A DNA stretch of 64,000 nt from Muricea muricata. Its lineage: Eukaryota > Cnidaria > Anthozoa > Malacalcyonacea > Plexauridae. A model generated the notes under the pieces. That model was given only the letters and a program-made list of their open reading frames with translations. It was not told where the DNA came from and made no database searches. Both the position numbers and the translations under genes were made by a program. Each line of letters opens with the position of its first letter. Position 1 is the stretch's first letter. The DNA is taken from NCBI GenBank assembly GCA_963855995.1, contig OY979725.1, positions 5,528,118-5,592,117 of the forward strand, written 5' to 3'. Below are positions 1 to 64,000 of the stretch, in pieces.

Positions 1-1974
1 GGGTCTTACACCCATTGATCTCATGTTTTCTAGCAATTTATTGTGATCGATGAGGTCGAAAGCCTTGCGAAAGTCGAGGAAGACTATCCTAATCACTCTA
101 TGCCTTTCGTCCATTAATTTGTGCCAATTATGTAATAAATTAACTAAGGCATTAACTGTCGATGATCGCGGTAAACCACCATATTGAGAATCCAAAATTT
201 TCCCAGTGGTATCATCATACATCCACTTAACTGCAAAGGTTTCTTGGATTTTTGCCAGGACACTTGTTAAAGCAATTGGTCTTAAATCTTCTGCAAGCGT
301 ACAAGGTATTGATTTTGGAATACCCGACACTTTATAATTCTTCCAAACTTTAGGAAAAGTTTTAGATTGAAAGGATGCATTGAAGATTTCGGTCAAGGGT
401 ACAGCAAAGTACTTTGCAAAGGTCTTCAAAATTTTCAGTAATGGATCGTTAGGGCCAGGTGCTTTATTAACATTAATTTTTTGCAGTTCTTGTTGCACTT
501 CATCGACGGTGATTAGTGGCAAATTTTCCGCGCAATGAAGTTCTAGCCATTCTTTTCCCACTTTTGGGTAATCCTTAGTTAAGTTTGCAAAGAAATGGTT
601 TATGAAGCAAGCAGACCGTTTATCATCCATCAACAGCCCAGTAGAGGGATCCACCATCGTTACTTTAGCCGACTTTTTGCCAATCAAACGCTTAATGACT
701 TTCCACCAAGATTTTGGGCGATTTTTTAGGTTTGGACCTACTTTATTCTCGTAGAAAAAGGTTTTTGCTTTCCTAATCTCTGCCGAAATCTGACTTCTGA
801 GCTTCTTTACACATTCGATATTTTTTCTTTTAAAAGCCATGTTCCTTTTAGAAATCAGGCGTTTTATTTTTGGTGTCATAAAGGGTTTGTCCTTACTGTG
901 CATTCTGACTGTCCTTTCCGGAAAATATTCAGAGATCATATTATTAGTAATGTGCAGAAACGTATTAACTTTTTCATCGGTACCAGAGATGTTGAGCACA
1001 GAAGACCAATCGTAATTTGCTAATAAGGCATCAAAACGTTCTAACTGCTGTTGTCGAAACTTTCTTACTTTAATTTTAACCGTATTTCCTTTTTCTGAAA
1101 TGTTACACTTAGATTTCCAGATAATGATGTTGTGGTCCGAAGTTGAAAGTGGAGCCACAATTGACGGAGTCTGGTAATAATCAGCCATATTAGTAAAAAT
1201 TAAATCCAATGTACTGGTGTCTCTAGTAGGGTGCATTACAATTTGTTTCAAATTACAGTGTCTCTCTAAATGTTTCTGTTGGAAGCCATTACTAGCCGGA
1301 TTGAAGTCACCTCCGAGAATAATGGCAGTATTTGGGCTTTCGACGCAGAGCTTGTCATAACAAGTGATAAAATAGTCATAAAAATTATCGATCTCAGATG
1401 TAAGTAGACTTGAAGGAAGGTATACACATCCCAATGCAATCCTTGAAATTGATCTTGGTAGCCACTTCGGCCGGATAGTAACCCATAAACATTCAAAGAA
1501 TTGATCGTTTAAATCATCACGTATTTTTAATGGTATATCATGATTAATATAAATTGCTACTCCCCCGCCTCTTCCACACAATCGGTCTCTTCTGACAATG
1601 TTTAGGCCAGAAACGTTAACAATCTCATCAGGGACCGAGTCTGTTAGCCATGTTTCTGTCACGAAAATTAGGTCTGCTCTGTAGCTTTCCTTAAGGATTT
1701 CAACTTCATTTACTTTAATAGCTAATGATCTTGCATTCGACAACATTAGGCTAGGAAAAGCTCTTTCATTTCCTTTCACAGATTTTCCGCCTGAGACTCT
1801 ATCAGAATTGATAGAGACCTCATTTAGATTGTTATAATCAGTTCTAATAATAGGGACGTTAACAAGATTGCCAAAGTTTCGTGTGCGCATCGATTTTGTT
1901 CGGCTGAAATGCTGACCTCTGGGCCCACCCATACCAAGTACTGTAGGAATGCTTTGCATGTGTTTCTCTGCCAT
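1..1974 (-). CDS. Retrotransposon endonuclease/reverse transcriptase, partial (C-terminal part off the window)
   Basis: The minus-strand frame is open from the ATG at 1974 to base 1, coding residues 1-658 of a protein that is 986 residues long in the intact copies. The part present holds the whole APE-like endonuclease that would nick target DNA, with catalytic-type motifs SNAR (N80), TETW (E107), GGDFN (D223) and SDH (279-281). It also holds the reverse-transcriptase palm up to motif A, FLDF (D634). Motif B, the FMDD motif and the thumb lie beyond the left edge, so intactness cannot be judged. I chose the ATG at 1974 because it has A at -3 and G at +4 and is the first in-frame ATG. The frame stays open a few codons further into the satellite but only offers a GTG at 2019. 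Confidence 0.9.
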   Translation of the reverse strand, partial: MAEKHMQSIPTVLGMGGPRGQHFSRTKSMRTRNFGNLVNVPIIRTDYNNLNEVSINSDRVSGGKSVKGNERAFPSLMLSNARSLAIKVNEVEILKESYRADLIFVTETWLTDSVPDEIVNVSGLNIVRRDRLCGRGGGVAIYINHDIPLKIRDDLNDQFFECLWVTIRPKWLPRSISRIALGCVYLPSSLLTSEIDNFYDYFITCYDKLCVESPNTAIILGGDFNPASNGFQQKHLERHCNLKQIVMHPTRDTSTLDLIFTNMADYYQTPSIVAPLSTSDHNIIIWKSKCNISEKGNTVKIKVRKFRQQQLERFDALLANYDWSSVLNISGTDEKVNTFLHITNNMISEYFPERTVRMHSKDKPFMTPKIKRLISKRNMAFKRKNIECVKKLRSQISAEIRKAKTFFYENKVGPNLKNRPKSWWKVIKRLIGKKSAKVTMVDPSTGLLMDDKRSACFINHFFANLTKDYPKVGKEWLELHCAENLPLITVDEVQQELQKINVNKAPGPNDPLLKILKTFAKYFAVPLTEIFNASFQSKTFPKVWKNYKVSGIPKSIPCTLAEDLRPIALTSVLAKIQETFAVKWMYDDTTGKILDSQYGGLPRSSTVNALVNLLHNWHKLMDERHRVIRIVFLDFRKAFDLIDHNKLLENMRSMGVRP

Positions 1975-2002
1975 TATACGTATGTTGTATATTCCTCCGT
2001 AC
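1..2002 (-). mobile_element. Non-LTR retrotransposon copy 1, 5' part (window edge cuts the 3' part)
   Basis: This is the 5' two-thirds of the same element seen whole at four later places. Its bases appear collinear with 18196-20197 with no net length difference. The right junction (the element's 5' end) is at 2002/2003, where satellite resumes with TGAT followed by GTACTGC. The 3' UTR and (TAA)n tail lie outside the window. The first flanking monomer carries the same private changes as the other copies (GCAAAACTTAGC, GAGATACC), so this is a copy of one original insertion and not an independent one. Confidence 0.95.
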
Positions 2003-2330
2003 TGATGTACTGCAATCACGGACCTAAAAGAGACCTTCTAAATGGAAATTGCAAAACTTAGCAAGTCGGGAATCATGTTTTCGGCGCTCAAACCATCGAG
2101 ATGAGCGAAATAACATGTTGAAATGAGATACCTATAACTTGCTTGTAAACTAAAAAGAAACGATCTTAGAACCATCAAAATCGCGTTTTAAGCGTTCTAG
2201 AAGCGATTTGAGCGTAAAAACATGTTCAAATCACGAACTAAAAATTACCGTCTAAAATCGATCACGGCGACGTTTTAGAGCTTAAAATGGTGTTTTCAGT
2301 GCTAAAGTGAACGAGTTGAGCGCAATAATG

Positions 2331-2653
2331 TACTGCAATCACGGACCTAAAAGAGACCTTCTAAATGGAAATTGCAGAACTTAGCAAGTCGGTAATCATG
2401 TTTTCGGCGCTAAAACCATCGAGATGAGCGAAATAGCATGTTGAAATGAGAAACCTATAACTTGATTGTAAACTGAAAAGAAACGATCTTAGAACCATCA
2501 AAATCGCGTTTTAAGCGTTCTAGAAGCGATTTGAGCGTAAAAACATGTTCAAATCACGAACTAAAAATTACCGTCTTAAATCGATCACGGCGACGTTTTA
2601 GAGCTTAAAATGGTGTTTTCAGTGCTAAAGTGAACGAATTGAGCGCAATAATG
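2331..2653. repeat. Representative 323-bp satellite monomer
   Basis: One full monomer, taken in the phase that starts at TACTGCAATCACGG; the next begins at 2654. Landmarks in order are CTAAAAGAGACCTTCTAAATGG, AATCATGTTTTCGGCGCT, ATCGAGATGAGCG, CATGTTGAAATGAGAAACC, a variable AAACTGAAAAGAAACG segment, AAAATCGCGTTTTAAGCG, TTCTAGAAGCGATTTGAGCG, AAATCACGAACTAAAAATTA, TCGATCACGGCGACGTTTTA and AAAATGGTGTTTTCAGTGCT. Diagnostic variation between monomers falls mostly at a small number of sites, which makes higher-order structure readable by eye. A length of 323 bp is close to two nucleosomal repeats. Confidence 0.95.
2500..2606. repeat. Satellite subunit s1 (107 bp)
   Basis: First of three diverged subunits of the monomer. 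It starts AAAATCGCGTTTTAAGCG, has TTTGAGCG at its first third and AAATCACGAACTAAAA in the middle. Aligned without gaps from GAGCG onward, roughly half of the bases equal those of s2, and 11 of the first 13 are the same. It is one base shorter than s2 and s3, with the missing base lying between GTTTT and TGAGCG. Only s1 contains the TTCTAGAA palindrome. Confidence 0.8.
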
Positions 2654-2714
2654 TACTGCAATCACGGACCTAAAAGAGACCTTCTAAATGGAAATTGCAG
2701 AACTTAGCAAGTCG
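2607..2714. repeat. Satellite subunit s2 (108 bp)
   Basis: Second subunit. It starts AAAATGGTGTTTTCAGTGCT, has GAGCG at the same offset as s1, then CAATCACGGACCTAAAAGAG matching s1 AAATCACGAACTAAAAATTA. The retrotransposon insertion site, CAATGAT|GTACTGC, lies in this subunit, just after GAGCG. Confidence 0.8.
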
Positions 2715-2822
2715 GGAATCATGTTTTCGGCGCTCAAACCATCGAGATGAGCGAAATAACATGTTGAAATGAGAAACCTATAACTTGCTTGTAAACTGCA
2801 AAGAAACGATCTTAGAACCATC
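2715..2822. repeat. Satellite subunit s3 (108 bp)
   Basis: Third subunit. It starts GGAATCATGTTTTCGGCGCT with GTTTT at +9 as in s1 and s2, then GATGAGCG at the shared offset, and GAAATGAGAAACCTATAAC where s2 has GCAATCACGGACCTAAAAG. Its tail TTGTAAACTG...CTTAGAACC aligns with s2 TTCTAAATGG...CTTAGCAAG. The next s1 starts at 2823, so s1+s2+s3 make 323 bp. Confidence 0.75.
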
Positions 2823-5800
2823 AAAATCGCGTTTTAAGCGTTCTAGAAGCGATTTGAGCGTAAAAACATGCTCAAATCTTGAACTAAAAATTACCGTATT
2901 AAATCGATCACGGCGACGTTTTAGAGCTTAAAATGGTGTTTTCAGTGCTAAACTGAACGAGTTGAGCGCAATGATGTACTGCACTGCAATCACGGACCTA
3001 AAAGAGATGTTCTAAATGGAAATTGCAGAACTTAGCAAGTCGGGAATCATGTTTTCGGCGCTCAAACCATCGAGATGAGCGAAATAACATGTTGAAATGA
3101 GAAACCTATAACTTGCTTGTAAACTGCAAAGAAACGATCTTAGAACCATCAAAATCGCGTTTTAAGCGTTCTAGAAGCGATTTGAGCGTAAAAACATGTT
3201 CAAATCACGAACTAAAAATTACCGTCTTAAATCGATCACGGCGACGTTTTAGAGCTTAAAATGGTGTTTTCAGTGCTAAAGTGAACGAGTTGAGCGCAAT
3301 AATGTACTGCAATCACGGACCTAAAAGAGACCTTCTAAATGGAAATCGCAGAACTTAGCAAGTCGGGAATCATGTTTTCGGCGCTAAAACCATCGAGATG
3401 AGCGAAATAGCATGTTGAAATGAGAAACCTATAACTTGCTTGTAAACTGAAAAGAAACGATCTTAGAACCATCAAAATCGCGTTTTAAGCGTTCTAGAAG
3501 CGATTTGAGCGTAAAAACATGTTCAAATCACGAACTAAAAATTACCGTCTTAAATCGATCACGGCGACGTTTTAGAGCTTAAAATGGTGTTTTCCGTGCT
3601 AAAGTGAACGAGTTGAGCGCAATAATGTACTGCAATCACGGACCTAAAAGAGACCTTCTAAATGGAAATTGCAGAACTTAGCAAGTCGGTAATCATGTTT
3701 TCGGCGCTAAAACCATCGAGATGAGCGAAATAGCATGTTGAAATGAGAAACCTATAACTTGATTGTAAACTGAAAAGAAACGATCTTAGAACCATCAAAA
3801 TCGCGTTTTAAGCGTTCTAGAAGCGATTTGAGCGTAAAAACATGTTCAAATCACGAACTAAAAATTACCGTCTTAAATCGATCACGGCGACGTTTTAGAG
3901 CTTAAAATGGTGTTTTCAGTGCTAAAGTGAACGAATTGAGCGCAATAATGTACTGCAATCACGGACCTAAAAGAGACCTTCTAAATGGAAATTGCAGAAC
4001 TTAGCAAGTCGGGAATCATGTTTTCGGCGCTCAAACCATCGAGATGAGCGAAATAACATGTTGAAATGAGAAACCTATAACTTGCTTGTAAACTGCAAAG
4101 AAACGATCTTAGAACCATCAAAATCGCGTTTTAAGCGTTCTAGAAGCGATTTGAGCGTAAAAACATGCTCAAATCTTGAACTAAAAATTACCGTATTAAA
4201 TCGATCACGGCGACGTTTTAGAGCTTAAAATGGTGTTTTCAGTGCTAAACTGAACGAGTTGAGCGCAATGATGTACTGCACTGCAATCACGGACCTAAAA
4301 GAGATGTTCTAAATGGAAATTGCAGAACTTAGCAAGTCGGGAATCATGTTTTCGGCGCTCAAACCATCGAGATGAGCGAAATAACATGTTGAAATGAGAA
4401 ACCTATAACTTGCTTGTAAACTGCAAAGAAACGATCTTAGAACCATCAAAATCGCGTTTTAAGCGTTCTAGAAGCGATTTGAGCGTAAAAACATGTTCAA
4501 ATCACGAACTAAAAATTACCGTCTTAAATCGATCACGGCGACGTTTTAGAGCTTAAAATGGTGTTTTCAGTGCTAAAGTGAACGAGTTGAGCGCAATAAT
4601 GTACTGCAATCACGGACCTAAAAGAGACCTTCTAAATGGAAATCGCAGAACTTAGCAAGTCGGGAATCATGTTTTCGGCGCTAAAACCATCGAGATGAGC
4701 GAAATAGCATGTTGAAATGAGAAACCTATAACTTGCTTGTAAACTGAAAAGAAACGATCTTAGAACCATCAAAATCGCGTTTTAAGCGTTCTAGAAGCGA
4801 TTTGAGCGTAAAAACATGTTCAAATCACGAACTAAAAATTACCGTCTTAAATCGATCACGGCGACGTTTTAGAGCTTAAAATGGTGTTTTCCGTGCTAAA
4901 GTGAACGAGTTGAGCGCAATAATGTACTGCAATCACGGACCTAAAAGAGACCTTCTAAATGGAAATTGCAGAACTTAGCAAGTCGGGAATCATGTTTTCG
5001 GCGCTCAAACCATCGAGATGAGCGAAATAACATGTTGAAATGAGAAACCTATAACTTGCTTGTAAACTGCAAAGAAACGATCTTAGAACCATCAAAATCG
5101 CGTTTTAAGCGTTCTAGAAGCGATTTGAGCGTAAAAACATGCTCAAATCTTGAACTAAAAATTACCGTATTAAATCGATCACGGCGACGTTTTAGAGCTT
5201 AAAATGGTGTTTTCAGTGCTAAAGTGAACGAGTTGAGCGCAATAATGTACTGCAATCACGGACCTAAAAGAGACCTTCTAAATGGAAATTGCAGAACTTA
5301 GCAAGTCGGTAATCATGTTTTCGGCGCTAAAACCATCGAGATGAGCGAAATAGCATGTTGAAATGAGAAACCTATAACTTGATTGTAAACTGAAAAGAAA
5401 CGATCTTAGAACCATCAAAATCGCGTTTTAAGCGTTCTAGAAGCGATTTGAGCGTAAAAACATGTTCAAATCACGAACTAAAAATTACCGTCTTAAATCG
5501 ATCACGGCGACGTTTTAGAGCTTAAAATGGTGTTTTCCGTGCTAAAGTGAACGAGTTGAGCGCAATAATGTACTGCAATCACGGACCTAAAAGAGACCTT
5601 CTAAATGGAAATTGCAGAACTTAGCAAGTCGGGAATCATGTTTTCGGCGCTCAAACCATCGAGATGAGCGAAATAACATGTTGAAATGAGAAACCTATAA
5701 CTTGCTTGTAAACTGCAAAGAAACGATCTTAGAACCATCAAAATCGCGTTTTAAGCGTTCTAGAAGCGATTTGAGCGTAAAAACATGCTCAAATCTTGAA

Positions 5801-5949
5801 CTAAAAATTACCGTATTAAATCGATCACGGCGACGTTTTAGAGCTTAAAATGGTGTTTTCAGTGCTAAACTGAACGAGTTGAGCGCAATGATGTACTGCA
5901 CTGCAATCACGGACCTAAAAGAGATGTTCTAAATGGAAATTGCAGAACT

Positions 5950-8610
5950 TAGCAAGTCGGGAATCATGTTTTCGGCGCTCAAACCATCGAGATGAGCGAA
6001 ATAACATGTTGAAATGAGAAACCTATAACTTGCTTGTAAACTGCAAAGAAACGATCTTAGAACCATCAAAATCGCGTTTTAAGCGTTCTAGAAGCGATTT
6101 GAGCGTAAAAACATGTTCAAATCACGAACTAAAAATTACCGTCTTAAATCGATCACGGCGACGTTTTAGAGCTTAAAATGGTGTTTTCAGTGCTAAAGTG
6201 AACGAGTTGAGCGCAATAATGTACTGCAATCACGGACCTAAAAGAGACCTTCTAAATGGAAATCGCAGAACTTAGCAAGTCGGGAATCATGTTTTCGGCG
6301 CTAAAACCATCGAGATGAGCGAAATAGCATGTTGAAATGAGAAACCTATAACTTGCTTGTAAACTGAAAAGAAACGATCTTAGAACCATCAAAATCGCGT
6401 TTTAAGCGTTCTAGAAGCGATTTGAGCGTAAAAACATGCTCAAATCACGAACTAAAAATTTCCGTCCTAAATCGATCACGGCGACGTTTTAAAGCTTAAA
6501 ATGGTGTTTTAAGTGCTAAAGTGAATGAGTTGAGCGCAATGATGTACTGCAATCACGGACCTAAAAGAGACCTTCTAAATAGAAATTGCAGAACTTAGCA
6601 AATCGGGAATCATGTTTTCGGTGCTCACACCATCGAGATGAGCGAAATAACATGTTTAAATGAGAAACCTATAACTTGCTTGTAAACTAAAAAAACGATC
6701 TTAGAACCATCAAAATCGCGTTTTAAGCGTTCTAGAAGCGATTTGAGCGTAAAAACATGTTCAAATCACGAACTAAAAATTACCGTCTTAAATCGATCAC
6801 GGCGACGTTTTAGAGCTTAAAATGGTGTTTTCAGTGCTAAAGTGAACGAGTTGAGCGCAATAATGTACTGCAATCACGGACCTAAAAGAGACCTTCTAAA
6901 TGGAAATTGCAGAACTTAGCAAGTCGGGAATCATGTTTTCGGCGCTAAAACCATCGAGATGAGCGAAATAGCATGTTGAAATGAGAAACCTATAACTTGA
7001 TTGTAAACTGAAAAGAAACGATCTTAGAACCATCAAAATCGCGTTTTAAGCGTTCTAGAAGCGATTTGAGCGTAAAAACATGCTCAAATCTTGAACTAAA
7101 AATTACCGTATTAAATCGATCACGGCGACGTTTTAGAGCTTAAAATGGTGTTTTCAGTGCTAAAGTGAACGAGTTGAGCGCAATAATGTACTGCAATCAC
7201 GGACCTAAAAGAGACCTTCTAAATGGAAATTGCAGAACTTAGCAAGTCGGGAATCATGTTTTCGGCGCTCAAACCATCGAGATGAGCGAAATAACATGTT
7301 GAAATGAGAAACCTATAACTTGCTTGTAAACTGCAAAGAAACGATCTTAGAACCATCAAAATCGCGTTTTAAGCGTTCTAGAAGCGATTTGAGCGTAAAA
7401 ACATGTTCAAATCACGAACTAAAAATTACCGTCTTAAATCGATCACGGCGACGTTTTAGAGCTTAAAATGGTGTTTTCAGTGCTAAAGTGAACGAGTTGA
7501 GCGCAATAATGTACTGCAATCACGGACCTAAAAGAGACCTTCTAAATGGAAATCGCAGAACTTAGCAAGTCGGGAATCATGTTTTCGGCGCTAAAACCAT
7601 CGAGATGAGCGAAATAGCATGTTGAAATGAGAAACCTATAACTTGCTTGTAAACTGAAAAGAAACGATCTTAGAACCATCAAAATCGCGTTTTAAGCGTT
7701 CTAGAAGCGATTTGAGCGTAAAAACATGCTCAAATCACGAACTAAAAATTTCCGTCCTAAATCGATCACGGCGACGTTTTAAAGCTTAAAATGGTGTTTT
7801 AAGTGCTAAAGTGAATGAGTTGAGCGCAATGATGTACTGCAATCACGGACCTAAAAGAGACCTTCTAAATAGAAATTGCAGAACTTAGCAAATCGGGAAT
7901 CATGTTTTCGGTGCTCACACCATCGAGATGAGCGAAATAACATGTTTAAATGAGAAACCTATAACTTGCTTGTAAACTAAAAAAACGATCTTAGAACCAT
8001 CAAAATCGCGTTTTAAGCGTTCTAGAAGCGATTTGAGCGTAAAAACATGTTCAAATCACGAACTAAAAATTACCGTCTTAAATCGATCACGGCGACGTTT
8101 TAGAGCTTAAAATGGTGTTTTCAGTGCTAAAGTGAACGAGTTGAGCGCAATAATGTACTGCAATCACGGACCTAAAAGAGACCTTCTAAATGGAAATTGC
8201 AGAACTTAGCAAGTCGGGAATCATGTTTTCGGCGCTAAAACCATCGAGATGAGCGAAATAGCATGTTGAAATGAGAAACCTATAACTTGATTGTAAACTG
8301 AAAAGAAACGATCTTAGAACCATCAAAATCGCGTTTTAAGCGTTCTAGAAGCGATTTGAGCGTAAAAACATGCTCAAATCTTGAACTAAAAATTACCGTA
8401 TTAAATCGATCACGGCGACGTTTTAGAGCTTAAAATGGTGTTTTCAGTGCTAAAGTGAACGAGTTGAGCGCAATAATGTACTGCAATCACGGACCTAAAA
8501 GAGACCTTCTAAATGGAAATTGCAGAACTTAGCAAGTCGGGAATCATGTTTTCGGCGCTCAAACCATCGAGATGAGCGAAATAACATGTTGAAATGAGAA
8601 ACCTATAACT
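5950..8610. repeat. Tandem duplication with 1,290-bp period
   Basis: The monomer with AAATAGAAATTG, AAATCGGG and GGTGCTCACACC starts at 6545 and again at 7835, and the monomers before and after it match in order. The period is 321+323+323+323. The outer limits are approximate: the left one falls inside the monomer at 5894, and the right one falls where the second copy switches to the GTAGACTAGAGAG type near 8617. Confidence 0.75.
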
Positions 8611-8799
8611 TGCTTGTAGACTAGAGAGAAACGATCTTAGAACCATCAAAATCGCGTTTTAAGCGTTCTAGAAGCGATTTGAGCGTAAAAACATGCTCAA
8701 ATCACGAACTAAAAATTACCGTCTTAAATCGATCACGGCGATGTTTTAGAGCTTAAAATGGTGTTTTCAGTGCTAAAGTGAACGAGTTGAGCGCAATGA

Positions 8800-10090
8800 T
8801 GTACTGCAATCACGGACCTTAAAGAGACCTTCTAAATGGAAATCGCAGAACTTAGCAAGTCGGGAATCATGTTTTCGGCGCTCAACCTATCGAAATGAGC
8901 AAAATAACATGTTGAAATGAGAAACCTATAACTTCCTTGTAAATTTAAAAAAACGATCTTATAACCATCAAAATCGCGTTTAAGCGTTCTAGAAGCGACT
9001 TGAGCGTAAAAACATGCTCAAATCACGAACTAAAAATTGCCGTCCTAAATCGATCACGGCGACGTTTTAGAGCCTAAAATGGTGTTTTCAGTGCTAAAGT
9101 GAACGAGTTGAGCGCAATAATGTACTGCAATCACGGACCTAAAAGAGAACTTCTAAATGGAAATTGCAGAACTTAGCAAGTCGGGAATCATGTTTTCGGC
9201 GCTAAAACCATCGAGATGAGCGAAATAGCATGTTGAAATGAGAAACCTATAACTTGCTTGTAAACTGAAAAGAAACGATCTTAGAACCATCAAAATCGCG
9301 TTTTAAGCGTTCTAGAAGCGATTTGAGCGTAAAAACTTGTTCAAATCACGAACTAAAAATTACCGTCTTAAATCGATCACGGCGACGTTTTAGAGCTTAA
9401 AATGGTGTTTTCAGTGCTAAAGTGAACGAGTTGAGCGCAATAATGTACTGCAATCACGGACCTTAAAGAGACCTTCTAAATGGAAATTGCAGAACTTAGC
9501 AAGTCGGGAATCATGTTTTCGGCGCTCAACCTAACGAAATGAGCAAAATAACATGTTGAAATGAGAAACCTATAACTTCCTTGTAAATTTAAAAAAACGA
9601 TCTTATAACCATCAAAATCGCGTTTAAGCGTTCTAGAAGCGACTTGAGCGTAAAAACATGCTCAAATCACGAACTAAAAATTGCCGTCCTAAATCGATCA
9701 CGGCGACGTTTTAGAGCCTAAAATGGTGTTTTCAGTGCTAAAGTGAACGAGTTGAGCGCAATAATGTACTGCAATCACGGACCTAAAAGAGAACTTCTAA
9801 ATGGAAATTGCAGAACTTAGCAAGTCGGGAATCATGTTTTCGGCGCTAAAACCATCGAGATGAGCGAAATAGCATGTTGAAATGAGAAACCTATAACTTG
9901 CTTGTAAACTGAAAAGAAACGATCTTAGAACCATCAAAATCGCGTTTTAAGCGTTCTAGAAGCGATTTGAGCGTAAAAACTTGTTCAAATCACGAACTAA
10001 AAATTACCGTCTTAAATCGATCACGGCGACGTTTTAGAGCTTAAAATGGTGTTTTCAGTGCTAAAGTGAACGAGTTGAGCGCAATAATGT
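8800..10090. repeat. Two-monomer (about 644 bp) tandem duplication
   Basis: The pair of monomers marked CGGACCTTAAAGAG with CTCAACCT, GCGTTTAAGCG (one T lost) and then AGAGAACTTC with AAAACTTGTTC occurs twice. AGAGAACTTC is at 9144 and 9788. The repeated pair also exists once in arrays 2 and 5, so the duplication is local to array 1. Confidence 0.75.
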
Positions 10091-11510
10091 ACTGCAATCA
10101 CGGACCTAAAAGAGACCTTCTAAATGGAAATTGCAGAACTTAGCAAGTCGGGAATCATGTTTTCGGCGCTAAAACCATCGAGATGAGCGAAATAACATGT
10201 TGAAATGAGAAAACTATAACTTGATTGTAAACTGAAAAGAAACGATCTTAGAACCATCAAAATCGCATTTTAAGCGTTCTATAAGCGATTTGAGCGTAAA
10301 AACATGCTCAAATCGCGAACTAAAAATTACCGTCTTAAATCGATCACGGCGACGTTTTAGAGCTTAAAATGGTGTTTTCGGTGCTTAAGTGAACGAGTTG
10401 AGCGCAATGATGTACTGCAATCACGGACCTAAAAGAGACCTTCTAAATGCAAATTGCAGAACTTAGCAAGTCGGGAATCATGTTTTCGGCGCTCAAACTA
10501 TCGAGATGAGCGAAATAACATGTTGAAATGAGAAACCTATAACTTGCTTGTAAACTGAAAAGAAGCGATCTTAGAACCATCAAAATCATGTTTTAAGCGT
10601 TCTAGAAGCGATTTGAGCGTAAAAACATGCTCAAATCACGAACTAAAAATTACCGTCTTAAATCGATCACGGCGACGTTTTAGAGCTTAAAATGGTGTTT
10701 TCAGTGCTAAAGTGAACGAGTTGAGCGCAATGATGTACTGCAATCACGGACCTAAAAGAGACCTTCTAAATGGAAATTGCAGAACTTAGCAAGTCGGGAA
10801 TCATGTTTTCAGCGCTCAACCTATCGAGATGAGCGAAATAACATGTTGAAATGAGAAACCTATAACTTCCTTGTAAATTTAAAAAAGCGATCTTAGAACC
10901 ATCAAAATCGCGTTTTAAGCGTTCTAGAAGCGATTTGAGCGTAAAAACATGTTCAAATCACGAACTAAAATTACCGTCTTAAATCGATCACGGCGACGTT
11001 TTAGAGCTTAAAATGGTGTTTTCAGTGCTAAAGTGAACGAGTTGAGCGCAATGATGTACTGCAATCACGGACCTAAAAGACACCTTCTAAATGGAAATTG
11101 CAGAACTTTGCAAGTCGGGAATCATGTTTTCGGCGCTCAAACCATCGAGATGAGCGAAATAACATGTTGAAATGAGAAACCTATAACTTGCTTGTAAACT
11201 AAAAAGACACGATCTTAGAACCATCAAAATCGCGTTTTAAACGTTCTAGAAGCGATTTGAGCGTAAAAACATGCTCAAATCACGAACTAAAAATTGCCGT
11301 CCTAAATCGATCACGGCGACGTTTTAGTGCTTAAAATGGTGTTTTCAGTTCTAAAGTGAACGAGTTGAGCGCAATGATGTACTGCAATCACGGACCTAAA
11401 AGAGACCTTCTAAATGGAAATTGCCGAACTTAGCAAGTAAGGAATCATCTTTTCGGCGCTCAAACACTCGAGATGAGCGAAATAACATGTTGAAATGAGA
11501 AACCTATAAC

Positions 11511-11895
11511 TTGTTTAAATAAGAAATGAAAAACCTATAACTTGCTTGTAAACGGAAAAGAAACGATCTTAGAACCATCAAAATCGCGTTTTAAACGTTC
11601 TAGAAGCGATTTGAGCGTAAAAACATGCTCAAATCACGAACTAAAAATTGCCGTCCTAAATCGATCACGGCGACGTTTTAGTGCTTAAAATGGTGTTTTC
11701 AGTTCTAAAGTGAACGAGTTGAGCGCAATGATGTACTGCAATCACGGACCTAAAAGAGACCTTCTAAATGGAAATTGCCGAACTTAGCAAGTCGGGAATC
11801 ATCTTTTCGGCGCTCAAACACTCGAGATGAGCGAAATAACATGTTGAAATGAGAAACCTATAACTTGTTTAAATAAGAAATGAAAAACCTATAAC
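11511..11895. repeat. Expanded monomer with 31-bp internal duplication
   Basis: After CCTATAACTTG the monomer has an additional stretch TTTAAATAAGAAATGAAAAA followed by a second CCTATAACTTG, so one part of subunit s3 is duplicated and the monomer is 354 bp (TTGTTTAAAT at 11511 and 11865). The same variant recurs near 23560, 36530, 59530 and 61170. A related form, ending AAATAAGAAACC, is near 14790, 16100 and 39780. Confidence 0.8.
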
Positions 11896-14383
11896 TTGCT
11901 TGTAAACGGAAAAGAAACGATCTTAGAACCATCAAAATCGCGTTTTAAGCGTTCTAGAAGCGATTTGAGCGTAAAAACATGCTCAAGTCACGAACTAAAA
12001 ATTACCGTCTTAAATCGATCACGGCGACGTTTTAGAGCTTAAAATGGTGTTTTCAAGTGCTAAAGTGAACGAGTTGAGCGCAATGATGTACTGCAATCAC
12101 GGACCTAAAAGAGACGTTCTAAATGGAAATTGCCGAACTTAGCAAGTCGGGAATCATGTTTTCGGCGCTCAAACCATCGAGATGAGCGAAATAGCATGTT
12201 GAAATGAGAAACCTATAACCTTCTTGTAAACTGAAAAGAAACGATCTTAGAACCATCAAAAACGCGTTTTAAGCGTTTTGGAAGCGATGTGAGCGTAAAA
12301 ACATGCTCAAATCACGAACTAAAAATTGCCGTCCGAAATCGATCACGGCGACGTTTTAGAGCTTAAAATGGTGTTTTCAGTGTTAAAGTGAACGAGTTGA
12401 GCGCAATGATGTACTGCAATCACGGACCTAAAAGAGACCTTCTAAATGGAAATTGCAGAACTTAGCAAGTCGGGAATCATGTTTTCGGGGCTCAAACCAT
12501 CGAGATGAGCGAAATAACATGTTTAAATGAGAAACCTATAACTTGCTTGTAAACTAAAAAGAAACGATCTTAGAACCATCAAAATCGCGTTTTAAGCGTT
12601 CTAGAAGCGATTTGAGCGTAAAAACATGCTCAAATCACGAACTAAAAATTGCCGTCCTAAATCGATCACGGCGACGTTTTAGAGCTTAAAATGGTGTTTT
12701 CAGTGCTAAAGTGAACGAGTTGAGCGCAATGATGTACTGCAATCACGGACCTAAAAGAGACCTTCTAAATGCAAATTGCAGAACTTAGCAAGTCGGGAAT
12801 CATGTTTTCGGCGCTCAAACTATCGAGATGAGCGAAATAACATGTTGAAATGAGAAACCTATAACTTGCTTGTAGACTAGAGAGAAACGATCTTAGAACC
12901 ATCAAAATCGCGTTTTAAGCTTTCTAGAAGCGATTTGAGCGTAAAAACATGCTCAAATCACGAACTAAAAATTACCGTCTTAAATCGATCACGGCGATGT
13001 TTTAGAGCTTAAAATGGTGTTTTCAGTGCTAAAGTGAACGAGTTGAGCGCAATGATGTACTGCAATCACGGACCTAAAAGAGACCTTCTAAATGGAAATT
13101 GCAGAACTTAGCAAGTCGGGAATCATGTTTTCGGCGCTCAAACCATCGAGATTAGCGAAATAACATGTTGAAATGAGAAACCTATAAGTTGCTTGTAAAC
13201 TGAAAAGAAACGATCTTAGAACCATCAAAATCGCGTTTTAAGCGTTCTAGAAGCGATTTGAGCGTAAAAACATGTTCAAATCACGAACTAAAAATTACCG
13301 TCTTAAATCGATCACGGCGACGTTTTAGAGCTTAAAATGGTGTTTTCAGTGCTAAAGTGAACGAGTTGAGCGCAATAATGTACTGCAATCACGGACCTAA
13401 AAGAGACCTTCTAAATGGAAATCGCAGAACTTAGCATGTCGGGAATCATGTTTTCGGCGCTAAAACCATCGAGATGAGCGAAATAGCATGTTGAAATGAG
13501 AAACCTATAACTTGCTTGTAAACTGAAAAGAAACGATCTTAGAACCATCAAAATCGCGTTTTAAGCGTTCTAGAAGCGATTTGAGCGTAAAAACATGCTC
13601 AAATCACGAACTAAAAATTTCCGTCCTAAATCGATCACGGCGACGTTTTAGAGCTTAAAATGGTGTTTTAAGTGCTAAAGTGAACGAGTTGAGCGCAATG
13701 ATGTACTGCAATCACGGACCTAAAAGAGACCTTCTAAATAGAAATTGCAGAACTTAGCAAATCGGGAATCATGTTTTCGGTGCTCACACCATCGAGATGA
13801 ACGAAATAACATGTTTAAATGAGAAACCTATAACTTGCTTGTAAACTAAAAAAAACGATCTTAGAACCATCAAAATCGCGTTTTAAGCGTTCTAGAAGCG
13901 ATTTGAGCGTAAAAACATGCTCAAGTCACGAACTAAAAATTGCCGTCCTAAATCAATTACAGCGACGTTTTAAAGCTTAAAATGGTGTTTTCAGCGTTAA
14001 AGTGAACGAGTTGAGCGCAATGATGTACTCCAATCACGGACCTAAAAGAGACCTTCTAAATGGAAATTGCAGAACTTAGCAAGTCGGGAATCATGTTTTC
14101 GGCGCTCAAACCATCGAGATGAGCGAAATAGCATGTTGAAATGAGAAACCTATAACTTGCTTGTAAACTGAAAAGAAACGATCTTAGAACCATCAAAATC
14201 GCGTTTTAAGCGTTCTAGAAGCGATTTGAGCGTAAAAACATGCTCAAATCACGAACTAAAAATTTCCGTCCTAAATCGATCACAGCGACGTTTTAGAGCT
14301 TAAAATGGTGTTTTAAGTGCTAAAGTGAACGAGTTGAGCGCAATGATGTACTGCAATCACGGACCTAAAAGAGACCTTCTAAA

Positions 14384-16950
14384 TAGAAATTGCAGAACTT
14401 AGCAAATCGGGAATCATGTTTTCGGTGCTCACACCATCGAGATGAGCGAAATAACATGTTTAAATGAGAAACCTATAACTTGCTTGTAAACTAAAAAAAA
14501 CGATCTTAGAACCATCAAAATCGCGTTTTAAGCGTTCTAGAAGCGATTTGAGCGTAAAAACATGCTCAAGTCACGAACTAAAAATTGCCGTCCTAAATCA
14601 ATTACAGCGACGTTTTAAAGCTTAAAATGGTGTTTTCAGCGTTAAAGTGAACGAGTTGAGCGCAATGATGTACTCCAATCACGGACCTAAAAGAGACCTT
14701 CTAAATGGAAATTGCAGAACTTAGCAAGTCGGGAATCATGTTTTCGGCGCTCAAACCATCGAGATGAGCGAAATAAGAAACCTATAACTTGTTTAAATAA
14801 GAAATAAGAAACCTATAACTTGCTTGTAAACGGAAAAGAAACGATCTTAGAACCATCAAAATCGCGTTTTAAGCGTTCTAGAAGCGATTTGAGCGTAAAC
14901 ACATGCTCAAATCACGAACTAAAAATTACCGTCTTAAATCGATCAGGGCAACGTTTTAGAGCTTAAAATGGTGTTTTCAGTGCTAAAGTGAACGAGTTGA
15001 GCGATATGATGTACTGCAATCACGGACCTAAAAGAGACCTTCTAAATGGAAATTGCCGAACTTAGCAAGTTGGGAATCATGTTTTCGGCGCTCAACCTAT
15101 CGAGATGAGCGAGATAACATGTTGAAATGAGAAACCTATAACTTCCTTTTAAATTTAAAAAAACGATCTTAGAACCATCAAAATCGCGTTTTAAGCGTTC
15201 TAGAAGCGATTTGAGCGTAAAAACATGCTCAAATCACGAATTAAAAATATCCGTCCTAAATCGATCACGGCGACGGTTTAGAGCTTAAAATGGTGTTTTC
15301 AGTGCTAAAGTGAACGAGTTGAGCGCAATGATGTACTCCAATCACGGACCTAAAAGAGACCTTCTAAATGGAAATTGCAGAACTTAGCAAGTCGGGAATC
15401 ATGTTTTCGGCGCTCAAGCCATCGAGATGAGCGAAATAGCATGTTGAAATTAGAAACCTATAACTTGCTTGTAAACTGAAAAGAAACGATCTTAGAACCA
15501 TCAAAATCGCGTTTTAAGCGTTCTAGAAGCGATTTGAGCGTAAAAACATGCTCAAATCACGAACTAAAAATTTCCGTCCTAAATCGATCACGGCGACGTT
15601 TTAGAGCTTAAAATGGTGTTTTAAGTGCTAAAGTGAACGAGTTGAGCGCAATGATGTACTGCAATCACGGACCTAAAAGAGACCTTCTAAATAGAAATTG
15701 CAGAACTTAGCAAATCGGGAATCATGTTTTCGGTGCTCACACCATCGAGATGAGCGAAATAACATGTTTAAATGAGAAACCTATAACTTGCTTGTAAACT
15801 AAAAAAAACGATCTTAGAACCATCAAAATCGCGTTTTAAGCGTTCTAGAAGCGATTTGAGCGTAAAAACATGCTCAAGTCACGAACTAAAAATTGCCGTC
15901 CTAAATCAATTACAGCGACGTTTTAAAGCTTAAAATGGTGTTTTCAGCGTTAAAGTGAACGAGTTGAGCGCAATGATGTACTCCAATCACGGACCTAAAA
16001 GAGACCTTCTAAATGGAAATTGCAGAACTTAGCAAGTCGGGAATCATGTTTTCGGCGCTCAAACCATCGAGATGAGCGAAATAAGAAACCTATAACTTGT
16101 TTAAATAAGAAATAAGAAACCTATAACTTGCTTGTAAACGGAAAAGAAACGATCTTAGAACCATCAAAATCGCGTTTTAAGCGTTCTAGAAGCGATTTGA
16201 GCGTAAACACATGCTCAAATCACGAACTAAAAATTACCGTCTTAAATCGATCAGGGCAACGTTTTAGAGCTTAAAATGGTGTTTTCAGTGCTAAAGTGAA
16301 CGAGTTGAGCGATATGATGTACTGCAATCACGGACCTAAAAGAGACCTTCTAAATGGAAATTGCCGAACTTAGCAAGTTGGGAATCATGTTTTCGGCGCT
16401 CAACCTATCGAGATGAGCGAGATAACATGTTGAAATGAGAAACCTATAACTTCCTTTTAAATTTAAAAAAACGATCTTAGAACCATCAAAATCGCGTTTT
16501 AAGCGTTCTAGAAGCGATTTGAGCGTAAAAACATGCTCAAATCACGAATTAAAAATATCCGTCCTAAATCGATCACGGCGACGGTTTAGAGCTTAAAATG
16601 GTGTTTTCAGTGCTAAAGTGAACGAGTTGAGCGCAATGATGTACTGCAATCACGGACTTAAAAGAGACCTTCTAAATGGAAATTGCAGAACTTAGCAAGT
16701 CGGGAATCATGTTTTCGGTGCTCACACCATGGAGATGAGCGAAATAACATGTTGAAATGAAAAACCTATAACTTGCTTGTAAACTAAAAAAACGATCTTA
16801 GAACCATCAAAATCGCGTTTTAAGTGTTCTAGAAGCGATTTGAGCGTAAAAACATGCTCAAATCACGAACTAAAAATTACCGTCTTAAATCGATCACAGC
16901 GACGTTTTAAGGCTTAAAATGGTGTTTTCAGTGATAAAGTGAACGAGTTG
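14384..16950. repeat. About 1.31-kb tandem duplication next to element copy 2
   Basis: The monomer with AAATAGAAATTG recurs at about 14384 and 15690, and the monomers after it (ATCAATTACAGCG, GATATGATG, AAAAATATCCG) follow in the same order both times. The second run goes on into the private monomers that flank the element. In array 3 the same order occurs once (39360-40641), so this copy number is specific to array 1. Confidence 0.7.
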
Positions 16951-16959
16951 AGCGCAATG

Positions 16960-16961
<2 letters not shown>

Positions 16962-16994
<33 letters not shown>
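16962..16994 (-). repeat. (TAA)11 3' tail of element copy 2
   Basis: 33 bp of TTA units on the + strand, which is (TAA)11 on the element strand. It directly joins satellite GCGCAATGAT. Non-LTR elements that end in short tandem repeats instead of poly(A) are known in several clades. The unit number is the same in all four copies where it can be seen. Confidence 0.9.
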
Positions 16995-16995
<1 letters not shown>

Positions 16996-17204
16996 AAATA
17001 CACACATTAAGTAGCTTAGACAGCTAAATTGTTATGTGATTTACATGAAAAAGAGAGACGAAATCAATTATATGTATATAAGTACAATTACAGAGTTTTT
17101 GTAAAACTACAATCTATATTAAAAATAATTAATTAAAAGTGCCCCAGAATACCAAAGCCATAGTAGTTCAATAGTTAAAATATTTGAAATCCAAGAAAAA
17201 ACCA

Positions 17205-20169
17205 TTAATTATTGTCAAAAGCCATATTGTATTTGCGGATCGCATATACTAAAGGACTATTGTTAAAACGTTCTGTTTTGCATTTAAAATTATAAAATTT
17301 ATTTTCATTAAGTCTCGTGTGTTTCTCCCGTACCAGACCGACAATAGGTGGCAGAAGATCGTTTAGTTTGTGGGTTGGCTGTTTCATGTCTTTTATTAAA
17401 TTTACACACATTATATCTCTTCTGTATTCTAGAGTGTGCAAACCACATTCAGTTAATGCCTGTTTGTAAGTCTTTCTTGGACATATTATTTTCATAGCGC
17501 GCCTTTGAATTCTCTCTATATCTTTAGACTGTTCCTGAGTCAGGCCACCATGCCAAATTTGAGCTCCAAATTCCACAATTGATCTGATAGCCGAGATATA
17601 AAATATCTTTAAGTCTTCTCGTGGAGCATTGTACCCTTCAAGAGTTTTTAAAAAATATAACCGCTTAGCTGCCTTCTTTACAACGTATTCCGTGTTTGAT
17701 TTCCACTTGAGGTCATCATCTATCCATAAACCAAGTAATTTATAAGAGCTAACTCTTTCAAGGACACAGTCATTTATTTTCATTGCAGGAATAACTGTTC
17801 TATCTTTTCGAAAGTCAATGATCATTTCTTTACATTTTTTTGCGTTTAATACCATTTTCTCGTTTTCCGCAAAGGTTTTTACTGACTCAATTTTCTTGGG
17901 TATGTTCCCAATTTCCATTCCAGAAACGTGATAATGAACATCTAACGCCTCCCAACTCGTGGTATCGTCCATGAAGAGAATCGTATCACCATCCACAACA
18001 ACATCCTCGTTTCCAACAACTTGTTCTATAACACTAGGTAGCATATTAATTTTAATTACAAATTAAGGCAATTGGTCCCAATTTACTGCCCTGTGGGACG
18101 CCCCCAGTAACATTTTCAAAATCAGATGTTTCTTTCCCAAACTGTGTGAAATGAGATCGCTCATTCAAGTACGAAGCAAACCATTTTATCAAGGCGGGTC
18201 TTACACCCATTGATCTCATGTTTTCTAGCAATTTATTGTGATCGATGAGGTCGAAAGCCTTGCGAAAGTCGAGGAAGACTATCCTAATCACTCTATGCCT
18301 TTCGTCCATTAATTTGTGCCAATTATGTAATAAATTAACTAAGGCATTAACTGTCGATGATCGCGGTAAACCACCATATTGAGAATCCAAAATTTTCCCA
18401 GTGGTATCATCATACATCCACTTAACTGCAAAGGTTTCTTGGATTTTTGCCAGGACACTTGTTAAAGCAATTGGTCTTAAATCTTCTGCAAGCGTACAAG
18501 GTATTGATTTTGGAATACCCGACACTTTATAATTCTTCCAAACTTTAGGAAAAGTTTTAGATTGAAAGGATGCATTGAAGATTTCGGTCAAGGGTACAGC
18601 AAAGTACTTTGCAAAGGTCTTCAAAATTTTCAGTAATGGATCGTTAGGGCCAGGTGCTTTATTAACATTAATTTTTTGCAGTTCTTGTTGCACTTCATCG
18701 ACGGTGATTAGTGGCAAATTTTCCGCGCAATGAAGTTCTAGCCATTCTTTTCCCACTTTTGGGTAATCCTTAGTTAAGTTTGCAAAGAAATGGTTTATGA
18801 AGCAAGCAGACCGTTTATCATCCATCAACAGCCCAGTAGAGGGATCCACCATCGTTACTTTAGCCGACTTTTTGCCAATCAAACGCTTAATGACTTTCCA
18901 CCAAGATTTTGGGCGATTTTTTAGGTTTGGACCTACTTTATTCTCGTAGAAAAAGGTTTTTGCTTTCCTAATCTCTGCCGAAATCTGACTTCTGAGCTTC
19001 TTTACACATTCGATATTTTTTCTTTTAAAAGCCATGTTCCTTTTAGAAATCAGGCGTTTTATTTTTGGTGTCATAAAGGGTTTGTCCTTACTGTGCATTC
19101 TGACTGTCCTTTCCGGAAAATATTCAGAGATCATATTATTAGTAATGTGCAGAAACGTATTAACTTTTTCATCGGTACCAGAGATGTTGAGCACAGAAGA
19201 CCAATCGTAATTTGCTAATAAGGCATCAAAACGTTCTAACTGCTGTTGTCGAAACTTTCTTACTTTAATTTTAACCGTATTTCCTTTTTCTGAAATGTTA
19301 CACTTAGATTTCCAGATAATGATGTTGTGGTCCGAAGTTGAAAGTGGAGCCACAATTGACGGAGTCTGGTAATAATCAGCCATATTAGTAAAAATTAAAT
19401 CCAATGTACTGGTGTCTCTAGTAGGGTGCATTACAATTTGTTTCAAATTACAGTGTCTCTCTAAATGTTTCTGTTGGAAGCCATTACTAGCCGGATTGAA
19501 GTCACCTCCGAGAATAATGGCAGTATTTGGGCTTTCGACGCAGAGCTTGTCATAACAAGTGATAAAATAGTCATAAAAATTATCGATCTCAGATGTAAGT
19601 AGACTTGAAGGAAGGTATACACATCCCAATGCAATCCTTGAAATTGATCTTGGTAGCCACTTCGGCCGGATAGTAACCCATAAACATTCAAAGAATTGAT
19701 CGTTTAAATCATCACGTATTTTTAATGGTATATCATGATTAATATAAATTGCTACTCCCCCGCCTCTTCCACACAATCGGTCTCTTCTGACAATGTTTAG
19801 GCCAGAAACGTTAACAATCTCATCAGGGACCGAGTCTGTTAGCCATGTTTCTGTCACGAAAATTAGGTCTGCTCTGTAGCTTTCCTTAAGGATTTCAACT
19901 TCATTTACTTTAATAGCTAATGATCTTGCATTCGACAACATTAGGCTAGGAAAAGCTCTTTCATTTCCTTTCACAGATTTTCCGCCTGAGACTCTATCAG
20001 AATTGATAGAGACCTCATTTAGATTGTTATAATCAGTTCTAATAATAGGGACGTTAACAAGATTGCCAAAGTTTCGTGTGCGCATCGATTTTGTTCGGCT
20101 GAAATGCTGACCTCTGGGCCCACCCATACCAAGTACTGTAGGAATGCTTTGCATGTGTTTCTCTGCCAT
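17205..20169 (-). pseudogene. Endonuclease/reverse transcriptase ORF broken by a 4-bp insertion
   Basis: Same gene as the intact ORFs of copies 3-5 but with four extra bases (TTAA, about 18063-18066, placement ambiguous) just after RT motif B. The frame from the ATG at 20169 runs 705 residues: it keeps the endonuclease (SNAR, TETW, GGDFN, SDH) and RT motifs A (FLDF) and B (GVPQGS), then meets a stop at 18052-18054. The remaining 3' part, with FMDD and the thumb, is open in another frame from 18044 to the TAA at 17205. The truncated product lacks the catalytic Asp pair of the RT, so it cannot prime reverse transcription. The insertion copies nearby AATTA/TTAA sequence, as expected from slippage. 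I infer it arose after amplification, since the other copies lack it. Confidence 0.9.
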
Positions 20170-20197
20170 TATACGTATGTTGTATATTCCTCCGTAC

Positions 20198-23100
20198 TGA
20201 TGTACTGCAATCACGGACCTAAAAGAGACCTTCTAAATGGAAATTGCAAAACTTAGCAAGTCGGGAATCATGTTTTCGGCGCTCAAACCATCGAGATGAG
20301 CGAAATAACATGTTGAAATGAGATACCTATAACTTGCTTGTAAACTAAAAAGAAACGATCTTAGAACCATCAAAATCGCGTTTTAAGCGTTCTAGAAGCG
20401 ATTTGAGCGTAAAAACATGTTCAAATCACGAACTAAAAATTACCGTCTTAAATCGATCACGGCGACGTTTTAGAGCTTAAAATGGTGTTTTCAGTGCTAA
20501 AGTAAACGAGTTGAGCGCAATAATGTACTGCAATCACGGACCTAAAAGAGACCTTCTAAATGGAAATTGCAGAACTTAGCAAGTCGGTAATCATGTTTTC
20601 GGCGCTAAAACCATCGAGATGAGCGAAATAGCATGTTGAAATGAGAAACCTATAACTTGATTGTAAACTGAAAAGAAACGATCTTAGAACCATCAAAATC
20701 GCGTTTTAAGCGTTCTAGAAGCGATTTGAGCGTAAAAACATGTTCAAATCACGAACTAAAAATTACCGTCTTAAATCGATCACGGCGACGTTTTAGAGCT
20801 TAAAATGGTGTTTTCAGTGCTAAAGTGAACGAGTTGAGCGCAATGATGTACTGCAATCACGGACCTAAAAGAGACGTTCTAAATGGAAATTGCCGAACTT
20901 AGCAAGTCGGGAATCATGTTTTCGGCGCTCAAACCATCGAGATGAGCGAAATAACATGTTTAAATGAGAAACCTATAACCTTCTTGTAAACTGAAAAGAA
21001 ACGATCTTAGAACCATCAAAAACGCGTTTTAAGCGTTCTGGAAGCGATTTGAGCGTAAAAACATGCTCAAATCACGAACTAAAAATTGCCGTCCGAAATC
21101 GATCACGGCGACGTTTTAGAGCTTAAAATGGTGTTTTCAGTGTTAAAGTGAACGAGTTGAGCGCAATGATGTACTGCAATCACGGACCTAAAAAAGATCT
21201 TCTAAATGGAAATTGCAGAACTTAGCAAGTCGGGAATCATGTTTTCGGCGCTCAAACCATCGAGATGAGCGAAATAACATGTTGAAATGAGAAACCTATA
21301 ACTTGCTTGTAGACTAGAGAGAAACGATCTTAGAACCATCAAAATCGCGTTTTAAGCGTTCTAGAAGCGATTTGAGCGTAAAAACATGCTCAAATCACGA
21401 ACTAAAAATTACCGTCTTAAATCGATCACGGCGATGTTTTAGAGCTTAAAATGGTGTTTTCAGTGCTAAAGTGAACGAGTTGAGCGCAATGATGTACTGC
21501 AATCACGGACCTTAAAGAGACCTTCTAAATGGAAATTGCAGAACTTAGCAAGTCGGGAATCATGTTTTCGGCGCTCAACCTATCGAAATGAGCAAAATAA
21601 CATGTTGAAATGAGAAACCTATAACTTCCTTGTAAATTTAAAAAAACGATCTTATAACCATCAAAATCGCGTTTAAGCGTTCTAGAAGCGACTTGAGCGT
21701 AAAAACATGCTCAAATCACGAACTAAAAATTGCCGTCCTAAATCGATCACGGCGACGTTTTAGAGCCTAAAATGGTGTTTTCAGTGCTAAAGTGAACGAG
21801 TTGAGCGCAATAATGTACTGCAATCACGGACCTAAAAGAGAACTTCTAAATGGAAATTGCAGAACTTAGCAAGTCGGGAATCATGTTTTCGGCGCTAAAA
21901 CCATCGAGATGAGCGAAATAGCATGTTGAAATGAGAAACCTATAACTTGCTTGTAAACTGAAAAGAAACGATCTTAGAACCATCAAAATCGCGTTTTAAG
22001 CGTTCTAGAAGCGATTTGAGCGTAAAAACTTGTTCAAATCACGAACTAAAAATTACCGTCTTAAATCGATCACGGCGACGTTTTAGAGCTTAAAATGGTG
22101 TTTTCAGTGCTAAAGTGAACGAGTTGAGCGCAATAATGTACTGCAATCACGGACCTAAAAGAGACCTTCTAAATGGAAATTGCAGAACTTAGCAAGTCGG
22201 GAATCATGTTTTCGGCGCTAAAACCATCGAGATGAGCGAAATAACATGTTGAAATGAGAAAACTATAACTTGATTGTAAACTGAAAAGAAACGATCTTAG
22301 AACCATCAAAATCGCATTTTAAGCGTTCTATAAGCGATTTGAGCGTAAAAACATGCTCAAATCGCGAACTAAAAATTACCGTCTTAAATCGATCACGGCG
22401 ACGTTTTAGAGCTTAAAATGGTGTTTTCGGTGCTTAAGTGAACGAGTTGAGCGCAATGATGTACTGCAATCACGGACCTAAAAGAGACCTTCTAAATGGA
22501 AATTGCAGAACTTAGCAAGTCGGGAATCATGTTTTCGGCGCTCAAACTATCGAGATGAGCGAAATAACATGTTGAAATGAGAAACCTATAACTTGCTTGT
22601 AAACTGAAAAGAAGCGATCTTAGAACCATCAAAATCATGTTTTAAGCGTTCTAGAAGCGATTTGAGCGTAAAAACATGCTCAAATCACGAACTAAAAATT
22701 ACCGTCTTAAATCGATCACGGCGACGTTTTAGAGCTTAAAATGGTGTTTTCAGTGCTAAAGTGAACGAGTTGAGCGCAATGATGTACTGCAATCACGGAC
22801 CTAAAAGAGACCTTCTAAATGGAAATTGCAGAACTTAGCAAGTCGGGAATCATGTTTTCAGCGCTCAACCTATCGAGATGAGCGAAATAACATGTTGAAA
22901 TGAGAAACCTATAACTTCCTTGTAAATTTAAAAAAGCGATCTTAGAACCATCAAAATCGCGTTTTAAGCGTTCTAGAAGCGATTTGAGCGTAAAAACATG
23001 TTCAAATCACGAACTAAAATTACCGTCTTAAATCGATCACGGCGACGTTTTAGAGCTTAAAATGGTGTTTTCAGTGCTAAAGTGAACGAGTTTAGCGCAA

Positions 23101-25393
23101 TGATGTACTGCAATCACGGACCTAAAAGACACCTTCTAAATGGAAATTGCAGAACTTTGCAAGTCGGGAATCATGTTTTCGGCGCTCAAACCATCGAGAT
23201 GAGCGAAATAACATGTTGAAATGAGAAACCTATAACTTGCTTGTAAACTAAAAAGACACGATCTTAGAACCATCAAAATCGCGTTTTAAACGTTCTAGAA
23301 GCGATTTGAGCGTAAAAACATGCTCAAATCACGAACTAAAAATTGCCGTCCTAAATCGATCACGGCGACGTTTTAGTGCTTAAAATGGTGTTTTCAGTTC
23401 TAAAGTGAACGAGTTGAGCGCAATGATGTACTGCAATCACGGACCTAAAAGAGACCTTCTAAATGGAAATTGCCGAACTTAGCAAGTCGGGAATCATCTT
23501 TTCGGCGCTCAAACACTCGAGATGAGCGAAATAACATGTTGAAATGAGAAACCTATAACTTGTTTAAATAAGAAATGAAAAACCTATAACTTGCTTGTAA
23601 ACGGAAAAGAAACGATCTTAGAACCATCAAAATCGTGTTTTAAGCGTTCTAGAAGCGATTTGAGCGTAAAAACATGCTCAAGTCACGAACTAAAAATTAC
23701 CGTCTTAAATCGATCACGGCGACGTTTTAGAGCTTAAAATGGTGTTTTCAAGTGCTAAAGTGAACGAGTTGAGCGCAATGATGTACTGCAATCACGGACC
23801 TAAAAGAGACGTTCTAAATGGAAATTGCCGAACTTAGCAAGTCGGGAATCATGTTTTCGGCGCTCAAACCATCGAGATGAGCGAAATAGCATGTTGAAAT
23901 GAGAAACCTATAACCTTCTTGTAAACTGAAAAGAAACGATCTTAGAACCATCAAAAACGCGTTTTAAGCGTTTTGGAAGCGATTTGAGCGTAAAAACATG
24001 CTCAAATCACGAACTAAAAATTGCCGTCCGAAATCGATCACGGCGACGTTTTAGAGCTTAAAATGGTGTTTTCAGTGTTAAAGTGAACGAGTTGAGCGCA
24101 ATGATGTACTGCAATCACGGACCTAAAAGAGACCTTCTAAATGGAAATTGCAGAACTTAGCAAGTCGGGAATCATGTTTTCGGGGCTCAAACCATCGAGA
24201 TGAGCGAAATAACATGTTTAAATGAGAAACCTATAACTTGCTTGTAAACTAAAAAGAAACGATCTTAGAACCATCAAAATCGCGTTTTAAGCGTTCTAGA
24301 AGCGATTTGAGCGTAAAAACATGCTAAAATCACGAACTAAAAATTGCCGTCCTAAATCGATCACGGCGACGTTTTAGAGCTTAAAATGGTGTTTTCAGTG
24401 CTAAAGTGAACGAGTTGAGCGCAATGATGTACTGCAATCACGGACCTAAAAGAGACCTTCTAAAGGGAAATTGCAGAACTTAGAAAGTCGGGAATCATGT
24501 TTTCGGCGCTCAAACCATCGAGATGAGCGAAATAACATGTTGAAATGAGAAACCTATAACTTGCTTGTAGACTAGAGAGAAACGATCTTAGAACCATCAA
24601 AATCGCGTTTTAAGCTTTCTAGAAGCGATTTGAGCGTAAAAACATGCTCAAATCACGAACTAAAAATTACCGTCTTAAATCGATCACGGCGATGTTTTAG
24701 AGCTTAAAATGGTGTTTTCAGTGCTAAAGTGAACGAGTTGAGCGCAATGATGTACTGCAATCACGGACCTAAAAGAGACCTTCTAAATGGAAATTGCAGA
24801 ACTTAGCAAGTCGGGAATCATGTTTTCGGCGCTCAAACCATCGAGATTAGCGAAATAACATGTTGAAATGAGAAACCTATAAGTTGCTTGTAAACTGAAA
24901 AGAAACGATCTTAGAACCATCAAAATCGCGTTTTAAGCGTTCTAGAAGCGATTTGAGCGTAAAAACATGTTCAAATCACGAACTAAAAATTACCGTCTTA
25001 AATCGATCACGGCGACGTTTTAGAGCTTAAAATGGTGTTTTCAGTGCTAAAGTGAACGAGTTGAGCGCAATAATGTACTGCAATCACGGACCTAAAAGAG
25101 ACCTTCTAAATGGAAATCGCAGAACTTAGCATGTCGGGAATCATGTTTTCGGCGCTAAAACCATCGAGATGAGCGAAATAGCATGTTGAAATGAAAAACC
25201 TATAACTTGCTTGTAAACTAAAAAAACGATCTTAGAACCATCAAAATCGCGTTTTAAGTGTTCTAGAAGCGATTTGAGCGTAAAAACATGCTCAAATCAC
25301 GAACTAAAAATTACCGTCTTAAATCGATCACAGCGACGTTTTAAGGCTTAAAATGGTGTTTTCAGTGATAAAGTGAACGAGTTGAGCGCAATG

Positions 25394-25395
<2 letters not shown>
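20198..25395. repeat. Satellite array 2 (about 16 monomers)
   Basis: Satellite only, no gene. It starts with the private element-flanking monomer (GCAAAACTTAGC, GAGATACC) and one A-type monomer. It then jumps at about 20840 into monomers GAGACGTTC/CCTTCTTG, CTAGAGAG, CGGACCTTAAAG, AGAGAACTTC, AAAACTATAAC, GAAGCG/ATCATG, CAGCGCTC, AGACACC and ATCATCTTTTCGG, in the same order as in arrays 3 and 5. The B-C-D' block present after copies 1, 3, 4 and 5 is absent. The right end has a hybrid join near 25190. Confidence 0.95.

Positions 25396-25428
<33 letters not shown>
25396..25428 (-). repeat. (TAA)11 3' tail of element copy 3
   Basis: Eleven TTA units on the + strand between satellite CAATGAT and AAAATACACAC of the element. 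Where the tail meets the satellite, the element strand reads AATAAA (25395-25400), a canonical poly(A) hexamer made by the junction. Confidence 0.9.
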
Positions 25429-25429
<1 letters not shown>

Positions 25430-25638
25430 AAATACACACATTAAGTAGCTTAGACAGCTAAATTGTTATGTGATTTACATGAAAAAGAGAGACGAAATCA
25501 ATTATATGTATATAAGTACAATTACAGAGTTTTTGTAAAACTACAATCTATATTAAAAATAATTAATTAAAAGTGCCCCAGAATACCAAAGCCATAGTAG
25601 TTCAATAGTTAAAATATTTGAAATCCAAGAAAAAACCA

Positions 25639-28599
25639 TTAATTATTGTCAAAAGCCATATTGTATTTGCGGATCGCATATACTAAAGGACTATTGTTAA
25701 AACGTTCTGTTTTGCATTTAAAATTATAAAATTTATTTTCATTAAGTCTCGTGTGTTTCTCCCGTACCAGACCGACAATAGGTGGCAGAAGATCGTTTAG
25801 TTTGTGGGTTGGCTGTTTCATGTCTTTTATTAAATTTACACACATTATATCTCTTCTGTATTCTAGAGTGTGCAAACCACATTCAGTTAATGCCTGTTTG
25901 TAAGTCTTTCTTGGACATATTATTTTCATAGCGCGCCTTTGAATTCTCTCTATATCTTTAGACTGTTCCTGAGTCAGGCCACCATGCCAAATTTGAGCTC
26001 CAAATTCCACAATTGATCTGATAGCCGAGATATAAAATATCTTTAAGTCTTCTCGTGGAGCATTGTACCCTTCAAGAGTTTTTAAAAAATATAACCGCTT
26101 AGCTGCCTTCTTTACAACGTATTCCGTGTTTGATTTCCACTTGAGGTCATCATCTATCCATAAACCAAGTAATTTATAAGAGCTAACTCTTTCAAGGACA
26201 CAGTCATTTATTTTCATTGCAGGAATAACTGTTCTATCTTTTCGAAAGTCAATGATCATTTCTTTACATTTTTTTGCGTTTAATACCATTTTCTCGTTTT
26301 CCGCAAAGGTTTTTACTGACTCAATTTTCTTGGGTATGTTCCCAATTTCCATTCCAGAAACGTGATAATGAACATCTAACGCCTCCCAACTCGTGGTATC
26401 GTCCATGAAGAGAATCGTATCACCATCCACAACAACATCCTCGTTTCCAACAACTTGTTCTATAACACTAGGTAGCATATTAATTTTAATTACAAAGGCA
26501 ATTGGTCCCAATTTACTGCCCTGTGGGACGCCCCCAGTAACATTTTCAAAATCAGATGTTTCTTTCCCAAACTGTGTGAAATGAGATCGCTCATTCAAGT
26601 ACGAAGCAAACCATTTTATCAAGGCGGGTCTTACACCCATTGATCTCATGTTTTCTAGCAATTTATTGTGATCGATGAGGTCGAAAGCCTTGCGAAAGTC
26701 GAGGAAGACTATCCTAATCACTCTATGCCTTTCGTCCATTAATTTGTGCCAATTATGTAATAAATTAACTAAGGCATTAACTGTCGATGATCGCGGTAAA
26801 CCACCATATTGAGAATCCAAAATTTTCCCAGTGGTATCATCATACATCCACTTAACTGCAAAGGTTTCTTGGATTTTTGCCAGGACACTTGTTAAAGCAA
26901 TTGGTCTTAAATCTTCTGCAAGCGTACAAGGTATTGATTTTGGAATACCCGACACTTTATAATTCTTCCAAACTTTAGGAAAAGTTTTAGATTGAAAGGA
27001 TGCATTGAAGATTTCGGTCAAGGGTACAGCAAAGTACTTTGCAAAGGTCTTCAAAATTTTCAGTAATGGATCGTTAGGGCCAGGTGCTTTATTAACATTA
27101 ATTTTTTGCAGTTCTTGTTGCACTTCATCGACGGTGATTAGTGGCAAATTTTCCGCGCAATGAAGTTCTAGCCATTCTTTTCCCACTTTTGGGTAATCCT
27201 TAGTTAAGTTTGCAAAGAAATGGTTTATGAAGCAAGCAGACCGTTTATCATCCATCAACAGCCCAGTAGAGGGATCCACCATCGTTACTTTAGCCGACTT
27301 TTTGCCAATCAAACGCTTAATGACTTTCCACCAAGATTTTGGGCGATTTTTTAGGTTTGGACCTACTTTATTCTCGTAGAAAAAGGTTTTTGCTTTCCTA
27401 ATCTCTGCCGAAATCTGACTTCTGAGCTTCTTTACACATTCGATATTTTTTCTTTTAAAAGCCATGTTCCTTTTAGAAATCAGGCGTTTTATTTTTGGTG
27501 TCATAAAGGGTTTGTCCTTACTGTGCATTCTGACTGTCCTTTCCGGAAAATATTCAGAGATCATATTATTAGTAATGTGCAGAAACGTATTAACTTTTTC
27601 ATCGGTACCAGAGATGTTGAGCACAGAAGACCAATCGTAATTTGCTAATAAGGCATCAAAACGTTCTAACTGCTGTTGTCGAAACTTTCTTACTTTAATT
27701 TTAACCGTATTTCCTTTTTCTGAAATGTTACACTTAGATTTCCAGATAATGATGTTGTGGTCCGAAGTTGAAAGTGGAGCCACAATTGACGGAGTCTGGT
27801 AATAATCAGCCATATTAGTAAAAATTAAATCCAATGTACTGGTGTCTCTAGTAGGGTGCATTACAATTTGTTTCAAATTACAGTGTCTCTCTAAATGTTT
27901 CTGTTGGAAGCCATTACTAGCCGGATTGAAGTCACCTCCGAGAATAATGGCAGTATTTGGGCTTTCGACGCAGAGCTTGTCATAACAAGTGATAAAATAG
28001 TCATAAAAATTATCGATCTCAGATGTAAGTAGACTTGAAGGAAGGTATACACATCCCAATGCAATCCTTGAAATTGATCTTGGTAGCCACTTCGGCCGGA
28101 TAGTAACCCATAAACATTCAAAGAATTGATCGTTTAAATCATCACGTATTTTTAATGGTATATCATGATTAATATAAATTGCTACTCCCCCGCCTCTTCC
28201 ACACAATCGGTCTCTTCTGACAATGTTTAGGCCAGAAACGTTAACAATCTCATCAGGGACCGAGTCTGTTAGCCATGTTTCTGTCACGAAAATTAGGTCT
28301 GCTCTGTAGCTTTCCTTAAGGATTTCAAGTTCATTTACTTTAATAGCTAATGATCTTGCATTCGACAACATTAGGCTAGGAAAAGCTCTTTCATTTCCTT
28401 TCACAGATTTTCCGCCTGAGACTCTATCAGAATTGATAGAGACCTCATTTAGATTGTTATAATCAGTTCTAATAATAGGGACGTTAACAAGATTGCCAAA
28501 GTTTCGTGTGCGCATCGATTTTGTTCGGCTGAAATGCTGACCTCTGGGCCCACCCATACCAAGTACTGTAGGAATGCTTTGCATGTGTTTCTCTGCCAT
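25639..28599 (-). CDS. Non-LTR retrotransposon endonuclease/reverse transcriptase, intact
   Basis: 986 residues from the ATG at 28599 (A at -3, G at +4) to TAA at 25639. In the family this protein nicks chromosomal DNA and copies the element RNA at the nick. Residues 1 to about 75 are basic and polar with no domain I recognise. Residues about 75-285 are an APE-like endonuclease: SNAR (N80), TETW (E107), RGGGVAIY, GGDFN (D223), SDH (279-281). Residues about 420-760 are the reverse transcriptase: KAPGP near 504, LRPIAL near 564, FLDF (D634), GGVPQGSKLGP near 690, FMDD (731-734). A thumb motif, GLWIDDDLKW, starts at 812. There is no RNase H and no CCHC knuckle, which fits CR1/L2-like families. 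FMDD replaces the more usual FADD/YVDD but keeps both Asp. One change from the other copies: Leu instead of Val at residue 91. Confidence 0.95.
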   Translation of the reverse strand: MAEKHMQSIPTVLGMGGPRGQHFSRTKSMRTRNFGNLVNVPIIRTDYNNLNEVSINSDRVSGGKSVKGNERAFPSLMLSNARSLAIKVNELEILKESYRADLIFVTETWLTDSVPDEIVNVSGLNIVRRDRLCGRGGGVAIYINHDIPLKIRDDLNDQFFECLWVTIRPKWLPRSISRIALGCVYLPSSLLTSEIDNFYDYFITCYDKLCVESPNTAIILGGDFNPASNGFQQKHLERHCNLKQIVMHPTRDTSTLDLIFTNMADYYQTPSIVAPLSTSDHNIIIWKSKCNISEKGNTVKIKVRKFRQQQLERFDALLANYDWSSVLNISGTDEKVNTFLHITNNMISEYFPERTVRMHSKDKPFMTPKIKRLISKRNMAFKRKNIECVKKLRSQISAEIRKAKTFFYENKVGPNLKNRPKSWWKVIKRLIGKKSAKVTMVDPSTGLLMDDKRSACFINHFFANLTKDYPKVGKEWLELHCAENLPLITVDEVQQELQKINVNKAPGPNDPLLKILKTFAKYFAVPLTEIFNASFQSKTFPKVWKNYKVSGIPKSIPCTLAEDLRPIALTSVLAKIQETFAVKWMYDDTTGKILDSQYGGLPRSSTVNALVNLLHNWHKLMDERHRVIRIVFLDFRKAFDLIDHNKLLENMRSMGVRPALIKWFASYLNERSHFTQFGKETSDFENVTGGVPQGSKLGPIAFVIKINMLPSVIEQVVGNEDVVVDGDTILFMDDTTSWEALDVHYHVSGMEIGNIPKKIESVKTFAENEKMVLNAKKCKEMIIDFRKDRTVIPAMKINDCVLERVSSYKLLGLWIDDDLKWKSNTEYVVKKAAKRLYFLKTLEGYNAPREDLKIFYISAIRSIVEFGAQIWHGGLTQEQSKDIERIQRRAMKIICPRKTYKQALTECGLHTLEYRRDIMCVNLIKDMKQPTHKLNDLLPPIVGLVREKHTRLNENKFYNFKCKTERFNNSPLVYAIRKYNMAFDNN

Positions 28600-28627
28600 T
28601 ATACGTATGTTGTATATTCCTCCGTAC

Positions 28628-31600
28628 TGATGTACTGCAATCACGGACCTAAAAGAGACCTTCTAAATGGAAATTGCAAAACTTAGCAAGTCGGGAATCA
28701 TGTTTTCGGCGCTCAAACCATCGAGATGAGCGAAATAACATGTTGAAATGAGATACCTATAACTTGCTTGTAAACTAAAAAGAAACGATCTTAGAACCAT
28801 CAAAATCGCGTTTTAAGCGTTCTAGAAGCGATTTGAGCGTAAAAACATGTTCAAATCACGAACTAAAAATTACCGTCTAAAATCGATCACGGCGACGTTT
28901 TAGAGCTTAAAATGGTGTTTTCAGTGCTAAAGTGAACGAGTTGAGCGCAATAATGTACTGCAATCACGGACCTAAAAGAGACCTTCTAAATGGAAATTGC
29001 AGAACTTAGCAAGTCGGTAATCATGTTTTCGGCGCTAAAACCATCGAGATGAGCGAAATAGCATGTTGAAATGAGAAACCTATAACTTGATTGTAAACTG
29101 AAAAGAAACGATCTTAGAACCATCAAAATCGCGTTTTAAGCGTTCTAGAAGCGATTTGAGCGTAAAAACATGTTCAAATCACGAACTAAAAATTACCGTC
29201 TTAAATCGATCACGGCGACGTTTTAGAGCTTAAAATGGTGTTTTCAGTGCTAAAGTGAACGAATTGAGCGCAATAATGTACTGCAATCACGGACCTAAAA
29301 GAGACCTTCTAAATGGAAATTGCAGAACTTAGCAAGTCGGGAATCATGTTTTCGGCGCTCAAACCATCGAGATGAGCGAAATAACATGTTGAAATGAGAA
29401 ACCTATAACTTGCTTGTAAACTGCAAAGAAACGATCTTAGAACCATCAAAATCGCGTTTTAAGCGTTCTAGAAGCGATTTGAGCGTAAAAACATGCTCAA
29501 ATCTTGAACTAAAAATTACCGTATTAAATCGATCACGGCGACGTTTTAGAGCTTAAAATGGTGTTTTCAGTGCTAAACTGAACGAGTTGAGCGCAATGAT
29601 GTACTGCACTGCAATCACGGACCTAAAAGAGATGTTCTAAATGGAAATTGCAGAACTTAGCAAGTCGGGAATCATGTTTTCGGCGCTCAAACCATCGAGA
29701 TGAGCGAAATAACATGTTGAAATGAGAAACCTATAACTTGCTTGTAAACTGCAAAGAAACGATCTTAGAACCATCAAAATCGCGTTTTAAGCGTTCTAGA
29801 AGCGATTTGAGCGTAAAAACATGTTCAAATCACGAACTAAAAATTACCGTCTTAAATCGATCACGGCGACGTTTTAGAGCTTAAAATGGTGTTTTCAGTG
29901 CTAAAGTGAACGAGTTGAGCGCAATAATGTACTGCAATCACGGACCTAAAAGAGACCTTCTAAATGGAAATCGCAGAACTTAGCAAGTCGGGAATCATGT
30001 TTTCGGCGCTAAAACCATCGAGATGAGCGAAATAGCATGTTGAAATGAGAAACCTATAACTTGCTTGTAAACTGAAAAGAAACGATCTTAGAACCATCAA
30101 AATCGCGTTTTAAGCGTTCTAGAAGCGATTTGAGCGTAAAAACATGCTCAAATCACGAACTAAAAATTTCCGTCCTAAATCGATCACGGCGACGTTTTAG
30201 AGCTTAAAATGGTGTTTTAAGTGCTAAAGTGAACGAGTTGAGCGCAATGATGTACTGCAATCACGGACCTAAAAGAGACCTTCTAAATAGAAATTGCAGA
30301 ACTTAGCAAATCGGGAATCATGTTTTCGGTGCTCACACCATCGAGATGAGCGAAATAACATGTTTAAATGAGAAACCTATAACTTGCTTGTAAACTAAAA
30401 AAACGATCTTAGAACCATCAAAATCGCGTTTTAAGCGTTCTAGAAGCGATTTGAGCGTAAAAACATGTTCAAATTACGAACTAAAAATTACCGTCTTAAA
30501 TCGATCACGGCGACGTTTTAGAGCTTAAAATGGTGTTTTCAGTGCTAAAGTGAACGAGTTGAGCGCAATAATGTACTGCAATCACGGACCTAAAAGAGAC
30601 CTTCTAAATGGAAATTGCAGAACTTAGCAAGTCGGGAATCATGTTTTCGGCGCTAAAACCATCGAGATGAGCGAAATAGCATGTTGAAATGAGAAACCTA
30701 TAACTTGATTGTAAACTGAAAAGAAACGATCTTAGAACCATCAAAATCGCGTTTTAAGCGTTCTAGAAGCGATTTGAGCGTAAAAACATGCTCAAATCTT
30801 GAACTAAAAATTACCGTATTAAATCGATCACGGCGACGTTTTAGAGCTTAAAATGGTGTTTTCAGTGCTAAAGTGAACGAGTTGAGCGCAATAATGTACT
30901 GCAATCACGGACCTAAAAGAGACCTTCTAAATGGAAATTGCAGAACTTAGCAAGTCGGGAATCATGTTTTCGGCGCTAAAACCATCGAGATGAGCGAAAT
31001 AGCATGTTGAAATGAGAAACCTATAACTTGATTGTAAACTGAAAAGAAACGATCTTAGAACCATCAAAATCGCGTTTTAAGCGTTCTAGAAGCGATTTGA
31101 GCGTAAAAACATGCTCAAATCTTGAACTAAAAATTACCGTATTAAATCGATCACGGCGACGTTTTAGAGCTTAAAATGGTGTTTTCAGTGCTAAACTGAA
31201 CGAGTTGAGCGCAATGATGTACTGCACTGCAATCACGGACCTAAAAGAGATGTTCTAAATGGAAATTGCAGAACTTAGCAAGTCGGGAATCATGTTTTCG
31301 GCGCTCAAACCATCGAGATGAGCGAAATAACATGTTGAAATGAGAAACCTATAACTTGCTTGTAAACTGCAAAGAAACGATCTTAGAACCATCAAAATCG
31401 CGTTTTAAGCGTTCTAGAATCGATTTGAGCGTAAAAACATGTTCAAATCACGAACTAAAAATTACCGTCTTAAATCGATCACGGCGACGTTTTAGAGCTT
31501 AAAATGGTGTTTTCAGTGCTAAAGTGAACGAGTTGAGCGCAATAATGTACTGCAATCACAGACCTAAAAGAAACCTTGTAAATGGAAATTGCAGAACTTA

Positions 31601-34600
31601 GCAAGTCGGCAATCATGTTTTCGGCGCTAAAACCATCGAGATGAGCGAAATAGCATGTTGAAATGAGAAACCTATAACTTGATTGTAAACTGAAAAGAAA
31701 CGATCTTAGAACCATCAAAATCGCGTTTTAAGCGTTCTAGAAGCGATTTGAGCGTAAAAACATGCTCAAATCACCAACTAAAAATTACCGTCTTAAATCG
31801 ATCACGGCGACGTTTTAGAGCTTAAAATGGTGTTTTCGGTGCTAAAGTGAACGAGTTGAGCGCAATGATGTACTGCAATCACGGACCTAAAAAAGACCTT
31901 CTAAATGGAAATTGCAGAACTTAGCAAGTCGGGAATCATGTTTTCGGTGCTGACACCATCGAGATGAGCGAAATAGCATGTTGAAATGAGAAACCTATAA
32001 CTTGCTTGTAAACTGAAAAGAAACGATCTTAGAACCATCAAAATCGCGTTTTAAACGTTCTAGAAGCGATTTGAGCGTAAAAACATGCTCAAATCTTGAA
32101 CTAAAAATTACCGTATTAAATCGATCACGGCGACGTTTTAGAGCTTAAAATGGTGTTTTCAGTGCTAAACTGAACGAGTTGAGCGCAATGATGTACTGCA
32201 CTGCAATCACGGACCTAAAAGAGATGTTCTAAATGGAAATTGCTGAACTTAGCAAGTCGGGAATCATGTTTTCGGCGCTCAAACCATCGAGATGAGCGAA
32301 ATAACATGTTGAAATGAGAAACCTATAACTTGCTTGTAAACTGCAAAGAAACGATCTTAGAACCATCAAAATCGCGTTTTAAGCGTTCTAGAATCGATTT
32401 GAGCGTAAAAACATGTTCAAATCACGAACTAAAAATTACCGTCTTAAATCGATCACGGCGACGTTTTAGAGCTTAAAATGGTGTTTTCAGTGCTAAAGTG
32501 AACGAGTTGAGCGCAATAATGTACTGCAATCACAGACCTAAAAGAGACCTTGTAAATGGAAATTGCAGAACTTAGCAAGTCGGCAATCATGTTTTCGGCG
32601 CTAAAACCATCGAGATGAGCGAAATAGCATGTTGAAATGAGAAACCTATAACTTGATTGTAAACTGAAAAGAAACGATCTTAGAACCATCAAAATCGCGT
32701 TTTAAGCGTTCTAGAAGCGATTTGAGCGTAAAAACATGCTCAAATCACCAACTAAAAATTACCGTCTTAAATCGATCACGGCGACGTTTTAGAGCTTAAA
32801 ATGGTGTTTTCGGTGCTAAAGTGAACGAGTTGAGCGCAATGATGTACTGCAATCACGGACCTAAAAAAGACCTTCTAAATGGAAATTCCAGAACTTAGCA
32901 AGTCGGGAATCATGTTTTCGGTGCTGACACCATCGAGATGAGCGAAATAGCATGTTGAAATGAGAAACCTATAACTTGCTTGTAAACTGAAAAGAAACGA
33001 TCTTAGAACCATCAAAATCGCGTTTTAAGCGTTCTAGAAGCGATTTGAGCGTAAAAACATGTTCAAATCACGAACTAAAAATTACCGTCTTAAATCGATC
33101 ACGGCGACGTTTTAGAGCTTAAAATGGTGTTTTCAGTGCTAAAGTGAACGAGTTGAGCGCAATGATGTACTGCAATCACGGACCTAAAAAAGACCTTCTA
33201 AATGGAAATTGCAGAACTTAGCAAGTCGGGAATCATGTTTTCGGCGCTCAAACCATCGAGATGAGCGAAATAACATGTTGAAATGAGAAACCTATAACTT
33301 GCTTGTAAACTGAAAAGAAGCGATCTTAGAACCATCAAAATCGTGTTTTAAGCGTTCTAGAAGCGATTTGAGCGTAAAAACATGTTCAAATCACGAACTA
33401 AAAATTACCGTCTTAAATCGATCACGGCGACGTTTTAGAGCTTAAAATGGTGTTTTCAGTGCTAAACTGAACGAGTTGAGCGCAATGATGTACTGCACTG
33501 CAATCACGGACCTAAAAGAGATGTTCTAAATGGAAATTGCAGAACTTAGCAAGTCGGGAATCATGTTTTCGGCGCACAAACCATCGAGATGAGCGAAATA
33601 ACATGTTGAAATGAGAAACCTATAACTTGCTTGTAAACTAAAAAGAAACGATCTTAGAAGCATCAAAATCACGTATTAAGCGTTCTAGAAGCGATTTGAG
33701 CGTAAAAACATTCTCAAATCACGAGCTAAAAATTACCGTCCTAAATCGATCACGGCGACGTTTTAGTGTTTAAATTGGTGTTTTCAGTTCTAAAGTGAAC
33801 GAGTTGAGCGCAATAATGTACTGCAATCACGGACCTAAAAGAGACCTTCTAAATGGAAATTGCAGAACTTAGCAGGTCGGGAATCATGTTTTCGGCGGTC
33901 AAATCATCGAGATGAGCGAAATAAGATGTTGAAATGAGAAACCTATAACTTGCTTGTAAACTAAAAAGAAACGATCTTAGAAGCATCAAAATCACGTATT
34001 AAGCGTTCTAGAAGCGATTTGAGCGTAAAAACATGCTCAAATCACGAACTAAAAATTACCGTCCTAAATCGATCACGGCGACGTTTTAGTGTTTAAAATG
34101 GTGTTTTCAGTTCTAAAGTGAACGAGTTGAGCGCAATACTGCACTGCAATCACGGACCTAAAAGAGATGTTCTAAATGGAAATTGCAGAACTTAGCAGGT
34201 CGGGAATCATGTTTTCGGCGGTCAAATCATCGAGATGAGCGAAATAAGATGTTGAAATGAGAAACCTATAACTTGCTTGTAAACTAAAAAGAAACGATCT
34301 TAGAAGCATCAAAATCACGTATTAAGCGTTCTAGAAGCGATTTGAGCGTAAAAACATGCTCAAATCACGAACTAAAAATTACCGTCTTAAATCGATCACG
34401 GCGACGTTTTAGAGCTTAAAATGGTGTTTTCAGTGCTAAAGTGAACGAGTTGAACGCAATAATGTACTGCAATCACGGACCTAAAAGAGACCTTCTAAAT
34501 GGAAATTGCAGAACTTAGCAAGTGGGGAATCATGTTTTCGGCGCTAAAACCAACGAGATGAGCGAAATAGCATGTTGAAATGAGAAACCTATAACTTGAT

Positions 34601-37600
34601 TGTAAACTGAAAAGAAACGATCTTAGAACCATCAAAATGGCGTTTTAAGCGTTCTAGAAGCGATTTGAGCGTAAAAACATGCTCAAATCACCAACTAAAA
34701 ATTGCCGTCCTAAATCGATCACGGCGACGTTTTAGAGCTTAAAATGGTGTTTTAAGTGCTAAAGTGAACGATTGAGCGCAATGATGTACTGCAATCACGG
34801 ACCTAAAAGAGACCTTCTAAATGGAAATTGCAGAACTTAGCAAGTCGGGAATCATGTTTTCGGCGCTCAAACACTCGAGATGAGCGAAATAACATGTTGA
34901 AATGAGAAACCTATAACTTGCTTGTAAATTAAAAAAAACGATCTTAGAACCATCAAAATCGCGTTTTAAGCGTTCTAGAAGCGAGTTAAACGTAAAACAT
35001 GCTCAAATCACGAACTAAAAATTACCGTCCTAAATCGATCACGGCGACGTTTTAGAGCTTAAAATGGTGTTTTCAGTGTTAAAGTGAACGAGTTGAGCGC
35101 AATGATGTACTGCAATCACGGACCTAAAAGAGATCTTCTAAATGGAAATTGCAGAACTTAGCAAGTCGGGAATCATGTTTTCGGCGCTCAAACCATCGAG
35201 ATGAGCGAAATAACATGTTGAAATGAGAAACCTATAACTTGCTTGTAGACTAGAGAGAAACGATCTTAGAACCATCAAAATCGCGTTTTAAGCGTTCTAG
35301 AAGCGATTTGAGCGTAAAAACATGCTCAAATCACGAACTAAAAATTACCGTCTTAAATCGATCACGGCGATGTTTTAGAGCTTAAAATGGTGTTTTCAGT
35401 GCTAAAGTGAACGAGTTGAGCGCAATGATGTACTGCAATCACGGACCTAAAAGAGACCTTCTAAATGGAAATTGCAGAACTTAGCAAGTCGGGAATCATG
35501 TTTTCGGCGCTCAAACTATCGAGATGAGCGAAATAACATGTTGAAATGAGAAACCTATAACTTGCTTGTAAACTGAAAAGAAGCGATCTTAGAACCATCA
35601 AAATCATGTTTTAAGCGTTCTAGAAGCGATTTGAGCGTAAAAACATGCTCAAATCACGAACTTAAAATTACCGTCTTAAATCGATCACGGCGACGTTTTA
35701 GAGCTTAAAATGGTGTTTTCAGTGCTAAAGTGAACGAGTTGAGCGCAATGATGTACTGCAATCACGGACCTAAAAGAGACCTTCTAAATGGAAATTGCAG
35801 AACTTAGCAAGTCGGGAATCATGTTTTCAGCGCTCAACCTATCGAGATGAGCGAAATAACATGTTGAAATGTGAAACCTATAACTTCCTTGTAAATTTAA
35901 AAAAGCGATCTTAGAACCATCAAAATCGCGTTTTAAGCGTTCTAGAAGCGATTTGAGCGTAAAAACATGTTCAAATCACGAACTAAAATTACCGTCTTAA
36001 ATCGATCACGGCGACGTTTTAGAGCTTAAAATGGTGTTTTCAGTGCTAAAGTGAACGAGTTGAGCGCAATGATGTACTGCAATCACGGACCTAAAAGACA
36101 CCTTCTAAATGGAAATTGCAGAACTTTGCAAGTCGGGAATCATGTTTTCGGCGCTCAAACCATCGAGATGAGCGAAATAACATGTTGAAATGAGAAACCT
36201 ATAACTTGCTTGTAAACTAAAAAGACACGATCTTAGAACCATCAAAATCGCGTTTTAAACGTTCTAGAAGCGATTTGAGCGTAAAAACATGCTCAAATCA
36301 CGAACTAAAAATTGCCGTCCTAAATCGATCACGGCGACGTTTTAGTGCTTAAAATGGTGTTTTCAGTTCTAAAGTGAACGAGTTGAGCGCAATGATGTAC
36401 TGCAATCACGGACCTAAAAGAGACCTTCTAAATGGAAATTGCCGAACTTAGCAAGTCGGGAATCATCTTTTCGGCGCTCAAACACTCGAGATGAGCGAAA
36501 TATTATGTTGAAATGAGAAACCTATAACTTGTTTAAATAAGAAATGAAAAACCTATAACTTGCTTGTAAACGGAAAAGAAACGATCTTAGAACCATCAAA
36601 ATCGCGTTTTAAGCGTTCTAGAAGCGATTTGAGCGTAAAAACATGCTCAAGTCACGAACTAAAAATTACCGTCTTAAATCGATCACGGCGACGTTTTAGA
36701 GCTTAAAATGGTGTTTTCAAGTGCTAAAGTGAACGAGTTGAGCGCAATGATGTACTGCAATCACGGACCTAAAAGAGACGTTCTAAATGGAAATTGCCGA
36801 ACTTAGCAAGTCGGGAATCATGTTTTCGGCGCTCAAACCATCGAGATGAGCGAAATAGCATGTTGAAATGAGAAACCTATAACCTTCTTGTAAACTGAAA
36901 AGAAACGATCTTAGAACCATCAAAAACGCGTTTTAAGCGTTCTGGAAGCGATTTGAGCGTAAAAACATGCTCAAATCACGAACTAAAAATTGCCGTCCGA
37001 AATCGATCACGGCGACGTTTTAGAGCTTAAAATGGTGTTTTCAGTGTTAAAGTGAACGAGTTGAGCGCAATGATGTACTGCAATCACGGACCTAAAAGAG
37101 ACCTTCTAAATGGAAATTGCAGAACTTAGCAAGTCGGGAATCATGTTTTCGGGGCTCAAACCATCGAGATGAGCGAAATAACATGTTTAAATGAGAAACC
37201 TATAACTTGCTTGTAAACTAAAAAGAAACGATCTTAGAACCATCAAAATCGCGTTTTAAGCGTTCTAGAAGCGATTTGAGCGTAAAAACATGCTCAAATC
37301 ACGAACTAAAAATTACCGTCCTAAATCGATCACGGCGACGTTTTAGAGCTTAAAATGGTGTTTTCAGTGCTAAAGTGAACGAGTTGAGCGCAATGATGTA
37401 CTGCAATCACGGACCTAAAAGAGACCTTCTAAAGGGAAATTGCAGAACTTAGCAAGTCGGGAATCATGTTTTCGGCGCTCAAACCATCGAGATGAGCGAA
37501 ATAACATGTTGAAATGAGAAACCTATAACTTGCTTGTAGACTAGAGAGAAACGATCTTAGAACCATCAAAATCGCGTTTTAAGCTTTCTAGAAGCGATTT

Positions 37601-40600
37601 GAGCGTAAAAACATGCTCAAATCACGAACTAAAAATTACCGTCCTAAATCGATCACGGCGACGTTTTAGAGCTTAAAATGGTGTTTTCAGTGCTAAAGTG
37701 AACGAGTTGAGCGCAATGATGTACTTCAATCACGGACCTAAAAGAGACCTTCTAAAGGGAAATTGCAGAACTTAGCAAGTCGGGAATCATGTTTTCGGCG
37801 CTCAAACCATCGAGATGAGCGAAATAACATGTTGAAATGAGAAACCTATAACTTGCTTGTAGACTAGAGAGAAACGATCTTAGAACCATCAAAATCGCGT
37901 TTTAAGCTTTCTAGAAGCGATTTGAGCGTAAAAACATGCTCAAATCACGAACTAAAAATTACCGTCTTAAATCGATCACGGCGATGTTTTAGAGCTTAAA
38001 ATGGTGTTTTTAGTGCTAAAGTGAACGAGTTGAGCGCAATGATGTACTGCAATCACGGACCTAAAAGAGACCTTCTAAATGGAAATTGCAGAACTTAGCA
38101 AGTCGGGAATCATGTTTTCGGCGCTCAAACCATCGAGATTAGCGAAATAACATGTTGAAATGAGAAACCTATAAGTTGCTTGTAAACTGAAAAGAAACGA
38201 TCTTAGAACCATCAAAATCGCGTTTTAAGCGTTCTAGAAGCGATTTGAGCGTAAAAACATGTTCAAATCACGAACTAAAAATTACCGTCTTAAATCGATC
38301 ACGGCGACGTTTTAGAGCTTAAAATGGTGTTTTCAGTGCTAAAGTGAACGAGTTGAGCGCAATGATGTACTGCAATCACGGACCTAAAAGAGACCTTCTA
38401 AAGGGAAATTGCAGAACTTAGCAAGTCGGGAATCATGTTTTCGGCGCTCAAACCATCGAGATGAGCGAAATAACATGTTGAAATGAGAAACCTATAACTT
38501 GCTTGTAGACTAGAGAGAAACGATCTTAGAACCATCAAAATCGCGTTTTAAGCTTTCTAGAAGCGATTTGAGCGTAAAAACATGCTCAAATCACGAACTA
38601 AAAATTACCGTCTTAAATCGATCACGGCGATGTTTTAGAGCTTAAAATGGTGTTTTCAGTGCTAAAGTGAACGAGTTGAGCGCAATGATGTACTGCAATC
38701 ACGGACCTAAAAGAGACCTTCTAAATGGAAATTGCAAAACTTAGCAAGTCGGGAATCATGTTTTCGGCGCTCAAACCATCGAGATTAGCGAAATAACATG
38801 TTGAAATGAGAAACCTATAAGTTGCTTGTAAACTGAAAAGAAACGATCTTAGAACCATCAAAATCGCGTTTTAAGCGTTCTAGAAGCGATTTGAGCGTAA
38901 AAACATGTTCAAATCACGAACTAAAAATTACCGTCTTAAATCGATCACGGCGACGTTTTAGAGCTTAAAATGGTGTTTTCAGTGCTAAAGTGAACGAGTT
39001 GAGCGCAATAATGTACTGCAATCACGGACCTAAAAGAGACCTTCTAAATGGAAATCGCAGAACTTAGCAAGTCGGGAATCATGTTTTCGGCGCTAAAACC
39101 ATCGAGATGAGCGAAATAGCATGTTGAAATGAGAAACCTATAACTTGCTTGTAAACTGAAAAGAAACGATCTTAGAACCATCAAAATCGCGTTTTAAGCG
39201 TTCTAGAAGCGATTTGAGCGTAAAAACATGCTCAAATCACGAACTAAAAATTTCCGTCCTAAATCGATCACGGCGACGTTTTAGAGCTTAAAATGGTGTT
39301 TTAAGTGCTAAAGTGAACGAGTTGAGCGCAATGATGTACTGCAATCACGGACCTAAAAGAGACCTTCTAAATAGAAATTGCAGAACTTAGCAAATCGGGA
39401 ATCATGTTTTCGGTGCTCACACCATCGAGATGAGCGAAATAACATGTTTAAATGAGAAACCTATAACTTGCTTGTAAACTAAAAAAAACGATCTTAGAAC
39501 CATCAAAATCGCGTTTTAAGCGTTCTAGAAGCGATTTGAGCGTAAAAACATGCTCAAGTCACGAACTAAAAATTGCCGTCCTAAATCAATTACAGCGACG
39601 TTTTAAAGCTTAAAATGGTGTTTTCAGCGTTAAAGTGAACGAGTTGAGCGCAATGATGTACTCCAATCACGGACCTAAAAGAGACCTTCTAAATGGAAAT
39701 TGCAGAACTTAGCAAGTCGGGAATCATGTTTTCGGCGCTCAAACCATCGAGATGAGCGAAATAAGAAACCTATAACTTGTTTAAATAAGAAATAAGAAAC
39801 CTATAACTTGCTTGTAAACGGAAAAGAAACGATCTTAGAACCATCAAAATCGCGTTTTAAGCGTTCTAGAAGCGATTTGAGCGTAAACACATGCTCAAAT
39901 CACGAACTAAAAATTACCGTCTTAAATCGATCAGGGCAACGTTTTAGAGCTTAAAATGGTGTTTTCAGTTCTAAAGTGAACGAGTTGAGCGATATGATGT
40001 ACTGCAATCACGGACCTAAAAGAGACCTTCTAAATGGAAATTGCCGAACTTAGCAAGTTGGGAATCATGTTTTCGGCGCTCAACCTATCGAGATGAGCGA
40101 GATAACATGTTGAAATGAGAAACCTATAACTTCCTTTTAAATTTAAAAAAACGATCTTAGAACCATCAAAATCGCGTTTTAAGCGTTCTAGAAGCGATTT
40201 GAGCGTAAAAACATGCTCAAATCACGAATTAAAAATATCCGTCCTAAATCGATCACGGCGACGGTTTAGAGCTTAAAATGGTGTTTTCAGTGCTAAAGTG
40301 AACGAGTTGAGCGCAATGATGTACTGCAATCACGGACTTAAAAGAGACCTTCTAAATGGAAATTGCAGAACTTAGCAAGTCGGGAATCATGTTTTCGGTG
40401 CTCACACCATGGAGATGAGCGAAATAACATGTTGAAATGAAAAACCTATAACTTGCTTGTAAACTAAAAAAACGATCTTAGAACCATCAAAATCGCGTTT
40501 TAAGTGTTCTAGAAGCGATTTGAGCGTAAAAACATGCTCAAATCACGAACTAAAAATTACCGTCTTAAATCGATCACAGCGACGTTTTAAGGCTTAAAAT

Positions 40601-40639
40601 GGTGTTTTCAGTGATAAAGTGAACGAGTTGAGCGCAATG

Positions 40640-40641
<2 letters not shown>
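28628..40641. repeat. Satellite array 3 (about 37 monomers)
   Basis: Satellite only. The left half runs element-flank, A, B, C, D', AAATAGAAATTG type, then CTTGATTG/AAATCTTGAAC types. It then has a doubled block with CAGACC/CTTGTAAATGG and GGTGCTGACACC, and a block with AGAAGCATC/CACGTATTAAG. This half lines up base for base with array 5, apart from a one-base indel and one extra monomer there. The right half has CTAGAGAG monomers repeated near 37.4-38.6 kb and ends with the private element-flanking monomers. No gene or RNA structure is seen. Confidence 0.96.
37390..39000. repeat. Local duplication of CTAGAGAG monomers
   Basis: Monomers marked CTTCTAAAGGGAAATTGC plus GTAGACTAGAGAG and AAGCTTTCTAG start at about 37433, 37756 and 38402 markers. 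The last two are each followed by the GAGATTAGCG/ATAAGTTGC monomer, so a two-monomer unit (646 bp) is repeated, with a further single-monomer copy in front. Array 2 has this set only once, near 24.4-25.1 kb. Confidence 0.7.

Positions 40642-40674
<33 letters not shown>
40642..40674 (-). repeat. (TAA)11 3' tail of element copy 4
   Basis: 33 bp of TTA units on the + strand at the satellite border, identical in unit number to the other copies. Microsatellites normally change length quickly, so equal length supports recent copying. Confidence 0.9.
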
Positions 40675-40675
<1 letters not shown>

Positions 40676-40884
40676 AAATACACACATTAAGTAGCTTAGA
40701 CAGCTAAATTGTTATGTGATTTACATGAAAAAGAGAGACGAAATCAATTATATGTATATAAGTACAATTACAGAGTTTTTGTAAAACTACAATCTATATT
40801 AAAAATAATTAATTAAAAGTGCCCCAGAATACCAAAGCCATAGTAGTTCAATAGTTAAAATATTTGAAATCCAAGAAAAAACCA

Positions 40885-43845
40885 TTAATTATTGTCAAAA
40901 GCCATATTGTATTTGCGGATCGCATATACTAAAGGACTATTGTTAAAACGTTCTGTTTTGCATTTAAAATTATAAAATTTATTTTCATTAAGTCTCGTGT
41001 GTTTCTCCCGTACCAGACCGACAATAGGTGGCAGAAGATCGTTTAGTTTGTGGGTTGGCTGTTTCATGTCTTTTATTAAATTTACACACATTATATCTCT
41101 TCTGTATTCTAGAGTGTGCAAACCACATTCAGTTAATGCCTGTTTGTAAGTCTTTCTTGGACATATTATTTTCATAGCGCGCCTTTGAATTCTCTCTATA
41201 TCTTTAGACTGTTCCTGAGTCAGGCCACCATGCCAAATTTGAGCTCCAAATTCCACAATTGATCTGATAGCCGAGATATAAAATATCTTTAAGTCTTCTC
41301 GTGGAGCATTGTACCCTTCAAGAGTTTTTAAAAAATATAACCGCTTAGCTGCCTTCTTTACAACGTATTCCGTGTTTGATTTCCACTTGAGGTCATCATC
41401 TATCCATAAACCAAGTAATTTATAAGAGCTAACTCTTTCAAGGACACAGTCATTTATTTTCATTGCAGGAATAACTGTTCTATCTTTTCGAAAGTCAATG
41501 ATCATTTCTTTACATTTTTTTGCGTTTAATACCATTTTCTCGTTTTCCGCAAAGGTTTTTACTGACTCAATTTTCTTGGGTATGTTCCCAATTTCCATTC
41601 CAGAAACGTGATAATGAACATCTAACGCCTCCCAACTCGTGGTATCGTCCATGAAGAGAATCGTATCACCATCCACAACAACATCCTCGTTTCCAACAAC
41701 TTGTTCTATAACACTAGGTAGCATATTAATTTTAATTACAAAGGCAATTGGTCCCAATTTACTGCCCTGTGGGACGCCCCCAGTAACATTTTCAAAATCA
41801 GATGTTTCTTTCCCAAACTGTGTGAAATGAGATCGCTCATTCAAGTACGAAGCAAACCATTTTATCAAGGCGGGTCTTACACCCATTGATCTCATGTTTT
41901 CTAGCAATTTATTGTGATCGATGAGGTCGAAAGCCTTGCGAAAGTCGAGGAAGACTATCCTAATCACTCTATGCCTTTCGTCCATTAATTTGTGCCAATT
42001 ATGTAATAAATTAACTAAGGCATTAACTGTCGATGATCGCGGTAAACCACCATATTGAGAATCCAAAATTTTCCCAGTGGTATCATCATACATCCACTTA
42101 ACTGCAAAGGTTTCTTGGATTTTTGCCAGGACACTTGTTAAAGCAATTGGTCTTAAATCTTCTGCAAGCGTACAAGGTATTGATTTTGGAATACCCGACA
42201 CTTTATAATTCTTCCAAACTTTAGGAAAAGTTTTAGATTGAAAGGATGCATTGAAGATTTCGGTCAAGGGTACAGCAAAGTACTTTGCAAAGGTCTTCAA
42301 AATTTTCAGTAATGGATCGTTAGGGCCAGGTGCTTTATTAACATTAATTTTTTGCAGTTCTTGTTGCACTTCATCGACGGTGATTAGTGGCAAATTTTCC
42401 GCGCAATGAAGTTCTAGCCATTCTTTTCCCACTTTTGGGTAATCCTTAGTTAAGTTTGCAAAGAAATGGTTTATGAAGCAAGCAGACCGTTTATCATCCA
42501 TCAACAGCCCAGTAGAGGGATCCACCATCGTTACTTTAGCCGACTTTTTGCCAATCAAACGCTTAATGACTTTCCACCAAGATTTTGGGCGATTTTTTAG
42601 GTTTGGACCTACTTTATTCTCGTAGAAAAAGGTTTTTGCTTTCCTAATCTCTGCCGAAATCTGACTTCTGAGCTTCTTTACACATTCGATATTTTTTCTT
42701 TTAAAAGCCATGTTCCTTTTAGAAATCAGGCGTTTTATTTTTGGTGTCATAAAGGGTTTGTCCTTACTGTGCATTCTGACTGTCCTTTCCGGAAAATATT
42801 CAGAGATCATATTATTAGTAATGTGCAGAAACGTATTAACTTTTTCATCGGTACCAGAGATGTTGAGCACAGAAGACCAATCGTAATTTGCTAATAAGGC
42901 ATCAAAACGTTCTAACTGCTGTTGTCGAAACTTTCTTACTTTAATTTTAACCGTATTTCCTTTTTCTGAAATGTTACACTTAGATTTCCAGATAATGATG
43001 TTGTGGTCCGAAGTTGAAAGTGGAGCCACAATTGACGGAGTCTGGTAATAATCAGCCATATTAGTAAAAATTAAATCCAATGTACTGGTGTCTCTAGTAG
43101 GGTGCATTACAATTTGTTTCAAATTACAGTGTCTCTCTAAATGTTTCTGTTGGAAGCCATTACTAGCCGGATTGAAGTCACCTCCGAGAATAATGGCAGT
43201 ATTTGGGCTTTCGACGCAGAGCTTGTCATAACAAGTGATAAAATAGTCATAAAAATTATCGATCTCAGATGTAAGTAGACTTGAAGGAAGGTATACACAT
43301 CCCAATGCAATCCTTGAAATTGATCTTGGTAGCCACTTCGGCCGGATAGTAACCCATAAACATTCAAAGAATTGATCGTTTAAATCATCACGTATTTTTA
43401 ATGGTATATCATGATTAATATAAATTGCTACTCCCCCGCCTCTTCCACACAATCGGTCTCTTCTGACAATGTTTAGGCCAGAAACGTTAACAATCTCATC
43501 AGGGACCGAGTCTGTTAGCCATGTTTCTGTCACGAAAATTAGGTCTGCTCTGTAGCTTTCCTTAAGGATTTCAACTTCATTTACTTTAATAGCTAATGAT
43601 CTTGCATTCGACAACATTAGGCTAGGAAAAGCTCTTTCATTTCCTTTCACAGATTTTCCGCCTGAGACTCTATCAGAATTGATAGAGACCTCATTTAGAT
43701 TGTTATAATCAGTTCTAATAATAGGGACGTTAACAAGATTGCCAAAGTTTCGTGTGCGCATCGATTTTGTTCGGCTGAAATGCTGACCTCTGGGCCCACC
43801 CATACCAAGTACTGTAGGAATGCTTTGCATGTGTTTCTCTGCCAT
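40885..43845 (-). CDS. Non-LTR retrotransposon endonuclease/reverse transcriptase, intact
   Basis: 986 residues, ATG at 43845, TAA at 40885. All endonuclease motifs (N80, E107, D223, SDH 279-281) and RT motifs (D634, GVPQGS, FMDD 731-734) are present, with Val at residue 91 as in copies 1, 2 and 5. The protein is the same as in copy 5. The C-terminal 170 residues after the thumb are rich in Lys/Arg (for example QRRAMKIICPRK) and may bind nucleic acid; this is inference only. A coding sequence without stops inside satellite DNA could reflect either recent activity of the source element or recent duplication. The identical flanks favour duplication. Confidence 0.95.
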   Translation of the reverse strand: MAEKHMQSIPTVLGMGGPRGQHFSRTKSMRTRNFGNLVNVPIIRTDYNNLNEVSINSDRVSGGKSVKGNERAFPSLMLSNARSLAIKVNEVEILKESYRADLIFVTETWLTDSVPDEIVNVSGLNIVRRDRLCGRGGGVAIYINHDIPLKIRDDLNDQFFECLWVTIRPKWLPRSISRIALGCVYLPSSLLTSEIDNFYDYFITCYDKLCVESPNTAIILGGDFNPASNGFQQKHLERHCNLKQIVMHPTRDTSTLDLIFTNMADYYQTPSIVAPLSTSDHNIIIWKSKCNISEKGNTVKIKVRKFRQQQLERFDALLANYDWSSVLNISGTDEKVNTFLHITNNMISEYFPERTVRMHSKDKPFMTPKIKRLISKRNMAFKRKNIECVKKLRSQISAEIRKAKTFFYENKVGPNLKNRPKSWWKVIKRLIGKKSAKVTMVDPSTGLLMDDKRSACFINHFFANLTKDYPKVGKEWLELHCAENLPLITVDEVQQELQKINVNKAPGPNDPLLKILKTFAKYFAVPLTEIFNASFQSKTFPKVWKNYKVSGIPKSIPCTLAEDLRPIALTSVLAKIQETFAVKWMYDDTTGKILDSQYGGLPRSSTVNALVNLLHNWHKLMDERHRVIRIVFLDFRKAFDLIDHNKLLENMRSMGVRPALIKWFASYLNERSHFTQFGKETSDFENVTGGVPQGSKLGPIAFVIKINMLPSVIEQVVGNEDVVVDGDTILFMDDTTSWEALDVHYHVSGMEIGNIPKKIESVKTFAENEKMVLNAKKCKEMIIDFRKDRTVIPAMKINDCVLERVSSYKLLGLWIDDDLKWKSNTEYVVKKAAKRLYFLKTLEGYNAPREDLKIFYISAIRSIVEFGAQIWHGGLTQEQSKDIERIQRRAMKIICPRKTYKQALTECGLHTLEYRRDIMCVNLIKDMKQPTHKLNDLLPPIVGLVREKHTRLNENKFYNFKCKTERFNNSPLVYAIRKYNMAFDNN

Positions 43846-43873
43846 TATACGTATGTTGTATATTCCTCCGTAC

Positions 43874-46800
43874 TGATGTACTGCAATCACGGACCTAAAA
43901 GAGACCTTCTAAATGGAAATTGCAAAACTTAGCAAGTCGGGAATCATGTTTTCGGCGCTCAAACCATCGAGATGAGCGAAATAACATGTTGAAATGAGAT
44001 ACCTATAACTTGCTTGTAAACTAAAAAGAAACGATCTTAGAACCATCAAAATCGCGTTTTAAGCGTTCTAGAAGCGATTTGAGCGTAAAAACATGTTCAA
44101 ATCACGAACTAAAAATTACCGTCTTAAATCGATCACGGCGACGTTTTAGAGCTTAAAATGGTGTTTTCAGTGCTAAAGTGAACGAGTTGAGCGCAATAAT
44201 GTACTGCAATCACGGACCTAAAAGAGACCTTCTAAATGGAAATTGCAGAACTTAGCAAGTCGGTAATCATGTTTTCGGCGCTAAAACCATCGAGATGAGC
44301 GAAATAGCATGTTGAAATGAGAAACCTATAACTTGATTGTAAACTGAAAAGAAACGATCTTAGAACCATCAAAATCGCGTTTTAAGCGTTCTAGAAGCGA
44401 TTTGAGCGTAAAAACATGTTCAAATCACGAACTAAAAATTACCGTCTTAAATCGATCACGGCGACGTTTTAGAGCTTAAAATGGTGTTTTCCGTGCTAAA
44501 GTGAACGAGTTGAGCGCAATAATGTACTGCAATCACGGACCTAAAAGAGACCTTCTAAATGGAAATTGCAGAACTTAGCAAGTCGGGAATCATGTTTTCG
44601 GCGCTCAAACCATCGAGATGAGCGAAATAACATGTTGAAATGAGAAACCTATAACTTGCTTGTAAACTGCAAAGAAACGATCTTAGAACCATCAAAATCG
44701 CGTTTTAAGCGTTCTAGAAGCGATTTGAGCGTAAAAACATGCTCAAATCTTGAACTAAAAATTACCGTATTAAATCGATCACGGCGACGTTTTAGAGCTT
44801 AAAATGGTGTTTTCAGTGCTAAACTGAACGAGTTGAGCGCAATGATGTACTGCACTGCAATCACGGACCTAAAAGAGATGTTCTAAATGGAAATTGCAGA
44901 ACTTAGCAAGTCGGGAATCATGTTTTCGGCGCTCAAACCATCGAGATGAGCGAAATAACATGTTGAAATGAGAAACCTATAACTTGCTTGTAAACTGCAA
45001 AGAAACGATCTTAGAACCATCAAAATCGCGTTTTAAGCGTTCTAGAAGCGATTTGAGCGTAAAAACATGTTCAAATCACGAACTAAAAATTACCGTCTTA
45101 AATCGATCACGGCGACGTTTTAGAGCTTAAAATGGTGTTTTCAGTGCTAAAGTGAACGAGTTGAGCGCAATAATGTACTGCAATCACGGACCTAAAAGAG
45201 ACCTTCTAAATGGAAATCGCAGAACTTAGCAAGTCGGGAATCATGTTTTCGGCGCTAAAACCATCGAGATGAGCGAAATAGCATGTTGAAATGAGAAACC
45301 TATAACTTGCTTGTAAACTGAAAAGAAACGATCTTAGAACCATCAAAATCGCGTTTTAAGCGTTCTAGAAGCGATTTGAGCGTAAAAACATGCTCAAATC
45401 ACGAACTAAAAATTTCCGTCCTAAATCGATCACGGCGACGTTTTAAAGCTTAAAATGGTGTTTTAAGTGCTAAAGTGAATGAGTTGAGCGCAATGATGTA
45501 CTGCAATCACGGACCTAAAAGAGACCTTCTAAATAGAAATTGCAGAACTTAGCAAATCGGGAATCATGTTTTCGGTGCTCACACCATCGAGATGAGCGAA
45601 ATAACATGTTTAAATGAGAAACCTATAACTTGCTTGTAAACTAAAAAAACGATCTTAGAACCATCAAAATCGCGTTTTAAGCGTTCTAGAAGCGATTTGA
45701 GCGTAAAAACATGTTCAAATCACGAACTAAAAATTACCGTCTTAAATCGATCACGGCGACGTTTTAGAGCTTAAAATGGTGTTTTCAGTGCTAAAGTGAA
45801 CGAGTTGAGCGCAATAATGTACTGCAATCACGGACCTAAAAGAGACCTTCTAAATGGAAATTGCAGAACTTAGCAAGTCGGGAATCATGTTTTCGGCGCT
45901 AAAACCATCGAGATGAGCGAAATAGCATGTTGAAATGAGAAACCTATAACTTGATTGTAAACTGAAAAGAAACGATCTTAGAACCATCAAAATCGCGTTT
46001 TAAGCGTTCTAGAAGCGATTTGAGCGTAAAAACATGCTCAAATCTTGAACTAAAAATTACCGTATTAAATCGATCACGGCGACGTTTTAGAGCTTAAAAT
46101 GGTGTTTTCAGTGCTAAAGTGAACGAGTTGAGCGCAATAATGTACTGCAATCACGGACCTAAAAGAGACCTTCTAAATGGAAATTGCAGAACTTAGCAAG
46201 TCGGGAATCATGTTTTCGGCGCTAAAACCATCGAGATGAGCGAAATAGCATGTTGAAATGAGAAACCTATAACTTGATTGTAAACGGAAAAGAAACGATC
46301 TTAGAACCATCAAAATCGCGTTTTAAGCGTTCTAGAAGCGATTTGAGCGTAAACACATGCTCAAATCACGAACTAAAAATTACCGTCTTAAATCGATCAG
46401 GGCAACGTTTTAGAGCTTAAAATGGTGTTTTCAGTTCTAAAGTGAACGAGTTGAGCGATATGATGTACTGCAATCACGGACCTAAAAGAGACCTTCTAAA
46501 TGGAAATTGCCGAACTTAGCAAGTTGGGAATCATGTTTTCGGCGCTCAACCTATCGAGATGAGCGAGATAACATGTTGAAATGAGAAACCTATAACTTCC
46601 TTTTAAATTTAAAAAAACGATCTTAGAACCATCAAAATCGCGTTTTAAGCGTTCTAGAAGCGATTTGAGCGTAAAAACATGCTCAAATCACGAATTAAAA
46701 ATATCCGTCCTAAATCGATCACGGCGACGGTTTAGAGCTTAAAATGGTGTTTTCAGTGCTAAAGTGAACGAGTTGAGCGCAATGATGTACTGCAATCACG

Positions 46801-47105
46801 GACTTAAAAGAGACCTTCTAAATGGAAATTGCAGAACTTAGCAAGTCGGGAATCATGTTTTCGGTGCTCACACCATGGAGATGAGCGAAATAACATGTTG
46901 AAATGAAAAACCTATAACTTGCTTGTAAACTAAAAAAACGATCTTAGAACCATCAAAATCGCGTTTTAAGTGTTCTAGAAGCGATTTGAGCGTAAAAACA
47001 TGCTCAAATCACGAACTAAAAATTACCGTCTTAAATCGATCACAGCGACGTTTTAAGGCTTAAAATGGTGTTTTCAGTGATAAAGTGAACGAGTTGAGCG
47101 CAATG

Positions 47106-47107
<2 letters not shown>
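43874..47107. repeat. Satellite array 4 (10 monomers)
   Basis: The shortest array, lying between copies 4 and 5. Its left part (to about 46285) is the right flank of an element: A (CCGTGCT ending), B, C, D', AAATAGAAATTG type, then two CTTGATTG monomers. Its right part is the left flank of an element (GATATGATG, AAAAATATCCG, CGGACTTAAAAG, GTTTTAAGGC). No gene is seen. Confidence 0.95.

Positions 47108-47140
<33 letters not shown>
47108..47140 (-). repeat. (TAA)11 3' tail of element copy 5
   Basis: Eleven TTA units on the + strand, joined to satellite CAATGAT exactly as in copies 2-4. Confidence 0.9.
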
Positions 47141-47141
<1 letters not shown>

Positions 47142-47350
47142 AAATACACACATTAAGTAGCTTAGACAGCTAAATTGTTATGTGATTTACATGAAAAAGA
47201 GAGACGAAATCAATTATATGTATATAAGTACAATTACAGAGTTTTTGTAAAACTACAATCTATATTAAAAATAATTAATTAAAAGTGCCCCAGAATACCA
47301 AAGCCATAGTAGTTCAATAGTTAAAATATTTGAAATCCAAGAAAAAACCA

Positions 47351-50311
47351 TTAATTATTGTCAAAAGCCATATTGTATTTGCGGATCGCATATACTAAAG
47401 GACTATTGTTAAAACGTTCTGTTTTGCATTTAAAATTATAAAATTTATTTTCATTAAGTCTCGTGTGTTTCTCCCGTACCAGACCGACAATAGGTGGCAG
47501 AAGATCGTTTAGTTTGTGGGTTGGCTGTTTCATGTCTTTTATTAAATTTACACACATTATATCTCTTCTGTATTCTAGAGTGTGCAAACCACATTCAGTT
47601 AATGCCTGTTTGTAAGTCTTTCTTGGACATATTATTTTCATAGCGCGCCTTTGAATTCTCTCTATATCTTTAGACTGTTCCTGAGTCAGGCCACCATGCC
47701 AAATTTGAGCTCCAAATTCCACAATTGATCTGATAGCCGAGATATAAAATATCTTTAAGTCTTCTCGTGGAGCATTGTACCCTTCAAGAGTTTTTAAAAA
47801 ATATAACCGCTTAGCTGCCTTCTTTACAACGTATTCCGTGTTTGATTTCCACTTGAGGTCATCATCTATCCATAAACCAAGTAATTTATAAGAGCTAACT
47901 CTTTCAAGGACACAGTCATTTATTTTCATTGCAGGAATAACTGTTCTATCTTTTCGAAAGTCAATGATCATTTCTTTACATTTTTTTGCGTTTAATACCA
48001 TTTTCTCGTTTTCCGCAAAGGTTTTTACTGACTCAATTTTCTTGGGTATGTTCCCAATTTCCATTCCAGAAACGTGATAATGAACATCTAACGCCTCCCA
48101 ACTCGTGGTATCGTCCATGAAGAGAATCGTATCACCATCCACAACAACATCCTCGTTTCCAACAACTTGTTCTATAACACTAGGTAGCATATTAATTTTA
48201 ATTACAAAGGCAATTGGTCCCAATTTACTGCCCTGTGGGACGCCCCCAGTAACATTTTCAAAATCAGATGTTTCTTTCCCAAACTGTGTGAAATGAGATC
48301 GCTCATTCAAGTACGAAGCAAACCATTTTATCAAGGCGGGTCTTACACCCATTGATCTCATGTTTTCTAGCAATTTATTGTGATCGATGAGGTCGAAAGC
48401 CTTGCGAAAGTCGAGGAAGACTATCCTAATCACTCTATGCCTTTCGTCCATTAATTTGTGCCAATTATGTAATAAATTAACTAAGGCATTAACTGTCGAT
48501 GATCGCGGTAAACCACCATATTGAGAATCCAAAATTTTCCCAGTGGTATCATCATACATCCACTTAACTGCAAAGGTTTCTTGGATTTTTGCCAGGACAC
48601 TTGTTAAAGCAATTGGTCTTAAATCTTCTGCAAGCGTACAAGGTATTGATTTTGGAATACCCGACACTTTATAATTCTTCCAAACTTTAGGAAAAGTTTT
48701 AGATTGAAAGGATGCATTGAAGATTTCGGTCAAGGGTACAGCAAAGTACTTTGCAAAGGTCTTCAAAATTTTCAGTAATGGATCGTTAGGGCCAGGTGCT
48801 TTATTAACATTAATTTTTTGCAGTTCTTGTTGCACTTCATCGACGGTGATTAGTGGCAAATTTTCCGCGCAATGAAGTTCTAGCCATTCTTTTCCCACTT
48901 TTGGGTAATCCTTAGTTAAGTTTGCAAAGAAATGGTTTATGAAGCAAGCAGACCGTTTATCATCCATCAACAGCCCAGTAGAGGGATCCACCATCGTTAC
49001 TTTAGCCGACTTTTTGCCAATCAAACGCTTAATGACTTTCCACCAAGATTTTGGGCGATTTTTTAGGTTTGGACCTACTTTATTCTCGTAGAAAAAGGTT
49101 TTTGCTTTCCTAATCTCTGCCGAAATCTGACTTCTGAGCTTCTTTACACATTCGATATTTTTTCTTTTAAAAGCCATGTTCCTTTTAGAAATCAGGCGTT
49201 TTATTTTTGGTGTCATAAAGGGTTTGTCCTTACTGTGCATTCTGACTGTCCTTTCCGGAAAATATTCAGAGATCATATTATTAGTAATGTGCAGAAACGT
49301 ATTAACTTTTTCATCGGTACCAGAGATGTTGAGCACAGAAGACCAATCGTAATTTGCTAATAAGGCATCAAAACGTTCTAACTGCTGTTGTCGAAACTTT
49401 CTTACTTTAATTTTAACCGTATTTCCTTTTTCTGAAATGTTACACTTAGATTTCCAGATAATGATGTTGTGGTCCGAAGTTGAAAGTGGAGCCACAATTG
49501 ACGGAGTCTGGTAATAATCAGCCATATTAGTAAAAATTAAATCCAATGTACTGGTGTCTCTAGTAGGGTGCATTACAATTTGTTTCAAATTACAGTGTCT
49601 CTCTAAATGTTTCTGTTGGAAGCCATTACTAGCCGGATTGAAGTCACCTCCGAGAATAATGGCAGTATTTGGGCTTTCGACGCAGAGCTTGTCATAACAA
49701 GTGATAAAATAGTCATAAAAATTATCGATCTCAGATGTAAGTAGACTTGAAGGAAGGTATACACATCCCAATGCAATCCTTGAAATTGATCTTGGTAGCC
49801 ACTTCGGCCGGATAGTAACCCATAAACATTCAAAGAATTGATCGTTTAAATCATCACGTATTTTTAATGGTATATCATGATTAATATAAATTGCTACTCC
49901 CCCGCCTCTTCCACACAATCGGTCTCTTCTGACAATGTTTAGGCCAGAAACGTTAACAATCTCATCAGGGACCGAGTCTGTTAGCCATGTTTCTGTCACG
50001 AAAATTAGGTCTGCTCTGTAGCTTTCCTTAAGGATTTCAACTTCATTTACTTTAATAGCTAATGATCTTGCATTCGACAACATTAGGCTAGGAAAAGCTC
50101 TTTCATTTCCTTTCACAGATTTTCCGCCTGAGACTCTATCAGAATTGATAGAGACCTCATTTAGATTGTTATAATCAGTTCTAATAATAGGGACGTTAAC
50201 AAGATTGCCAAAGTTTCGTGTGCGCATCGATTTTGTTCGGCTGAAATGCTGACCTCTGGGCCCACCCATACCAAGTACTGTAGGAATGCTTTGCATGTGT
50301 TTCTCTGCCAT
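47351..50311 (-). CDS. Non-LTR retrotransposon endonuclease/reverse transcriptase, intact
   Basis: 986 residues, ATG at 50311, TAA at 47351, equal in sequence to the copy 4 product. Endonuclease about 75-285, linker of about 135 residues rich in Lys/Arg (KRNMAFKRKN, KSWWKVIKRL), RT about 420-760, thumb and basic C-terminus to 986. The length fits ORF2 proteins of CR1-like elements (about 900-1,000 residues). The partner ORF1, which in bicistronic relatives codes an RNA-binding protein, is absent upstream, where satellite begins 28 bp before the ATG. Confidence 0.95.
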   Translation of the reverse strand: MAEKHMQSIPTVLGMGGPRGQHFSRTKSMRTRNFGNLVNVPIIRTDYNNLNEVSINSDRVSGGKSVKGNERAFPSLMLSNARSLAIKVNEVEILKESYRADLIFVTETWLTDSVPDEIVNVSGLNIVRRDRLCGRGGGVAIYINHDIPLKIRDDLNDQFFECLWVTIRPKWLPRSISRIALGCVYLPSSLLTSEIDNFYDYFITCYDKLCVESPNTAIILGGDFNPASNGFQQKHLERHCNLKQIVMHPTRDTSTLDLIFTNMADYYQTPSIVAPLSTSDHNIIIWKSKCNISEKGNTVKIKVRKFRQQQLERFDALLANYDWSSVLNISGTDEKVNTFLHITNNMISEYFPERTVRMHSKDKPFMTPKIKRLISKRNMAFKRKNIECVKKLRSQISAEIRKAKTFFYENKVGPNLKNRPKSWWKVIKRLIGKKSAKVTMVDPSTGLLMDDKRSACFINHFFANLTKDYPKVGKEWLELHCAENLPLITVDEVQQELQKINVNKAPGPNDPLLKILKTFAKYFAVPLTEIFNASFQSKTFPKVWKNYKVSGIPKSIPCTLAEDLRPIALTSVLAKIQETFAVKWMYDDTTGKILDSQYGGLPRSSTVNALVNLLHNWHKLMDERHRVIRIVFLDFRKAFDLIDHNKLLENMRSMGVRPALIKWFASYLNERSHFTQFGKETSDFENVTGGVPQGSKLGPIAFVIKINMLPSVIEQVVGNEDVVVDGDTILFMDDTTSWEALDVHYHVSGMEIGNIPKKIESVKTFAENEKMVLNAKKCKEMIIDFRKDRTVIPAMKINDCVLERVSSYKLLGLWIDDDLKWKSNTEYVVKKAAKRLYFLKTLEGYNAPREDLKIFYISAIRSIVEFGAQIWHGGLTQEQSKDIERIQRRAMKIICPRKTYKQALTECGLHTLEYRRDIMCVNLIKDMKQPTHKLNDLLPPIVGLVREKHTRLNENKFYNFKCKTERFNNSPLVYAIRKYNMAFDNN

Positions 50312-50339
50312 TATACGTATGTTGTATATTCCTCCGTAC

Positions 50340-53300
50340 TGATGTACTGCAATCACGGACCTAAAAGAGACCTTCTAAATGGAAATTGCAAAACTTAGCA
50401 AGTCGGGAATCATGTTTTCGGCGCTCAAACCATCGAGATGAGCGAAATAACATGTTGAAATGAGATACCTATAACTTGCTTGTAAACTAAAAAGAAACGA
50501 TCTTAGAACCATCAAAATCGCGTTTTAAGCGTTCTAGAAGCGATTTGAGCGTAAAAACATGTTCAAATCACGAACTAAAAATTACCGTCTTAAATCGATC
50601 ACGGCGACGTTTTAGAGCTTAAAATGGTGTTTTCAGTGCTAAAGTGAACGAGTTGAGCGCAATAATGTACTGCAATCACGGACCTAAAAGAGACCTTCTA
50701 AATGGAAATTGCAGAACTTAGCAAGTCGGTAATCATGTTTTCGGCGCTAAAACCATCGAGATGAGCGAAATAGCATGTTGAAATGAGAAACCTATAACTT
50801 GATTGTAAACTGAAAAGAAACGATCTTAGAACCATCAAAATCGCGTTTTAAGCAATCTAGAAGCGATTTGAGCGTAAAAACATGTTCAAATCACGAACTA
50901 AAAATTACCGTCTTAAATCGATCACGGCGACGTTTTAGAGCTTAAAATGGTGTTTTCCGTGCTAAAGTGAACGAGTTGAGCGCAATAATGTACTGCAATC
51001 ACGGACCTAAAAGAGACCTTCTAAATGGAAATTGCAGAACTTAGCAAGTCGGGAATCATGTTTTCGGCGCTCAAACCATCGAGATGAGCGAAATAACATG
51101 TTGAAATGAGAAACCTATAACTTGCTTGTAAACTGCAAAGAAACGATCTTAGAACCATCAAAATCGCGTTTTAAGCGTTCTAGAAGCGATTTGAGCGTAA
51201 AAACATGCTCAAATCTTGAACTAAAAATTACCGTATTAAATCGATCACGGCGACGTTTTAGAGCTTAAAATGGTGTTTTCAGTGCTAAACTGAACGAGTT
51301 GAGCGCAATGATGTACTGCACTGCAATCACGGACCTAAAAGAGATGTTCTAAATGGAAATTGCAGAACTTAGCAAGTCGGGAATCATGTTTTCGGCGCTC
51401 AAACCATCGAGATGAGCGAAATAACATGTTGAAATGAGAAACCTATAACTTGCTTGTAAACTGCAAAGAAACGATCTTAGAACCATCAAAATCGCGTTTT
51501 AAGCGTTCTAGAAGCGATTTGAGCGTAAAAACATGTTCAAATCACGAACTAAAAATTACCGTCTTAAATCGATCACGGCGACGTTTTAGAGCTTAAAATG
51601 GTGTTTTCAGTGCTAAAGTGAACGAGTTGAGCGCAATAATGTACTGCAATCACGGACCTAAAAGAGACCTTCTAAATGGAAATCGCAGAACTTAGCAAGT
51701 CGGGAATCATGTTTTCGGCGCTAAAACCATCGAGATGAGCGAAATAGCATGTTGAAATGAGAAACCTATAACTTGCTTGTAAACTGAAAAGAAACGATCT
51801 TAGAACCATCAAAATCGCGTTTTAAGCGTTCTAGAAGCGATTTGAGCGTAAAAACATGCTCAAATCACGAACTAAAAATTTCCGTCCTAAATCGATCACG
51901 GCGACGTTTTAAAGCTTAAAATGGTGTTTTAAGTGCTAAAGTGAATGAGTTGAGCGCAATGATGTACTGCAATCACGGACCTAAAAGAGACCTTCTAAAT
52001 AGAAATTGCAGAACTTAGCAAATCGGGAATCATGTTTTCGGTGCTCACACCATCGAGATGAGCGAAATAACATGTTTAAATGAGAAACCTATAACTTGCT
52101 TGTAAACTAAAAAAACGATCTTAGAACCATCAAAATCGCGTTTTAAGCGTTCTAGAAGCGATTTGAGCGTAAAAACATGTTCAAATCACGAACTAAAAAT
52201 TACCGTCTTAAATCGATCACGGCGACGTTTTAGAGCTTAAAATGGTGTTTTCAGTGCTAAAGTGAACGAGTTGAGCGCAATAATGTACTGCAATCACGGA
52301 CCTAAAAGAGACCTTCTAAATGGAAATTGCAGAACTTAGCAAGTCGGGAATCATGTTTTCGGCGCTAAAACCATCGAGATGAGCGAAATAGCATGTTGAA
52401 ATGAGAAACCTATAACTTGATTGTAAACTGAAAAGAAACGATCTTAGAACCATCAAAATCGCGTTTTAAGCGTTCTAGAAGCGATTTGAGCGTAAAAACA
52501 TGCTCAAATCTTGAACTAAAAATTACCGTATTAAATCGATCACGGCGACGTTTTAGAGCTTAAAATGGTGTTTTCAGTGCTAAAGTGAACGAGTTGAGCG
52601 CAATAATGTACTGCAATCACGGACCTAAAAGAGACCTTCTAAATGGAAATTGCAGAACTTAGCAAGTCGGGAATCATGTTTTCGGCGCTAAAACCATCGA
52701 GATGAGCGAAATAGCATGTTGAAATGAGAAACCTATAACTTGATTGTAAACTGAAAAGAAACGATCTTAGAACCATCAAAATCGCGTTTTAAGCGTTCTA
52801 GAAGCGATTTGAGCGTAAAACATGCTCAAATCTTGAACTAAAAATTACCGTATTAAATCGATCACGGCGACGTTTTAGAGCTTAAAATGGTGTTTTCAGT
52901 GCTAAACTGAACGAGTTGAGCGCAATGATGTACTGCACTGCAATCACGGACCTAAAAGAGATGTTCTAAATGGAAATTGCAGAACTTAGCAAGTCGGGAA
53001 TCATGTTTTCGGCGCTCAAACCATCGAGATGAGCGAAATAACATGTTGAAATGAGAAACCTATAACTTGCTTGTAAACTGCAAAGAAACGATCTTAGAAC
53101 CATCAAAATCGCGTTTTAAGCGTTCTAGAATCGATTTGAGCGTAAAAACATGTTCAAATCACGAACTAAAAATTACCGTCTTAAATCGATCACGGCGACG
53201 TTTTAGAGCTTAAAATGGTGTTTTCAGTGCTAAAGTGAACGAGTTGAGCGCAATAATGTACTGCAATCACAGACCTAAAAGAGACCTTGTAAATGGAAAT

Positions 53301-56300
53301 TGCAGAACTTAGCAAGTCGGCAATCATGTTTTCGGCGCTAAAACCATCGAGATGAGCGAAATAGCATGTTGAAATGAGAAACCTATAACTTGATTGTAAA
53401 CTGAAAAGAAACGATCTTAGAACCATCAAAATCGCGTTTTAAGCGTTCTAGAAGCGATTTGAGCGTAAAAACATGCTCAAATCACCAACTAAAAATTACC
53501 GTCTTAAATCGATCACGGCGACGTTTTAGAGCTTAAAATGGTGTTTTCGGTGCTAAAATGAACGAGTTGAGCGCAATGATGTACTGCAATCACGGACCTA
53601 AAAAAGACCTTCTAAATGGAAATTGCAGAACTTAGCAAGTCGGGAATCATGTTTTCGGTGCTGACACCATCGAGATGAGCGAAATAGCATGTTGAAATGA
53701 GAAACCTATAACTTGCTTGTAAACTGAAAAGAAACGATCTTAGAACCATCAAAATCGCGTTTTAAGCGTTCTAGAAGCGATTTGAGCGTAAAAACATGCT
53801 CAAATCTTGAACTAAAAATTACCGTATTAAATCGATCACGGCGACGTTTTAGAGCTTAAAATGGTGTTTTCAGTGCTAAACTGAACGAGTTGAGCGCAAT
53901 GATGTACTGCACTGCAATCACGGACCTAAAAGAGATGTTCTAAATGGAAATTGCTGAACTTAGAAAGTCGGGAATCATGTTTTCGGCGCTCAAACCATCG
54001 AGATGAGCGAAATAACATGTTGAAATGAGAAACCTATAACTTGCTTGTAAACTGCAAAGAAACGATCTTAGAACCATCAAAATCGCGTTTTAAGCGTTCT
54101 AGAATCGATTTGAGCGTAAAAACATGTTCAAATCACGAACTAAAAATTACCGTCTTAAATCGATCACGGCGACGTTTTAGAGCTTAAAATGGTGTTTTCA
54201 GTGCTAAAGTGAACGAGTTGAGCGCAATAATGTACTGCAATCACAGACCTAAAAGAGACCTTGTAAATGGAAATTGCAGAACTTAGCAAGTCGGCAATCA
54301 TGTTTTCGGCGCTAAAACCATCGAGATGAGCGAAATAGCATGTTGAAATGAGAAACCTATAACTTGATTGTAAACTGAAAAGAAACGATCTTAGAACCAT
54401 CAAAATCGCGTTTTAAGCGTTCTAGAAGCGATTTGAGCGTAAAAACATGCTCAAATCACCAACTAAAAATTACCGTCTTAAATCGATCACGGCGACGTTT
54501 TAGAGCTTAAAATGGTGTTTTCGGTGCTAAAGTGAACGAGTTGAGCGCAATGATGTACTGCAATCACGGACCTAAAAAAGACCTTCTAAATGGAAATTCC
54601 AGAACTTAGCAAGTCGGGAATCATGTTTTCGGTGCTGACACCATCGAGATGAGCGAAATAGCATGTTGAAATGAGAAACCTATAACTTGCTTGTAAACTG
54701 AAAAGAAACGATCTTAGAACCATCAAAATCGCGTTTTAAGCGTTCTAGAAGCGATTTGAGCGTAAAAACATGTTCAAATCACGAACTAAAAATTACCGTC
54801 TTAAATCGATCACGGCGACGTTTTAGAGCTTAAAATGGTGTTTTCAGTGCTAAAGTGAACGAGTTGAGCGCAATGATGTACTGCAATCACGGACCTAAAA
54901 AAGACCTTCTAAATGGAAATTGCAGAACTTAGCAAGTCGGGAATCATGTTTTCGGCGCTCAAACCATCGAGATGAGCGAAATAACATGTTGAAATGAGAA
55001 ACCTATAACTTGCTTGTAAACTGAAAAGAAGCGATCTTAGAACCATCAAAATCGTGTTTTAAGCGTTCTAGAAGCGATTTTAGCGTAAAAACATGTTCAA
55101 ATCACGAACTAAAAATTACCGTCTTAAATCGATCACGGCGACGTTTTAGAGCTTAAAATGGTGTTTTCAGTGCTAAACTGAACGAGTTGAGCGCAATGAT
55201 GTACTGCACTGCAATCACGGACCTAAAAGAGATGTTCTAAATGGAAATTGCAGAACTTAGCAAGTCGGGAATCATGTTTTCGGCGCACAAACCATCGAGA
55301 TGAGCGAAATAACATGTTGAAATGAGAAACCTATAACTTGCTTGTAAACTAAAAAGAAACGATCTTAGAAGCATCAAAATCACGTATTAAGCGTTCTAGA
55401 AGCGATTTGAGCGTAAAAACATGCTCAAATCACGAACTAAAAATTACCGTCCTAAATCGATCACGGCGACGTTTTAGTGTTTAAAATGGTGTTTTCAGTT
55501 CTAAAGTGAACGAGTTGAGCGCAATAATGTACTTCAATCACGGACCTAAAACAGACCTTCTAAATGGAAATTGCAGAACTTAGCAGGTCGGGAATCATGT
55601 TTTCGGCGGTCAAATCATCGAGATGAGCGAAATAAGATGTTGAAATGAGAAACTTATAACTTGCTTGTAAACTAAAAAGAAACGATCTTAGAAGCATCAA
55701 AATCACGTATTAAGCGTTCTAGAAGCGATTTGAGCGTAAAAACATTCTCAAATCACGAACTAAAAATTACCGTCCTAAATCGATCACGGCGACGTTTTAG
55801 TGTTTAAATTGGTGTTTTCAGTTCTAAAGTGAACGAGTTGAGCGCAATAATGTACTGCAATCACGGACCTAAAAGAGACCTTCTAAATGGAAATTGCAGA
55901 ACTTAGCAGGTCGGGAATCATGTTTTCGGCGGTCAAATCATCGAGATGAGCGAAATAAGATGTTGAAATGAGAAACCTATAACTTGCTTGTAAACTAAAA
56001 AGAAACGATCTTAGAAGCATCAAAATCACGTATTAAGCGTTCTAGAAGCGATTTGAGCGTAAAAACATGCTCAAATCACGAACTAAAAATTACCGTCCTA
56101 AATCGATCACGGCGACGTTTTAGTGTTTAAAATGGTGTTTTCAGTTCTAAAGTGAACGAGTTGAGCGCAATACTGCACTGCAATCACGGACCTAAAAGAG
56201 ATGTTCTAAATGGAAATTGCAGAACTTAGCAGGTCGGGAATCATGTTTTCGGCGGTCAAATCATCGAGATGAGCGAAATAAGATGTTGAAATGAGAAACC

Positions 56301-59300
56301 TATAACTTGCTTGTAAACTAAAAAGAAACGATCTTAGAAGCATCAAAATCACGTATTAAGCGTTCTAGAAGCGATTTGAGCGTAAAAACATGCTCAAATC
56401 ACGAACTAAAAATTACCGTCTTAAATCGATCACGGCGACGTTTTAGAGCTTAAAATGGTGTTTTCAGTGCTAAAGTGAACGAGTTGAACGCAATAATGTA
56501 CTGCAATCACGGACCTAAAAGAGACCTTCTAAATGGAAATTGCAGAACTTAGCAAGTGGGGAATCATGTTTTCGGCGCTAAAACCAACGAGATGAGCGAA
56601 ATAGCATGTTGAAATGAGAAACCTATAACTTGATTGTAAACTGAAAAGAAACGATCTTAGAACCATCAAAATCGCGTTTTAAGCGTTCTAGAAGCGATTT
56701 GAGCGTAAAAACATGCTCAAATCACCAACTAAAAATTGCCGTCCTAAATCGATCACGGCGACGTTTTAGAGCTTAAAATGGTGTTTTAAGTGCTAAAGTG
56801 AACGATTGAGCGCAATGATGTACTGCAATCACGGACCTAAAAGAGACCTTCTAAATGGAAATTGCAGAACTTAGCAAGTCGGGAATCATGTTTTCGGCGC
56901 TCAAACACTCGAGATGAGCGAAATAACATGTTGAAATGAGAAACCTATAACTTGCTTGTAAATTAAAAAAAACGATCTTAGAACCATCAAAATCGCGTTT
57001 TAAGCGTTCTAGAAGCGAGTTAAACGTAAAACATGCTCAAATCACGAACTAAAAATTACCGTCCTAAATCGATCACGGCGACGTTTTAGAGCTTAAAATG
57101 GTGTTTTCAGTGTTAAAGTGAACGAGTTGAGCGCAATGATGTACTGCAATCACGGACCTAAAAGAGATCTTCTAAATGGAAATTGCAGAACTTAGCAAGT
57201 CGGGAATCATGTTTTCGGCGCTCAAACCATCGAGATGAGCGAAATAACATGTTGAAATGAGAAACCTATAACTTGCTTGTAGACTAGAGAGAAACGATCT
57301 TAGAACCATCAAAATCGCGTTTTAAGCGTTCTAGAAGCGATTTGAGCGTAAAAACATGCTCAAATCACGAACTAAAAATTACCGTCTTAAATCGATCACG
57401 GCGATGTTTTAGAGCTTAAAATGGTGTTTTCAGTGCTAAAGTGAACGAGTTGAGCGCAATGATGTACTGCAATCACGGACCTTAAAGAGACCTTCTAAAT
57501 GGAAATTGCAGAACTTAGCAAGTCGGGAATCATGTTTTCGGCGCTCAACCTATCGAAATGAGCAAAATAACATGTTGAAATGAGAAACCTATAACTTCCT
57601 TGTAAATTTAAAAAAACGATCTTATAACCATCAAAATCGCGTTTAAGCGTTCTAGAAGCGACTTGAGCGTAAAAACATGCTCAAATCACGAACTAAAAAT
57701 TGCCGTCCTAAATCGATCACGGCGACGTTTTAGAGCCTAAAATGGTGTTTTCAGTGCTAAAGTGAACGAGTTGAGCGCAATAATGTACTGCAATCACGGA
57801 CCTAAAAGAGAACTTCTAAATGGAATTTGCAGAACTTAGCAAGTCGGGAATCATGTTTTCGGCGCTAAAACCATCGAGATGAGCGAAATAGCATGTTGAA
57901 ATGAGAAACCTATAACTTGCTTGTAAACTGAAAAGAAACGATCTTAGAACCATCAAAATCGCGTTTTAAGCGTTCTAGAAGCGATTTGAGCGTAAAAACT
58001 TGTTCAAATCACGAACTAAAAATTACCGTCTTAAATCGATCACGGCGACGTTTTAGAGCTTAAAATGGTGTTTTCAGTGCTAAAGTGAACGAGTTGAGCG
58101 CAATAATGTACTGCAATCACGGACCTAAAAGAGACCTTCTAAATGGAAATTGCAGAACTTAGCAAGTCGGGAATCATGTTTTCGGCGCTAAAACCATCGA
58201 GATGAGCGAAATAACATGTTGAAATGAGAAAACTATAACTTGATTGTAAACTGAAAAGAAACGATCTTAGAACCATCAAAATCGCATTTTAAGCGTTCTA
58301 TAAGCGATTTGAGCGTAAAAACATGCTCAAATCGCGAACTAAAAATTACCGTCTTAAATCGATCACGGCGACGTTTTAGAGCCTAAAATGGTGTTTTCGG
58401 TGCTTAAGTGAACGAGTTGAGCGCAATGATGTACTGCAATCACGGACCTAAAAGAGACCTTCTAAATGGAAATTGCAGAACTTAGCAAGTCGGGAATCAT
58501 GTTTTCGGCGCTCAAACTATCGAGATGAGCGAAATAACATGTTGAAATGAGAAACCTATAACTTGCTTGTAAACTGAAAAGAAGCGATCTTAGAACCATC
58601 AAAATCATGTTTTAAGCGTTCTAGAAGCGATTTGAGCGTAAAAACATGCTCAAATCACGAACTAAAAATTACCGTCTTAAATCGATCACGGCGACGTTTT
58701 AGAGCTTAAAATGGTGTTTTCAGTGCTAAAGTGAACGAGTTGAGCGCAATGATGTACTGCAATCACGGACCTAAAAGAGACCTTCTAAATGGAAATTGCA
58801 GAACTTAGCAAGTCGGGAATCATGTTTTCAGCGCTCAACCTATCGAGATGAGCGAATTAACATGTTGAAATGAGAAACCTATAACTTCCTTGTAAATTTA
58901 AAAAAGCGATCTTAGAACCATCAAAATCGCGTTTTAAGCGTTCTAGAAGCGATTTGAGCGTAAAAACATGTTCAAATCACGAACTAAAATTATCGTCTTA
59001 AATCGATCACGGCGACGTTTTAGAGCTTAAAATGGTGTTTTCAGTGCTAAAGTGAACGAGTTGAGCGCAATGATGTACTGCAATCACGGACCTAAAAGAC
59101 ACCTTCTAAATGGAAATTGCAGAACTTTGCAAGTCGGGAATCATGTTTTCGGCGCTCAAACCATCGAGATGAGCGAAATAACATGTTGAAATGAGAAACC
59201 TATAACTTGCTTGTAAACTAAAAAGACACGATCTTAGAACCATCAAAATCGCGTTTTAAACGTTCTAGAAGCGATTTGAGCGTAAAAACATGCTCAAATC

Positions 59301-62300
59301 ACCAACTAAAAATTGCCGTCCTAAATCGATCACGGCGACGTTTTAGTGCTTAAAATGGTGTTTTCAGTTCTAAAGTGAACGAGTTGAGCGCAATGATGTA
59401 CTGCAATCACGGACCTAAAAGAGACCTTCTAAATGGAAATTGCCGAACTTAGCAAGTCGGGAATCATCTTTTCGGCGCTCAAACACTCGAGATGAGCGAA
59501 ATAACATGTTGAAATGAGAAACCTATAACTTGTTTAAATAAGAAATGAAAAACCTATAACTTGCTTGTAAACGGAAAAGAAACGATCTTAGAACCATCAA
59601 AATCGCGTTTTAAGCGTTCTAGAAGCGATTTGAGCGTAAAAACATGCTCAAGTCACGAACTAAAAATTACCGTCTTAAATCGATCACGGCGACGTTTTAG
59701 AGCTTAAAATGGTGTTTTCAAGTGCTAAAGTGAACGAGTGTAGCGCAATGATGTACTGCAATCACGGACCTTAAAGAGACCTTCTAAATGGAAATTGCAG
59801 AACTTAGCAAGTCGGGAATCATGTTTTCGGCGCTCAACCTATCGAAATGAGCAAAATAACATGTTGAAATGAGAAACCTATAACTTCCTTGTAAATTTAA
59901 AAAAACGATCTTATAACCATCAAAATCGCGTTTAAGCGTTCTAGAAGCGACTTGAGCGTAAAAACATGCTCAAATCACGAACTAAAAATTGCCGTCCTAA
60001 ATCGATCACGGCGACGTTTTAGAGCCTAAAATGGTGTTTTCAGTGCTAAAGTGAACGAGTTGAGCGCAATAATGTACTGCAATCACGGACCTAAAAGAGA
60101 ACTTCTAAATGGAAATTGCAGAACTTAGCAAGTCGGGAATCATGTTTTCGGCGCTCAAACTATCGAGATGAGCGAAATAACATGTTGAAATGAGAAACCT
60201 ATAACTTGCTTGTAAACTGAAAAGAAGCGATCTTAGAACCATCAAAATCATGTTTTAAGCGTTCTAGAAGCGATTTGAGCGTAAAAACATGCTCAAATCA
60301 CGAACTAAAAATTACCGTCTTAAATCGATCACGGCGACGTTTTAGAGCTTAAAATGGTGTTTTCAGTGCTAAAGTGAACGAGTTGAGCGCAATGATGTAC
60401 TGCAATCACGGACCTAAAAGAGACCTTCTAAATGGAAATTGCAGAACTTAGCAAGTCGGGAATCATGTTTTCAGCGCTCAACCTATCGAGATGAGCGAAA
60501 TAACATGTTGAAATGAGAAACCTATAACTTCCTTGTAAATTTAAAAAAGGGATCTTAGAACCATCAAAATCGCGTTTTAAGCGTTCTAGAAGCGATTTGA
60601 GCGTAAAAACATGTTCAAATCACGAACTAAAATTATCGTCTTAAATCGATCACGGCGACGTTTTAGAGCTTAAAATGGTGTTTTCAGTGCTAAAGTGAAC
60701 GAGTTGAGCGCAATGATGTACTGCAATCACGGACCTAAAAGACACCTTCTAAATGGAAATTGCAGAACTTTGCAAGTCGGGAATCATGTTTTCGGCGCTC
60801 AAACCATCGAGATGAGCGAAATAACATGTTGAAATGAGAAACCTATAACTTGCTTGTAAACTAAAAAGACACGATCTTAGAACCATCAAAATCGCGTTTT
60901 AAACGTTCTAGAAGCGATTTGAGCGTAAAAACATGCTCAAATCACCAACTAAAAATTGCCGTCCTAAATCGATCACGGCGACGTTTTAGTGCTTAAAATG
61001 GTGTTTTCAGTTCTAAAGTGAACGAGTTGAGCGCAATGATGTACTGCAATCACGGACCTAAAAGAGACCTTCTAAATGGAAATTGCCGAACTTAGCAAGT
61101 CGGGAATCATCTTTTCGGCGCTCAAACACTCGAGATGAGCGAAATAACATGTTGAAATGAGAAACCTATAACTTGTTTAAATAAGAAATGAAAAACCTAT
61201 AACTTGCTTGTAAACGGAAAAGAAACGATCTTAGAACCATCAAAATCGCGTTTTAAGCGTTCTAGAAGCGATTTGAGCGTAAAAACATGCTCAAGTCACG
61301 AACTAAAAATTACCGTCTTAAATCGATCACGGCGACGTTTTAGAGCTTAAAATGGTGTTTTCAAGTGCTAAAGTGAACGAGTTGAGCGCAATGATGTACT
61401 GCAATCACGGACCTAAAAGAGACGTTCTAAATGGAAATTGCCGAACTTAGCAAGTCGGGAATCATGTTTTCGGCGCTCAAACCATCGAGATGAGCGAAAT
61501 AGCATGTTGAAATGAGAAACCTATAACCTTCTTGTAAACTGAAAAGAAACGATCTTAGAACCATCAAAAACGCGTTTTAAGCGTTCTGGAAGCGATTTGA
61601 GCGTAAAAACATGCTCAAATCACGAACTAAAAATTGCCGTCCGAAATCGATCACGGCGACGTTTTAGAGCTTAAAATGGTGTTTTCAGTGCTAAAGTGAA
61701 CGAGTTGAGCGCAATGATGTACTGCAATCACGGACCTAAAAGAGACCTTCTAAAGGGAAATTGCAGAACTTAGCAAGTCGGGAATCATGTTTTCGGCGCT
61801 CAAACCATCGAGATGAGCGAAATAACATGTTGAAATGAGAAACCTATAACTTGCTTGTAGACTAGAGAGAAACGATCTTAGAACCATCAAAATCGCGTTT
61901 TAAGCTTTCTAGAAGCGATTTGAGCGTAAAAACATGCTCAAATCACGAACTAAAAATTACCGTCTTAAATCGATCACGGCGATGTTTTAGAGCTTAAAAT
62001 GGTGTTTTCAGTGCTAAAGTGAACGAGTTGAGCGCAATGATGTACTGCAATCACGGACCTAAAAGAGACCTTCTAAATGGAAATTGCAGAACTTAGCAAG
62101 TCGGGAATCATGTTTTCGGCGCTCAAACCATCGAGATTAGCGAAATAACATGTTGAAATGAGAAACCTATAAGTTGCTTGTAAACTGAAAAGAAACGATC
62201 TTAGAACCATCAAAATCGCGTTTTAAGCGTTCTAGAAGCGATTTGAGCGTAAAAACATGTTCAAATCACGAACTAAAAATTACCGTCTTAAATCGATCAC

Positions 62301-64000
62301 GGCGACGTTTTAGAGCTTAAAATGGTGTTTTCAGTGCTAAAGTGAACGAGTTGAGCGCAATAATGTACTGCAATCACGGACCTAAAAGAGACCTTCTAAA
62401 TGGAAATTGCAGAACTTAGCAAGTCGGGAATCATGTTTTCGGGGCTCAAACCATCGAGATGAGCGAAATAACATGTTTAAATGAGAAACCTATAACTTGC
62501 TTGTAAACTAAAAAGAAACGATCTTAGAACCATCAAAATCGCGTTTTAAGCGTTCTAGAAGCGATTTGAGCGTAAAAACATGCTCAAATCACGAACTAAA
62601 AATTGCCGTCCTAAATCGATCACGGCGACGTTTTAGAGCTTAAAATGGTGTTTTCAGTGCTAAAGTGAACGAGTTGAGCGCAATGATGTACTGCAATCAC
62701 GGACCTAAAAGAGACCTTCTAAAGGGAAATTGCAGAACTTAGCAAGTCGGGAATCATGTTTTCGGCGCTCAAACCATCGAGATGAGCGAAATAACATGTT
62801 GAAATGAGAAACCTATAACTTGCTTGTAGACTAGAGAGAAACGATCTTAGAACCATCAAAATCGCGTTTTAAGCTTTCTAGAAGCGATTTGAGCGTAAAA
62901 ACATGCTCAAATCACGAACTAAAAATTACCGTCTTAAATCGATCAGTGCGACGTTTTAGAGCTTAAAATGGTGTTTTCAGTGCTAAAGTGAACGAGTTGA
63001 GCGCAATGATGTACTGCAATCACGGACCTAAAAGAGACCTTCTAAATGGAAATTGCAGAACTTAGCAAGTCGGGAATCATGTTTTCGGCGCTCAAACCAT
63101 CGAGATTAGCGAAATAACATGTTGAAATGAGAAACCTATAAGTTGCTTGTAAACTGAAAAGAAACGATCTTAGAACCATCAAAATCGCGTTTTAAGCGTT
63201 CTAGAAGCGATTTGAGCGTAAAAACATGTTCAAATCACGAACTAAAAATTACCGTCTTAAATCGATCACGGCGACGTTTTAGAGCTTAAAATGGTGTTTT
63301 CAGTGCTAAAGTGAACGAGTTGAGCGCAATAATGTACTGCAATCACGGACCTAAAAGAGACCTTCTAAATGGAAATTGCAGAACTTAGCAAGTCGGGAAT
63401 CATGTTTTCGGCGCTAAAACCATCGAGATGAGCGAAATAACATGTTGAAATGAGAAAACTATAACTTGATTGTAAACTGAAAAGAAACGATCTTAGAACC
63501 ATCAAAATCGCATTTTAAGCGTTCTATAAGCGATTTGAGCGTAAAAACATGCTCAAATCGCGAACTAAAAATTACCGTCTTAAATCGATCACGGCGACGT
63601 TTTAGAGCTTAAAATGGTGTTTTCGGTGCTTAAGTGAACGAGTTGAGCGCAATGATGTACTGCAATCACGGACCTAAAAGAGACCTTCTAAATGGAAATT
63701 GCAGAACTTAGCAAGTCGGGAATCATGTTTTCGGCGCTCAAACTATCGAGATGAGCGAAATAACATGTTGAAATGAGAAACCTATAACTTGCTTGTAAAC
63801 TGAAAAGAAGCGATCTTAGAACCATCAAAATCATGTTTTAAGCGTTCTAGAAGCGATTTGAGCGTAAAAACATGCTCAAATCACGAACTAAAAATTACCG
63901 TCTTAAATCGATCACGGCGACGTTTTAGAGCTTAAAATGGTGTTTTCAGTGCTAAAGTGAACGAGTTGAGCGCAATGATGTACTGCAATCACGGACCTAA
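50340..64000. repeat. Satellite array 5 (about 42 monomers, runs off the window)
   Basis: Satellite only. 50340 to about 57440 repeats the order of array 3 from 28628, with a one-base loss near 52819 and one additional 323-bp monomer near 55.5-55.8 kb. After that it holds three monomers missing in array 3 (CGGACCTTAAAG, AGAGAACTTC, AAAACTATAAC), then the shared GAAGCG/ATCATG, CAGCGCTC, AGACACC and 354-bp types. A block of these is repeated at about 59.75-61.4 kb. From about 61.7 kb CTAGAGAG and GAGATTAGCG monomers alternate. No gene is seen. Confidence 0.96.
57455..61400. repeat. Imperfect tandem duplication in array 5 (offset about 1,642 bp in its right part)
   Basis: CGGACCTTAAAGAG occurs at about 57476 and 59766, while the later markers CAGCGCTC (58830 and 60471) and AGACACCTTC (about 59098 and 60740) are offset by about 1,642 bp. 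The second copy therefore lacks two monomers (AAAACTTGTTC and AAAACTATAAC types). The join near 59740 carries a damaged GAGTGTAGCGC in place of GAGTTGAGCGC. Confidence 0.7.

Follow-up and report, generated by a model that had tools for sequence, protein, structure and literature searches.

One LINE insertion, very probably multiplied by duplication of a 323-bp satellite array in Muricea muricata

Transposon copy number is usually taken as the number of jumps, and a satellite array that carries several copies of the same retrotransposon raises the question of whether each copy arrived on its own. Here, this question was addressed for a stretch of 64,000 nucleotides from Muricea muricata (GenBank assembly GCA_963855995.1, contig OY979725.1, positions 5,528,118 to 5,592,117 of the forward strand; hereafter the window), in which a single 3.2-kb LINE (non-LTR retrotransposon) is present in five copies, every copy lying on the minus strand with its 5' end on the right and its 3' end on the left. 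Our analysis strongly favors one LINE insertion that was multiplied by duplication of the surrounding satellite array, in which case the five copies would be paralogues and not the outcome of five retrotranspositions.

The copies are nearly identical. E1 (1..2002) is cut by the window edge and comprises only the 5' part, with an ORF that stays open for 658 aa to the edge, and E2 (16962..20197, 3236 bp) has its first stop after 705 aa. E3 (25396..28627), E4 (40642..43873), and E5 (47108..50339) each measure 3232 bp and carry a 986-aa ORF, which is thus open in three of the four whole copies. The last element had initially been drawn to 50343, a figure that includes the four bases TGAT; the element itself ends at 50339. 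A single substitution distinguishes the five copies, with Leu encoded in E3 and Val in E1, E2, E4, and E5, and a 4-bp AATT duplication separates E2 from E3, E4, and E5 (E1 is cut before that place). From E1 to E5, the copies follow one another at 18195, 8430, 15246, and 6466 bp.

The first ATG used in the ORF is element base 29, and the start looks complete, given that the N-terminus has a similar extent in 7 of 11 aligned relatives (P0001, P0003, P0004, P0008, P0009, P0011, and P0012) and starts later in the remaining four. Pfam RVT_1 identifies the reverse transcriptase, shown for E5, at 80.1 bits against a cut-off of 29.6, preceded by a possible endonuclease region whose match to Exo_endo_phos_2, 21.3 bits, lies under the cut-off of 27.4; relatives including P0003-P0006 are listed with PF03372. 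A reverse transcriptase domain, a short target duplication, and a simple-repeat or A-rich tail at the 3' end are hallmarks of LINEs, all present here, and ten solved-structure matches of the protein include R2 and L1 ORF2p. All six ORFs of at least 100 aa in the window fall within the LINE copies, apart from a few starting codons in the satellite. The RT active site reads FMDD (47351-50356, minus strand), likewise in P0003, P0004, P0005, and P0007, and FMGD in P0001, a 93% relative. P0001 is identical at 827 of 886 residues and represents the 159 members of a 90% cluster; judged from these sequence relationships, the LINE appears to belong to an older family that extends beyond the window. Among the 120 of 558 matches listed, those named by organism are Branchiostoma and Pocillopora, at 31-33% identity. 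Searches for relatives elsewhere returned 15 pattern-matching stretches in GTDB genome contigs and 5 in viral contigs, none confirmed in either set, and one plasmid match (24.8% identity, residues 503-910).

Around the elements, the window consists of a satellite with a 323-bp period and a further period of ~108 bp, which was read as 151 anchored monomers and split by the elements into five segments: segment 1 (2003..16961, 46 monomers), segment 2 (20198..25395, 16), segment 3 (28628..40641, 37), segment 4 (43874..47107, 10), and segment 5 (50340..64000, 42, extending to the window edge). Clustered at a mean distance of 8 differences, the monomers formed 29 types. Monomer spacing is usually 321-323 bp, and values of 327-328, 341, and 354-355 bp are also found in at least two segments (2003-64000). 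The CpG observed/expected ratio is 1.63 in satellite segment 5 (50340-64000) vs 0.82 in element copy E5 (47108-50339). Rfam at gathering thresholds gave no match in the window, the satellite pattern gave none in genome contigs, and an exact CENP-B box pattern was absent from one strand of the consensus monomer.

The insertion site is the same in every copy. The right junction CCGTACTGATGTACTGC occurs five times in the window and the left junction CAATGATTTATTATTA four times, confirming the proposal of the initial annotation that the copies share one orientation and interrupt the monomer at one base (5/5 right and 4/4 left junctions). At the filled site, CAATGAT stands ahead of the tail and TGATGTACTGC follows the 5' end of the element, so that TGAT is present twice as a 4-bp target duplication at all of these junctions. 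The identical (TAA)11 tail that had been described for the four visible 3' ends was likewise found in 4/4. By comparison, the unbroken target CAATGATGTACTGC is present at 81 exact sites in the window.

The copies also share states in the adjoining monomers that are rare or absent in the rest of the array. The left-flank monomers of E2 (16641..16961), E4 (40321..40641), and E5 (46787..47107) belong to type 18, and that of E3 (25075..25395) is a hybrid whose element side is type 18 (exact over 214 bases) and whose distal part is type 03-like. In the alignment of 151 monomers, four states of the left monomer, all carried by the E2 flank, were present in 4/4 element flanks and in 0/147 others; in the right monomer, one state was present in 5/5 element flanks vs 0/146 others and a second in 5/5 vs 1/146. 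In terms of short marks, GAGATACC occurs at five places and GTTTTAAGGC and GTGATAAAG at four places each, every one of them adjoining an element, and for these three the flanking changes first reported as private to the elements are indeed so. The fourth such mark, GCAAAACTTAGC, is less exclusive, as it occurs at six places, one of which (38734) lacks an element, in agreement with the right-monomer state that recurs in 1/146 others.

Exact identity beyond the junctions extends over 251 to 1519 bases on the right in 10/10 element pairs and over 214 to 830 bases on the left in 6/6. With element-adjacent monomers excluded and runs ended at segment ends, right runs of at least 251 were reached by 150 of 10585 control monomer pairs (1.4%; counted from the monomer start, 4 bases shorter than the element-pair count) and left runs of at least 214 by 149 of 10585 (1.4%). 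A right run of 251 is nevertheless reached by 24% of 561 other pairs of the same type, which means that the flanks resemble one another as paralogous same-type monomers do and not beyond. The argument for one insertion therefore rests on the private states and not on the length of identity alone.

The order of monomer types carries the resemblance further outward. Neighboring-monomer order is shared above the maximum of 200 shuffles in 7/10 segment pairs, and the three pairs that do not exceed the shuffles (1-4, 2-4, and 4-5) all include the 10-monomer segment 4. Segments 3 and 5 agree in the 16 monomers that follow E3 and E5 (~5.2 kb) and, past one extra monomer, in 5 more. Hybrid monomers, found to the left of E3 and as type 27 in segment 4, fuse the leading part of one type with the trailing part of a second, marking breakpoints within the array. 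The longest exact right flank links E1 and E3 (identical over 1519 bases), but the longest exact left flank links E4 and E5 (830 bases, followed by E2-E4 and E2-E5 with 671), so that a single order of duplication does not follow. The copies lie 46, 16, 37, and 10 monomers apart, a spacing that lacks the fixed unit length of a regular higher-order repeat; describing the element as a component of the array unit was accordingly an overstatement, and the irregularity looks like the outcome of overlapping block duplications and deletions.

Simple co-duplication predicts that element and flank change equally, and on the right this is not what was observed. When all five copies are compared, 7 of 646 positions vary in the right flank vs 1 of 2002 in the element (Fisher P = 0.0003); for E3, E4, and E5, the figures are 8 of 2264 vs 1 of 3232 (P = 0.005); and for E3 and E5, 18 of 6783 vs 1 of 3232 (P = 0.012), with neighboring changes scored separately in these counts. 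The excess counts against the simplest form of co-duplication, and if copies exchange sequence later, equal divergence does not define the class. The left flank has no differences over 643 bp in three copies, a stretch too short to decide, and right monomers 3 and 4 have none across four copies; from these unchanged parts, the flank changes are patchy. At 15 of the 18 sites between E3 and E5, no more than one monomer of another type carries the rarer state, so that for most sites no donor is seen among the other types of the window. CpG decay as the main cause of the faster flank change was considered and is not supported, since 4 of the 17 substitutions listed between E3 and E5 involve a CpG in one of their two states and the CpG ratio of the satellite is 1.63.

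The single element substitution adds to this picture. Leu occupies the substituted site in 9 of the 10 aligned relatives that have a residue there, the exception being His in P0006 at that relative's own N-terminal edge, and by this comparison E3 probably keeps the older state. E1 and E3, in turn, have two right-flank states in common that scarcely occur elsewhere (0 and 1 times). An older Leu in E3 combined with flank states shared by E1 and E3 requires either back-change or sequence exchange among the copies, and we lean toward exchange, on small numbers.

We consider it very probable that these observations reflect one insertion multiplied with the array, as the initial annotation had proposed for an element amplified without retrotransposition; the private states, the target duplication, the tail, the monomer order, and the hybrids all fit. 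A LINE with an endonuclease-like part followed by a reverse transcriptase and with a (TAA)n tail would have inserted once into one 323-bp monomer, presumably by target-primed reverse transcription, and the 4-bp target duplication would have been made at that single event. The monomer and the neighboring array would then have been duplicated several times as misaligned monomers recombined or served as templates for repair, a process that would also have taken out and added monomers between the LINE copies. The route may have been unequal crossing-over, break-induced replication, or conversion; we infer both this route and the succession of the array duplications. For arrays of this kind, a review sets unequal crossing-over against break-induced replication and, in the passages drawn on here, takes flanking-sequence linkage in Arabidopsis to speak against unequal crossing-over (PMC11579429). 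The present data do not separate these two.

The position of every copy at one monomer base could also be the mark of a site-specific LINE. Such elements are well known, with R1 and R2 targeting rDNA and SART and TRAS targeting telomeric repeats, and the five copies would then be separate insertions into a preferred point of the monomer. This would require that the marked monomer was amplified before any insertion and that each of its copies was then hit, while the 81 exact target sites of the window stayed empty. Within the window, each visible copy sits in the same marked monomer, no element occurs outside the marked monomers, and no element-free junction of type 18 with type 00 is present; the same junction between differing flank monomers, the case that had been named as pointing to site-specific insertion, was not seen, nor was the same site filled in differing variants of the host repeat. 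With one tail length and one substitution among the copies as well, we regard site-specific insertion as highly improbable.

Somewhat less improbable, and still hardly to be expected, is an insertion into an array whose units were already multiplied, with gene conversion then spreading the element to the equivalent position in sister units. That the element has changed less than the right flank, and that its one variable site is discordant with the flank states, would suit such a history, but no element-free sister unit is seen in the window, the left private states are missing from all 147 other monomers, and the left flank has no excess of change over its 643 bp. Satellite arrays are also difficult to assemble, and mis-joined repeats might have multiplied a smaller number of true copies. 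The segments, however, differ in length, order, private variants, and hybrid monomers, differences that mis-joining one sequence would not create, making an artefact the most improbable of these explanations. We therefore prefer the reading of a single insertion with later duplication of the array.

ATHILA is reportedly duplicated within Arabidopsis arrays, and duplication of retroelements following their insertion is already known from plant centromeres. In Brachypodium, CRM is described as duplicated post-integration into centromeres in the part of the source considered (PMC10910784). As far as these accounts go, they resemble the present case in that retroelements of centromeric arrays are said to have been duplicated after integration and not newly transposed, and they differ in that CRM and ATHILA are plant LTR retrotransposons, whereas here the element is of LINE type and the junctions and flank states were traced per base. 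The human DXZ1 array on the X chromosome likewise has a LINE inside a satellite, and arrays of this sort are described as containing hybrid monomers; the excerpts consulted report a single L1Hs insertion, unlike the five copies here (PMC7484160; PMC8336445). The Celine LINE accumulates in poplar centromeres, and its authors state, in the section considered, that amplification within the target element would show duplicated target duplications and flanks; each Celine copy has a unique target duplication, whereas the present copies have one in common (PMC11288735). In rye, tandem repeats and adjacent transposable elements expand jointly, as is proposed here, which the cited passages attribute to recombination, with the difference that the elements flank the arrays and solo LTRs are enriched (PMC4857426). 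In the part of the literature covered, no report was found of one LINE insertion multiplied by a satellite array.

With the 986-aa frame open in three whole copies, the dynamics of the array may be increasing the number of possible source genes. By extension, the array might breed an autonomous LINE, multiplying an intact 986-aa copy while exchange keeps the copies near-identical and thereby holding a bank of possible source genes without retrotransposition, a speculative idea that we put forward as unlikely. If the reading of one insertion followed by array duplication is true, four of the five visible copies came about with no jump of their own, and the LINE would serve as a long, readable marker of block duplication and deletion in the array.
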